A DNA stretch of 64,000 nt from Periplaneta americana (taxonomy: Eukaryota; Arthropoda; Insecta; Blattodea; Blattidae): contig NC_091119.1 of NCBI RefSeq assembly GCF_040183065.1, forward strand, positions 209,006,298 to 209,070,297, read 5' to 3'. The translations under genes were made by a program, and so were the position numbers. Under the pieces are notes generated by a model. It did not search any database, was not told the origin of the DNA, and worked only from the letters and a program-made list of their open reading frames with translations. The stretch's first letter is position 1, and every line of letters begins with the position of its first letter. Positions 1 through 64,000 of the stretch are shown here, one piece after another.

Positions 1-838
1 CTTCACGGCTTCGTCTCATTCATTTTCCACAGTGACTGTGGGGACCTCCGGATTGCGATTTGTGCGACCCCATAAATCCGCCCCTGTGTCACATGCGAGT
101 CTCATAATGTCTTGTACCCGAAGTCTGGCAACAAATTTGATAGATCAGATTTAAGGAAATTCCAATCTATGTGAAACGTCTAAACTCGACTTAAAGTAAA
201 ATGATACAACATGTAAGTGTGGAGGCACACTAAATAGAGACGGACCGTGTAGAAACCCACTTACACTTCTGTTTCCATGGTGATGTCAGAGTACACTTTT
301 CATGTCGAAACTTTTCACTTTTGTACACTCAGAAACAAAATTTGGTCCGACTCTTACACAACATTCCCTGTCAGTATAACCGTTGATCGAGAGCGGAGGA
401 GAGGGTTACGTTCTGGTGTCATTGGTGGCAGGATTTTTTTTACGTGAATTTTTGTTAAGACACCTGCGTCCGAAGTTTCATTTTGTTTGCTTCCGTATGT
501 GGAATAATTATTTTTCATCTCTTGTGGGATTTTATTTGACTTGACTCAGCAGAGAAAAATAAAAAAATACTAATAATATTATATATAATTATGTATAGTT
601 ATAGTATATAATTATTAAGTATACACAATAAGTGAAATATTAATGAATTAGTGTCTTCCACAGTTTGAATATGCACTGCTTTATAGGAGGGGGAAGCCAG
701 CTATAACGGCTGTGGAGATCATCGTGCTAACCATAACCATTCTGGTGGAATGATCGTACACCTCTGCTTCGGCATGTGGACGTGAGGACAGCAGTTAGCT
801 GGTCGGTCTGGGCCCTTAAAGGGTTGCAACGCCACGGA
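1..838. other. No gene seen; AT-rich DNA with a repeat-like 3' part
   Basis: No coding stretch with recognisable similarity is visible. The first 660 bases are AT-rich with a run of TA-rich sequence near 565-640. From about 680 to 838 the DNA is more GC-balanced and ends in a phrase (GGGTTGCAACGCCACGG followed by ATT repeats) that I associate with dispersed repeats of cockroach-like genomes. That last point is from memory. Confidence 0.4.
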
Positions 839-884
839 TTATTATTATTACCACCACCACCACCACCACCACGACTACTACTAT
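839..884. repeat. Compound microsatellite (ATT)n-(ACC)n-(ACT)n
   Basis: Consecutive trinucleotide runs of ATT, ACC and ACT lie directly before the 5' break of the following LINE fragment. Confidence 0.9.
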
Positions 885-1715
885 AGGATTGAACGGGTTA
901 CATCAGCTTCTTGTCTATGCGGATGACGTGAATATGTTAGGAGAAAATACACAAACGATTAGGGAAAACACGGGAATTTTACTGAAAGCAAGTAAAGCGA
1001 TCGGTTTGGAAGTAAATCCCGAAAAGACAAAGTATATGATTATGTCTCGTGATCAGAATATTGTACGAAATGGAAATATAAAAATTGGAGATTTATCCTT
1101 CGAAGAGGTGGAAAAATTCAAATATCTTGGAGCAACAGTAACAAATATAAATGACACTCGGGAGGAAATTAAACGCAGAATAAAAATGGGAAATGCCTGT
1201 TATTATTCGGTTGAGAGGCTTTTATCATCCAGTCTGCTGTCAAAAAATCTGAAAGTTAGAATTTATAAAACAGTTATATTACCGGTTGTTCTGTATGGTT
1301 CTGAAACTTGGACTCTCACTCTGAGAGAGGAACACAAGTTAAGGGTGTTTGAGAATAAGGTGCTTAGGAAAATATTTGGGGCTAAGCGGGATGAAGTTAC
1401 AGAAGAATGGAGAAAGTTACACAACGCAGAACTGCACGCATTGTATTATTAGGAACATTAAATCCAGACGTTTGAGATGGGCAGGGCATGTAGCACGTAT
1501 GGGCGAATCTAGAAATGCATATAGAGTGTTAGTTGGGAGACCGGAGGGAAAAAGACCTCTAGGGAGGCCGAGACGTAGATGGGAGGATAATATTAAAATG
1601 GATTTGAGGAAGGTGGGATATAATGATAGAGACTGGATTAATCTTGCACAGGATAGGGACCGATGGCGGGCTTATGTGAGGGCGGCAATGAACCTTCGGG
1701 TTCCTTAAAAGCCAG
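885..1715 (+). mobile_element. RTE-type LINE, 5'-truncated copy A (RT and C-terminal part)
   Basis: The 3' part of a non-LTR retrotransposon. The translation carries the reverse transcriptase catalytic motif VYADDVNML near 910-940, a thumb/C-terminal segment with ETWTL and RKIFGAKRDE, then the typical arginine-rich end (RLRWAGHVARM, GRPRRRWEDNIKMDL, DRWRAYVRAAMNL). The stop is followed by a short tail with GTAAGTAAGTA, the simple-repeat tail known for RTE elements. Compared with copies B-D an ~18-base stretch is missing at 1450, which shifts the frame between the RT part and the C-terminal part. The 5' end (upstream RT and endonuclease) is absent, as in typical truncated LINE insertions. Confidence 0.9.
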
Positions 1716-2276
1716 TAAGTAAGTATTACTACAGTATTTGGGACCCATGTTATCATTTCTCATAAATGAAACTCTGCTAGTAAGTTAGAGCGCAGGTAGG
1801 AATGACGGCTGGAGCTGTGCACACAATAGCACATTTTTCATTTTCAGGCAGGCCTAGGTACATTTTTCAATAAAATATTTGAAAACCAGTTTTCAATAAC
1901 ATCTGAATTAATTTCATCGGCTTCAGCGACCTCAAACATACAGAGTACCCGCCGGCGTGCAATTTCATTATGCTCTTCCCCGTGACGACCTGAACTCCGA
2001 TCCAGAAACGTCGTGTATTTCGTCCAAGTAAACAATCTGGTACCGTACCGTATCCTGAAATTAGCGCCCCTTGTTATTATCCTGCCACAATTCTCTGCGT
2101 CTTCTTCATAGGAAAAGTCGTATCTCTTCAAGTTTAAGTAGTAGTTCGTTCATTCTTGACGAAATTGCTTGTTTATAAAATGTACACTTATCTCCAAACC
2201 AAATCGCATCAAAATTATCATTTTTTTTTTTAACTTGGAGACATTTTGTTACCAGGCCCCCGTGCACAATTATATT
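1716..2276. other. Unassigned stretch, one unexplained minus-strand open frame
   Basis: An open frame at 1844-2131 (-) reads as a mixed-charge peptide (RYDFSYEEDAENCGR near its start) but I do not recognise it and see no signal peptide or repeated motif. It lies beside a transposon relic and may be part of another element. A poly-T run is at 2220-2231. Confidence 0.3.
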
Positions 2277-3558
2277 GTCGGACCATCGGATCTGTGCCCC
2301 TTCAGCGCTGTCGTCGTTCTTGGAAAAGTTAACGCTGTACTCACTCCATTCCATCCGCTTTCCTCCCACCACGTTAAACAGCAGGCCACGAACCTTGCCG
2401 AATAGGAATGTTGCCAAACTTCCGTCAAACGATGTCATAAATAACTGGTCCTCCATGCTACAATATCATTTCCTTCAATCAAAATACATCTTGTATTTCT
2501 ACATTTTTTAAACCTAAATCCCATGTCTCGAATCACTTTCCGTAGTTTTTCCCTCCAACCTTGGAAATTATTACTTCTCTCGCAAGCTTCAGTAATTTCT
2601 TCAATGTTGAAACTTCTTTCTGAACGGTATAAAATTCTTGTACCTTTCTTCTTAAAATACATCGGTTCATATCATCTACAAGAATTAAAAGTTCCCTTGG
2701 TCTGTTCTTCTCTGGTGATCCTAGCTTTTCATCTCCTGCACAGACTCCCTCTCTCCTGATTTTCTTTATTAGGAGTTCTGACCTGCCTATATAAATTACA
2801 TAAAAGTTGTATTATTAGAATTAGTTAAGTAAGTAATTTTAATACGTAATCAATTGAAATAAAATAAGCCTCACCTGTGATATCAGCTGCTCTTTTCGTT
2901 GCCTGATTTATAGGAAACAGATATTGACCTGTTTGTTTCTCTTCATCGCAAAATACTATTACGTACTTGCTTAATAATATTTCTTTCGCCACTCCGTGCT
3001 ACAGTATTCATGTTGAGTCGACAACACTGGACTGCAAGTGCAAATATTGTAAACTGTCCCGTAAAAAGGCCAAAATTGTGAGTAGTGGGGGACAGAAAGG
3101 GAGAGAGATAGAAAAGAGACAGATAGGAATGCAGGGAGAGAAATGAATTACCGAAGCTGAGAAGGAATTGTATTCTTCACCTGACACAATTAGGAACTTA
3201 AAATCCAGACGTTTGAGATGGGCAGGGCATGTAGCACGTATGGGCGAATCCAGAAATGCATATAGAGTGTTAGTTGGGAGACCGAAGGAAAAAAGACCCT
3301 TAGGGAGGCCGAGACGTAGATGGGAGGATAATATTAAAATGGATTTGAGGGAGGTGGGGTATGATGATAGAGACTGGATTAATCTTGCACAGGATAGGGA
3401 CCGATGGCGGGCTTATGTGAGGGCGGCAATGAACCTTCGGATTCCTTAAAAGCCATTTGTAAGTAAGTAAGAGAAGGAATTAGATGAATTACCGAGGCTG
3501 AGAAGGAATTAAAGTTCAGTTCGCATATCTTACGGGGGCACAGATCCGATGGTCCGAC
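2277..3558 (-). mobile_element. IS630/Tc1-like DNA transposon with perfect ~24-bp TIRs, internally eroded
   Basis: The outer bases form a perfect inverted repeat of about 24 bp (2277-2300 and 3535-3558, core CGGACCATCGGATCTGTG). TA dinucleotides lie 0-2 bases outside the ends. Between about 2437 and 2725 (-), in two frames, the translation matches the N-terminal half of the insect transposase family that I know as having SPGK.RP, RRKVHEFYT and PTLKKL (here SPEKNRPREL, RRKVQEFYTVQKEVSTLKKL, then KKCRNTRCILIEGNDIVAWR). The DDE catalytic part is not recognisable, so it is dead. An RTE LINE copy is inserted at 3170-3470. Confidence 0.7.
3170..3470 (+). mobile_element. RTE LINE copy B (C-terminal end only) with 27-bp target duplication
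   Basis: Only the last ~90 codons of the RTE protein (LRWAGHVARMGESRNAYR to MNLRIP) plus tail GTAAGTAAGTAA remain. It is flanked by ATGAATTACCGA.GCTGAG direct repeats at 3143-3169 and 3484-3510 (27 bases, one mismatch), a target site duplication. The copy therefore landed inside the older IS630/Tc1-like element. Confidence 0.88.
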
Positions 3559-3947
3559 TATACTCATAGTTACCGGCATTTTCCAGTAATCCCATAGCCC
3601 TTGTAGTTCCAACGATTTGTTTCTTGACTAACGCATGTTGTTCCTTTATGTAACGATAAGCACTAGAAAATATTGCAGCAAAGGACTGTACTCCACGTGA
3701 AGTCGCTTATGAAATATAATTATTTTACTCGAGAAACTTCTTGAATCTGATTGGCTGGGGCAAAAATACTATTGGTGCGATAGCCTAAGCGATCAAACTT
3801 AGATCATTGTTAAGATCTGAGCTCATTTAACAATATTACCTATTAACCCTTAGAAGTCGTGATGAAAATCTCTAAATCAGCGTTTTGCAGTAAACATGTT
3901 GGAGCGAGGAGAAGTCATGCTCGCGTTATGCTCATTCCAGGCTCCCC
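3559..3947. other. Upstream region of the odorant-binding protein gene
   Basis: AT-rich, non-repetitive by eye. An inverted CCAAT-type sequence (GATTGGCTGG near 3750) is present; no convincing TATA box can be placed at the right distance from the start codon. Confidence 0.3.
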
Positions 3948-4622
3948 ATGAAGACACACGGTGTGGCCGCGCTGCTGCTGCTGCTGCTGCTGGCGGCGGC
4001 GGCGCCGGGACTCGCGCAGCAGATGAGTCCCATGCAGATGCTGAACACGGCGCGCCTCATGGGCTGCCGCCTCGCCGGCAAGGACAGCGGCATCGACGCG
4101 CAGTTCGCCAAGGCCATGCTGGGCATGTCGGACGGGGCCGCCACGCGGCGCTGCATGCTGGGCTGCGTCATCGGCTGGCTGCACGCCGGCTCCAACTTCG
4201 TCCTGTGGGAGACGGGCCGCGACATCGTGCCCCGGCTGCCCGGGCACCTGCTGGGCAAGATCCAGGACCTGGTGGGCGGCTGCGTGGCCTCCGCGCTCAA
4301 GGCGCAGAAGAAGTGCTCCATCCTGTCCGCCGTGGCCAGCTGCGTCGTGGACACCGAGAAGAAGAACGTGGTCACGTGGTTCCAGAAGACGTTCATGCCC
4401 TGGCTGCCGTGCTGGGACTTCCTCAAGGGCGCGATCCCCTTCGTGCGATTCTTCGACAAGACGGTGGCCAACATGCGCGACAGCTTCATGCAGCGGATCG
4501 TGGGTGCGATCCGCGGGGACGGGGGCGCCACCTTCCCGCAGTCGTCGGCACGCGACAAACCGGCGTCCACACCGGCGCCTGTGCCGACGCTGCCCAGTCC
4601 TGCTGCAAATCTGACTCAATGA
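3948..4622 (+). CDS. Odorant-binding protein (PBP/GOBP family), intronless, long C-terminal tail
   Basis: A 224-residue secreted protein. The start is an ATG followed by a hydrophobic leucine/alanine-rich signal peptide (MKTHGVAALLLLLLL...; cleavage likely near residue 23, after GLA). Six cysteines fit the classical insect OBP pattern exactly: C1-X28-C2-X3-C3 (CMLGC)-X38-C4-X10-C5-X8-C6. In the family these make three disulfides around a helical pocket that carries small hydrophobic ligands in sensillum lymph or other fluids. Two things are unusual. After C6 there is an extra ~95-residue tail with one more cysteine (WLPCWDF) and a Pro/Ala/Ser-rich end, where most OBPs stop at 120-150 residues in total. 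The gene also has no intron and is far richer in GC than its surroundings. I cannot tell a particular ligand or subfamily. Retrocopy origin is possible, but no poly(A) tract follows. Confidence 0.87.
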   Translation: MKTHGVAALLLLLLLAAAAPGLAQQMSPMQMLNTARLMGCRLAGKDSGIDAQFAKAMLGMSDGAATRRCMLGCVIGWLHAGSNFVLWETGRDIVPRLPGHLLGKIQDLVGGCVASALKAQKKCSILSAVASCVVDTEKKNVVTWFQKTFMPWLPCWDFLKGAIPFVRFFDKTVANMRDSFMQRIVGAIRGDGGATFPQSSARDKPASTPAPVPTLPSPAANLTQ

Positions 4623-5794
4623 GTGAACGTCTGCTGCAAACCAGCCGGACTCCACTTTCCACGCGTTCTTCCTTGGATGGGTGAGAAGTAACTGTCTTTT
4701 GAAAACCACTGATAAATTTTGTAAATATTAATGTATTGGCATGCAGCAAAATATATTTTGGTCTTCACAGTGGTAGAGTTTAACCCGTAAAGAAGTCATG
4801 CGTCAGAGAGCTCCCATTAGTATTCCAGGATCACGGAATCTGTGGTAGATAGTGGTACAAGTGGTCGTTCCTCGACGTCCAGGACAGAGGGAAATGTGCG
4901 TTTCGCGCACCCAAACTATTAAAATTGAACACGCCAGGTCGCTCGTGAAAGTGGCCTAATCCGCCACGCAATCCGAACTCGTGAAAGCCGCATTAACTAC
5001 AGACGGAAGATTGTGCCACGGGATGGGAGAGAGAGGAGGTTTATCGCAACAAAGTACAAACTCTGAATCGCAACCCGGTGAACAATGCTGGTACCTACGT
5101 GGAATTTTAATGTTGCACACAACTTCTACCATTTTACTGTGTACAGTAAATTAATTTAATCGATTAAAAGATAATGACAATTTTCAATGGGCACTTTACT
5201 TTTCGCCAACCCTGCAATGTTACTTATCAGACTAAGAACTTCAAAATCCGCAATTTTACACATCATACTGTTAAATTATCTCCACAGAACTCTGACATTT
5301 CACATCAAAGCTAAATAAACAGAACAGCATTAACTGCGTGAAATAAGAATTCCGTTGCATTTTATGATGCACCCTACGGCACCAAAAGAAGGAACGCTAG
5401 AATATGTTACAATACAACCTGGGTTACGTTATGTACTCATTACTTTTAGGGCATAAATTTCGCTCTCCAATGTTGGTATGACCAAACTAATTACAGTATA
5501 CCGGTACATTTAATACCATAATACAAGTTTTAAACCTGTGCCCTATTGTCTACGTGCCAAGCATGCAACAACGCTATATCTACTGCGACATTTCTGAACT
5601 GCTCATAGCACTCATCATCAAACCAGCCCGAGTGATCACAAGTTGAGGTCGTTCCCTTGAACTGTCAACCTGGCGAAGCTGAGGAACCGAGGACGGCTTA
5701 AAAGCTATACGAGCCTCAGTAAGAGTATTACTACGAGAATCAACGAATGAAATGTTTACATTCGCATTATCTTCTCCTATTTTAATTCCGAAAC
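4623..5794. other. Intergenic, no gene seen
   Basis: No recognisable coding segment, TIR pair or tandem repeat was found. No canonical AATAAA signal is obvious just after the odorant-binding protein gene. Confidence 0.4.
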
Positions 5795-5831
5795 ATAAAT
5801 ACTGCGATGGAGAGCAGTTTATTGCAACAGT
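5795..5831 (+). promoter_or_regulatory. Possible TATA box and initiator
   Basis: ATAAATA at 5795-5801 is followed about 32 bases later by ACAGTAT at 5827-5833, an insect-like initiator. It precedes a short signal-peptide-like reading frame. Such pairs occur by chance in AT-rich DNA. Confidence 0.2.
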
Positions 5832-5891
5832 ATCCTGACTTGGTTCTGGAGTACGTGGTCAGTTCACTCAGCGAGCGGTGTGGACGCTGTG

Positions 5892-6006
5892 ATGCATATT
5901 CACTTTGCACTGCTGTGCATTTGGACGCTCCATCAGGGCCTCGGAGCTGATACCGCCCACACCTGTCGGATATCGCTCCATACTCTTCGCCAGCAGGTGA
6001 CCGAAG
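5892..6006 (+). CDS. Candidate first exon of a small secreted protein (hypothetical)
   Basis: From an ATG at 5892 the frame reads MHIHFALLCIWTLHQGLGAD and then a polar segment with one cysteine (TCRISLHTLRQQVTE). The first ~20 residues look like a signal peptide. The frame meets a possible splice donor (GAAG|GTAAAA at 6006/6007). No downstream exon could be identified, so this remains a guess. Alternatives are a chance frame or part of an unrecognised repeat. Confidence 0.2.
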
Positions 6007-7680
6007 GTAAAATTGCAATTGATCCTGTGCAGAAGAACCATGAACGTGTCACCCTAACAAAATATAAACCTGACCCTGGTCGGCTTTGATAACGGCGCAC
6101 CGATGTATTAGGAACTAAGTGAATGCTTCGTCCACCCACAACCAATACATGTTCCAGGGTAAGAGGCAGCTTATGAAAGAGAAACTAAACGCCTGTGACA
6201 GAATTTGCCCTAATCCCTCAACAGCATCCGTACAACTGCTGTGAAGCTGAGGCATCATAGTCATCTAAGAAATTCCAATAAAAGATTCTATAGGCCTACT
6301 CATAAAATTATTCAGTGTACAGATTCCCTCTGTATTTTAGCCTTTATTGATTCTAATTCGATTTTTACATATTGAGATTTTTTGTCGCCAATGCTTTTGG
6401 TCAAATCCATGAAACACGTATACAAGTCACTCCATACTCATATCTAGTGAGGAATAAAAAAGTATTTCATCTAGTCATTACAAAGCAAGAACATTTGTTC
6501 TAAGGGTTCTTTAAGAACAAATACAAGAAAGCTTCTGCTCCAGGCACACAGAACAGGTCTTCCCGATAGCACTGCATGTCGGGAATATGCAGAGTGAACC
6601 GTAAGTAGTGACGATTCCGGGGGTTATTCTTTGAAATATTTCGAGTTTAATACAATTTTTCTCATTTTTGCTTCTGTTGTGCCCAAGGATTATGATAAGC
6701 AATCATAACTCTGTTATGACCATAAGCAATATATTTTCACTTTATTTTAAAGTAATGAAATCGTACTTATTAAAAGATTCAAACATGCCTTTACAATGCG
6801 AGAGCTCGCTTCCTGTTTCGACAGATTACAGAGCACAGTTTAGCTAACTCATCAAAGTCATAGTCCAGTCCTTGAGCCAGGTAGAAATGCGTACGCTTGC
6901 ATTTTACTCGTAGCACGAAGTCAGTCTTAGCAACAGCTGACATATAACGTGCAGCGTCTCTCGCGAGACATCAAATTCTATTGGTTACTGGCAAATCTAA
7001 AACAGAGATTCAGTCGCGAGAGTTCCTTAAATCCGTATTGTTCTAAGTGACGACCGGAAACGCCGATTTGAAAGAATGGTTAAGAATCAGAAGCGCGGTG
7101 TTCAGTGAATGCAATGCCGTCTTTTTAGAAGATTCGCGGGTAAAACAGCGTCACTCTGTCACGTCACAAAGGACGCGGTTCGAGAATTGATAAAAGGACA
7201 TGAAACGTCCAAAACGCGGTCATTAGTTATTGGTCAAGATAGCGGTCATGAAGTAACGCTCGTAACTTCCCGACGTCCAGGAAGAAATCCAGAATATGGC
7301 ATCGTCTGTGAACAGCACCAGGGTTCGCCCTACTATCTATTGCAAGTAAAATCATCAGTTCAATCTTTAGACTTTTCATGTAACTAGTTCATCTTGGTAC
7401 TTCAGAATTAACAGAAAATTTCATACTTTCTAAATCATTCAATCTCAATATTTAATAATTTACTTGTAGTAACTTGATATTTTATTAATAAATTTAGTAA
7501 TAGTGAATTTCTACACTTGTGATTATTTCGAAAGCCTGCGATCACATTCTAAGTAGGAATCCCTCCTATCCTTAAGCAAATACAGTTTATAAAGTATAAC
7601 GCAGTGTCTGATTCGTTTGTGTTATCTTGATGGAGATTATAACTCGCGATTATCTCAAAGATAAGCCATCCGCCCTTGTC
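6007..7680. other. No gene recognised
   Basis: Open frames at 6511-6702 (-) and 7109-7387 (+) are short and have no motif I can name. The second is moderately GC-rich and Arg/Ser-rich. Some phrases here may belong to dispersed repeats, but that cannot be shown from this window. Confidence 0.3.
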
Positions 7681-7705
7681 GTGGCAAGTGGCACGACAAA
7701 GCACT

Positions 7706-7874
7706 GGTGCCAGATATGATAGAGCTCAACAATAACTTTTGGTGTCAGATATAGCATAACAATAAATTAGGGTGTCAGAATTGGTACAATAAAATTTTGG
7801 TGTCAGATATGGTATAATAAATACTGGTGTCAGAATTAGTATAACAAAAATTGGTGTCAGAAATGGGCACAACA
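7706..7874. repeat. Imperfect ~28-bp tandem repeats (TGGTGTCAGATATGGTATAA-like)
   Basis: Six imperfect repeats of a TGGTGYCAGA.ATGG.A.AAYA unit lie at a spacing of about 27-34 bases. They abut the hairpin at 7875-8025. Confidence 0.75.
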
Positions 7875-8025
7875 CTTCCTTTCCGAGATAAAAATTGTTT
7901 TATATGAAACATTTCATAACACTGCTCTCTTAACTGACTGAGCATATTGGGAATTAAATCAATGGTTTTCCCAAAACACGCTATGAAATGTTTCATGTAA
8001 AACAATTTTTATCTCTAAAAGGAAG
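7875..8025. repeat. Short foldback (inverted repeat, ~43-bp arms)
   Basis: Arms 7875-7918 and 7981-8025 are inverted copies with few mismatches (core GATAAAAATTGTTTTA and TGAAACATTTCATA), around a ~62-base centre. This is the shape of a small MITE or foldback element. Confidence 0.75.
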
Positions 8026-8599
8026 CAAAAACGAGCAAAACTGTATTAAACTTCGTTTGAAATATCCCCTGAAATTAATGACATTACTTACGGTTCACAC
8101 TGTATAAACAACTTTCCGAACTTTAAACCACATTCCAATCACCTTGTACATAAATGTTTATGAAATAAAGCACATTTATTTATTGGCATCTCTGCTTTGA
8201 ATACGATTACCCGCTTACATATCATTCCTCGCGTGCTGAAGGAAGAGAGACGAAACAGATATTAGGGCATCTTAATAAAGATATAAGACACCAGGACTGA
8301 TTTCATAGATGGCAGCTTTCACCTCGGAGTACTCCAGCAATCGATGCGGCGTGGCGCCAACTCCACCCACAGAGTTCAACGCCCGGTCGTTACCCAAGTC
8401 CATTCATAAACTGCAACACAACACGCGGTGCAACGCCTCACCAACCCTTTGGATTGGATCAAAGTCGCACTATTCAGGGGAAGAAGAATAACGTGCAAGC
8501 AAGACAGTGGAATGTTCACCTGAGGTTTAATTGCCAATTCCTTTCGTTTTGGAGCCCCGTCCATCTCCAACACGCGCTCCTTATGTTATGGCACAGTGA
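8026..8599. other. No gene recognised
   Basis: A GC-balanced island at 8310-8480 holds short open frames on both strands, without known motifs. Confidence 0.3.
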
Positions 8600-9590
8600 A
8601 GAACATATTCCAGTGCCCAAAAACTAATCCCTTCAATTCCTAATCCCCTCTCCCTCTTCTAACCCCTTCACAATCACTCTTCGTCAGGCGTGATCTTTCC
8701 TCTTCTCTCATTCCTTCATTTTCTAATCCTCTCTCCCTCTTCTAACCCCTTCTCATTAACTTTTCGTCAGGCGTGGTCTTCCCTCTTCTCCCATTCCTTC
8801 AATTTCTAATCCTCTCTCTCTCTTCTAACCCCTTCTCATTCACTCTTCGTCAGACGTGGTCCTTCCTCTTCTCTCATCCCTTCAATTTCTAATCTCTCTC
8901 CCTCTTCTAACCCCTTCTCATTCACTCTTCGTCAGACGTTGTCTTTCCTCTTCTCTCATCCCTTCAATTTCTAATCCTCTCTTCCTCTTCTAACCCCTTC
9001 TCATTCACTCGTCAGACGTGGTCCTTCCTCTTCTCTCATTCCTTCAATTCCTAGTCCCCTCTCTCTCTTCTAACCCCTTCTCATTCACTCTTCGTCAGGC
9101 GTAGTCCTTCCTCTTCTCTCATTCCTTCAATTTCTAATCCTCTCTCCCTCTTCTAACCCCTTCTCATTAACTTTTCGTCAGGCGTGGTCTTCCCTCTTCT
9201 CTCATTCCTTCAATTTCTAATCCTCTCTCCCTCTTCTAACCCCTTCTCATTCACTCTTCGTCAGACGTGGTCCTTCCTCTTCTCTCATCCCATCAATTTC
9301 TAACCCTCTCTCCCTCTTCTAACCCCTTCTCATTCACTCTTCGTCAGACGTTGTCTTTTCTCTCATCCCTTCAATTTCTAATCCTCTCTCCCTCTTCTAA
9401 CCCCTTCTCATTCACTCTTCGTCAGACGTCTTTCCTCTTCTCTCATCCCTTCAATTTCTAATCCTCTCTCCCTCTTCTATCCCTTCTCATTCACTCGTCT
9501 TTCCTCTTCTCTCATCCCTTCAATTGCTAATCCTCTCTCCCGCTTCTAACACCTTCCCATTCACTCTTCGTCAGGCGTAGTCCTCCATCT
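8600..9590. repeat. Polypyrimidine minisatellite, ~83-bp unit, about 12 copies
   Basis: The unit runs roughly CTCATTCCTTCAATTTCTAA, then TCCTCTCTCCCTCTTCTAAC, CCCTTCTCATTCACTCTTCG and TCAGRCGTGGTC. Adjacent clean units are 83 bases apart (for example 9121, 9204, 9287); others are shortened by small deletions. The plus strand is strongly C/T-biased over about 1 kb. Open frames across it are by-products of the repeat. Confidence 0.92.
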
Positions 9591-9929
9591 TCTTTCTCCA
9601 CGTGATATCCATTCTAAAATTATCTAGGACAAACTTTCTTCTAATATTCTTTTAGCAGGTTCATAACTTTGAAGTAACTTTAAGCATATAATCTATTGTC
9701 GAATTCTGTAGTCCCATTTTCCCTGTATAATTGTATTCATAATTTTATCTCCCTTTGATATCATTGCTGATCTCCGCCAAAAATCCATCCCTGTTGTCAA
9801 TAATTATTCTTGAGTATGACTTCGTGCCTTCAAGTTCCAAATTTGTGATCCATATGTATTTATATTTCTAACTATTCTACTATTTCTAGCTAGACAAAAC
9901 AGGTTACAACTTGTCAATAGAATTCAACG

Positions 9930-10015
9930 TTTCAGGATACCAAACCGATGTTACGGTACATCCCCAGAGGAAGAAGATCTGTGGTCGACCATTCCGAAGA
10001 TGGTGGGAGACATAA
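9930..10015 (+). mobile_element. Possible LINE C-terminal fragment
   Basis: With one frame change it reads LRYIPRGRRSV then RPFRRWW, like the basic G-R-P-x-R-R-W end of non-LTR retrotransposon proteins. It is very short and directly precedes a MITE-like element. Confidence 0.35.
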
Positions 10016-10016
10016 A

Positions 10017-10230
10017 GGGGCCCATACACTTACAAATCTGGCTCGCGAGCCCGGCTCGGGTTTCTATAAAAGGACCCATACACGTTCGAGTTTGGGTCGC
10101 GAATCCGGCTCGGCTCGCCTCGGGTTCCAATGATCCAAACTTGTACGCGTGGGGCGCCACGAGCTTTGGGCTCGTCAGATCGTACGTGTGTTGGTGGTAA
10201 CGAGCCAGACTCGTGTATCCACACGTGATG
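10017..10230. mobile_element. MITE-like GC-rich element with CCCATACAC termini
   Basis: CCCATACACTTACAAATCTGGCTCGCG-type sequence is present twice in direct orientation (10018 and 10075, about 55 bases apart) and once inverted at the right end (ACGAGCCAGACTCGTGTATC, 10199-10218). The GC-rich block stands out from its flanks. The superfamily is unknown. Confidence 0.6.
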
Positions 10231-10439
10231 CGAGTACAATGAAAAAATGTACATTATGAAGAGTTATGACATGGGGCAACTTCACCCGGATTACACATAA
10301 GCGAAGCAATATTTGACACCGTATTGTTAGCAATAAATCTGTCATAATAATTTCCCCACCTGAAAGTCAATACTTTTTGTATCACACACACTCTCCTCCT
10401 CTCTAGTTAATTCCCTCATAAACAGAAGTTGGTTCTTTA

Positions 10440-11140
10440 CATATTTCTTTTTCTTTCTTTCAATTTCGACTTAAGGTATTCTTCAATAATAAAATGTATA
10501 CAAATCCTCCAAAACGATGTAATTCGGTAAAACACAAGTCTTTTACGGAATAGATCTCTCATCACTACTGTTTAAAAATGTTATGTTATAAGCACATTTC
10601 CTCTTTGAGTTGTATTTAATGGCATAAGGATCAAGTTTAAATCTCCTTCTTACTCAGTGCTGAGACGTCAGGAATCTGTCTTAACAAAATGCGTTGTAGA
10701 CAGCCACAACATCCAGTGATCATTCTTTTAAAAAATATTAGAACTTTTATAAGGGATGTGTGTACTTGTACATACTCTTTTCAAAATATCTTTCTACGAA
10801 AGTGCATATTATATTTTCTTCCTTTTAATTTCGACCTGAAGTATCCTTCAGAAATAAAACTTATACAAAACCGTTCTAGTTAACACTTCACAACGATTTA
10901 ATTTGTAAGGAACATAAATTATTTTGCAGAACACATCTCTCAAATCAGTATTGCTTAAAATGTTATGTTATAAACACATTTTCTCAATGAGTTGTATGTA
11001 ATTTAGGAGATAAGGGCCGAGTTTTTTAATTCTTTTTTACTCAATGCTCTGAGATAGGCTACTGTATAAATCTGTCTTGACAAGGGTAAAGTATGTCTAA
11101 TTTGTTGTAAACTGCCTCGACGTCCAATGACCATTCTACA
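10440..11140. repeat. Diverged tandem duplication, two ~350-bp copies
   Basis: Segments 10440-10740 and 10805-11140 align in order over shared phrases: TTTCAATTTCGACTTAAGGT / TTTTAATTTCGACCTGAAGT, AATGTTATGTTATAAGCACATTT / AATGTTATGTTATAAACACATTT, GAGTTGTATTTAAT / GAGTTGTATGTAAT, ATCTGTCTTAACAA / ATCTGTCTTGACAA. Indels are frequent, so the duplication is old. Confidence 0.75.
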
Positions 11141-11167
11141 CCCAGGGATGCAGGACGATACACAAAA

Positions 11168-11169
11168 AG

Positions 11170-11234
<65 letters not shown>
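11168..11234. repeat. (ATT)n microsatellite
   Basis: About 22 uninterrupted ATT units. Confidence 0.95.
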
Positions 11235-11766
11235 GGCAAAACTACGACAACACGCTCTTCAAAAGATCACGTATTTACAGGGACTACGTATTAGGGGATA
11301 TTCTAATTTTGACTTATATGCAGTATCCGCGATCATTTTCTTACTGATTTACATCATTCATTGACAGTCGTACAGTACTACCCCATTATACAATACGTCA
11401 AAGTCATTTGAATCGGTCGTTGCAGAAAGGGGATAAGTCATAAAATCTTACTTTTGAGATAATCAATAAAAACTGTTTTCTTCTTCCAATACTGGAGTAA
11501 TCATTATAAATATTTTTTCTTACTTTGTTTATGAATAGTGAAGTATAATACATCATGTTAGACATCTGATATCTCAAACACTTTTGTTTAAAGTTGTTTA
11601 ATCGAACCATGACTTATCCCCTTTCTGCAAGGAATTGTTAAATATAAAAGAAAAAAATATATAAATTACAATTTTGGGCTAATGTAATATTTGGAAACTA
11701 GCTAAATGTTAATAATTACAACGATAACGATGTTTTGTGTATAATTACTACATTACTGTCACCATT

Positions 11767-11767
<1 letters not shown>

Positions 11768-11810
<43 letters not shown>
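11768..11810. repeat. (TA)n microsatellite
   Basis: About 21 uninterrupted TA units inside the transposon. Confidence 0.95.
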
Positions 11811-11812
<2 letters not shown>

Positions 11813-12023
11813 TTTCAATCATTATTCCTACTACAGAAATGTACCAATATGTAATTTTATATCACAGTTTTAAATCAGAACTCTACTTTTAAACTAAAAC
11901 TTAAAAACTGCATATAGGAGAACACAATAAAAATACACTAAAGTACTACACAAAATCATTTGTTTCAATTTTTACAGAGTGTATTGTTAGACGTTGGAAG
12001 CCACGTCGTCTGTAGATTCCTTG

Positions 12024-13036
12024 TCACAAGGTGGCCAGTTCTCTTCGTAAAAGGAAGTGTGTTCCAATGGAATGTATTGCCTCACTGTCGATACGTCTCC
12101 AAGTTTTTTTTTTTCGTATTAATGGGAATTTTCCCATTGTATGCTTTTGTGTAGGCATTACTATGCGTCCAGAACCTGGTTTTTTCATACAGAATCTGTG
12201 TTTCCTCATTTCACTACCAATGAACAAACTGGCAGTCACACATCCTGAATCATCTTTAGAGTAAACAAATTCACTGAATTGTGCTGAAGAAAACATATTC
12301 TTATCTTTCCCTTTCTTCCTCAGTCTGTCTAATGAGCAGGTGGTTTTCTTGTAATACTCTGGCCACCAGTATTTAAAATTCAAAATATCATCAGTAGTAA
12401 CTGATTCTACAGAAAATCTGTTGTTTGTGTTTGCCTGGTGGATCAAGGTATTGTATTGGTCTGGCACATACTGTATACCCTGTCTGTCTTCCTTGGTTTG
12501 CGCTTCACTACACCAAAGTTGCGGTCACAGGGAAGAAATGAATGGCCTCGTTGTGGAAAATAATGATTGATTTTGTTAAATCTCCCCATTTGGGTCAGTG
12601 CAAGCAACAGTCGGATTAAGATATGATTTTTATTTTGCCCTCCACAGTTATCAGAGAAAAGATACAATTCCTTGACTGAAGAAGAGACATTATTTTCAAT
12701 CTAGTTCAGAAGGAACACACTTCATTTGAAGATTTGTGGCCTATACCTTCATGATAGGAATAGAAGTGCGCCGTATGGTCTTTGAAATTGTGAATGTTGA
12801 AAATTATTGATGACCCAAAGTTGCGTCTAAACAAACAATGAGTAGTTTCTTACCCACATTGTTCTCCTGTCGTACGGGCTGCTACAGAATTCCCAATGGA
12901 ATTGACGTTCCAATGCCTTCAGTTTATTTTTCTTATTTACATTTCTGCGGTAGTTAATTTCACTGCGTTTACGTTTACCACTAATAACACAGTTTTCTTC
13001 CCCTGGGTCACTTACTACTTCTAGCTTATCTGTCAT
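12024..13036 (-). pseudogene. DUF7869-like transposase relic (lineage 1)
   Basis: The remains of a protein of the insect family that carries the DUF7869 domain (family name from memory). The N-terminal piece (13036 to ~12830) has a basic segment GKRKRSEINYRRNVNKK. A deletion follows, then the domain resumes at ~12765 with HEGIGHKSSNEVCSF. After a frameshift near 12705 it continues ENNVSSSVKELYLFSDNCGGQNKN, then FPQRGHSFLPCDRNFGVVKRK (12550-12480). A further frame change leads to PDQYNTLIHQANTNNRF and a C-terminal domain ending near 12024. The S-D-N-C-G-G-Q-N-K-N and G-H-S-x4-D signatures are the likely active-site region of an RNase H-type fold (inference). At least two frameshifts and one internal deletion make it inactive. 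It belongs to the TIR element that encloses it. Confidence 0.75.
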
Positions 13037-13310
13037 TTTCCTGATCAGCTGATGGGCCGTAACTTATTAGATCCACGGCACTCAGTTGCGTCACGTCGTC
13101 GGTCAGTGCAGAAAGAAGGTAAGTCGCTGACTTGTCCCCTTTCTGCAATGACTGCACTGCTTATGGTACTCTGCTTTGCGTTAAGAATGAGCAAATTTGT
13201 CCCATTTCTGTATGGAAATGTGTGTCTAGGTCTGGAGAAAGCAATGGCACTCTTAACTCATTTTCGCGTTTTTCATGACTTATCCCCTTTCTGCAATGAC
13301 CGATTCATTT

Positions 13311-15346
13311 ACAGTACCGGTTTGTAGGCCTACTTAGTTCAGTCGGGAGAACGTCGGAAATAACGAGAAGAGACTCTGGAGACTGAGAAGACAAAGATTC
13401 AAGCTTTGATGTTGTTCGCAAGATGTTCAAATACCAAAAACATGTTGCGGAGATTATAGTCTTTTAAAGAAAGCACGCAACTCTCAGCACAAAAGCTCTA
13501 TACATAAAATCAAAGAAAGTTTGTGATCTGACGTAGCTTTTAAAGTGCTCCTTCTTAGAAGCTGCTGCTTTCTGCAGGAGTCTCACAAGCTATAGTACAC
13601 CACCATCCAATAAGTTGAAGATGAATATGGTTTTCACTGACTTTTGTTTTCAATAAATAAACTGGTATTGTATTCAATGTTTATTTTTCGGATCTATGTT
13701 ATTATTGAGCGCTTGCTTACTTTTATGTTTGTGTATTTTCGAGAATAATAGAACTACAACATAATTTTAGTGATCTGTTTAGAAAAACAACCCAATACCA
13801 GGGACATACATAAATAGAAATTGAACATGTTTGGATACACATGAGTCTCAAACATTTAAAACTCTTATTCTGCAATCCAATACAGTCCTTTTGGTCTCTT
13901 GAAAAATTTACTCCACTGTACTTGGGAAGTTTCTCAATTCAGATACAGTTTATTAAAATGAGATATTTTAAACAGTTTCACGCATGAACAAAACAAAATT
14001 AAAATATGGGAGCTATGTAAGAAGGTTATTACAAACAGCTAACTGCACATTACATCGTATGTGAACTGAACATCGAACACGGGATCTAAAACAGAATATG
14101 TAACCAATTATCCTAATGATCCAGTTAATGGTTCGGAAAATATATTAAAATGAATTTTCGTTATGTGGGCTCAATTTTAGAAATAGACGGAGCTTCCAAA
14201 GTGAAAAGGAGAAGCGTACAAGAATAATGATAGAAAGGTAATTGATACTTAATTCTGTCTTTTGCAATAAACGATTTATATAATTCTGTATGAACTATGG
14301 AGACATGTGATCAGATTAAAGACAGCTGAAAGGGATTTGTGGGAAATGGCAGCTGCATAATAACGAGAAATACCAAGATTAACGGAAGTGGGCGGAACTA
14401 ATGCAGCGTACGGGTACCGAGTATCACCGGGATTGGAAAACGAGGCAACACAGAGGTCTTTTAAAATGGTGGGGTAGGTATGCGTGTCAACATACATGAT
14501 ATTGTCAATGTCCAAGGACCTACTCCAACATTAATCTTTTAAAATGGTGTGGTATGCTCTACGGGCTGCTACTGCAATATTTATATAGCTTTGATGCTTT
14601 AGGGCTAATTTATAACTCCAAATGTGAGACTTAGTATTATACTGAGTTTCATTCAAAGTTGTATTCCATGACAGCACTGAATTGGTCACTGATGTAGCCT
14701 TCTCGTAGCCTATTCCTGAATAAAAATTGTCCTGACTGGGATTTCGATAGTGCCGGTATCACAAGTGACTAGGTAGCTAATTCTAATTGTTACGTCAAGA
14801 ATTACGCTCTTCGGGTGAGAGTTGCGACAACTTTCCTTTTGTTACATCATTTTTAAATATCTGCTGGTAAAATGTAATAAAAATTAATATTCTGTCTCAT
14901 AGACATACATGGGCTAATTACCACCTTGAAGTAATTAACTGTAAATCAAATGAATAACGGAGAAAATGCAATATATGATATAATTATTTCTTTTTAATTC
15001 GATGTGGTACAAAGAGGGAAGCGTTTAGGTTGAACGGACAGGCAGTCTTGCACACAATTAATTAATCTGAGCCATTGTTGCACACGTGTTTCTGTAACAA
15101 TTTATAATTATAAATTACAATGCACAATTCCTTCAAGAAGTATTTTATACTATAATGCTGATTATAAAGGTGAAATGTTACAGGGTATTGCCTGCAATTT
15201 CGAAATTTTCACTGCAGCTGAAACTATTATGTTTTACGTACAATAGTGACAAAACTACTTTCTGAATACCAGAGTCATTGTACATCTGGCAACACTGGGA
15301 TCAACGTGCATAACTCACATCCCGTGTAGTGTACACCGCTGCATAC
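13311..15346. other. No gene recognised
   Basis: AT-rich DNA without convincing coding stretches or paired repeats. AATAAATAAA near 13656 could be a polyadenylation signal, but no gene ends there that I can see. Confidence 0.35.
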
Positions 15347-15349
15347 TTA

Positions 15350-16706
15350 GGCCCGGTTGCAGAAACGCAAATCAAATCAGTCCCTGATCGCCAATCAGTT
15401 GATGTCTGATTTATTTGATTGTTCATTGCGTTGCACAAACGTGAATCTCCAATCAACTTGTCTCAATTTACTAATTGCTGATTTAAGAAAGAAATACATT
15501 TGACAACAGCGCTATTTAGCAACCACAGCCAATTTGATGCTCTTTAAAAGTCGCGAAACGAATGCATCAAGTGGGCGGTGACTAGGAAAACAAGTGAATG
15601 TTTTGCTGTTTTGTTCCTTTTTGTAGAAAGGAAACAGGCGGTTTCTATTTGTATATAGACTACAATATAGTGAAAGAAAATGAAGAAAAAAAAAAAACGT
15701 GAGGGGGCTTCTGTTGTGGGATTTGCTAGGGGAATAGACAAGAAATTGGAATATGCATAGCCTCCATAACCCCAAATAATTCCATTTCCCATCTCTCTGT
15801 TTACAAATGGAGCTCGTAACCTACTCATTAAAAATAATGTGTTGTCATGTGTAGAACCCTGCCAACGGGCTACAACATTCCAGAATTTCAATGATGGTGT
15901 AGACTACATATTGCCTGTATATTCACAGAAAAGAAACCTTTTCTATTTCGATAAAGTTCGGCATCATTTCAACCAGGTGATTGGATGGGGATGTGAGCAG
16001 TCTATACAACCAATATTAGGCTACTCTTGGAAATCCTGACATGGCTGAAAATTCTCTCTGGATTTCAAATCGTTCCCTGTTTGAAGTTTGGGGATTTATG
16101 AGACCCTGCCATAACAAAGCAATTTCATACGTAACATTCCTAACTACTCGGCAAATAGTTGATTTGTGGACCCTAACAAGATAACCCAAGACCGCCTGAA
16201 AAATTCCAACAGCATAAAATCTCAGCATTATTAGAACTTTGTTCATAGGAGAAAGTGGAAGGTTTCGATTTATTTGTCTGCATATATTTGTTTCAATTTT
16301 TGAAAGTAACAAAACACAGGAATCCTTACTTAACCTAAATCTTTGCTCAAATTATCTGTCATTATACATAAAAACAATTAATGTCTATCACGGAAACGCC
16401 TTATTCTTAATAACATTTTTTTCATTTAAAATTTCTTCATCAGAAGAATCCATTATGTCGAAAACAATATTGTTACGCTATAACTATTTACTATATAATA
16501 CTGCATTATAAACAGAACAACATAAATAGCCTGCTTGATCGATGATCAGTGACTTAACCAGCAAAAATCTGTTGATCAAATCTGATGGAAGACTGATCTC
16601 CGATCAAACACTGATTGTTCTTTCTGCAACAGAAATAGAACTGATGGCCAATCAAACCCTCCTTGATTGCCAATCATATTTTGATCGGTGTTTCTGCAAC
16701 CGGGCC
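15350..16706 (-). mobile_element. PIF/Harbinger transposon, TTA target duplication
   Basis: The ends share GGCCCGGTTGCAGAAAC as terminal inverted repeats (15350-15366 and 16690-16706), and the similarity continues with repeated GATCGCCAATCAG/GATTGGCAATCAA-like subterminal words. Both ends are flanked by TTA (15347-15349 and 16707-16709), the 3-bp duplication typical of the superfamily. The element is 1357 bp and encodes a HARBI1-like transposase relic on the minus strand. No second (Myb/MADF) gene is visible. Confidence 0.92.
15690..16312 (-). pseudogene. HARBI1-like (PIF/Harbinger) transposase relic
   Basis: The minus-strand translation reads LPLSPMNKVLIMLRFYAVGIFQ and VHKSTICRVVRNV (N-terminal helix-turn-helix part), then GFPRV, IGCIDCSH (first catalytic Asp of the DDE domain), NDAELYRNRKGFFSVNIQAIC, and VVARWQGSTHDNTLF (second catalytic Asp), followed by GYGGYAYSNFL..PLANPTTEAP. 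The third acidic residue falls beyond the recognisable part. At least three frame changes near 16020, 15975 and 15900 inactivate it. In live Harbinger elements this enzyme cuts and rejoins the TIRs. Confidence 0.88.
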
Positions 16707-16709
16707 TTA

Positions 16710-17064
16710 CTATCAGATCGACAGCGAAACCGCCCGACTTGAAAAGACACACACAAGCAACAAGCACTCACTCCGTCGAAGCGAAATCTAACCTCACAAA
16801 ATATCAAAGTTGTATCAGCTTGTGTCATTCACATGGCACGCACGAAACGTGATGGCGCGGGAATGCCCACGCCCGGAGCAGATCGATCGATAGAGCCGAG
16901 CGTTCAGTCCGGGATTATGATTACGAGGATGGCTGTCGTGCATTTATCTGAGTGACTCCACTCTTCTCTTCTTGCCCGAATTATGCAATTCTACAAGATG
17001 ACACATACTTTCTCGGTTCCTTCGTCATGTTGCGAATTAAATGGCTTCTCAGTTTATTTTCTTG
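16710..17064. other. No gene recognised
   Basis: A moderately GC-rich stretch without clear coding or repeats, between the Harbinger element and the RTE insertion. Confidence 0.3.
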
Positions 17065-17078
17065 AACTACTACGTATT

Positions 17079-17827
17079 CAAAGCGATCGGTTTGGAAGTA
17101 AATCCCGAAAAGACAAAGTATATGATTATGTCTCGTGACCAGAATATTGTACGAAATGGAAATATAAAAATTGGAGATTTATCCTTCGAAGGGGTGGAAA
17201 AATTCAAATATCTTGGAGCAACAGTAACAAATATAAATGACACTCGGGAGGAAATTAAACACAGAATAAATATGGGAAATGCCTGTTATTATTCGGTTGA
17301 GAAGCTTTTATCATCTAGTCTGCTGTCAAAAAATCTGAAAGTTAGAATTTATAAAACAGTTATATTACCGGTTGTTCTGTATGGTTGTGAAACTTGGACT
17401 CTCATTTTTAGAGAGGAACAGATGCTAAGGGTGTTTGAGAATAAGGTGCTTAGGAAAATATTTGGGGCTAAGAGGGATGAAGTTACAGGAGAATGGAGAA
17501 AGTTATACAACACAGAACTGCACGCAATGTAAGTATTCTTCACCTGACATAATTAGGAACATTAAATCCAAATGCTTGAGATGGGCAGGGCATGTAGCAC
17601 GTATGGGGAAATCCAGAAATTCATATAGAGTGTTAGTTGGGAGGCCGGAGGGAAAAAGACCTTTGGGGAGGCCGAGACGTAGATGGGAGGATAATATTAA
17701 AATGGATTTGAGGGAGGTGGGATATGATGAGACTGGATTAATCCTGCACAGGATAGGGACCAATGGCGGGCTTATGTGAAGGCGGCAATGAACCTTCGGG
17801 TTCCTTAAAAGCCATTTGTAAGTAAGT
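17079..17827 (+). mobile_element. RTE LINE copy C, 5'-truncated, perfect 14-bp target duplication
   Basis: The sequence starts within the RT domain ([18 protein letters not shown]) just after the YADD motif and runs to MNLRVP and a GTAAGTAA tail. Perfect AACTACTACGTATT copies flank it at 17065-17078 and 17828-17841. The frame is open to 17532, then changes before the C-terminal arginine-rich part. It shares private variants with copy D (IFREEQMLRV, LYNTELHAM, GKSRNSYRV), so the two belong to one subfamily. Confidence 0.93.
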
Positions 17828-17959
17828 AACTACTACGTATTTAAAAAAAGCAATTAACTGAAATCGTGAAGCATCCTAGATACATAATTAAAGAGAACAT
17901 CACTTTCATTATATTCATTTTACTCTCTGCACTGACATTACTGTACATTTCACTGTCAT

Positions 17960-18085
17960 TTTTTTAGTCAAATGTCCGAAGATAGGTCTGGACCCATAAG
18001 TGACACCAACAAGGCATCACTCATGAGACAACTAGACCAGGAGATAATGGGGTAGGGTGGCCAGTTCCTTTCCCCCTTTCACAGA
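17960..18085 (+). repeat. Dispersed repeat family R, copy 1
   Basis: Contains TGTCCGAAGATAGGTCTGGA, GACACCAACAAGGCATCACT, CATGAGACAACTAGACCAGG and GGCCAGTTCCTTTCCCCC in order. The same words recur at 27735-27838 (inverted), 56750-56835 and 60455-60610 (inverted). This is probably the end of a mobile element. Confidence 0.8.
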
Positions 18086-18445
18086 CACAACACACTTCAC
18101 TGTCACTGTAATTCAATAATTACACCCTTGTTATCCTGCAGACTCTTACTTATTAACCTACATTTTCTAGCCTAAGACCCTCTTCCAAGCTATTTCAAAT
18201 AATGTAAATTTGAAATGAAGCTAAGTAAATACATGCCACCTTGATTAATGTACAATATAATATATCTTCTGTAACAAATATACAATTTGCATACACATTT
18301 TTAAGTTAATTTTTAATCTGAAGGATGGACTGCCCTCAAAGACAGCTGCAGGAAGGTTATTCTGATAGTCTGTACTTCGAATTAGAAAAGAAAATTTACC
18401 TACGTCCGTTGTTCTTTCCCTACATTTAATTTATTTCAAAATAAT
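18086..18445. other. No gene recognised
   Basis: AT-rich filler between a dispersed repeat and a LINE fragment; an intact coding stretch is not visible. Confidence 0.3.
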
Positions 18446-19590
18446 GGTCGTTCCTATTGCAATAAGTTGGCTTCTCTACCAGTCTTCTCAAAGGTTTTCG
18501 GAAAAGTTATATATAAGAGAGTACATCATCATCTTGATAGGTACAACATTCTCATTCCAGAACAATTTGGATTCAGAAAGAGTAAATCAACTGAGCAAGC
18601 GATGTTTAATTTAACTGATAAAATGCTGGAAGCAATTAATAAAAATTTACAAGTAGGAGGGATTTCTGTGATCTCTCCAAAGCTTTCGATTGTATTAATC
18701 ATAAAATTCCACTACAAAAATTAGAATACTACGGTATTAAAGGCATAGCATATCAGTGGTTTGAGTCATATCTCCAAAACAGAAAACAAAAAGCTGATAT
18801 CAACACATTCAGCAACTGCATTAAATCTACTTCAACATGAGGAAATGTTCATACAGCGATCCTGCAAGGATCTATATTAGGGCTTCTTCTTTTTCTAATT
18901 TTTATAAATGACCTTAGCCCCACAATGAAAGGAACAGGTATCCTAAACTATTTGCAGATGACACAAGTATTATAATTAATTACAGACAACAACTTTGCCA
19001 CATTCAAATATAAAACAGAAACAATTCTCCTTAAAATTTATGACTGGTTTACAACCAATAAATTAGTATTACACATTAATAAAACTAACATAATTCAATT
19101 TAAAACCACTTCAAATTTAATCTCTGAAACATTAGACACAACTATCAACAATATACCCCTAGTAGAAACATCAACAACCAAATTTCTTGGTTTGCATATT
19201 AATAATACATTAAATTTGAAAAATCATATTAAAGAAATAACCCCCAAACTTAGCTCAGCATGCTTCGAAATTAGGTCGTTACAACAATTTCTAAACAGCA
19301 GTATCTTAAAAACAATATATTTTGCCTATTTTCATTCCATTATGTCCTATGGAATAATATTTTGGGGAAGTTGCAGATTGTAAAAATATATTATTACAAA
19401 AAAGAGCAATCAGAATAATAGTTGGAGCAAAGGCTAGAGAATCGTGCAGATTATTTTAAAAAAAATTAGAGATTCTGACCTTAACAAATCAGTACCTACA
19501 TATACTCTTTAATAAATTTCCTCTCATGTAATAAAGAAAATTTTCAAACTAATTCAGCCTACATAGTAAAAATACCTGCAAAAAGAATGA
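18446..19590 (+). mobile_element. Jockey/CR1-like LINE fragment (reverse transcriptase)
   Basis: In three frames the translation gives [89 protein letters not shown] (catalytic FADD at ~18950), then FLGLHINNTLNLKNHIKE, SIMSYGIIFWG and RAIRIIVGAKARESC. These are ordered fingers-palm-thumb motifs of a non-LTR reverse transcriptase. The endonuclease part is missing and several frameshifts are present. It is distinct from the RTE copies. Confidence 0.88.
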
Positions 19591-19597
19591 TTTTCAT

Positions 19598-20345
19598 ATG
19601 CCATCATCAAATGTATCGTGCTATCAAAGGGGAGTACGTTACATGACGTTAATAGCTATATATTTTGGATCTGACGTGTTTTCAATTGATGGCCAAATTC
19701 TTCTATGCACAATATGTGAGCAGGCAGTGAACAATGAAAATAAATATTTCATATCTCAACACATTGCAATAAACACAAAAATGCACTTTCAAAGGCTACT
19801 AAGAAAAAGATTTCTCCACTACCTACGATAATTGCAATATCAAGTCGACAATCACAATTTGCATTCGACTTCTGTAAAGCTTTTGTGAATGCCGGAATCC
19901 CTTTATGGAAGCTCGAAAATCCTATATTAGAGCAGGTTTTGGAGAAGTATACCAACAAATCTGTACCTAGTGAGTCAACTTTGAGAAAAACTTACTTAAA
20001 TTAATGTTACGATTCCTTAATGAAAGTTATTCAAGACAAAATGAAAAATAAGATGATCTGGATGTCAATCGATGAGTCATCTGATCATAAAGATCGCTGT
20101 ATTGCCAATGTCATTGTTAGACCAATAGATCCTTCTACAGAAGACGTGAAACCATTTCTGCTTACAACAGAATGTCTGGAATGGATTAACAGTACAACTA
20201 TCTCACACTTTTTCACCAATTTATTGAAATTAATGTGGCTAGAAGAAATTAACGACATGTTACTGTTCGTTACTGACACCGCACCATATATGAAAAGGCT
20301 GGAAATACTTTAAAAATGTTAATTCCAAACATGCTTTATGTGACC
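19598..20345 (+). mobile_element. hAT-type transposase relic
   Basis: A zinc-finger-like start (IDGQILLCTICEQAV...YFISQHI, C-x2-C...H) at 19680-19760 is followed by SQFAFDFCKAFVNAGIPLWKLE, PSESTLRKTYL, then MIWMSIDESSDHKDRCIANVIV and MLLFVTDTAPYMKR (20275-20295). This order resembles the insect hAT proteins with a CGG-binding-type zinc finger. The ...ID-S and VTD segments would hold catalytic aspartates. Frame changes near 19830 and 20005 and an early end make it a relic. Confidence 0.65.
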
Positions 20346-20707
20346 TAAGGATTCCACAGATTGTCGACAAATTGGTTTCAAGTAAAAAAAACGCACACAT
20401 ACATCCATTCATTCATTCTTTACAACGGTAGGCCCAACTTCACAGCACAGTGCTTGGAAGTTCAACACCCACTTCCATGAGGGAGGTTGTTCTTCACGAG
20501 TGCCAAATCATAGTGGGGTTTTCACACGTTCTTCACAATATCCCAAAGAACTTTCAGAATATGATTTTCTAATTTCATTACGCTTCACGAACACTAATTA
20601 CTATGTTTGTCCATTTAGTTTTGCAACACTAAATTTCTTATCACTAATCATGGCATCAAACTCATGGCAGAGGTCTAAGATAACTATCACTACGCAACTG
20701 TACTCAC

Positions 20708-20759
20708 CGGATCTGACGTCTTCTCCCACTGGCAGCTCTTTCGCATCATTCACATCCAT
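20708..20759 (-). CDS. Candidate first coding exon (hypothetical)
   Basis: On the minus strand GAAGATGG gives a good start context and reads MDVNDAKELPVGEDVRS, then a strong donor (G|GTGAGTA) at 20708/20707. The upstream 5' leader (to about 20830) is moderately GC-rich. No partner exon was identified, and the piece could equally be part of a repeat. Confidence 0.2.
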
Positions 20760-20834
20760 CTTCCTCGGCACCTTCGCAAACAAAACAGAAAACTGAACAA
20801 TGCCAGGGCTCGTGAAATGTGGCGTCTGCACGAC

Positions 20835-21279
20835 ACAATGTGATCTCTATAATTAGGACAACTCATGTCATACTGTCATTTCACATGAACAATGCCTCCT
20901 TTGATTTTTGTCCTATAGTACAAAAATCATGTAATTTTATAAAATGATTGATCCCCTGCAAAAACTCAACAATGACAATAACTGTTAAGCGTGATTGAGG
21001 CTATGACTTCGTCTGAAAAAAAAAAAAAAAAAACTTCTCCAATCGAAGTCTTCCCGATCACTCGCAAACGCTACCGGCTTGTTCATCAGTAATTGGTTCT
21101 TTTCTCAATGCATCAAAAGATCTGATTCCACGGCTTCTTAATCACCTACTTACAGTCTTTGTAGAGAGGGTACTGAAGTCACAATGTTGCAGAGCTTCAA
21201 CAGCGTTTCGTCTTTTTTCTGAGGGGGAAGCGTTTAACCTCCAAAACCTCCTCTGGCTGTGCCAAAGCATGTCCTGATA
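20835..21279. other. No gene recognised
   Basis: Includes an A16 run at 21017-21032 that may mark an old retro-insertion; nothing coding is visible. Confidence 0.3.
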
Positions 21280-22160
21280 TCTTAACAAGTGTCTGTAATT
21301 CTTTCATGGCAGGACCTATATTTACATTTAACTTTCTAGTTCTATTACATTTTGTATCTTGTGCACTTTGTGTTTAACACGTAATAGATGGGGTTTAGGT
21401 ATAGGCTATACCTACTAATTTTTCCCATGTACTATGCTTAATGAGTGTCTGTAATTTTTCACAGTATGGTCGCTCTATTTTACTATTTTAGTGCTTATTC
21501 CATTAATAAAAGTTATGAATATTTCACATTAACATTGTATCGCATGTTTTATATTCCTACGATTCCTTTTTCACTAGAAACCACAATATATTAACCTCCA
21601 TTACGAGGCACCTCTCACTTCAAACATAATTTACTACATTTTGCAACAATTTTTCTTCCGCCAATTAGCCTATATCGCTATAAAATCCTTACATTTTCAA
21701 CGTAGTCTCCATAAAAAAAAAAAACCTTATAAATTCAACGATCTTCACTTTCAAAACCATCAGAACTACCTGTTCGCTAGTTATCACCTACAGTGTATTT
21801 ATATTTAACTCTTTGGTTCTATTATATTTTGCATGTCTTGCACATTGTGTTTCATATCTAATAGTTGAGGTTCAGGTCTAGGCTCTACCAATTTTTTCTA
21901 TGTAGGTCTAACTATTATTTACCGGTGCTATGATATACTTAACCAGTGTCTGCAATTCTTTCACAGTAGGATCTATATTTATATTGTATTTAATTTTTTC
22001 ATTCTGCTGTATTTTGTATCTTGTGCGTATTGTTTAATACCTAAGAGGTGGGGGTCAGGTGTAGGCTATGCCAATTTTTCCCATGTATCCCTAATTAACT
22101 TTTTGTTTCTGTTATATTTTGTATAATATCTTGTGCACATTGTGTTTCATACCCATTCGG
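21280..22160. repeat. Satellite-like diverged tandem repeats (~170-200 bp monomer)
   Basis: Words recur in the same order: AGTGTCTGTAATTCTTTCA, TATATTTAACTTTTTGGTTCTATTA-like, TTTTGTATCTTGTGCACATTGTGTTT, GAGGTTCAGGTCTAGGCT-like and CCAATTTTTCCCATGTA. Clear copies begin near 21285, 21437 (partial), 21790, 21948 and 22092. An unrelated ~300-base stretch separates the first two from the rest. Confidence 0.75.
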
Positions 22161-22235
22161 CTATAATGCATTCCAAGCCCATAACATTATTTTCGTGTAT
22201 GGTACGTATAATTCCATGTATTGTGAGTCCCTATC

Positions 22236-25200
22236 ACCACGGCATGGCGCGACCTCAGGTTGCGGATAGAGGAGACGGCCTTCAGATATGGAGGGTAGCT
22301 GCGAATATATTGAATAAGCAGTCACAGACAGCCGATAAGGGGTGGTCCTCCAGCTTGGGGATTGGACGAAGGTCTAAAAACTCATCACCGAAAAAAACAG
22401 CTTGTTACGAAACCCCAAAATAAGCCTCGGAATGGGACTGATTCTCTGGCACGACCATAGCAAAGGAATAACGTTATGAGCTCTCGTACTTGGAATGTTA
22501 CAAGTCTATATAGAAAAGGAGGGGTAACATTAGTACCTAGCAAAAGAACTAGATAGATATAGAATAGACTTTGTGGGAGTACAGGAGGTTAGGCTAGATG
22601 GCAAGGGCATATCACAAATAGGAGATCATATGTATTATGAGGAAGGAAACAATAATCACCAATTAGGAACATGATTCTTTATCCATAAAAGAATAAAATC
22701 AGCAGTAAAAAAGATCGAATTTAAAAGTGACAGGTTATCATATTTAGTACTTGAGGGTAAATGGTGCGATATCGTAGTTACAAATGCTCACATCCCTACA
22801 GAAGAGAAAGACGACCATATAAAGGATAGCTTCTATGAGAAATTGGAACACACTTTTGATAGTTATCTAGATATCACATGAAAATTTTATTGGGGGATTT
22901 CAATGCTAAAGTAGAATGGGAGAATATTTTTAACCCGACTGCGACTATTGGAAAAGAAGCGTACATGTAACTAGTAATGATAATGGAGTTAGGCTAGTCA
23001 ACTTTGCCACATCAAAAAATGAAAATATGAAAAGTACAACATTCCCCCATAAGGATATACATAAATATAGGCCTACCTGGACTTCTCCAGATGGACTGAC
23101 ACACAACCAGATAGATCATATTTTGATAGATAAACGAAAACATACTAGTACAACAGACATTCGAACCTTCAGGAGGGCAGACTGTAATTCTGACCATTAT
23201 TTGGTAACTGGAGAACTAAGAGAAAGGCCATCTGTAGCCAAGCGAGTAGAGCAACAAGTTAATATTAGAAGATTCAATATTCCGAAATTAAAAGACGAGG
23301 AAACCAAGCAACATTATCAGGTCGAAATTTCAAATCGGTTTGCCGCTTTAGCAACTTCCGACGAAGTTGAGGAAGAGTTAGATGGTAATAGAGTGTGGGA
23401 AAATATCAAAATTGCAGTTGAGCAGAGTCCTACGTTATAATGAAACAAAGAAAAAGAAACCGTGGTTTGATGAAGATTGTTGCATGGTAGTAGAAAGAAG
23501 GAAACAGGCAAAATTGAAATTCTTACAGGATTCAGTCCAGGCGAACAGATAGAACTATTTCAATGAAAGATGGGAAGCAAGTTGTACATTTGGAAATAAA
23601 ACGAGAGATTACTTGAAGGAAAAACTGAATGAGGTAGAAACAGATAGTAGGAATAAAAACATTAGAGATTTATATAAGGGCATAAAGGGATTTAAGAACG
23701 GATATCAGGCAAGGGTAAACATGATCAAGGATGAGAATGGTGACTTGCTTCCAGACTCTGATTCAATCCTGAACAGATGGAAAAACTATTTTGTGCAACT
23801 ACTAAATGTACACAGGCCAAATAGAAATGATCTAGACGAAATTCAAATACAAACTGCTGAGCCATTTATACCAGAACCCACAGTTTTCTGAAGTCCAAAT
23901 TGCAATAAAAAATCTGAAAATGTACAAGTCTCCAGGTATCGATCAAATTCCAGCAGAATGAATACAAGAGAGTGGAAGCGCATTATCTAGCGAAATTTAT
24001 AAGCTTGTACTTGCTATTTGGGAAAAGGAAATTGTACCAGAACAATGGAAGGAGTCCATAATTGACCTATCTTTAAGAAGGGGGACAAGACTAACTGTAG
24101 TAAATTTTGAGAAATATCACTTTTGTTGACATCGTACAAAATTTTGTCGAATATTCTTTTGAGAAGATTAACTACATATGTAGATGAAATATTGGGGATC
24201 AATAGGATGGTTTTAGGTGTAACAGATTTTTTGTATTCCACAGATATTGGAGAAAAAATGGGAGTATAACAGTACAGTACATCAGTTATTCATAGATTTC
24301 AAAAAGGTATACGACTCGGTTAAGAGAGAAGTTTTATATGATATTCTTATTGAATTTGGCATTCCCAAGACACTAGCTCTCAGGGAAACATACAACTGAG
24401 TCCGTATAGGTCAGTTTCTGACGCTTTTCCAATTCACTGCACTATCTCTTTTACTTTCTAATTTTGCTCTAAAGTATGCCGTTAGGAAAGTCCAGGATTT
24501 GGAATTGAATGGGTTACATCAGCTGCTTGTCTATGCGGATGGCGTGAATATGTTACGAGAAAACCCACAAACCATTCTTAGGGAGAACACGGGAATTTTA
24601 CTTGAAACAAGGAAAGAGATAGATTTGGAAGTAAATCCCGAAAAGACAAGGTATATGATTGTGTCTTGTGACCAGAATATTGTACGAAATTGGAAATTTA
24701 TCCTTTGAAGAGGTGGAAAAATTCAAATATTTTGGAGCATCAGTAACAAATACTGTATAAATGACACTCGGGAAGAAATTAAATGCAGAATAAATATGGA
24801 AAATGCTGCTATTATTTAGTTGAGAAGCTTTTATCATCCAGTCTGCCCTCAAAAAAGATTAAAGTTAGGATTTATAAAACAGTTATATTACCGGTTGTTC
24901 TGTATGGTTGTGAAACTTGGACTCTCATTTTTAGAGAGGAACAGATGCTAAGGGTGTTTGAGAATAAGGTGCTTAGGAAAATATTTGGGGCTAAGAGGGA
25001 TGAAGTTACAGGAGAATGGAGAAAGTTATACAACACAGAACTGCACGCAATGTAAGTATTCTTCACCTGACATAATTAGGAACATAAATCCAAATGCTTG
25101 AGATGGGCAGGGCATGTAGCACGTATGGGGAAATCCAGAAATTCATATAGAGTGTTAGTTGGGAGGCCGGAGGGAAAAAGACCTTTGGAGAGGCCGAGAT

Positions 25201-25365
25201 GTAGATGGGAGGATAATATTAAAATGGATTTTAGGGAGGTGGGATATGATTGTAGAGACTGGATTAATCTTGCTCAAGATAGGGACTAATGGCGGGCTTA
25301 TGTGAGAGCGGCAATGAACCTCCAGGTTCCTTAAAAGCCATGAGTAAGTAAGTATGGTAAGTATA
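22236..25365 (+). mobile_element. RTE LINE copy D, nearly full length (~3.1 kb), inactive
   Basis: After a 5' leader (22236-22470) comes the apurinic-type endonuclease: RTWNVTSLYRKGG, IDFVGVQEVRLDGKGISQIGDHMYYEEG, VVTNAHIPTEEKDDHIKDSFYEKLE, DFNAKV region, DHILIDKRKHTSTTDIRTFRRADCNSDHYLV (ends ~23200). A linker follows (RFNIPKLKDEE..., 23230-23880), then the reverse transcriptase: [56 protein letters not shown]. Its active site reads YADGVNML instead of YADD (24530-24550). The C-terminal part and the GTAAGTAAGTA tail end at ~25365. Several stops and frameshifts plus the lost catalytic aspartate make it dead. Confidence 0.92.
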
Positions 25366-25369
25366 AGTA

Positions 25370-25732
25370 TTGGAAAGCCTATCACATTTTAAAACACTTT
25401 CAGTAATTTCAATTGTAATTAGGCTACTTGTGTTTGTAATGAACTTCTGTTTAATGCATTTTAAACCATTATTATGATTTATGTTTGTTAACAAGATGTG
25501 ACAGAATAACTTCAAAGCATCCATAACAGAAGCTTCTTAATGTATCATGAAAGTAAATTATTTAAGTTATATAACTTAAATACTATTTCTTGAAAACTTC
25601 CCTTATTCTGTTTCCGTAACGTAACCTTTTCATTGCAGGCGGGCTAACAAGTGAATACATTTTTTGGCTATTTCATTTTATGCTACCATAAAACAAGCAT
25701 CTTAAGTCTGATTAGTATAATATGTAGGCTAG
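25370..25732. other. No gene recognised
   Basis: AT-rich DNA between the RTE copy and a palindromic element. The phrase GTCTGATTAGTATAATATGTAG recurs near 60446 beside another dispersed repeat. Confidence 0.3.
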
Positions 25733-25947
25733 GGTAATTTCGCAGAATGTGTCGTTGCACATTGACCAATTTTACACTAAACCTAAACATAGTATATGCA
25801 AGGTATACTAGAAAACTAACCTAATCTAACCTGTTACAGAATCAGCAAAGGTTAGGTTAGTTCTGGGTTTTAGTATACCTTGCATAGGCTACACTAAATT
25901 TAAGTTTAGTGTGTCTATGTGCAGCGACACATTCCGGAAAATTATCC
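25733..25947. mobile_element. Palindromic MITE (~215 bp)
   Basis: Two arms of about 100 bases are inverted copies. The ends pair GAATGTGTCGTTGCACA with TGTGCAGCGACACATTC, then TATGCAAGGTATACTA with TAGTATACCTTGCATA, then AACTAACCTAATCTAACC with GGTTAGGTTAGTT. No coding. No clear target duplication could be fixed. Confidence 0.85.
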
Positions 25948-28234
25948 ATTCTCTAGAATAGACTGTATTTATTTCTCTATGGTCTATACAGCACATCAGC
26001 TGATCGGACAGAGCTGTTATATTGATACCACTTTCATTCGGTACAGTAGTATCGAGCGCCCTCTCTATTTACTTTGATGCTCGAAGGATAACCCGATATG
26101 GATCGTATTAATTATTAAACATAACATAACGAAGCCTGCTAGGTACCACATAATAGGCGCACTTTCATATAGATACTGTAGAAAACATAGACCTATTCAT
26201 ATTACAAAGCAACGGAACTATTAAAAATGAATTAGCCGCCATACATTTTTGTAAGCCTATTACAAATAAACACGAAACATGAAATTACAAACTAGAGTAG
26301 GCCTTACTATAAATTACTGCACTATGCAGCATAATGCAAGAGTTAGGATAACAAACACAAATCAGGTTCTTAGTATAGGCTACTTAAACTGTCAAAAGAA
26401 TTAACAAGTAATATCTCTGTTTTACCGGTGCTCTTGAAACTGACATTTAAGTTAGGCGGACGATATAGATTTTTGGTATTTTGCTCGAACAATTTCATCA
26501 CAGGTCAACAATTATTAATCAGTTATTTCACTTTAACCTATACGTAGCAAGTAAATCAAATTATACATATATTTCGGTTATTAAGCCTATACCGGTATGC
26601 TTAATGTTAATATAGGTCTACTTATGCATTATTTGTTACGTGCTATAAATAAAAGCTTCATTATAAAACGCACCTTTCTTACAACTGAAATAATTTTAAC
26701 TATTCAACATAATTAAAATTATGTGACATTTTGTAGTACTCCTGTGATATCTGTCCATTAAATTTCGTAACATTCCTAGGAGCCGCAAAACACTTCTATT
26801 TTAGCAAGATTTCTGAAACAAGGTCTATCAAATTTTCGGATTCTGTCAAAATACCTCACCTACTACACTACATAACCTTAAGAAAAGGCATTATATATTT
26901 GTTTGTAAACACAGGTATACGCGCATACGTTCCAACTTTCATGTCACAATCTCAGAACACCATGTTAAACCATTTATCGCAACTAAGGCGCGATATATCT
27001 TCTAACAAAATAACAAGGGATTACACAAATTATATTATATTTTGAATGGTACTTGATGTAGCTCATTTTACCTGTCACAAAACCCTTCCTTCAAATACTT
27101 CTGACTAAAACTTGCAAAACTCAACCACTCTCTCACGACACCGAAACAAAACACATGTTGCTTCCACTTGCATAGTCGCCAACATTCTACTGGTGATGTA
27201 ATAATTTCTCTCTGATTCAAATCGTGATTATTCTACATTTAGACCCTGCTTTCAGAAGAAATGTAATGAAATACATTATTTGGACTAGTGTTTAATAGTA
27301 TATAAATGACGAACAAGGATTAAGTTTTAAGTCAGAAACAAATAATAGCTAATCAAGATGTATAACAAATAATAGATTAAAAAGGAAAATAATGAAAGTA
27401 CATATGCAAATTATATAGGTAATTACTTACCATTAACAAACAACATACATTTTCATATCAGCAAGACTTCAGTTACTATTTCTTCTTCTTCTTCTTTATT
27501 GTACATCCTGTCTCGAAGCTGTAATACTTTACCTTTAAAAACCTTACGTTATTTGGGTACATCCACTGTTTTTTCTATCTCAAAATATTCACGATGCTTT
27601 CTCTCAGCAGTTTTTGACGTAGAATTCGTCTTTATATAATTATTTTGATGTCAGATGAATAAAAATATTGTTTGTATACGGTACATCTTGGCTGATTATT
27701 GTAACATGTTACTAGTCAGTGATGTAGGCCTATGCAATGTAGGGGGAAAGGAACTGGCCATCCTACTGGCCTCATGAGGTTGCCTTATTGGTATCACTTA
27801 TGAAGTTCACGTCTGTCTTCGGACACATGACTAAACAGTTATTATTTTGTTGTTCTGTGCTTTGTTCGCATCTCAGCATATAGGGAAATTCGGTGTGACG
27901 AAAATCACACAAATTTAAAACCAATGATACACAATAACTAAACAACGTACAACAATGTAACTACAGAATGTCAATCGATAGAATTATAGGATAGAAGTGC
28001 AATGCATGGCAAGAACGACCTAAAACAAAGAAGCAACTTTTGACAGCTCTGTAACTCATATTTTTGAACTCCCATCCATACTCCAGATCCCTCGGCCACT
28101 GGAAACTGAACACGTCACTCGCCTTTCTGGTACCCAGTGTTGACAAGTTTGGTCATTTAACTACTCATTTAAAAACTGGTGAAAACTTTTTTTAAAATGA
28201 GCATTATCTGATTAATTTTAATGTTGATCTAAAT
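25948..28234. other. Long stretch without a recognised gene
   Basis: AT-rich DNA. It holds a copy of dispersed repeat family R at 27735-27838 and TC-rich microsatellite (TTC)n at 27481-27497. On the minus strand a possible 5'-splice donor (GACAG|GTAAAAT near 27072) follows a GC-balanced leader, but no coding exon supports it. An open frame at 27961-28146 (-) has no known motif. Confidence 0.35.
27735..27838 (-). repeat. Dispersed repeat family R, copy 2 (inverted)
   Basis: GGGGGAAAGGAACTGGCCA, TGCCTTATTGGTATCACTTA and GTCTGTCTTCGGACA recur in the order seen at 60455-60610. Confidence 0.8.
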
Positions 28235-28596
28235 GAGGGGTTTGGACTTTTTCCATTGCTGGTTGTCACAATCAAAAAATTAAGACACAACGTTTCGAAG
28301 GGTGGTTCTCCCTTCGTCTTCAGGTGGAAAGAAGGAGAGAAAGGAAAAAACCTACTGTTGGGATCGTTACGTACAGCTATTCTGTATGACTGATCGATTG
28401 ATTCCTGGTTTCGGTGGAGATTCTAGGAACAATCGATCAGTCATACAGAATAGCTGTACGTAATGATACCAACAGTAGGTTTTTTTCCTTTCTCTCCTTC
28501 CTTCCACCTGAAGACGAAGGGAGAACCACCCTTCGAAACGTTGTGTCTTAATTTTTTGATTGTGACAACCAGCAATGGAAAAAGTCCAAACCCCTC
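28235..28596. repeat. Near-perfect 362-bp palindrome (foldback) with hammerhead-like core
   Basis: Left arm 28235-28408 and right arm 28421-28596 are inverted copies with very few differences, around a centre of roughly a dozen to thirty bases. The right arm holds CTGAAGA (28508-28514), a hairpin GAAGGG/CCCTTC (28516-28521 and 28529-28534), then GAAAC, which resembles the conserved core of a hammerhead ribozyme. A diverged single arm lies at 49859-49971. The two arms may be inverted terminal parts of a retroelement such as a Penelope-like element; that is inference. Confidence 0.88.
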
Positions 28597-28904
28597 ACCC
28601 AAACATTAATTTTAATGTTAATTTATTGAGGTTTTCACATAAAGATTACCAATTACAATTCGTTTCAAATTCTCCATTTTCTTTACTTATTAAAATATCG
28701 CACTTGACTATCAGTCTTCAAGAATATAGTTACGAATATTACTCGGGGAAAAGCAGGCAGTATCACGTTAAAAAGCATGGTCGTTGCAACAATGAACGTA
28801 ACTGCCACGCAATTTGTATGACAACAAACGCAGTTGGAAGCATGGCCTCCTCACAGTTTACAAAACTTCCTCCCCCTCCCCATGCCACCAGATTGTCATT
28901 TGAC
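28597..28904. other. No gene recognised
   Basis: An open frame continues from the palindrome but carries no motif. AT-rich at first, then GC-balanced near 28860. Confidence 0.3.
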
Positions 28905-28982
28905 ATTTTTGGTCTCTCCTGTCAATGACTTATTTGTAGCCTGGAAGGCGGAGTTACGCTGCCCGATGATATTATGATAGGC
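28905..28982. repeat. Dispersed repeat (GCCTGGAAGGCGGAGTTACG family), copy 1
   Basis: GCCTGGAAGGCGGAGTTACG, then CTGCCC and GATGATATTATGAT, preceded by GTCTCTCCTGTCAATG, match 60832-60925 in order. Confidence 0.8.
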
Positions 28983-28984
28983 TC

Positions 28985-31690
28985 GGGGGAGCCTGTATCC
29001 CTAGAGAGCACGTCCCCAGGTGGCGGATAGGGGAATGCCTCCCAGATATGGGTGATAGGAGGGAAATCAAATACCTCCCGTGGACCAAACAGGCCGGGCA
29101 GATCAGGCTCGTCAGCTGTAGAGAAAGTAACTGATCTAGGGGAAGGTAACCCTGAAAATAAATCTCTGGTCTTCCAGGTTGAGGGTTGTTCGTAGGGCCA
29201 ACTCCCCTGCAACGAGATCCATTATGGAAAAAACAAATTCTCAAAAAGCCAAATACAAAATCAAAAGTATTTGAAGTGGATAAATACAAGAGCAGTTGAA
29301 GATAAGGTTATGTATAAACATGCACAGGCTAAAGTCAGAAGACTAGTAACCGAAATATTGGGAGAGAAGATGTAATATAATTGTTAGCTATATAGGAGGT
29401 AAAAAGAGCTCTGCAGCATGGAGCATATTAAAAAATTTAAGAGTAAATGATGTAAATAATAAATATTTAAACTTTATTTCATTGGAAAATTGGAAGAAAT
29501 ATTTTGAAGAGCTAGTGCAAGAAAATAGACCAGAATATGAAATTAATATAAATGATGAACAGATTGTGGATAATGACAACGATAATAGCATTCACATTGA
29601 ACTAGAAACGGTGAAACAAGCAGTGAGTCAATTGAAAAACAGAAAAGCTAGTTGTACCGGTAATGGAGGAATTGCTGCAGGGAACAGATAAACTTTGGGA
29701 AAAATTAAGAGAGTGATTTGAAAGATGCATAAATGGTGAAGACATACCAACTGAATGGAAATTGGGATTTATATCCACAATCCATAAAAAAGGATCAAAG
29801 AATGAATGTAGTAATTATAGAGGTTTGACTGTTACAAGTACTATTAGTCGTTTATATGATAAAATATTGAAAGGAATTCTAGAAGAAGAATACATAAATA
29901 AAGAAGCTGAAGAACAAGCAGGGTTTAGGCCTGGACGATCTACTACTGACAATATTTTTTTGTCTAAATCAGATTATTGAAAAGACAATAATGTACAATC
30001 AAGGATTATATATATTATTTGTGGATTTCGGAAAAGCATATGATATGGTCTCACACATTAAACTTTGGGAATATTTGGAAAGAGTTGATATTTCAAAAAG
30101 TTTAATTAAAGCAATTCAAAATTTATACAGACATTCTTTCGCAAGAATAAAAATAAAAAATAAGGTATCAAGTGAATTTCGTATTACTAAAGGATTACAC
30201 CAGGGATGCTGCCTGCCTCCAACACTGTTTAAAATTTACCTGGAAGAAGCTCTGAAAGGATGGAAGAAAAAATGTAGGCATATGGGTGTTTTGGTTGTGA
30301 CAAAAATATATACTGGGTGTTCAGTTCAAAATGTGTCGTGGCTCGCTGTATGCTGTCATGTGGCTAGCTGATGAGCCTAGAGAATTCAATCTTCCTACAC
30401 TTCCGCAGAGGTGTATAACCTAAGAGGCAGAGAAGTTGCCTAGCAAGTACGGCGTTCATTCTGAAGAGTACGTACCGATATGTACGGTAACGCCGGTAGT
30501 GGCAGGAATGTAAACTGTTTGGAAATACGTACTGTCGAGATATGGGGAGAGGGTTAAGACGATTACTTACGTATTTGTTGATTTTAACTTCGACGGTCAA
30601 CATGGACACGGAGCATTTGATTTGTGTTGTGGAATGTTACCGTACGCAACCGATGATAACAAATACCCTGCGTACGACTTGCCGGCGCAAAACACAGTTT
30701 GAAAGAGGTTATGGTAGCACACATACCGTACAGACCGCCATCTGTTGCTACGACGTTCAAGTTATACCGTACACGTTCTCAAGTTCAGATTGAAGAACGC
30801 CTTAAATAATAGGCAACTTCTCTAACATATAAGCTGAAACTCGCTTCAAATCAGTGACCCAACAACAGTGACATCATGACACACTTTGAAATGAACACCC
30901 AGTATACTCTACAATTTGCTGATGATCCAATTATACTAGCAGAAGACTATGATGATATTGAATACATGAGCAGAAAACTCATTGAAGAATATGAAAAATC
31001 TGGATTAAAATTTAATTTTGAAAAATCTCATTACATGGTTATTGGGGGAAAGAAACAAAATCTGATACTTGAAAATAAAGGTGTTATTAAATATAGTAAT
31101 AAATACAAATATTTAGGTGATACAATAACAGATGATGGCAAGAACCATGTAGAAATTAAAGAATGTTTTAAGAAAGGAAAATATGCAATATCCACTCTTA
31201 ATCAAGTATTACGGGATAATAAAATCAGTATTGAAACTAAACATAAAATTGATAAATCAATTGTGAGAAGTACAACTTTATATGGGGCAGAAACTTGGCA
31301 ATTGCAAAATGCATTAAAAAATATGGATTATTGGAGACGATCAGCAGGCATTTCAAGAAGAGATAAAATTAGAAACAATATAATCAGAGAGAAAATGCAA
31401 GTTAAGAATGATATTGTAAAGGATATTTTCACAAAACAACTAATATGATATGGGCATATGATGCAAATGAATACAGAAAGATTACCAAGGTTGGCATATG
31501 ATAGGACCCCACCAAGAAGAAGAAAAAGAGGAAGACCTATGACAACATGGAAAAAGGGCATTCTGAAAGCTATGGAAAGGAGACAATTAGGAGAAGACCT
31601 ATGGAGAGATAGAGGGGAGTGGTATCTTGCAGTGCGATACATTCATCAGTGACTGTAAATTAATATTTGGCTGTCAGAAAATGCCAAAAG
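28985..31690 (+). mobile_element. Second LINE family (R4/RTE-like), interrupted by a TIR element
   Basis: A GC-richer leader (28985-29220) resembles 5' regions of such LINEs. The endonuclease is missing. The reverse transcriptase follows: NWKKYFEELVQENRPEYE, TEWKLGFISTIHKKGSKNECSNYRGLTVTST, GFRPGRSTTDNIF, FVDFGKAYDMVSHIKLWEYL, ITKGLHQGCCLPPTLF. A foreign 590-bp element then splits the protein at 30313-30902, and the catalytic TLQFADDPIILAEDYDDI follows it. The C-terminal part (KYKYLGDTITDDG, STTLYGAETWQL, RRKRGRPMTTWKKGI) ends near 31650. An AAATAT-repeat tail closes the element near 31730. A few frame changes are present (29690, 29980, 31449). Confidence 0.88.
30313..30902. mobile_element. 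590-bp TIR element inserted in the LINE, TATA target duplication
   Basis: The ends CTGGGTGTTCAGTTCAAA and TTTGAAATGAACACCCAG form a TIR that continues imperfectly (ATGTGTC / GACACAC). TATA flanks both sides (30309-30312, 30903-30906). Deleting the element and one TATA joins ...VVTKIY to TLQFADDP in frame, showing an exact insertion. No transposase motif is visible inside, so it is probably non-autonomous. The superfamily is uncertain; a 4-bp AT-rich duplication is compatible with Sola-type elements. Confidence 0.9.
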
Positions 31691-31735
31691 ACATGTAAAC
31701 TAATATATAAATATAAATATAAATATAAATATATG

Positions 31736-31818
31736 TATGATTATGAAGTGCCAGGAAAGGTCTTAAATCTAAGCCTAACTTAATTTCCAGACCATGGACG
31801 AACACAGGAACATTAAGT
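31736..31818 (-). mobile_element. SINE fragment (3' half), same family as 60930-61105
   Basis: GATTATGAAGTGCCAGGA, TAATTTCCAGA and GAACACAGGAACATT recur in the order seen at 60927-61002. The tRNA-like head is missing. Confidence 0.75.
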
Positions 31819-31844
31819 TTACAAAACTAATTTCATACATTCTA

Positions 31845-31950
31845 ACTTTACCTCACAGCAGTGCCTGTATGGAGAGAATGTTCAGTACAATCTATTCTTC
31901 TAAGTTAGGAGCAGGCTAGGAACTGAAACACTGTCAATATCCTCCAGACA
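31845..31950 (+). mobile_element. Possible hAT C-terminal dimerisation fragment
   Basis: LTLPHSSACMERMFSTIYSSKL resembles the conserved LPHS-A-.ER.FS end of hAT transposases. Too short for a firm call. Confidence 0.45.
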
Positions 31951-32744
31951 AAACACATGTTAATGAACATCAGAATTTTGCTATAATTTTCCAATTATTT
32001 CTTCTCAGTTACTTCAAAACTACAATAACAGCAAAGTACATGTTTAAAATAACACTGTATGTAAGATGTATGTATGTATGTATCCAATGCCTACCCACTT
32101 CACTTTATGTGATCCGGGTTCTGTGTGTAAGATAGTAAACAGTATTACAAGTTTAACACTGTAACAGTGTGATCCTTACATAATATAACATAATGTGACT
32201 ACTGAAATGTTTCCACTGTGTGAATTCACAAATTCATTAATAAAAACGTTCTGTCGCTATGTTAGTGTCTATTTCCTCATTTATTTTTAGTTAGACATGT
32301 ACAAATGCTGTGCAGACGGAAAAAAAAAAAAAAAAAAAAAACTTGAGAAACTGGTGGAAGACGTTTGTGAAATCTCAAAACCTTTTTGTTCAAAAGGTGG
32401 TGAAAAATAATCTTTTGACCTGGCAACACTGCTGATGGCACACAAAGCAGACACAATGTTGCCACATAGATAAATTCCCTAACTTTCCTCCTGCGTCCTA
32501 CGTTTATCTGCCTGCCATTCAACTATCATCAAGCTGATGGAAAGGGAAATTCTGTTTTTACAATGCTGTATAAATTTAATATATATACTTTTAAAATAAA
32601 TCATAAGCAGTGAAAAATATAGTGGGACTGCGTTGGTGTTAATGCACCTTATGTGGGTACCTCTTTGTTACTTGTTAGCTTAAACAACAAGTTTAAGCCC
32701 CTCACCACGACAAGGTGATATCTCTATCCAGTGCTTTTGCTTCA
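31951..32744. other. No gene recognised; (ATGT)n and A21 run
   Basis: TGTATGTATGTATGTAT lies at 32066-32082, and a run of about 21 A at 32320-32341 may be the tail of a retro-inserted fragment. No coding. Confidence 0.4.
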
Positions 32745-33055
32745 GTAAAGTCTCATTTTACAGTCTGTACAAAAGAAACCAATGACCTGGAAATGTACAA
32801 AAACTTGCTCAGACATGTTCAAATATTTTTAACAAGAGCCAGAACAGGTCACATTGTCACTCATTGTACCTACACCGATTTCACATTTCTGATAATCCTA
32901 CTTGTCTGCGGTGTAATAATCATGAAGGTCTGGAACACATTCACGTTCTGAGCTAGTTCACTGGGTCTGACACCAATGTCCATCCTGCTTCGTGAGATCC
33001 ACGTCAACAATAAAGAACAATATAATCTTTCTGTTCGTATTTTAGAAGCAACAAT
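32745..33055 (+). mobile_element. LINE C-terminal fragment
   Basis: LLRHVQIFLTRARTGHIVTH, then in other frames YLHRFHISDNPTCLRCNNH and GLEHIHVL, resemble the end of non-LTR retrotransposon proteins (RTGH...H...C..C...E...H). Frameshifts are needed at about 32870 and 32925. Confidence 0.6.
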
Positions 33056-33279
33056 AGTCAACTAGTATCATATCGGAATTTTTTAATGGTTATGGTAATT
33101 GTTGCATCCAAGTTGGCGATCGTGCTTTTGAACATCTCTGGTGTATTACAAAATGAGCACTTGCTCATGTATTAATGCATCAATATCTGGGATTACAACA
33201 GCTGCAGGAATGCTATTGACCAAATGCAAGTAGCAGGAATTTACTTATGGTGAATAGCAGGACATCATTTAACAACAGC

Positions 33280-33718
33280 TCTGGCTGGGAAGTCAGTGGA
33301 AGCCCGATCAATTCCAAAAGGAACTACCGGTATAATTCAACTGTTGAACATATTCTTTTTCAGACAATACAGAACGTATTGGAGGAGCATATCGGATTAT
33401 GCAATCAAGGACGACCATTTTCATTCAAAAATTCATGACAGATATAACATTGTCACTCTGCATTCATTTCTCTACAATCAATTACAGTCACTGCAATTCA
33501 AAGACATGATTCGATATACATTTTATGAATCAGGATACATTAATGATTCCATTGAAGTGCCGAAGCAGTATGGTTTTCACATGCCAGGAGTTAACTTTGC
33601 GACACTTGTGGAATTCTTTCTATATCAGGTGTTCATGTGCACTGCAAAGTTCTATTCTGATCACTTTATGAATGCTGGTGACTTGCACTTTGCTCACTGC
33701 CGCATTTTTGTTCATTAA
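33280..33718 (+). mobile_element. DDE transposase C-terminal fragment
   Basis: ARSIPKGTTGIIQLLNIFFFRQYRTY fits the P-x-G-T-T-x-x-I-Q-P-L-D-V-x-x-F-R motif that lies near the end of several DDE transposases of Tc1/pogo-like type; here the usual P-L-D is L-L-N. It continues KIHDRYNIVTLHSFLYNQLQSLQF. The N-terminal and catalytic parts are lost. Confidence 0.55.
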
Positions 33719-34059
33719 GACTGATAAATCAGCAAATACGTTAATATATATTGATTTCTTTGAAGTTCACACTTCGAACTTGTACCTCCATCTCCCATGA
33801 CCATTAGCAGCTACAAGGTGTATCAATAAACTCTACCAATGCATACTGTGTCAGTATTTGTTTTGTTTTGAAAACTCACAGGCGAACTGGAGAGGTCTAC
33901 TTGTTAGCAAACAACGGCATAATGATTCAAAATATTACAAATTCATGTTTATCGTTTCATTCCTGAAAACTAATAATTAAGTAAACCAACCAAAAAAAAA
34001 AAAAAATAGATGAGAGTAAATAAGCAATGAGATGTTTTAGTAAACAATAAAAATTAAAT

Positions 34060-34305
34060 TCCAGGAAGTCCAGGAGTGAAAGCTGTTGCACTTTTTCGAT
34101 TACATAGGGACATGATTGCTTGGCTGCCCATCTATATAACAAATACATTTCATACTCGTAATTGTTTATTTTGTAAAGAAAATAATACTGTAATGGATAT
34201 GACACAGCTCAAGAACTGTAAAAATTTAACAGCTACAGACCTGTCATTACAATACTGTGAAGCAAGAAGGCAAATGGAAGAACTCCAATATGCCGAGCAT
34301 TAGCA
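34060..34305 (+). mobile_element. LINE C-terminal fragment
   Basis: VALFRLHRDMIAWLPIYITNTFHTRNCLFCKENNTVMDMTQLKNC and the following YCEARRQMEEL resemble the end of a non-LTR protein (HDCL..HLHRI.....C..C......M.H...C). It is truncated on the left. Confidence 0.55.
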
Positions 34306-35330
34306 ACCAACCAACATCTAGTGATCAAGCGATCAGAAGAATAATATAAAAACATCTGTGAATGTTTGTTTTAATTCCAGAAGTTTGTCCAAATAATTCT
34401 TTTGCACCCTGTTCAGTATATATTCGTTTAATAATATTTATTATAGAATTGCACTACGATCATACTATTGTAGTTAGCAAGAATGTCCCCCCCCCTAAAA
34501 AAAAAAGTCCAACAGCTCTCACACCCTGGTTCAACAGACTGTTGTTGGAATTTAGCTGATTATATGGAATCAACATTATACAATATGTTTCAACTGTGAA
34601 CCTACACTGAGTCTCCTTCCATGGAAAGGCTGTTTGAACAGAGGTCTATTTAATGAACTTTTTTTTTTACGGCTGAATAATGTACCATATACAGTAAGCT
34701 TTTTATTTTTTTCCCAAGATTCCTTTTATTGTTGGAATTATACATTCTCTCGGTTACTGAAGAACTAGAATATAGATAGAAATTTTTGTCAATATAACTG
34801 CTGATAACGAGATGATATTTTGGACAAATGAGACCGAGAATTCGTCATGGATTGCCTGATATTCGCCTTATAGTAAAAACCCAATCAAGTAATGCGCCTA
34901 ACTGTAAGCAGGTTTTGCTCCTTACCTACCCTGCTGCATGTAACATTCCCAAGCTACAACTCCTGATTCAGTTTGCTTTTGAAATGTAATACCGAAAATG
35001 CAATTTCAATGCTCACCTTGTAGTCACATTATGGAAGAAAGTCTGATACCCTGTGACATAATTCTCAAATTTGTATACATTTTCCTCCATGTCAAGAGAT
35101 AGACAGCGTAGGCCCATCAGATTCAGTATGATTCGAGACTGGGAGGCTCAGCTCCCTGTTCGGGTAGTTGAATTCATACACATCGACACTGTTTACAAAA
35201 GGAAGGAAAGAAGTTGTTAGGAAGAGACACTTAAAGGTACTAAATCAAGTTGCATTAAAAGGAATGCATTTTTGAAATAACAGTGTTTGCAGATATTTTC
35301 TTTACACAAATAATTCGGTAAATAAAGCAT
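34306..35330. other. No gene recognised
   Basis: AT-rich with C8/A9 runs near 34487-34506. No paired repeats or coding. Confidence 0.35.
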
Positions 35331-35522
35331 GAAAGAATATGAAGATTTATGTTCCAAATCAAAAGATACAAATCAACCTCAGCTGACAGTCACACATACA
35401 AGTCAATGTTTACAAACATCACTGTCTATTTTCGAAAGAATATGAAGATTTATGTTCCAAATCAAAAGATACAAATCAACCTCAGCTGACAAGTCAATGT
35501 TTACAAACAGCACTGTCTATTG
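35331..35522. repeat. ~103-bp tandem duplication
   Basis: GAAAGAATATGAAGATTTAT starts at 35331 and again at 35434, followed in both by GTTCCAAATCAAAAGATACA, AATCAACCTCAGCTGACA and AGTCAATGTTTACAAACA. The second copy lacks about 12 bases (GTCACACATACA). Near-identity implies a recent event. Confidence 0.95.
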
Positions 35523-35589
35523 GAATGTTGTGAGAGGCATAAAATGATGTTGTTCGTACAGTAAGCAAAAGCTGAACTTCATATTATTG

Positions 35590-35734
35590 TGATGTACCGA
35601 AGAACATATGACATTTCCATGCAGATATTCTGCGACATCATATGATGAAAGATGAGTGGAACGGAGAAAAATTCTCTCAGGGTTGAAATCCCGGTGCCGG
35701 AGAGAATTTTCCTCCGTTCCACTCAGCTTTCATC
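35590..35734. mobile_element. tRNA-derived SINE tail ending in a hairpin
   Basis: TGATGTACCGAAGAACATAT...TGCAGATATTCTGCG leads into a hairpin (35644-35677 and 35701-35734) with arms GATGAAAGATGAGTGGAACG / CGTTCCACTCAGCTTTCATC. The loop GGTTGAAATCCCGGTGCCGG resembles the head of a known insect tRNA-derived SINE read backwards. The arms are inverted copies with two or three mismatches. Confidence 0.65.
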
Positions 35735-35928
35735 AAAAGCTGAACCTGGTACAGAAATCAGCACCGTCAGCAGTAATTCTGAAAGAAGTCATAACTAAGC
35801 ACCAAGTGTGCCAAGATCCTTCTGTTGAAGATTTTGAATTATTTACAGTGTTACAGTCATTATTTACAAAGTAACAATAATTGTAAAGAACAATCAATAT
35901 TGTATGGTTATAAGTATATATGTATTAA
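35655..35928. other. No further gene recognised
   Basis: Short open frames at 35656-36043 (+) carry no motif and partly overlap the SINE hairpin. Confidence 0.3.
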
Positions 35929-36296
35929 CTCGTGTAATTTTCGCACCCAATTTTCTTTTACTTTCATTTTAACTGGTCAGCGTGAGTCTGAGTTTTCTGA
36001 CCACGAGAGTGATTTACTGGCAGTCGTTCTAAAATGTATTTAGAAATACACAAAATTATGATGGAACCTAACACTGAAGTCTCCTTATTCGTTTCAGAAA
36101 CATCGCGATTTTTCTGCAGTTGCTTTGCGTTTTCACTCATTCTTAATCATACCAGTGTGGTGTGTATAGTTCTTTGAAATACAATGCTGTTTTTCATAAT
36201 GTCATGTAATTTTTTATTTTCTCGCGTAATTTACGCACCCCTACTTCGGATTCCCCCCCCCCCCCACCCAAAAAGTGCGAAAAATACGCGAGTAAA
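35929..36296. mobile_element. Foldback/MITE with CTCGYGTAATTTTCGCACCC ends
   Basis: CTCGTGTAATTTTCGCACCC at 35930 is matched in inverted form by GTGCGAAAAATACGCGAG at 36276-36293. A third copy (CTCGCGTAATTTACGCACCC, 36221) sits 55 bases before the right end and makes a local palindrome around a C14 run. Confidence 0.65.
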
Positions 36297-36736
36297 TACA
36301 GCACCACCACGCAGCAGTAGCTTTGAGTACTGTGCACATCTTCAACGTTTTACAAATGGATGTGCACAGGAAACTGTAGACTAAGGCTGGGGAACAAAAG
36401 TTGTTTTATGTGGCAAATTGTCACAAAGGGGATAAATTCCACTTGAGAATCTACTAAAGTACAATCTTAAAATATGTATATGTACTGGTACATGTGATAT
36501 GAGTTTTCTGTCTATGTAAAAATGTATTAGTAAGGCAGTTCTCACTGGCTTCATCCTTCAGAATTAGACAATCTGGCACATTTTGCAGTCACGTGTTTTA
36601 CAAGATTTCAATTACAGCAGAGATGGACTTATAAAGATCATATGAGAGAAAAAGCATTGAAATATATACAGGGTCACCATACGCTTACAAACTGCATACA
36701 TATCATCATTAATATAACTTATAAATGAGGCGTCAC

Positions 36737-37204
36737 AATAATTGAAACGAGGCATCCAATTCCAAAATGTGCCTTATCCATAATGAAGAGAATGATATAT
36801 TTAAATTATTTCCCAATAATTGAAACGAGGCATCCAATTCCAAAATTCGCCTTATCCATAATGAAGAGAATGATATATTTAAATTATTTCCCAATAATTG
36901 AAACGAGGCATCCAATTCCAAAATTCGCCTTATCCATAATGAAGAGAATGATATATTTAAATTATTTCCCAATAATTGAAACGAGGCATCCAATTCCAAA
37001 ATTCGCCTTATCCATAATGAAGAGAATGATATATTTAAATTATTTCCCAATAATTGAAACGAGGCATCCAATTCCAAAATTCGCCTTATCCATAATGAAG
37101 AGAATGATATATTTAAATTATTTCCCAATAATTGAAACGAGGCATCCAATTCCAAAATTTGCCTTATCCATAATGAAGGTTATGATATATTTCAATTATT
37201 TCAC
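36737..37204. repeat. 78-bp tandem array, six copies
   Basis: Units start with AATAATTGAAACGAGGCATC at 36737, 36815, 36893, 36971, 37049 and 37127. Four are essentially identical; the first differs slightly and the last is diverged. Because 78 is a multiple of three, long open frames run on both strands; these are by-products. An inverted copy of part of the unit (GGATAAGGCGGGTTTTGGAA) lies at 37256-37285, so the array may be the inside of a foldback element. Confidence 0.97.
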
Positions 37205-37439
37205 AACTACTTCAGAGGAAACGTTTTTTTCCTTCTCCTGAAAAATGTATAAAAGTGGATAAGGCGGGTTTTGGAATTGGATGGGGTTTCCAGCTGTGCG
37301 GGATCTTGGACTTGAACATCACACAATGGCAGATATGAGCAGCTAGCTTCTGCTTAGTTGCGAGTGTTTAAATCCACGAAAGACATTAGGCAATATTAGC
37401 TTGAGTGTTTGGTTCTGGCAGCATCAAAGACCATTCCTG

Positions 37440-37930
37440 AAGAGGTCAATTAGTCAAGATATTTAATTTGTGTGCTGAAGTTGCCAAATCCATCGAACAA
37501 TCAACTCATAAACTGATATACAAGCAAGCATCAGTACTTGGAGTACCACATTCAACAATACATTGTCACATGAAGTACTGCTTGGTGAAACCATTTCGTC
37601 AATTAACAAACGAAGGGAATCATGTATGTTTCTGCTTGAGCAGTTTCCTTTAAGGGCCTGTTAATGGAACAACCTATCTGAAAATGCTTTGGACTTGGTT
37701 AATATCCCAATTGACTGAAAATAAAGTTAGAGGTCAGGTATGATTTCAGCATGATGGTCAAATAGTCCATTTTGTGCTAAAGTTTGTAACTTTCTAAACG
37801 GCAATTTCCTAAGGAGGTGGAACTCCAACATCACCATCACCACACAGGATAACAGCCTATGGGAAAACATGCAAATTGCTACAAAACTAATAATGAACTA
37901 CGAGCCACCTTCATAAACATAACACCGCGA
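37440..37930 (+). mobile_element. Tc1/mariner-like transposase relic
   Basis: VAKSIEQSTHKLIYKQASVLGVPHSTIHCHM is a helix-turn-helix of the kind at the start of these transposases. Further on VNGTTYLKMLWTWLISQL, FQHDGQIVHFVLKFVNFLN (usually FQQDGA..H, holding a catalytic Asp) and FLRRW follow. The middle is missing and frames change. Confidence 0.6.
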
Positions 37931-38981
37931 AGTTAAGACGGGGTACAGTGACTTATGGAATTGTGTGATCATAATGGCATGGAATTACCAAATTACTAAA
38001 CTTGTTAGTTTATAAAGTAACACAGCACAACATAGTGAGACATGGCACACCGTGTTTGCATGAAGTCTACAGGTCATGTTGCTAACATTATTCTCCAAAG
38101 TATGTTTGTGCTGCCATTAATAGAAGAATGTTTTATTTTCAAGACTTTAATTCGTCTTCAAAATATATGCATTATAAGCATTTAGGAGATGATTAGATAA
38201 TATTTTGACACACATAAATTCCTAAATATAACCAACAGAACCATTCCATAAAGTCGAAGAGTGTGCAAGTGATCAGCAAAGGAATTTTAAAAAATTGCAA
38301 CTATAGGAGTCATGAGAATTTAAAATTTACTAAAGTACGAGTTCATAAATACGTAACTACAAATTTAAATGTTCGACCCTCAAAGTGCATTCTGAGAACA
38401 TATGAATGACGTACACAATGCACAGGATGCTGAGCTGGTGTCGATCTGTAGAAATCTGATAAATAATATTAGTTGCACCAAGTAAATATACATAACTAAA
38501 CCATTTGTTTCTATCATGTTGTTTCCAGTGATTAATTTCCTTTAACAGATACATGACCATTTATTATTAACAGTACACAGCACATTGAAAATACAAAAAA
38601 AGCTTTCCTAATACATGAGAAAGTGATAATTGAAAGTAATGAAGTTTTATTAAACAATGCTAATACTGTCATGGAATTTCAGAGTTGTTGCACCATGTCA
38701 GAGATGTAAAAATATCCAATGTTTTGGAACTCCATCATTAGGGAAGCAAGTCAAGAAGATACTATCTATTCAGCTATTCCAAGAGACACCCAGCCTGCTA
38801 GCTCTTTCTTGTACATCCATGATATGGCGCAAGGAACGACTTCACACCACATTGAACTCTGTGAAAGATACAAATAATGCTTCGTTCCTAAAGTGAAAGG
38901 TTTCTCATTATCTTTGATAATTTGACTGTTTCCAAGGGAGAGAAATGGATAATGTAACTGGAATATCGTTGTTGAAGAAAC
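37931..38981. other. No gene recognised
   Basis: AT-rich. An open frame at 38657-38896 (+) has no known motif. Confidence 0.35.
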
Positions 38982-39310
38982 AATACTGCGTAACTGACAT
39001 TTTGGCGATTTTCATATTTTTGTTGTGTTGGTATTTCTGGCATCACATGCACTATTTAAAATAAAGAACATGTTTGATTTGCCCATTTAAATCAATGAAA
39101 TAAGTGTTTAAAGCAATACTGCCTAATTCAAAACACACAAAGGCAGAAATTCCACCTAACTCACATTATACAACATTGTGTAACTACAATTATACAGTTC
39201 CTGCTGCAAATACTATGTAACTGATGAAAATTAGCTAAAATGAAACCATATTGTTCCTACTGGAAATATCATGTAGCTGATGAATTAATTTTCCATTACT
39301 GCCTAACAAC
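38982..39310. repeat. Cluster of AATACTGCGTAACTGA-like repeats
   Basis: Related words occur at 38982 (AATACTGCGTAACTGACA), 39115 (AATACTGCCTAATTCAAA), 39208 (AATACTATGTAACTGATGAA) and 39264 (AAATATCATGTAGCTGATGAA). The last two sit in ~40-base repeats 55 bases apart (GTTCCTGCTGCAAAT / GTTCCTACTGGAAAT). They may be subterminal repeats of the DUF7869-like element that follows, but the right end was not found. Confidence 0.55.
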
Positions 39311-39869
39311 TTTGTAAAGATATGTGATTTTTCATGTTAATAGCTTTGATATTAATCTGTGATATTTGCTTTTCTATACAATACGTAAGCAGCATGAATG
39401 AAGTTTTTTTTTTTTTAAATAATATGAACACTTTGGGGGGCAAAGGCTAATTGGAATTTCCCTGTCTTTGATCGGGTAAAAGACCCTGATATAACTGATA
39501 TTTAACTCTTGCGGTGAATCTCGGTGAAGTCCATAAGGCCTAATTAGTCAAATCCACTTTGGTTTCTTTTGTACGCATTGTAAAATTTTTCCTTTGTCAG
39601 AAGAGAGCCAATTGTAGATTCATAAGTTTATGGAATGAGACCTTACTGAAACAAAGGCATTGGATAGAGAGATCACTTGAAGAGGTCTTGGTTGCAAATA
39701 TGTTACCTGTTTTGCAATGTTATCGACTTTGTTTCCAGGTATACCATAATGACTAAGGTATCCATTGAAATGTTATTTACTTTTGGAGTTTTTTTAGTTT
39801 ACTTAGTTGTTTCTGAATTGGAATAATTCTATGTGTGTATAGGTTTGGTACATATTTGATTATATTAAA

Positions 39870-40175
39870 TATAGCCCCCTTGGAGTTGGTAAGTATGCAA
39901 ATAGATTTTTCAGAAATTTGAGTAACAAACTAAAGAGCAGCATCAATAGCTAGCAATTCAGTGTCAAGACTGGAGGAGGATGAACATGATATGAAGTAAC
40001 TTTCTTGATATTTTGGAATATAATACCCTGCTCCTGATGTCCCATTATTAGGATTTCGAGATCCATCTGCATAAATTTGAAGGTGATCCTTATTTGTGCT
40101 GCAAAGTAGTTCATTGGCATCTAACTTAAGAATGTATGGAGGATCATTTTTGGAATGATTTCATAAAAAAGATGT
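39870..40175 (-). mobile_element. LINE RNase H domain fragment
   Basis: The minus-strand translation reads DHLQIYADGSRNPNNGTSGAGYYI (Asp of Y-x-D-G-S near 40065), then LDTELLAIDAAL (Glu near 39960) and FICILTNSKGAI-like sequence: the ordered motifs of a retroelement RNase H domain. It is probably from a Jockey/R1/I-type LINE and is short. Confidence 0.75.
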
Positions 40176-40332
40176 GAAGAAGACAAACGTGAAAGTGTGA
40201 GTCGTGATACTTTTAATGAGGGTTTTCAGAAATGTAATCTCAGTGGACGAGTGTTGTAGTCATACTGCAAAATCACATTATGAAGAGAAAGACGACACAG
40301 TACAGTGTACACTATGGATCAAAGTGGTCTCA

Positions 40333-40735
40333 TGCAAGTACTACAAAACCAAATTATCGGTTCGTAATTTCACGATGTGCAGTATAATTTGGAAAGTAAG
40401 GATACAATTTGCATTTTAGTTTGAGTGAATTGGTTGCCTCAACTTTCGCATCATGTATTGTGGAAAGAAATGCAGGGAAGCTCTATCCCTGTAATTCTAT
40501 TTTCAGATGGTTGCAGCTACCAAAATAGAAATGTTGTCATGGCAAATGTTTTATGACTGGCAATCAATATGCGGTAGTGATAACCCAAAAGTATTTGGAA
40601 AAAGGACATACCCAGATGGAATGCGATTCGGTTCACAGCGCCATTGAATGCAAACTCAAAGACTGTGACATTATGCCTCCCAGTCAGTATGCTCTTATAT
40701 CAAAACACTCAATGCTTACGATGTCGAGTATTTAG
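40333..40735 (+). pseudogene. DUF7869-like transposase relic (lineage 3)
   Basis: CKYYKTKLSVRNFT (40333-40375), ELVASTFASCIVE (40425-40463), VILFSDGCSYQNRNVVMANVL (40492-40553), VVITQKYLEKGHTQMECDSVHSAIECKLK (40572-40660) and PPSQYALISK follow in order with frame changes near 40375, 40490 and 40553. The SDGC-x-x-QNRN and KGHTQMECDS motifs parallel SDNCGGQNKN/RGHSFLPCDR of lineage 1 and DSSFGQNKN/VGHSYLNYDR of lineage 2. The distance from the first Asp to the His is about 35 codons, versus 37 in the other two. TIRs were not found. Confidence 0.65.
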
Positions 40736-40739
40736 AATA

Positions 40740-43120
40740 AGCCTACTCTTTCTTCACTAACTATGCCTTAAAAGCATTTTCGGAGGTATGTAAATGATCC
40801 CACAGTGACTTGTAAGCTCTGCAATATCGTCTTGAAGGTTTGATTTACTATGAACTGTCTTTCAACGAAAAATAGCTTGACATGCCTTGCTGTCCAAGAA
40901 CGTAGTTTTTCCAAAGCTGTACAAAGAACGACTATTGAGATTTGGGATGAACAGTATTTTGTTTGAGTAAATAGGCACCAGAAGAAATAGCCTATTAAGT
41001 TTGGGAGTTTAGATCATTATAAGTAGATCTAATAATAATAATAACAGGATTTTTGTGAAGTGAAATTTATTGTTTCAGTAAATATGTAGGTCTTCATGAT
41101 AACTAAGTGTTGCCATGTTCAATGAATATTATTTTGTATTTCAGTAAATAGGTCTAACATTCATATAAAAGAGTTATATAAGCTTAAGAAATTAGGTAGT
41201 TAAATATGAAAAGATTTAATATGTCATTTTCTTCACAATTTTTAACTGGAAATACATTTTTAATTATCCAAAACATATCATTTGAAAATCCCGCTTAGAT
41301 ATCATCCTCTTAGCTGTTGTAATAACACCAGTTCAATATCGTGTAAGTATCAATTTTCCTCTGTCGATGGCACTGAAATACAGCGTAACAAACATAACTC
41401 ATCAAAGTGTGTGCAACTGATGTTTTATTATAAAACTAATTTTGAGGTTCTGTAAGCCAGCATGTGACTCCCAAACAGTTTTTTCCTTCTCCTGTAAAAT
41501 TCACACTTTGTTAGTTACACGGTATTGTTTCTTCAGTGAAGATATATACAATATCCAAGATTTCACGATCATTCTTCCATTCACAATTAGTTTAATAACC
41601 CATACACACAGATGTTCTACATGTAAAAGTTTCATTTCGAAGTGTAAGGCATTCACCACACTAATGTAATTACTTCACACACAAAACTTTACTCCAGTTG
41701 AATTTTAAAAAGACTGTAACTACATAGATAGATTTCTGTGATAGAGTTTTATGCTTTTGTCTTCTTAATGATTAGTTGCACTGGTGTCTCTGACATGGGG
41801 ATGGTTACGCAATGTCAACATCTTGCTACATTGTACTTATGATTTACTTTAAATGTCCATTTATTTCAATTAAACTAAATGCGTGTAAATGAAGTCAATA
41901 CGGCTACTCATAAAGTGCAGCAATGATGCCGCAGTTACACCACAGCTTAACAGATGATCTCTGCTGACTCTCATGACGTGACACATCATAACATGGTTCA
42001 CTCTCTTTTGTGTCATCATGCTGTTTCTTAAGATATCAGAGACAGTTGACACTACATTCAGTATCAAAATCTGCAATACTGGTAGTTTTCAATGATTTTA
42101 AACACTCAAACTTTCACGTATTTCGATGGGCTGACTTATCTGAAGTTAACTCAAAACAGCTTGTTTATGAGAACTGCATTTTTCGTGTGCACAAAATCAC
42201 TCCAGCATCTTTCTCAAATACGTTGTTGCAAAGGCAATTTCTATTTTCTCTGCAAGCAACTTATTTGGTTTAAATGACAATAGCAAAGGCAGTAAAAACA
42301 AGTAATTCCAGCTACATTTGATCCAATGTTTAAGAAACTTGAAAGTGAAGAATATGGCCTTTAAATGTCCGAACTGGTAAATTATGTGACAATTTTGTAA
42401 GCTGATTTGAAAACACATTCTTATGCGCATAATTCCACAGATTTAGAAACAGAGGGATTTTCAGAATCACCTATGGACACACTAAGTTGTGAATCTGTAG
42501 ATTCTATATTTTATTCTTCTTGTTTATAAACTCATCCATACTCACTTCTCAGCCTATAACTGATATCCAAATTTATTAACTAACCACATTCAACACAAAT
42601 TAAAATTAGATGACACTACGAAGATGGAAACAACTGAACAAACTTGCATGGAAATCGTTTTTGTAGTATTTGGCCGAACACTCATCAGTCGACTGAAGAT
42701 CCCATTGTTTGAAAATCGTAACCAGGCAGCTGTGATCAGTCACATAGTGGGGGGGGACAGAGCAGTTAGTACTAAACGCTACTTTGAATTTTGCTTAACA
42801 TTGGCTTCAATTTAAGTCATTCTTTTCTACAGTGTAAGATAAACAGAAACCATAAACTTAGGTTTCAAAATTTTCCATTCTTAAACTTCATTATTACTTG
42901 AATATTTTAGAACAAACAAATAGAATTGCTCATTCTGAACATTGTTTCGTTCATGCTCACAGAAAAAAATTTGCTTAATAAGAATGACAACTGCAGAAAA
43001 ATGCAAATGTCAAATATGCAACTATAATTACTTGAAAATAATTGGGGAGGGGGGAGAGCTCGTCCCCTTGCCAGAAATCCCTGTGCTTATGGACTAACGA
43101 AGAAATTTGATAAATTATTA
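40740..43120. other. Long stretch without a recognised gene
   Basis: AT-rich. Open frames at 41442-41669, 42010-42277 and 42624-42815 (+) show no known motif. G9 at 42750 and (ATA)n at 41031-41044 are present. Confidence 0.35.
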
Positions 43121-43189
43121 CTTTATATATGAAGGGACAAGTGGATGAAGATGTTATGTAACATTAAAAAAAAAAATAAATAAATTTAT

Positions 43190-43445
43190 TATTATTATTT
43201 AGTAGGTTATTTTACGACGCTTTATCAACAGCTTTGGTTATTTAGCATCTGAATGAGATGAAGGTGATAATGCCGGTGAAATGAGTCCGGGGTCCAACAC
43301 CGAAAGTTACCCAGCATTTGCTCATATTGGGTTGAGGGAAAACCCTGGAAAAACCTCAACCAGGTAACTTACCCTGACCGGGAATCGAACCCGGGCCACA
43401 TGGTTTCACGGCTAGACGTGCTAACTGTTACTACACAGGCATGGA
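43190..43445 (-). mobile_element. tRNA-derived SINE
   Basis: On the minus strand it begins with a tRNA-like head (box B GGTTCGATTCC near 43390, preceded by GCACGTCTAGCCGTGAAACC). It continues through CTCAACCCAATATGAGCAAA and ends TTGATAAAGCGTCGTAAAAT then (AATAAT)n. ATTTATTA at 43179-43187 and 43450-43457 fits a target duplication. It would be transcribed by RNA polymerase III when active and moved by a LINE partner. Confidence 0.88.
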
Positions 43446-43489
43446 CTAGATTTATTAATTTTATTAATGGATGAAGGTGTTATGTTATG

Positions 43490-44760
43490 ATGTACGAGGG
43501 ATATTTTTTTTTTCAAGGTCTGATTGGCCGCGAAATGAGCACAGTGAAAATCTGATGAAGCTTTGCGCAGATGTGTTGCCCAGTGTCTCTAGTATGCTCG
43601 TCGATCACGTCACATCGCACATCAGTTCTGAGCGCGTAGTGAGCATGTAAACATGCCTACAACAACAGAGTCTCCCGCCAAATGTGAAGTGCGAGTGTGT
43701 GCTATAATTCGATTTCTTTATGCGGAGGGGTGCAATGCAGCCGAAATTCATCGACGAATGAGTAATGTGTACGGTGACAGCAAAGTGCGGCAATGGTGCA
43801 GAAACTCCGAAGCAGGATGTGCAGACTTTCATGATGCAGATGGTCAGGGAAGGTTGCGAGTGTCAACCAATGATCTTGTTCAGAGAGAGGATCAGGTGAT
43901 TCGAGAAAATAGCCAGTTCACAACTTCTGTGTTGAGTGATTTCAAGGTCAGCTCTCTATACCATTGTGACTGAGAGACTTCATTACAGCAAACTGTGTGC
44001 GGGGTGAGTTCCCAGATGCCAGCGGATGGGCACTGCCTTAACGTTTCTCCAGACCTACCATGATGGACAAGATTTTTTGAATAAAATTGCCACAGGGGAT
44101 GAGACATGGGTCCATTTCGAAACTGAAGAAACAAAAGAGCAATCCAAATAGTGGATGCATTCTCATTCCCCGAGTAAACCAACAAAGTTCAAGCGAACCT
44201 TCTCCATCAGAAAGTGTATGGCTACTGTGTTCTGGGACCGAAAGGGAGTTCTCTTGGTGGAATTCATGGAACATGGCACGACCATCACTGCAGCCTCATA
44301 CAGCGCAACCCTTCAACGTCTACGAAGGGCAATTCAGAACAAGCGACGAGGAATGTTGTCATCAGCATTGTCCTTCTTCATGACAATCCTCGCTGCACAC
44401 TGCAGCTGCAACAAAGAGGCTCCTGCAGCAGTTTCGATGGGAAGTGTTTGATCACCCACCATACAGCCCGGACTTGGCACCCTCTGATTTTCATCTCTTT
44501 CCTCATATGAAACGGTGTCTAGGACGACAACATTTTGGCACAGTCAATGAACTGTAGACCAAGCTCGTCATACGAGAGAAGCCAGCCGCCTTTGATTTCA
44601 GCCAATTCTCTACGCTGGTCTGCAGCTCATTGTCTGTGCCAAAATGTTGTCCTCCTAGACACCGTTTGTTGTTATAATGAGTCCTGTGCAGAGACCAAAT
44701 ACACTGTAACATGTGATTGTAACACCATTCGTGTATGCAAAACAGCACTGTGCTCTATCA
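43490..44760 (+). mobile_element. mariner transposon, inactivated
   Basis: The left end TACGAGGGATATTTTTT resembles mariner TIRs. The transposase starts at ATG 43653 (MPTTTESPAKCEVRVCAIIRFLYAEG, N-terminal helix-turn-helix with GDSKVRQWCR). It then continues in changed frames: RLHYSKLCARWVPR, IATGDETWVHF (first catalytic Asp, ~44095), TFSIRKCMATVFWDRKGVLLVEFMEHGTTITAASYSATL, VLLHDNPRC (second Asp, ~44380), and PPYSPDLAPSDFHLFPHMKRCL (third acidic position, ~44470). At least four frameshifts and a stop break it. The right terminus is replaced by an inverted copy of the sequence near 44512-44565. Confidence 0.88.
44512..44672. repeat. Inverted duplication of the mariner 3' coding end
   Basis: AAACGGTGTCTAGGACGACA at 44510 and its inverted form TGTCCTCCTAGACACCGTTT at 44650 mark arms of about 50 bases (through ACATTTTGGCACAG and CAATGA.CTG.AGAC), separated by ~45 bases. 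Confidence 0.9.
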
Positions 44761-44789
44761 AAGTGGAGGAAAAAAATTGATGTGATACA

Positions 44790-45975
44790 AAGAAGTGTAA
44801 AGGATGGCCTATCTGCACCACTAGCAGGCCACAGAAAATATGTAGATGATACTAGAACACATGAGGAGTGTCCCAGCCGAATCATCACATTATTCATAAA
44901 ACAATAATCCACATAAACAATACTTGTCACCAGTACTCTCAATATCACTGATGCATTAACTTTACAGCAAATGATGTGAACCAGAGCAATTGTCTAACAA
45001 GCATACAGTAAAAAAAATGCACTTATGCAAATATTTTTGTCACCCAGTTCAATGTATCCTTTGCAACTCTTAAAAATGACACCTGCAGCACATGTGATGC
45101 AGAGGAAAGGCAAAATCAATTCACAGTGTTTGTAATATGACAGTTGATCTTCAACAAACCATGCCTCTTCCCAAGCTTACTACAGCCAAGGCACAACTGT
45201 AGTTCTACAACTCGGGAATTCATAGTATTGACAAGAATGTGGAAAAAGCTACATTCTGTACTTGGACAGAAGATGTGGCACATAGAGGAAGTGCTGAAGT
45301 TTGCAGCTCGTTGTTGCCTGTTCTTAAAGTGGATGAACAAATAAAAACTAAGGATCATTTGGTGATATGGATGGATTCATCTTTCGGACAAAATAAGAAT
45401 CTTCAAATATTAAGCCTTTATCAGTATCTGATATTGAAAAGCTACTATAACATCATTGATCACAAGTATTCTGAAGTGGGCCACTCTTATTTAAACTATG
45501 ATCGCGATTTTGGGAGAATTGAGAATGTTCTCAGAAAACATGACACTGTGTACCTTCCTCAGCAATACCGTAACATAATCAGTTGTACCAGTAGGAAAAA
45601 CAAAGTCGTTAATATGGCTCCACATTCACATTTTACAAACCTAATAGCAAACATGAAACTAGTAAATAGGAAGGAAGACATGCTGGGTGAAAAAGTTCAC
45701 TTCGGTGATGGTATTAAGTGGATTCGTGTCAACGAGTATGGATCTTTCTTGTATAAAGAATGTTATGACGAGAACATGTCCTTAAAAAAGTGAATTTACT
45801 AAGAAACAATAATCGAACAGCTACACCAGATGATGTTTTGATTCCTAGACTTACTCTCAAAACAGGTTATCTCTCTGAGGAAAAAGTTCAAAATCTGAAA
45901 CAACGAATAAAGTTTGTCAAAGAAGAATGTCGATGGTATTATGACCACATTTGTCAAGAATATGAAAAGGTGTGA
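44790..45975 (+). pseudogene. DUF7869-like transposase relic (lineage 2), most complete
   Basis: Segments in order: GHRKYVDDTRTHEECPSRII, KQYLSPVLSISLMH...CEPEQLSN (44915-45000), FNVSFATLKNDTCSTCDAEE (45049-45110, a C-x2-C pair), VDLQQTMPLPKL (45140), FYNSGIHSIDKNVEKATFCTWTEDVAHRGSAEVCSSLL (45205-45315), HLVIWMDSSFGQNKN (45357-45400), SEVGHSYLNYDRDFG (45470-45514), then PQQYRNII, NMAPHSHFTNL and WIRVNEYGSFLYKECYDENMSLKKV. A frame change near 45790 leads to LLRNNNRT...TLKTGYLSEEKVQNLKQRI, ending at 45975. The line-up with lineage 1 is clear (37 residues from Asp to His in both). At least one stop and two frameshifts are present. Confidence 0.75.
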
Positions 45976-46442
45976 AATTAATACTGTTACAAAGACAGAC
46001 ATGTTTGTAAACTGCATGTTTCAGAACTTGATGGCATAATGTAAATGTTATATTATTATTATTTTTTATTTTCTGTGCTTACTCCTTAACATTTGTTGAC
46101 ATATTGTATTATACTGTGGTGGTTATCCCTGCAATTACAAATTACAATGCAATAAATCCTGTTGTACTAAAAGATAAGTTTTATTGGCACCTTCATCCAG
46201 CATATATAAGTATATACTTACAGTTAATGTTTCATGGATGAAAGTGTTATGTGCAAGTTATTTGTGACAAATTCTACTAAAATGATTTTTGCTCAATGTT
46301 ACTCGTGCAGGAATTTAACTGGACTAAATCAAACCACTGTGATGAATTGTAAAAAAAATAACAGAAAAACTTTAAGTGCATTTTTCTCAAAACTTACTAT
46401 ATTTGTTACATGACACCTTCATCCACTTAGCCCTTCATATAT

Positions 46443-46654
46443 TCACTGCTGGGTGCGTGGAAACTGAAAAAAAATTAGCGGCAGGAGGAGAACACTTTTC
46501 TCTGGATGTCTCGGTTATATTTATATCCTTTGTGACTGAAATTTTAAACAAAAGAAAGTAATATATGTGAGTGAAATAATGCCAATGCAGATTTCTGATT
46601 GCACACAAAGAAGGAACACTTTTCAGTCTCTTCATGTTCTACATACCTGAACTC
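46443..46654. other. No gene recognised
   Basis: Short AT-rich stretch between the TIR element and a SINE fragment. Confidence 0.3.
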
Positions 46655-46722
46655 TACGTTTAACCAAAGGTCCCGGGTTCGATACCCGGCCCCGGAACAA
46701 TTTTTCCCTCGAAATTATTCAA
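46655..46722 (+). mobile_element. tRNA-derived SINE, 5'-truncated copy
   Basis: TACGTTTAACCAAAGGTCCC, GGGTTCGATACCCGGCCCCG and AACAATTTTTCCCTCGAAAT repeat the full copy at 46909-47012, without the left half of the tRNA-like head. Confidence 0.85.
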
Positions 46723-46908
46723 ATTAACTTTACAGGGAGTTATTCCTGAAAGCTTAATTTGCATAATACACGTCACTGTACGTAACAGAAAACCACAATT
46801 TAAAGTCACACAGAGTTAGTGTGCACTCAAATGTTGGTTGCTTGACGGTTGTCAGCCCACTTTGAGGTCTGTGGATATAGAAGGAAAAATTGAATCGGTG
46901 TCGGGTAG

Positions 46909-47012
46909 AGTTCCCGGGTAGCTCAGTTGGGAGAGCGTTGGTACGTTTAACCAAAGGTCCCGGGTTCGATACCCGGCCCCGGAACAATTTTTCCCTCGAA
47001 ATTATTCAAATC
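46909..47012 (+). mobile_element. tRNA-derived SINE with near-complete cloverleaf head
   Basis: TCCCGGGTAGCTCAGTTGGG...GAGC, TTGGT-ACGTTTA-ACCAA and CCGGG-TTCGATA-CCCGG form D, anticodon and T arms; the acceptor stem has one C-C mismatch. The anticodon would be GTT (Asn), but position 33 is C instead of the invariant U and no terminator T-run follows. The tail (ACAATTTTTCCCTCGAAATT) is shared with the copy at 46655. This fits a SINE head, not a working tRNA gene. Confidence 0.8.
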
Positions 47013-47129
47013 TGATGCATGTTAACAACAATACGAACCCTATTTCAGTTAGCAACAATTTGATAACTGCAGTACTGACCAGGGAGGAACTACATTTAAG
47101 TGCAACAGGAATAACGTAAATATGATCAC

Positions 47130-47265
47130 TATCAAGTTTGAATATGGATCATATGAGGAGACAAAGAGGAAGGCAGAAAATAGGAAAGACTGGAGAATGC
47201 TGGGTTTGCAGTGAAAGACCTGCCCTTGGGTAGAACACTAGGAGTGAATGAATCAAGGGAACTAA
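47130..47265 (+). mobile_element. LINE 3' end fragment
   Basis: AENRKDWRMLG and a tail with TGAATGAATC resemble the 3' end of RTE-like LINEs that end in short TGAA repeats. The match is from memory and short. Confidence 0.5.
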
Positions 47266-47310
47266 GAGCAAAGACCAAAGAGACAGCAGGAAAGTGTGAA
47301 CTGAAATAAG

Positions 47311-47311
47311 C

Positions 47312-47347
<36 letters not shown>
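47311..47347. repeat. (ATT)n microsatellite
   Basis: About 12 uninterrupted ATT units. Confidence 0.95.
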
Positions 47348-47348
<1 letters not shown>

Positions 47349-47523
47349 TGCAGTTTGAACTACAATACTGTTTACTTGGAAACTGAAAAGTCTTAACTTT
47401 ACTTCATTCTACATTTCTCTCATCTTAACTTCAGCACAAGTGAAACATGTCCTGAAGAAAGATTTGCAAAACTGGAATGCCTCTTACCTCATGTTACTTC
47501 GTTCTTATTGTTTTGTTGATTTA

Positions 47524-47745
47524 AATTCAGTCCCTTGGGGCAAGATAATGGTAACCCGCTTATTTTAGCATGCTTCTCAAACTGCTTTTGCAACAAGAAT
47601 AAACAAGCTTTATGTTCAGGAACTGCGTGAACTTATAAAGCCAGGAAAACATAGTATATTAAATATATTTATGAGTAATGACAACCTAAGTTTATGCTGA
47701 AGACCAAATGATGGTTACTATTATCTTGCCCCAAGGGGCTGAATT
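47524..47745. mobile_element. MITE-like inverted repeat element (~222 bp, 32-bp TIRs)
   Basis: AATTCAGTCCCTTGGGGCAA (47524) continues to GATAATGGTAAC and is matched in inverted form at 47714-47745 with two mismatches. The centre is unrelated AT-rich DNA. GATT lies just outside both ends, so it may be the target duplication. Confidence 0.8.
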
Positions 47746-49116
47746 GATTGCAGAGAATAATATTAAGTTTACATATTTTCTATGGACTATTTTCATGTGA
47801 TGTTTCAACATGCAGTAAACACATCTTTCAATAGTCCAGAAATTGACAATACTACACCACAATATTAAAAAACAAGCTGATGAGAATGTGGCATGCCACT
47901 TCACTTCTCTAATAGGGAAGAAACAAGCATTACTGGACATCCTGCATCTGAAGGATGGTGTCTGAAACTAAGACCAACAAAGTTGAAACTAAGCTTGGCA
48001 TACTATCAGGTCTGCAACCGAGAGAAACAAAGACGATCAGAATAATCAATTTATTACAAACCAGGTTCACAATAAAGCGTTACATCTTGTGAAACATGTA
48101 ACATCACAACTTTGGTAACTGCTCGAGAGCATATATTATGAAGGTCACTCACTTCACTTGATGGGTGTTTCACACTGCAGGAATGACACAAGTGGATGTT
48201 TTGATTATTTATATTAGTCGTGGGAGAGCACGAAACTGTTAAACTGGGAGCAGCATCTTGCACTACAGCGATGATCGCACCAGTCTTTATCTTCTTCATG
48301 CTTTACAAATATTAGCAACAGAATTGACTATCTGTACCAACTCTCGATAGTGACTGCATCCATAATGCAGTTGGCCTCAATCAATTACCTTGTGAAATAC
48401 AAACTAAATCTGTTTCCTTCCTAATACAAAGTCACAAGGTCTCTGTGTGCGATACTGGTCTCCATGTGGAAATGATACAGAACACTTCTTTTATTTTCAT
48501 TTTCATTACTGGCAACTACTTAGGCTGCATAAAGCAACACGCAATACTACGACGAATGTGGTCGAACTTGTGCAGTGCAAAGGACAGCACCGCCACCACT
48601 TTAGACAGCAACAGATACAGTGCTTTTCAATTCAAATATCGATGGCGTCTTTGTTACATACTAACCTCTCGAAGATAAGAATGGAGTGACAATTCAAATA
48701 AGGAGGATTAAGTGCATGTTGTCACTATGCCATTCTAAAATTCAAATGTTTTCATCTGATATTTAAATTTTTTACATCTAAGTTGCCACAAGAAAGAAAT
48801 CCACAGCAGAGACCATTCTGGACGAACTGAAAACTCACTCATCACGAGGGGTTTTGGATATATTGGGAAGATCAACTGCTCTAGAGACTTTGAAACTACA
48901 GGAAAGTCACAATAAGAAAGTTATGATGACATCATCGCTGTAATGAAGTTCTCGTGATTGAAGTGTACTTGCCTTGTGCAACCCACAGCCTAACTTCACG
49001 TCAGAAAATAGGCCTTATTCTGGACCGCTTTTCCCCCATGCTTAATCACTGCAAGAGTTGAGAAGCACGTCAGCATAATGCCTCAGAGGAGCGATCACAG
49101 CTACCAGCTCATCAGT
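47746..49116. other. Region downstream of PSME3IP1; probable 3' UTR and intergenic DNA
   Basis: No coding or repeats recognised. The part nearest 49116 would be the 3' UTR of the minus-strand gene; its end could not be fixed. Confidence 0.35.
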
Positions 49117-52100
49117 TTACCTGCTCGAAGACGTGGTGGACTTGGACTTGGCTTGCCGTGTGATCTTGCGGCCCAGAAGATCGTATCCCGACGAGGCCAG
49201 CTCCTGGTCTGTGTCCGAACTCTGCTCACTGTCGCTTGAGTCGGGATACAAACCCAGACCAGGCAGTATGCCAATGCAACGCAGTCCCATCGCACCCGAG
49301 TCCCCATTCTGCACTTCCTCATCACGGTCTTTCCTTTTTTTCGATGCATCCTCCTCAGAATTCTTTGTATCTGCTTCGCCATCTACAAAGCAAAGCAAAG
49401 CAAGCCACATTCAGACTTTTACTGAGCTCAGAGTCAGTGCTCTATCTTCAACCAAAATTATTACTTGAAAAGAAAACACAAATTTTGAAGGGCAAGCTAT
49501 AATGCAAATATAATCTACGAATTCTCTGTCTCAGTCACACAATGTGTCGAACTGTTCTAGTCAGATAAGTTAAGTACGCTACCAACCCTCCTCAGCAGAG
49601 CGAGGCTTCTTGTCACCAGAGGCCTGCGCAGGAGTCTCAGACGGCCGCTTCCTCACAACGGCACCTGCCAGCAGTCGCACCTGGGAGCTGCGTCCGCTGC
49701 AACAATGTAAGAAAACTGCAGGGAGAGCGAATTTTTGCATTTTATATTCCTTCGGAGAGACTAATGTAATATTCTTCTTTTCATTCTCTATATTTCATGT
49801 TACAACAGCTTATGACATCGTGTGTTCCATCTTTTTATCTCGCACCGACCTGACGGTCATCGATCAGTCAGACAGGCTAGCTGTTTGTAACGATCCCCAC
49901 AGTAGGTTTTTACCACTCTTTGAAACGTTGTGCTACAATTTTTTAAAATTAGCAATGGAAGAGGTCCAAACAATTCAACCATTAAAAGAACATTGTTTGC
50001 AAACTACTTCATTATGGGGAATAATGAAGAAAAAGAAGAAGAAAGAAATTTTCAATGCCTAGTTTCAGTGTCATCTGGGTTCAACCAAATGAAAAAACAT
50101 TTGTGCCTCACCATTTGAAGAATTACAAAATATTATAACGAAATTTATGTAAATAATAATTGTGGGCCTAATTAAATAATTATAATGTTTGCTATATAAT
50201 ACACATGTTAGTAATACAGAACGATCCAAAAGTAGCGCACATTAAAATGATAATGTCTATATTGAGTAGTGCAGTTGGAAAGTGCTACCGGCTACTGCTA
50301 GATAGCATCATGAGTATTAACAGCAACAAACCTAGACGCCATTGTGATGTGTATGCATACACTGACGCTTGCAGTAGTCCTTTGTTTATTGCCGGCAAAC
50401 ATGTCGTTTTCCCAATTCGAACATAACGAGATTAATCGCCCGTTTTAGGGAATGTGGATCAGCGCTTCTTGATGAACGTGATTGTTGGTTCCAGCAGGAT
50501 AGTGCCGCATGTCACACATCTAATAAAACAATGCAGTTTTTTGGTGAGTATATCATTTCTCAAGGATTATGGTCCCCACGTTCTCCCGATTTGACGTCCC
50601 CAGATTTCTTCCTGAAGGAAAGGTATACAAAAACAGGCCACACACTCTGGAAGAACTAAAGACGAACATAACAACATCAGTGTACGCGTGCTCAAAAAAG
50701 TGGTCGCAAAGATGGTGAAAAGAGTTCCTACACACATTACTGAACAGGGCTGCAATTTTCAGCATACGTTGTGAAAAATTATGTAACTCATGTGAAAACT
50801 GATGTAATAAATTCACCTTTATAAATACAGTATATGTGAATGTATTATTAAGATGTGCGCGACTTTTGGATCACTCTGTAGTTATTTTAGTCTTCCCTTC
50901 CCATTTTATGTACACCTCCTTTTAAGGAAAAAAAAAAAGTAATCCCTAAGAGATTCGTTAAAAATGGGCTCTACTGTATAATGGAAAATGTTGGCACAAC
51001 TGTACTGCATGGCTGCTATGAAAACATTTCTAAGTCGGTCAGTTTTTCTTTCCATGAGTGTACATGCAATTCACTCAGATGGATTTTCAATTTTAATTTT
51101 AAAAATTGGAAATGATTAATTCAGAAGCTGAATGATAAATGACACAATACTGTAAATTATTTATGCATATTTTGTATTTCTGTTTGCATATTCAATTACT
51201 ATCACTGCATACACATTTTTATGGTTTTTGAGAGTAACATGTGATGAAGCATGTAGCCTAGCTTTCAGTTATAATAAAATTCAAGTAAGGCAAAGACCCA
51301 TTCAAGTGTGAACCAGAGCATTGTCAAGTGTGAAGGAATTGCAACCATACATACATATATGAGGATATGCTGAAAAGTAACATATGTCTATTCTTTTTTT
51401 TCGCTGTGAATATAGTTAAAAATAGTGATAGTATATTGTATTCAGTGAACTTTCTGCTTCCAGCAAGTTTCGTATCTCTGCCAACAGAGAGCTCTGAGTT
51501 ATAGCCTGAAACATGGTGGCATGTATCAGCACTATGTTGGTGCATCTGAAGCAGCGTGCTGTGGTCGAGTTTTTAACAGCAGAAAATGTGCCCCCCAATA
51601 GACACTCATTAGAGATTGAAGACTGTTTATCGTGATCAATGTGTCGACATCAGTACTGTGCGACGTGGTCTGCTTGTGCTCGTAATGAACCTGGTGCAAC
51701 TCTCAACTTTGTGACAAAGGACGCAGTGGAAGACCACATACTGCAACTGATGATGATCATCAGAATCGTGTCAATGAACTCATTACAGTGAATCGTCACA
51801 TAATGCAAGAACACCTGTCAATCCAGTGTGGCATATCAAGGGAGTGTGTGCAGGCGATAATTGCAGAACTGGGATTCCCGAAAATTTGCACACGATGGGT
51901 GCCTCGAATGGTCCTTCCTCACATAAAACAGAAGAGATTGGACATTTGCCAACAATTCCTTCTGTGCTACGAACGGGAAGGCAATGAATTCTTAAAGAAC
52001 ATTGTCACAGGTGACGAAAGCTGGGTACACCACTTTGATCCTGAAAACAAGAGGTCATCAATGCAGTTCTGCCACAAAGGATCACCTGCACCCAAAAAGT

Positions 52101-55100
52101 TCAAGGCTGTGCCATCAGCAGGCAAACTCATGCTTACAGTCTTTTGGGATATTCAAGGTATGGAATTCTTGCCTAAAGGCACTACCATTAATTCTGTAAG
52201 GTATTGTGAAACCCTAAAAAAAACTGAAAGCGCGAATTCGAAGGGTTCGTACAGATACAGAGCAGCCCCTCCTACAGCATGACAACGCTCGTCCGCAATG
52301 ACAACAGAACACATTCAGTGTCTTGGTTTCACTGTTGTTGATCATCCTCCATATAGTCCCGACCTGGTGCCATCACATTTTCATTTGTTCCCAAAACTTA
52401 AAAAACACTGAGAGGACATCTCTTTGATTCTGCCGATGCAGTGCAGAAAAAAGTGAGGCTGTGATTTTGTCATCATTGTACAGTGACAGTATCAAGAAAC
52501 TGGTCACCTGTTGGGAGAAGTGTATTCATTGCCAGGGTGATTAAATGGAATAATAAAACTACAGGTATCAATCAATCTTCTTAATGTATCCAGCTGTTTG
52601 CTGACAACAAAAAGTCCACTGTAGTCTATTCAGTTTTTGTTTTTCATGAGAAATGAGGGGTATTTTGATCGGTGTTCATTATAGATGCCTGTTGCTAGTA
52701 GCCAGAGTTGGGGTGTAGTAAAAAAACTACAGGTATGAACAGTAAGGTTGTAACAAGTTATCAGTTCTGAACTATAAAACCTGGTCATCTTCACTGGCAC
52801 CATTTTAATCAACTATACATAACCTGCTACAGTTGTCATGGCAGATATTAAGATTCGGTTAATTTCCACATACATCAATATAATTTTGTGTGATTTTGCC
52901 ATTTTTGCGATAGGACTCTACCACAGCTCATACAACTAATGTTTCAATGACAGAAACTAAGAGTGTGTTACCAAGACAGTTATTAGTAGCCCCCCTCCCT
53001 GGACAGTTTCATAGCTGCATTACCTGCTGATGCTGGTCTGAGCTGGAGGCCGAGCCCGTATCTCCGTGTGGATTCTCTGTTCCAGGGAACGTTCCTGTAG
53101 CGTTGCGACTGCATTCCGGAAGTCCTTTATTTCGCGCGCCTCTTCTGCTGACTTACGCCTCTCCTCCTCCAACTTGCTTCGGTCCACAAGATCCAGGAAC
53201 TCCACTTCGTCATCGTCCAGACCCTTTATCATGTTTTCTGCACACAAAGTTACATATTCGCCATTAGACCCAATAAACTTTAAGAGAACTTGGCATGGGG
53301 AGGTGGAAGGAACAGGTCGTACTTCGTAGTAGATTACCAAACTATACAAGACTTGACTCATACGCCATTCTTCAATCATGTCTGATGGTCGTAATGCTTG
53401 CCTACCATCCCATCATTACAACTTAAAACAGCAGAACTGCAGCTATATCTGCTCTTCTATATATATTTATAGTCTGTACCATCTCTGTGCAGATGTAATC
53501 AGTTCTAAGACAACATGTTATTCTCACGTTCTAATTAAAACAATTTCTTTTATCCATTACAACTCAAGTCATCCACATACGACATAGTTTCCAGTACAAA
53601 CTTTTACATAGCGGTATAATTCCAAGAAAATCGAAACATAAAATTCAAATTTTATTAAAATAAACAATTCTCACACAAGATCAGATATTGCACATTTTAA
53701 AGAACAGTCTAGTATGCAAGTTAGTCCATATTTGAAGCTTAAGCACTTTTAAACAATTTTTTTAAGCTACTTTAGAATACGTCCTGGAGGGGGATACTGG
53801 GGAAGGACACATTATGATGCAACCCAACCAAGAGAAGAAAAGAAGATTGAGGATTGGAATGTGAGGACTCTTCTGCAGCAGGTAAGTTGGAAAACTTGAA
53901 GGAAGAAATGAGAAGAAACAGAGTGGATGTGATGGAAATATCAGAAGTGAGGTGGCAAATTAGTGGTGAGTTGGTAAGTGATGAATTTAGGTTGTTTTAT
54001 TCAAATAGTGAGGGCAAAGGAAGTCATGATCTTGGTGTAACACGTGCATATGTTTACATCGGGATTAACTTAAGGCCGGAAATACAGCAGTATACATTAA
54101 TGTGCTATATAATGAAGTGTAGGTTGTCAAATGGTCAGAAAAGAGTTTTGACTTTCATGTTCTCCATTCGGAATAGTTTTTATGAAAAGAAAAATTGTAA
54201 TATATGTAGTTTTAATCATTAATTGCGTATTTATCTATGTTGTGTTTGGCAAGATGAGACCAAGGAGTCGCCTGAACCACTTCAGACCCCAAACCCAACA
54301 CTGTGGAGTTATTTTAGCACTTCCAGTACAATAATCTGACCCTATAACCAACAATGGGACTGTATTTGATTCCTGCATGATCAGACTTACTGAGTTTATG
54401 GGCCTCTTCATATTCCAGTTCTCGTTTGTGCTTCTGTTCCTCAAGCCTCTCAAACAACGAACGGTGGTCATATTCTTCTTCTGGGCACTCTGAAAGGATA
54501 CATACAGTCCAGACTTGGTAATGTTATCACTGGAGGTGTGACCAACTTCGCTGTTGCTGTCACAGGTCCCTTCATAACAGAAAGTGAAGGTGTTGTAAAT
54601 CCGTACGTCATCACGGGAACACACTCCACTGTCATCTCCTTGGCTTGCATTGCCTTTATAGCTTGTCCTCGAGTAAAAGATATTATTGCAAAGCAGAAAC
54701 AAAAAGTTTGTCTACTTTGAGAAAATAATTTCTGAAACACTTTTTTTCTTAATTTACATACAAATTTACAGATACGAGGTATCACTTCATAGCCAACGAT
54801 AAGCAATATTATTTTAATATCTTTCACGATGTATTTATTTTCCTGAGGTTTCTATAAATTCTCGATTTTGAGGAAACAGATTACAGATAAAGTGGTCCCA
54901 CAAGGTATCAGTCATTAAATATGGTCACAAGGCAGTATCAAAGCTGACTGCATTAGTTGTAGTACTATCCCTTGTTTCTTCTAGCACAATTCAGAAATTT
55001 CAGAGAAATTTTAATTTTTCCCAAATTCAGAGAAAGACTTACTTTGGCTCTCCACAGTTTAGTAGCTGTGGTGGATTGTTGCCCTTGTATGCCAAAGTCT

Positions 55101-56070
55101 TCTTCATTATTGTGTTAAAATATCCCTAGCTTCTGTAACTGGAATAACTGAAAATCTCTGTGCGCCTACTGCTAGTAACATCTGAAGAAACATACTTGTT
55201 CAGTGATCAACGTTGCTTTTCCTGTTGTATTTCAGTGCAATAACTTTCCATTTTCTTTTATTGGTTCCAGACTTAAATTTGCCTGGGAATTTAATTTTTA
55301 GTTATGAACATTCTTATATACTTTAACACTACCACTACACACCGATAATAGTCCTGTACCAATAAAAATTAGATAACCTGCAAGGAACACTAGCACTAGG
55401 CACTTAGTTTAACACACATTACAAAGAGAATCGACAATGTTGTTGATTTTGACTGCTGTGTTTATGATTAATTAGGCTATTTAAATAGTTCTATTGTTAC
55501 ACTGTCACAAGTTGAACACATTAAACTCTGCACTCAACTTATCACTAAACTTAAAACAATAAAGTGAGTTTTGATCCTGTTTCTAACATAATAGCTTAAT
55601 TAATTACGTAATTATCTGTTAATAATTTATTACTTATTTTCTCAATTATGATCTTCAGTTGCCTGACCTCAATTTTTATAAATCACTTTTAAAAAAAAAC
55701 TTGTTCCTGAATTCTGAGGCCCTCAGAATCTTGATGCCCTGAGCAGAGGCACCAAAGGTTCCTGCTTAAATTAAGCCCTGCCCCTATGGGATTTCTCATT
55801 ACTCTTCTCTTTAAATAATGACAATAGGCTATGTACTATTTGAAAGAGATTAATTAATAAGACATTACGTTAAATTTACAGAATAAATGTTGAAAACATG
55901 GTGACTAAGCGATCTCCACACAGTACACAAACCAACCTAACCTCATGACAGCGGTGTTCTGGAGAATACTAACCTTCTGGTTGGCCCGGCTTACGGACCT
56001 TCTCCCATTCCTCTTGTCGAATTCGTCGCTGTTCTGCTAACTCCGCTTCCGAGATGAAACCAGAACTCAT
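49117..56070 (-). CDS. PSME3IP1: PSME3IP1 (FAM192A/PIP30/NIP30): PA28-gamma interacting protein
   Basis: Five coding exons on the minus strand with GT-AG borders and matching phases: 55974-56070, 54391-54489, 53024-53237, 49587-49696, 49117-49382. They join to 786 nt (261 residues plus stop), close to the human length of about 254. The N terminus MSSGFISEAELAEQRRIRQE and EEWEKVRKPGQPE, then ECPEEEYDHRSLFERLEEQ, KNMIKGLDDDEVEFLDLVD, SQVRLLAGAVVRKRPSE and CIGILPGLGLYPDSSDSEQS follow the known order of the Nip30 domain and the conserved C-terminal block. In mammals the protein is nuclear, binds the proteasome activator PA28-gamma (PSME3) and needs casein kinase 2 sites near its acidic serine-rich C terminus; SSDSEQSSDTD is kept here. 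A basic stretch follows (GRKITRQAKSKS). The introns hold mariner, LINE and palindrome relics. It is divergent to CSN6. Confidence 0.95.
49859..49971. repeat. Diverged single arm of the 28235-28596 palindrome
   Basis: ATCGATCAGTCAGACAG...AGCTGT, CACAGTAGGTTTTT, GAAACGTTGTG, AATTTTTT and AGCAATGGAAGAGGTCCAAA align in order with 28432-28591. The hammerhead-like hairpin part is deleted. It lies in an intron of PSME3IP1. Confidence 0.8.
50217..50878 (+). mobile_element. Internally deleted mariner with TA target duplication (662 bp)
   Basis: Ends CAGAACGATCCAAAAGTAGC and GCGACTTTTGGATCACTCTG are inverted copies flanked by TA (50215-50216, 50879-50880). Inside, LLDERDCWFQQDSAACHTSNKTM (catalytic Asp in FQQD) and LWSPRSPDLTSPDFFL show the second half of the DDE domain. 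The N-terminal half is mostly deleted. It lies in an intron of PSME3IP1. Confidence 0.92.
51350..52590 (+). mobile_element. mariner transposon relic
   Basis: The left end TGAGGATATGCTGAAAAGTA is mariner-like. Coding runs from ~51540: QRAVVEFLTAENVPP, VYRDQCVDISTVRRG (helix-turn-helix), then after frame changes RHIMQEHLSIQCGISRECVQ, FPKICTRWVPRML-like, NIVTGDESWVHHFDPENKRS (first catalytic Asp ~52010), KLMLTVFWDIQG, LPKGTTINSVRYCETLKK, LLQHDNARP (second Asp ~52285) and a degraded PPYSPDL block near 52350. Several frameshifts; the right TIR appears missing. It lies in an intron of PSME3IP1. Confidence 0.88.
53800..54140 (+). mobile_element. LINE endonuclease N-terminal fragment (antisense in a PSME3IP1 intron)
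   Basis: RRLRIGM/NVRTLLQ then GKLENLKEEMRRNRVDVMEISEVRWQISGELVSDEFRLFYS matches the start of the apurinic-type endonuclease of RTE-like LINEs (NVRTL, EVRW). It degrades after about 54060. Confidence 0.8.
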
Positions 56071-57092
56071 TGTGCCAGTCAATAAAAATGATAAAAACAA
56101 GTAGGTTAAACTATCTGTATCTTATTTTCTTTCTAATATTTACTGTTTCGGTGAACAAGATTTTGAACACAATGCTTAAATATCACCTATTACGAGTATA
56201 TTCAAGGCTTACAATGTGGCAATAAATAAATAAATGTTCTAATTGTACATTCTCACTCTTTAAATACAAATTAATGAACTACCATTAAATTAACATTATA
56301 TTGGCATAATGCCACGCACAACTATATGCATTATATAATGATCGTTAAATTATATGACAACATAAAAACTACACATTCTTTCCTCCAAATTTATAATCCA
56401 TCTGCTTACTTCTCACCTCTTTATCAACGTTATAGCAGACTAAAAGTGTTGCCAAATGGTAGAAACAAAAGTGCCCCATAGCCTGTTTACAATCTTTATC
56501 CAAAACCCTCCAAAACTTACGCTCTCTATATACAGTTGATGAGAGAGCTTTTGTTAAAATATGTAATTACTAGGGTCAGGAAGTTTATGCATTTGCATAT
56601 ATTTTTCGGTAATTTTCGAGAAGACGCCGGTCTTTTGCAAGGTATGTGACAAGGTTAGTGGGCTGGTGACTATAAATTGATCAGGGGTTACATCTGAGAG
56701 GATAAAAAATGCTTAGCAGACTCTATCATAGCAAGTGGTATAGTTGTTAGTAAACTGTCCGAAGACAGGTTGGAATCTCATAAATGATAAAACTGCATCA
56801 CTCATGAAGAAACTAAGCCAGGAGACAATGCGGTAGAGCGTGGTATAAATTAAAGCTCTAAAACTTAGAACGAAAGTGCTATTAACAAAATGTAGGGATT
56901 TTTTTTTCAGATTTGAGGGATTTTTAAGGCTTTTGGGGGGATTTTCTTTACTCAGAATCTGGCGACACTGATTATGCATATGGCGACATAAGTTATGAGC
57001 AGGTTTAATTTAAACTGTGTTATGAATTAAGAGGAACAAGTCTATACAATTTGCATCTCATACATTATAGTACTTGGAGTTAACAGAAGCGG
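56071..57092. promoter_or_regulatory. Shared 5' region of divergent PSME3IP1 and CSN6
   Basis: The start codons of the two genes face away from each other 1022 bases apart, so promoters of both must lie here unless a 5' UTR intron exists. No TATA box stands out. A copy of dispersed repeat R lies at 56750-56835, which would separate two core promoters. Confidence 0.6.
56750..56835 (+). repeat. Dispersed repeat family R, copy 3
   Basis: TGTCCGAAGACAGGTTGGAA, AACTGCATCACTCATGA and AAACTAAGCCAGGAGACAAT follow the order seen at 17970-18050. Confidence 0.75.
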
Positions 57093-60000
57093 ATGAGCAG
57101 TCCACGACAAAACGAAATGGAAGTCGATGATGCAGCTATTCCAGTTAATAAAAGTGTTATGGCCTCATCTGGTACTGTTGGAAGTGTGTCTGTATCATTG
57201 CATCCTTTGGTTATAATGAACATTTCAGAACATTGGACTAGACTACGGGCTCAGGAAGGGACTCCTCAACAAGGTAATAAAAATGGGGAGTGACGTAGGT
57301 CGAGGGGTACGTTTATTATTTCAACGTTCTTATCAATGACACGCGCATTCGGGGTTATTTTTTGTATTGTTTTAAAGAACTAATATAATCGACAGCGTCA
57401 TCACACATGATTTGGATAAACTCCAGAACATGGATTACACCCTTTCCCCCTCTTACTTCAAAATTCCAACCTTGTGCACACAAAATAAATTATTGGCACT
57501 GAAATTCACAGTTCATATTCGAAATGACGTCCTTGTGATATCTGGTAGACTGCACATCTCCTGAAGACATGTCCAGCAACTCGCCGCTGTTCGTTCTCCG
57601 AAATGGCTCGAATTTATGTCATGTAGCGATTGTTCGTGAAAACTGTGTGGATTTTCACTGTGGAACTATGCTTCATCACTATAAAAATTAAGATGGCGTC
57701 AAGTAGTCAATCATACACTGACTGTTGAAACTACATGAAAAACCTAAGTCTGCTTTGATAATCGGGTTCTGTTAAACTCTAAACTACACGAATTTTGTAA
57801 GGTTTTAATTTTAATCGTTTCGTACCTCTTATCACTGAAGACTGACACCTCTATCTGCTGAGCTACATGGTGGGATGATGTCGTAGGACTTCTCTCTAGT
57901 CAGTGGCCAATTTCATCTAACATCTCCTCAGTGAGATGCTTCACACATTTTCGTTTCTTATCCAATACTGATCCAGTTGTACGAAATTTCTTCACTAAAT
58001 TGTAAATCATTGTGTTAGAAGGCTCTGGTGAATCAGGGAATGACTGACGGAAGTTTGTTACAACTGTTCTCCAAGATTCGTATTTCACAAAGTTGTTGTT
58101 AATAAACACTCGTTGTTCAAAGCTAGCCTATATTTCATAATGGACACACTACTGCACTCTAAATGTACCCATGGTATACAGCTGCACTCTCATGGTGAAC
58201 TAAACACGAAACGTACGCAAGTAAGAGGTCTGATCACTGCAATACCACAGCTGTTACAATGCATACGACTTTCTGCTGACGCCGGTCTAGCCCTGGCAGA
58301 CTCTCTCTGTATTATGTCCTCGGATTTTCGGATGTTATATTGGTAACTAGAAAAGGGAACTAAAACTGTGCTGTGTAATTATACAGTTAAGTATTAAACG
58401 ATTTTCATGTTGAAAGATTATTTGTGGGTGCTTACCGAAACCAAACCCCCCCCCCTCCCACACACACACACACACACACAGACCCCCCCCGGTGTAGCTT
58501 TTTCTGGAGAATTACCGGAGCATTATTTGTAAATAATGCATCAGATCTCATCTTAAATAATGTTTTAATGTTGGTTCACAATAAAATTGTTGCCTTGCGA
58601 CGTCGTTTCCGTTGAGCAATTCCTCTCATAACGACATACTGTAGTTGTAAGTCAGTTGTGAATTATGATATTTGCCTATCTTTCAATGATTCACATAGCC
58701 TACAGTAGAGCTTCCGTTTTTAATCGTGTTAGCCTATTAATTTATATCACTGAGGGATGGCTTACAACTTGCTTTCTCTTCAAAGTTTACAGATAACATT
58801 CAAGATCTTATGACTTCGAGAACAGTAGGCCTACAAAACATCCACATTGTTAGATGTCCGTATTTTTAATTAACTTAGTTTGCTAAGAACATTGAATCTA
58901 TGCTAACACTAATATTTAAAATATATTACATGTGTAACATGGTATTTGTTACTCTAGCGGCACCAACTGTGGCCAGATATGGGGAGACAATAGCGACATC
59001 TATGACTAACCTTGTCTCCTGTACTCTTTAACCTTGTCACATTCCTTGGCCTCATGTCACCTCATCTGACACTAATAAGTGCCATTAGAATATATAATTA
59101 CGGTAACATCTATTATTGTTGCTATTTTCCTACTAAACTAAGATTATGGAAGATAATAGTTGCAACTTTGTCTTATTTCTAGTCATTGGTGCTTTAATTG
59201 GCAAGCAAAAAGGACGCAATATCGAAATAATGAATTCGTTTGAGTTGTTATTCAGCTGTATCGGAGGGGATACCATCATTGACAGGGATTATTACAACAC
59301 AAAAGAGGAGCAATGTAAGTAAGCTGTGCTGTAACTGTATAATTTTACACATTGAAATCTTATAAGAGCAACAGAATAGTTGTATGCAAAGAGAGACAAT
59401 TGCAGTTAAACAGGTGTTCAGCGACATGGACTTCCTGGGCTGGTACACGACTGGCGACCACCCCGATGACAGTGACATCAAGATCCACAAGCAGATCTGC
59501 GAGATCAACGAGAGCCCCATCCTGCTCAAGCTGAACCCACAGGCCAGACACAGTGACGTGAGTCCGACAGGCATCGTGTATTCACTCTGTGCAGTTCCAT
59601 CTCTTCGTGTTGTAAAGTATTATCTGCATGTTGTTAGCTGCCCGTCACAATGTATGAGTCGGTGATCGACCTGGTGGGCGGCCAGGCCACGATGCTCTTC
59701 GTGGAGCTGCACTACACGCTGGCGACGGAGGAGGCGGAGCGGATCGGAGTCGACCACGTGGCACGTATGTCCAGCAACGAGGCAGGCGAGAGTTCTCTAG
59801 GTGAGAAACTTGAGATTGCAGACATGTACGGACATTTTCATGTCTTACTAAGGTTGTCAGTGAGGCCTTATCCTATGATCCTATACGGGATGCCAGAAAT
59901 CTCTTATTTATGGACAATGTGTCATAGACGAAGGTCCTACAGGGGACAGAAAGACTAACACAGGAAATGGCATATGATTGGCTGAGGGAGCCCAACGTCT

Positions 60001-61639
60001 CAAAAGGCGTATGGGAAAGCTAAAGGAGAGAAGTGTCATACACGGAAAATTTATTTTTATTTTATTATTTTTCCTTACTTTTTATATGGATGTTGTGTTG
60101 TAGAAATATCATTGTAAACAGTGACTATTTTATTAATAACATTGTGTTTAGGAATGTGAGAACGAAAGCACAGTAAAAAAGCAAAATTAAATATAATACA
60201 TAAAATTTTAAAAGCTAAAAATAAGTCAAAATCTAACAACTACAGTGGTAATGTCAAGTTTCTGGGCATATGCTTGGAGTCAAACTTGACGATATCAAGA
60301 GAGATCTTTCTGATAAAGCTTAAATGTCAAGTTGATCTACAGGGCACCTCTGATTGAGGTTCTGGCTGATACGTACATCTATTATCAGGCAGTACATCTC
60401 ACTTGATGATATGTGTCAGAGGAAGAACATTGTTTGTATGCATCTGAAGTCTGATTAGTGTAATATGTAGTTAATCAGCGATCGTATGCAATGGAGGGGG
60501 AAAGGAACTGGCCACCCTACCCTATTATCTCCTGGCCTAGTTGCCTCATGAATGATGCCTTATTGGTGTCACTTGTGGGGTCCAGACCTATCTTCGTACA
60601 GTTGACTAAACAACAATCTACAGAGGTTGAAAGTTGTTTATTTTTCTTACATTCAGTTTGATATATTATATTGAATTCTTGTTCGGGGTAATAACGTGAA
60701 AGTAAAAAAAATTCTGTTACTACAGAAAAGGGGACCATAAGTGTAATGCGCAATATGGAAACTGGAACTCAATGCAAACCTTTGTTTAGGAAACTAAACA
60801 TCTTAATGATAGTGACTATGTAATTTCTGTCTGGTCTCTCTTGCCAATGGTTTATTTATAACCCAGTTCTGAGTTTGAGGTGCCTGGAAGGCGGAGTTAC
60901 GCTGCCCTGATGATACTATGATAAGATGATTATGAAGTGCCAGGAGAGGTTTTAAACTTAAGCATAACCTAATTTCCAGAGCATGAATGAACACAGGAAC
61001 ATTCCCATTTTAAGGAAAAATTCCTATGTTCTAACTAGCAATCGAACCCGGGATCTCATGAACTGTAGTCAGAAGCTCTGACCACTACCCCATGAGGCTG
61101 GTTATATATTAGAGAAAATATTTACTCGTTTTTACTAAATAACACTTGTTATGAATACAACATGAGAAACAAAAATAATTTGAGTTCTAACATCTGCAGA
61201 AGTACCTCAGCTAAAAACAGCTTTCAGGAAATGGGAATTAAACTATATTATGTATTATCTAGTAATCGATAGTTTTAAATTAGCTGCCAAAGACTTATTA
61301 ATAAATCATGTCTTATGATATTCTGGTGATGTGATGTGGTAGAGAAGGCCTGATGGCCAGATTAAAAAAATTATTTAGGAACTAAGTTTCTCTAGAATGA
61401 AATTTAATTCTTTTAACGAAGTTTTATTCATGTCACTCGTTGCAGTGGCAGAGCATCTGACGGCACAGCACTCGGCCATCAAGATGCTGCACAGCCGTGT
61501 GAAGCTGGTGCTGCAGTATGTGCGTGCCGTGCAAGCAGGGGAATTGCCTAGCAACCACGAGATCCTTCGAGAGGCTTACAGCCTCAGCCACAGATTGCCC
61601 GTGCTGCAGAGTCCACGCTTCCGAGCAGACTTCTACAAT
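57093..61639 (+). CDS. COPS6: COP9 signalosome complex subunit 6 (CSN6), 3' end outside window
   Basis: Five exons with GT-AG borders and matching phases: 57093-57273, 59183-59314, 59406-59557, 59638-59800, 61446-61639 (822 nt, 274 codons). The start [20 protein letters not shown] is followed by [99 protein letters not shown] and [20 protein letters not shown], ending RFRADFYN. Human CSN6 has 327 residues; about the last 47 should lie in one more exon beyond the window. The MPN domain has GWYTTG where the metalloprotease subunit CSN5 has GWYHSHP, so it is the catalytically silent partner. In the complex CSN6 pairs with CSN5 and supports removal of NEDD8 from cullins in nucleus and cytoplasm. 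Confidence 0.97.
57490..58110 (-). mobile_element. Tc1/mariner-like transposon relic in CSN6 intron 1
   Basis: The minus-strand N-terminal domain ([44 protein letters not shown], 58109-57900) is the DUF4817 helix-turn-helix. An internal deletion follows, then SDEA-FH with [14 protein letters not shown] (~57670) and the end [27 protein letters not shown] (57610-57500), a typical transposase C terminus. A +1 change and lost middle make it inactive. Confidence 0.75.
58448..58489. repeat. C-rich and (CA)n microsatellite
   Basis: C9, then a (CA)n run of about 11 units, then C8. Within CSN6 intron 1. Confidence 0.92.
60455..60610 (-). repeat. Dispersed repeat family R, copy 4 (longest, inverted)
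   Basis: GAGGGGGAAAGGAACTGGCC, CCCTATTATCTCCTGGCCTA, GATGCCTTATTGGTGTCACT and GTCCAGACCTATCTTCGTAC in order. It lies in the last visible CSN6 intron. Confidence 0.85.
60832..60925. repeat. Dispersed repeat (GCCTGGAAGGCGGAGTTACG family), copy 2
   Basis: Matches 28905-28982 and directly precedes a SINE. Confidence 0.8.
60927..61105 (-). mobile_element. tRNA-derived SINE
   Basis: On the minus strand GCCTCATGGGGTAGTGGTCA, GAGCTTCTGACTACAGTTCA and GATCCCGGGTTCGATTGCTA make a tRNA-like head with box A and box B. The body TTCCTGTGTTCATTCATGCT and CTGGCACTTCATAATCATCT is shared with 31736-31818. It lies in an intron of CSN6. Confidence 0.85.
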
Positions 61640-62228
61640 GTGAGCATTACATATTCGAGAAGGAAATGTCGAGTTATTCTTAACAAGGGATACAGAATAA
61701 GCTTATGAAATTCCTTCGACATTTTTATTTTCAAGCATATCACTTTTGTTTTGTAGACGGTAGCTGGTGTTCCAGTTCAGAGCGAGAAACAAAATTTTCT
61801 GAGCAAGTGCAGTGTGTTATAAAATTCAGGTGGCCCAAATTTTGTTTTTGGGTCTGTACTATCAGAGCATTTTCACTGAAGTTGATGTTTTGTTTCATGC
61901 TGGTGCAGTGAAAACTGTTCACAACAGAATGTGCACTTAGCAGAACAACTTTCAGCTTATTAGATCCTGTATGCAAAATTAACTAATAGAAAGACTAAAA
62001 ATCTTTAACAATTATTAATTGAAAGCTGTATGAGCAGATTAGGTGTGTTGTGTTTGAGAAAGAATGTTCTTCAGAGTTTTATATAAGGAACATTTTCAAA
62101 ACCAGGATAACAGATACGGCAGCTATTTCATCAGTTTCTCCTCATTCACTCAATTACTGAACAGTTAACATTTATGAAAATGTGGTCATCGATTCCCTTG
62201 TATTTATGAGAACATTAAATCAAATCAT
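61640..62228. other. CSN6 intron sequence, no further exon seen
   Basis: Starts with the donor GTGAGC at 61640. The expected last exon (beginning with a Q-C-N-D-like sequence in relatives) was not found in the remaining window. Confidence 0.5.
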
Positions 62229-62935
62229 ACAGAGTGATTCACGAGGATTTACCTCCCTTGCGATGCTTATTCTGAGCCAAAAATGTCATATAAACATTTG
62301 TCCTAATCTCAGTATTTTCAGAATTACACTAATTTGAAGTTGTTTGTAAAATACCATTATTCTTGAGTTTTAAGGGTAAAAGAATATTACAGATAAAGAA
62401 TGAATTATTCAGGAGTATCATTTCTTTAATTGGCTAGTATTCTGAAGCTAAAATGTGTTGTGAATTTCATAGTTCCTTCGTACAGATTTTTTTTTCTTCG
62501 ATTTTTAACTACAAAACTACATTTTGTTACGCACTTATCACGACAATTGTTACAAATCACGCCACTCTTGTAAATTCTTTAAGACTGACATTAGGATGCA
62601 TAATTAAACTGTAAAAAATCAAGTTCCTAAGTCGTATGATTTGAAACAATTGTGATAAATGCGTAAGAATGACGTAATTTTTAGTTAAAAATTGAAAAAC
62701 AAAATGTGTACAAAGCAATGAACAACACATTTTTAGCTTCAGAACACTAGCCAATTAAAGAAATGACACTTGTGAATAGTACATTCCCTATTTGTGATAT
62801 TCTTTTACCCTTAAAGCTAAAGAAAAAAGGTATTTTACTAACAACTTCAATTAGTGTAACTCTGAATATAATGAGATTAGGACAAATGTTTACATGACAT
62901 TTTTTTGCTCAGAATGTCCTCGAAAATAAGCTCTG
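62229..62935. mobile_element. Large foldback/MITE (~700 bp, ~320-bp arms)
   Basis: Words on the left recur inverted on the right: ATGTCATATAAACATTTGTC / GACAAATGTTTACATGACAT, CCTAATCTCAGTATTTTCAG / TGAATATAATGAGATTAGG-like, TTAAGGGTAAAAGAATATTA / GATATTCTTTTACCCTTAA, TTTCTTTAATTGGCTAGT / CTAGCCAATTAAAGAAA. The left outer end ACAGAGTGATTCACGAGGAT lacks a clean right partner. Confidence 0.85.
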
Positions 62936-62938
62936 TAA

Positions 62939-63984
62939 GGCCTGTTACACACTTGAAGAGTTTTCGCTAGCGAGAAATGTGTCTCGAGAAAAATCAAAGA
63001 TTGATAACATGGATTCAAATGGACATCCACATACTGGAAGAGATTCTTGCTCGAGGCAAAAACCTCGAGCTAGTTTCTTGCTGAAATTGGTAGCTCAGCG
63101 AATTTTTTTGACACATTTGTCAAAGATGTTTGATATTCATACTCTTTATTGCGATTGAATGTAGAAAAAGATGAAGTAGTAATATCACAGGTGGTGATGA
63201 ATTGTATTATTTTTATTGACAATGAGGAAAGATGGCTGATTATTGCAGTCAGAAACTTATCGAACTTACGATATCACTTGTAGGCCTATTTATATGATAC
63301 ACGGGATGAAAACTATAAAAACACGAAACTTAAAGAAGAAACCTGGGGACAAATATCAGATGATCTGAAAATAAATAGGGCTATATTTTATTTTGATGAG
63401 ATTTAATAGTATTAATTATAACATTTGAAATAATGTTTCTACAAGTCTTAACAGTTTACGTAATTTTAATCAGAATATAGCAAAGAATCCTCTATCATAT
63501 CATGAATGGCAAAAAATCTGATGTCTATTCAATCTAAGATAACGCCTAAACGTACAGTATCATCATCCAAATGGAAATCAGTGACCGAAACTAGCCTTTA
63601 TCTTCGTGAGATACAATGTGATTTCCATATATTTCTGGCTTTAATTTTAGGCCTACTTTTTCTTGTCATTAACAAAATATGTTCATATAATTCCATTTCC
63701 TCATCATCTGAATACTCAGATTCAACATAGTAGCGTTCGTATGTAATTTGTAAAGTACGACAATATACTTACAGGTTATATATTTAAATACATAACCTGT
63801 AATATTTTTCCCAACGAGTGATTACTATATTCAGAAAAGTGCTAGTGCTTTCTGCATGAAGGCAGTGCATAGATGATCATAGCAAGGTGTGATCTGTGAT
63901 AGCGAGAACTCGCCAAGTGTGTGGAGGAAGGCTCTTCGCCTCTTTCTTGCAACACATTTCTCGCTGGCAAGTGTGTAACGGGCC
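62939..63984. mobile_element. PIF/Harbinger-like element with MADF and transposase remnants
   Basis: Ends GGCCTGTTACACACTTG and CAAGTGTGTAACGGGCC are inverted copies, extended by subterminal CGAGAAATGTGT words; TAA and TTA flank them (a Harbinger-type T-W-A site, but not identical). On the plus strand (63265-63360) YDTRDENYKNTKLKEETWGQISDDLK resembles a MADF domain, the DNA-binding partner protein of this superfamily. On the minus strand (63730-63560) YSDDEEMELYEHILLMTRKSRPKIK and RNIWKSHCISRR resemble the start of a HARBI1-like transposase. The catalytic part is gone. Confidence 0.7.
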
Positions 63985-64000
63985 TTAGTGACGGTAAATC

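What the first reader, a model, noticed from the sequence alone, without database searches (positions are those of the whole stretch)
11410..46442. Three divergent DUF7869-like transposase relics share one core and define a poorly described DNA transposon lineage
Relics at 12024-13036 (-), 44790-45975 (+) and 40333-40735 (+) all carry D-x-[CS]-x-x-Q-N-[KR]-N followed by G-H-[ST]: SDNCGGQNKN/RGHSF, MDSSFGQNKN/VGHSY, SDGCSYQNRN/KGHTQ. The Asp-to-His distance is 37 residues in the first two and about 35 codons in the third. Upstream blocks (NEVCSF / AEVCSSLL / ASTFASCIV) also align. Two of the three lie inside TIR elements with 4-bp AT-rich flanking repeats. I know DUF7869 as a domain of many uncharacterised insect proteins. 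Linking it to elements with defined ends is the new part; the Sola superfamily (4-bp duplications) is one possible home.
Basis: partly seen in the sequence, partly recalled or inferred. Interest (0 to 1): 0.85.

Follow-up and report, generated by a model that had tools for sequence, protein, structure and literature searches.

The report
Three decayed Sola2-like DNA transposons
The three fragments are dead copies of cut-and-paste jumping genes, most likely of the known Sola2 type, and related bacterial elements show that the unnamed protein domain DUF7869 belongs to a transposase.

Summary
Two relics match Pfam DUF7869 (PF25273) above its cut-off, the third only weakly. A profile built without window sequence ranks the three as the best three places in the window; the reversed window gives nothing. 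Elements 1 and 2 have strong inverted terminal repeats and exact 4-bp flanking repeats ATTT and ATAT.

DUF7869 proteins also occur in bacteria, as single-gene insertion sequences with TIRs in 9 of 14 loci examined. One Thiomargarita copy interrupts a PqqD-type gene; three uninterrupted homologues align without a gap at the junction when one 4-bp copy is kept. So DUF7869 elements move and duplicate 4 bp.

Conserved aspartates (D-x(75-78)-D-x(41)-D) fit an RNase H order in an AlphaFold model; the third Asp lies in a low-confidence stretch. PMC3627910 describes AWWT 4-bp duplications for Sola2. Best reading: decayed Sola2-type transposons. No Sola2 protein was available for a direct comparison. 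New here: the link from DUF7869 to defined ends and a bacterial branch without an NCBIfam name; not a new superfamily on present evidence.

The parts
11410..13306 (-). Element 1, 1897 bp, deleted relic; TIR arms 37 nt 95% complementary (arms 11409-11445 and 13271-13307), 5'-GAATCGG ends
   Evidence: four copies of a 21-nt TIR motif in the window (<=3 mismatches), all inside this element, none expected by chance
11406..11409 (.). ATTT, left copy of the 4-bp duplication of element 1
13307..13310 (.). ATTT, right copy of the 4-bp duplication of element 1
12024..13036 (-). Coding relic of element 1 (several frames); DUF7869 core 12425-12685; Asp 2 at 12650-12652, Asp 3 at 12524-12526; the region that should hold Asp 1 seems lost (reading)
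43131..46436 (+). Element 2, 3306 bp with later insertions inside; TIR arms 39 nt 90% complementary (arms 43125-43163 and 46404-46442), 5'-GAAGGG ends
   Evidence: four copies of a 19-nt TIR motif, 0.04 expected
43127..43130 (.). ATAT, left copy of the duplication of element 2 (sits in ATATAT, so 2 or 6 bp would fit as well)
46437..46440 (.). ATAT, right copy of the duplication of element 2
45134..45793 (+). DUF7869 core of element 2; one stop inside (at 45200-45202); Asp 1 45146-45148, Asp 2 45374-45376, Asp 3 45500-45502
43632..43970 (+). Mariner-type transposase fragment inside element 2 (Mos1 HTH, E 2.1e-4, under the gathering score)
   Evidence: nested by position
38967..41541 (+). Element 3 (tentative ends), 2575 bp; arms 38963-39012 and 41496-41545, 74% complementary; flanking ATAT/ATAT
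40317..40740 (+). Coding relic of element 3; Asp 2 40506-40508, Asp 3 40625-40627; a candidate Asp 1 at 40317-40319 (motif recognised from recall)

Best explanation
The three relics are dead copies of three different families of one kind of DNA transposon whose transposase carries DUF7869. The likely mechanism: a DDD transposase with an RNase H-type core binds the inverted ends and, probably, the repeated subterminal motifs, cuts the element out, and joins it to an A-W-W-T target with a 4-bp stagger, which repair turns into a 4-bp duplication. By its duplication and its catalytic layout this is most likely the Sola2 subgroup. Shown: shared domain, TIRs and 4-bp repeats for elements 1 and 2, and a 4-bp duplication at a bacterial relative judged against uninterrupted homologues. 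Inferred: DDD catalysis, cut-and-paste rather than copying, binding to the subterminal motifs, membership in Sola2.
For: DUF7869 matches and an independent profile. TIRs of elements 1 and 2 above all 100 resamplings, subterminal motif copies, duplications ATTT, ATAT, ATAT. Full-length bacterial relatives with DUF7869 (6 of 6 scanned) and TIRs at 9 of 14 loci. Thiomargarita copy L010:1633-3676 flanked by ATTT/ATTT in a PqqD-domain gene; with one copy kept the frame runs on and three uninterrupted homologues align without a gap at the junction. AlphaFold model of the Desulfocicer protein (pLDDT 73.3): strand 360-368 holds Asp 366, strand 439-444 is followed by Asp 445, in the strand-helix order of RNase H; Foldseek's top three PDB hits are TnsB and Mos1. 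Asp 2 to Asp 3 is 42 residues in elements 1 and 2 and in the Desulfocicer protein. AWWT, with ATAT, AAAT and ATTT named, is given for Sola2 (PMC3627910).
Against: No Sola2 protein sequence could be compared. No Foldseek hit reaches E 0.001 (best 5e-3, TM-scores at most 0.16 on the query), and unrelated proteins such as acetyl-CoA carboxylase stand among the first hits. The third Asp lies in a stretch with pLDDT under 50 in both models; the element 2 model is poor (51.6). Of nine bacterial elements with ends only three have identical 4-bp flanks (L003, L010, L015); six differ in one or two of the inner bases. Element 3: family match under the cut-off and weak TIR; its end starts with C, not with G as in the others. 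Frame alone would also allow 1 or 7 bp at the Thiomargarita junction.
Confidence: 0.78

Rival explanations
1. DUF7869 elements are a superfamily of their own that shares the 4-bp AWWT duplication with Sola2 without being Sola2.
For: Pfam gives no named transposase family for the relics or for 6 bacterial relatives, only DUF7869; NCBIfam gives none above cut-off for 6 proteins; a 4-bp AT-rich duplication is not unique to one superfamily (recalled).
Against: Same duplication length and consensus as Sola2; DDD layout, which I recall as a mark of Sola (Bao et al. 2009, not held). I recall that the abstract of that paper lists bacteria among the hosts of Sola, as found here.
Confidence: 0.17
2. Same kind of element, but of the Sola1 or Sola3 subgroup.
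For: All three subgroups are one superfamily (PMC4455052 passages).
Against: AWWT is named for Sola2 in the one passage found; target preferences of Sola1 and Sola3 were not found in any text I could read.
Confidence: 0.04
3. The relics are pieces of host genes or pseudogenes and the inverted repeats are chance.
For: Element 3's TIR score was reached by 1 of 100 resamplings and 21 of 100 placements in the window.
Against: Elements 1 and 2: TIR above every resampling, exact 4-bp repeats at the TIR ends, TIR motif copies confined to the elements; bacterial relatives with TIRs and an interrupted gene.
Confidence: 0.01

Closest known systems
Sola2 subgroup of the Sola superfamily (DNA transposons; Repbase)
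   Same: 4-bp AWWT duplication (ATAT, AAAT, ATTT are named in PMC3627910), TIRs, three-aspartate transposase (DDD for Sola is recalled).
   Different: The Sola2 elements of that paper have 12-21-bp TIRs and an 888-aa transposase in one family; the window elements are short deleted relics with TIRs of 37-39 nt, the bacterial proteins have about 635-668 aa.
Pfam PF25273 (DUF7869)
   Same: Elements 1 and 2 pass the gathering score.
   Different: The Pfam entry carries no function; here the domain is tied to TIR elements and to a 4-bp duplication.
DDE/D transposases with RNase H fold (Mos1, TnsB)
   Same: Order of strands and helices, position of two Asp, top Foldseek hits.
   Different: No significant Foldseek E-value; no sequence match in the PDB for the element 2 protein.

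Membership tests
Pfam DUF7869 (PF25273) | Score above the gathering cut-off (26 bits) | tested here: met
   Element 1 40.2 and element 2 49 bits; element 3 17.3 bits, not met
Sola superfamily / Sola2 | 4-bp target site duplication | tested here: met
   Exact for elements 1 and 2, tentative for element 3; shown at a bacterial relative against uninterrupted homologues
Sola2 | Duplication of the form AWWT | tested here: met
   ATTT, ATAT, ATAT in the window; consensus taken from PMC3627910 passages
Sola superfamily | Terminal inverted repeats | tested here: met
   Elements 1 and 2 clearly, element 3 weakly
Sola superfamily | DDD transposase with RNase H fold (recalled as defining) | tested here: inconclusive
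   Three conserved Asp; fold order fits, but Asp 3 lies in a low-confidence stretch and no Foldseek hit is significant
Sola2 | Transposase similar in sequence to known Sola2 transposases | not testable with these tools
Known bacterial IS family | Match to a named transposase model | tested here: not met
   NCBIfam: no match above cut-off for 5 bacterial proteins and the element 2 protein; ISfinder itself was not searched

The most novel reading that the evidence does not exclude
DUF7869 marks a transposon superfamily of its own that spans bacteria and animals: the bacterial insertion sequences (one per genome, TIRs, AWWT sites) are a family without a name and the animal elements descend from or share ancestry with them, apart from Sola2.
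Probability: 0.17. Interest if true: 0.6.

Novelty: new member of a known kind. Interest (0 to 1): 0.4.

Why it matters
If right, a Pfam domain of unknown function gets a function (core of a transposase), and proteins that carry it in annotated genomes can be screened as transposon products instead of host genes. The bacterial copies are compact, with open reading frames of up to 668 aa, and would let the reaction be tested directly. One search of 5.39 million open papers found none that names DUF7869.

Tried and rejected
Relatives in viral contigs: two protein scans gave nothing; the motif scan gave one stretch with a 66-aa frame that does not look related. Plasmids with the Desulfocicer protein and phages with one Thiomargarita protein: no match at E 1e-3. 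Solved structures by sequence: none for the element 2 protein. Of 23 genome loci from the motif scan, 11 encode relatives (confirmed as 11 of 11 genomes); the other 12 I set aside by reading their translations, without a family search. Searching more genomes found little: 7 of 389 (class of the Desulfocicer genome), 7 of 340 (its order, the same seven), 2 of 369 (class of a Thiomargarita genome, one of them a weak match to an unrelated-looking protein), 1 of 288 (phylum of the Verrucomicrobia genome, the seed itself), 2 of 42 (order of Thiomargarita, both seeds); beyond the seeds only two genomes (G065, G162) are new. More copies in the same genomes by a TIR pattern: none beyond the known ends.

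Idea considered and not adopted: that the unequal inner bases of the bacterial flanks reflect a mechanism that carries donor bases along. For one of the six unequal cases (L014) a related genome shows that the two flanks do not come from one site; in L024 the left reading frame stops right after the junction, which is weak evidence of the same; L007 is undecided (its joined frame stays open); L005, L018 and L044 were not tested. The ends of L005 and L044 were placed by eye at the G that follows AxxT. That A and T stand at the outer places of all 18 bacterial flanks could partly reflect that choice and is also compatible with a longer TIR.
Full report
Observation. Pfam names the domain DUF7869 for element 1 (E 3.5e-10, frames joined by me) and element 2 (E 7e-13, its own frame); element 3 gives 0.0037 with one joining of frames and nothing with another. 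To avoid my own joins I built an HMM from 13 proteins found outside the window and scanned all six frames: the three relics are the best three places (E 2.5e-14, 5.7e-12, 0.087), the next is at 4.9, and the reversed window reaches only 15. Element 3 is thus a likely but weak member.

Ends. Element 1 runs from 11410 to 13306 with ATTT on both sides, element 2 from 43131 to 46436 with ATAT on both sides. ATAT lies in a longer AT run, so element 2 alone would also allow 2 or 6 bp; ATTT of element 1 is not its own reverse complement and is a true direct repeat. TIR scores of 32 and 29 stand against at most 15.5 and 16.5 in 100 Markov resamplings each; in random placements of the same geometry in the window 2 and 6 of 100 reached them, some of which must enclose the same arms. 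I find arms 38963-39012 and 41496-41545, 74% complementary, with ATAT at the edges, but 1 of 100 resamplings and 21 of 100 placements score as high. A 21-nt TIR motif occurs four times in element 1 and nowhere else in the window, a 19-nt motif four times in element 2 and nowhere else; such subterminal copies are likely transposase binding sites (inference). For element 3 the corresponding motif occurs only in its two arms.

Relatives. The window's genome is not held. A DNA pattern for D-x-C-x-G-Q-N-K-N found 23 places in the bacterial and archaeal genome collection; 11 encode relatives, seven of them with open frames of 577 to 668 aa and no stop (L003, L005, L007, L014, L015, L018, L022, L024 are eight loci at 577 aa or more; L004, L010 and L016 are shorter, 251-429 aa). 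The best placed are Desulfocicer vacuolatum DSM 3385, an isolate, on a contig of 147,846 bases, and Desulfobacterales bacterium HSG2 on one of 48,122; others are short contigs of metagenome bins, and L004 (a sponge symbiont bin) may be host DNA. All 6 proteins scanned match DUF7869 above the cut-off, and NCBIfam names none of 5. They are rare: 7 of 389 genomes in the class of Desulfocicer, five of them seeds of the pattern search.

Bacterial ends. Strong inverted repeats bracket the gene at 9 of 14 loci examined (L003, L005, L007, L010, L014, L015, L018, L024, L044; not at L004, L016, L022, L036, L045). The four bases outside are L003 AAAT/AAAT, L010 ATTT/ATTT, L015 AATT/AATT, and, unequal, L005 ATAT/AAAT, L007 AAAT/ATTT, L014 ATAT/ATGT, L018 ATAT/ATTT, L024 ATAT/ATTT, L044 ATAT/AGAT. 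So three of nine are exact.

The empty site. The Thiomargarita nelsonii element L010:1633-3676 (2044 bp, a perfect 36-nt inverted repeat counting the last flank base) interrupts a gene whose downstream part is a PqqD domain (E 1.6e-11). Its own transposase frame is short (310 aa), so this copy may be inactive. Keeping one ATTT copy restores an open frame across the junction; 1 or 7 bp would do so as well. The uninterrupted homologues decide: G003 (80% identical), G1079 (75%) and G1080 (67%) align with no gap at the junction when one 4-bp copy is kept; the G1079 sequence has a 21-base gap further upstream. This is direct evidence that a DUF7869 element inserted and duplicated 4 bp.

Catalysis. 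The alignment of 12 proteins has Asp 445 and Asp 487 (Desulfocicer numbering) invariant and Asp 366 nearly so. Asp 2 to Asp 3 is 42 residues in Desulfocicer and in elements 1 and 2; element 2 also keeps an Asp 1, 76 residues before Asp 2, against 79 in Desulfocicer. The automatic alignments A2 and A3 put another Asp of element 2 in that place; I take the upstream Asp because it stands in a D-L-Q-Q context like D-F-A-Q-Q (reading). The AlphaFold model (pLDDT 73.3, pTM 0.55, 12 sequences) shows strand, strand, strand, helix, strand, helix, strand with Asp 366 on the first strand and Asp 445 behind the fourth; residues 485-499, which hold Asp 487, are below 50 in large part. In the poor model of the element 2 frame (51.6) the third Asp starts a helix, again in a low-confidence stretch. 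Foldseek's first three PDB hits are TnsB and Mos1, but with E of 5e-3 and worse, TM-scores of at most 0.16 on the query among those listed, and with unrelated hits among them.

What it is. The Mobile DNA paper PMC3627910 (passages) gives Sola2 elements AT-rich 4-bp duplications AWWT, naming ATAT, AAAT and ATTT. The three window elements have ATTT, ATAT and ATAT. Repbase keeps Sola1-3 as subgroups of one superfamily (PMC4455052 passages). Sola2 elements are curated from bivalves (PMC10294476 passages), and Sola2-type MITEs are listed for insects (PMC5199201 passages). That Sola encodes a DDD transposase and occurs in bacteria is recalled from the abstract of Bao et al. 2009, which is not held. 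A direct sequence comparison was not possible, so Sola2 is the most likely home, not a proven one.

Verdict. The finding is real. The transposon kind is known; what is new is the tie between DUF7869 and defined ends, the probable third element, and bacterial insertion sequences of this family with an empty-site proof of the 4-bp duplication. Papers found by other searches were seen only in the listings unless named above.

Noticed in passing
43632-43970 and on to about 44660, plus strand: Mariner-type transposase remains inside element 2 (Mos1 HTH, E 2.1e-4, under cut-off), so element 2 is older than that insertion.
   Followed up: partly
51689-52279, plus strand: Second mariner-type fragment, Pfam Transposase_1 E 5.1e-15.
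   Followed up: no
820-1449, plus strand: Reverse transcriptase fragment, RVT_1 E 9.6e-8; similar frames at 17041-17532 by eye.
   Followed up: no
16019-16351, minus strand: Weak match to HTH_Tnp_4 (E 0.0073, under cut-off), perhaps a Harbinger-type relic.
   Followed up: no
8627-9593 and 36736-37206: Tandem arrays of 83-bp (about 10.6 copies) and 78-bp units (6 copies, 97% matches).
   Followed up: no
46672-46715 and 46959-47002: Two copies of a tRNA-like stretch beside element 2, probably SINE parts; the SINE reading is recalled, not tested.
   Followed up: no
3894-4619, plus strand: GC-rich open frame of 242 aa with no Pfam match.
   Followed up: no
L014:1-75 and 3598-3672: The two ends of this Thiomargarita contig are a perfect inverted repeat of 75 nt, perhaps an assembly artefact.
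   Followed up: no
L007, L014, L018, L024, L005, L044: Unequal inner bases of the 4-bp flanks in six of nine bacterial elements; explained by rearranged flanks in L014, open for most others.
   Followed up: partly
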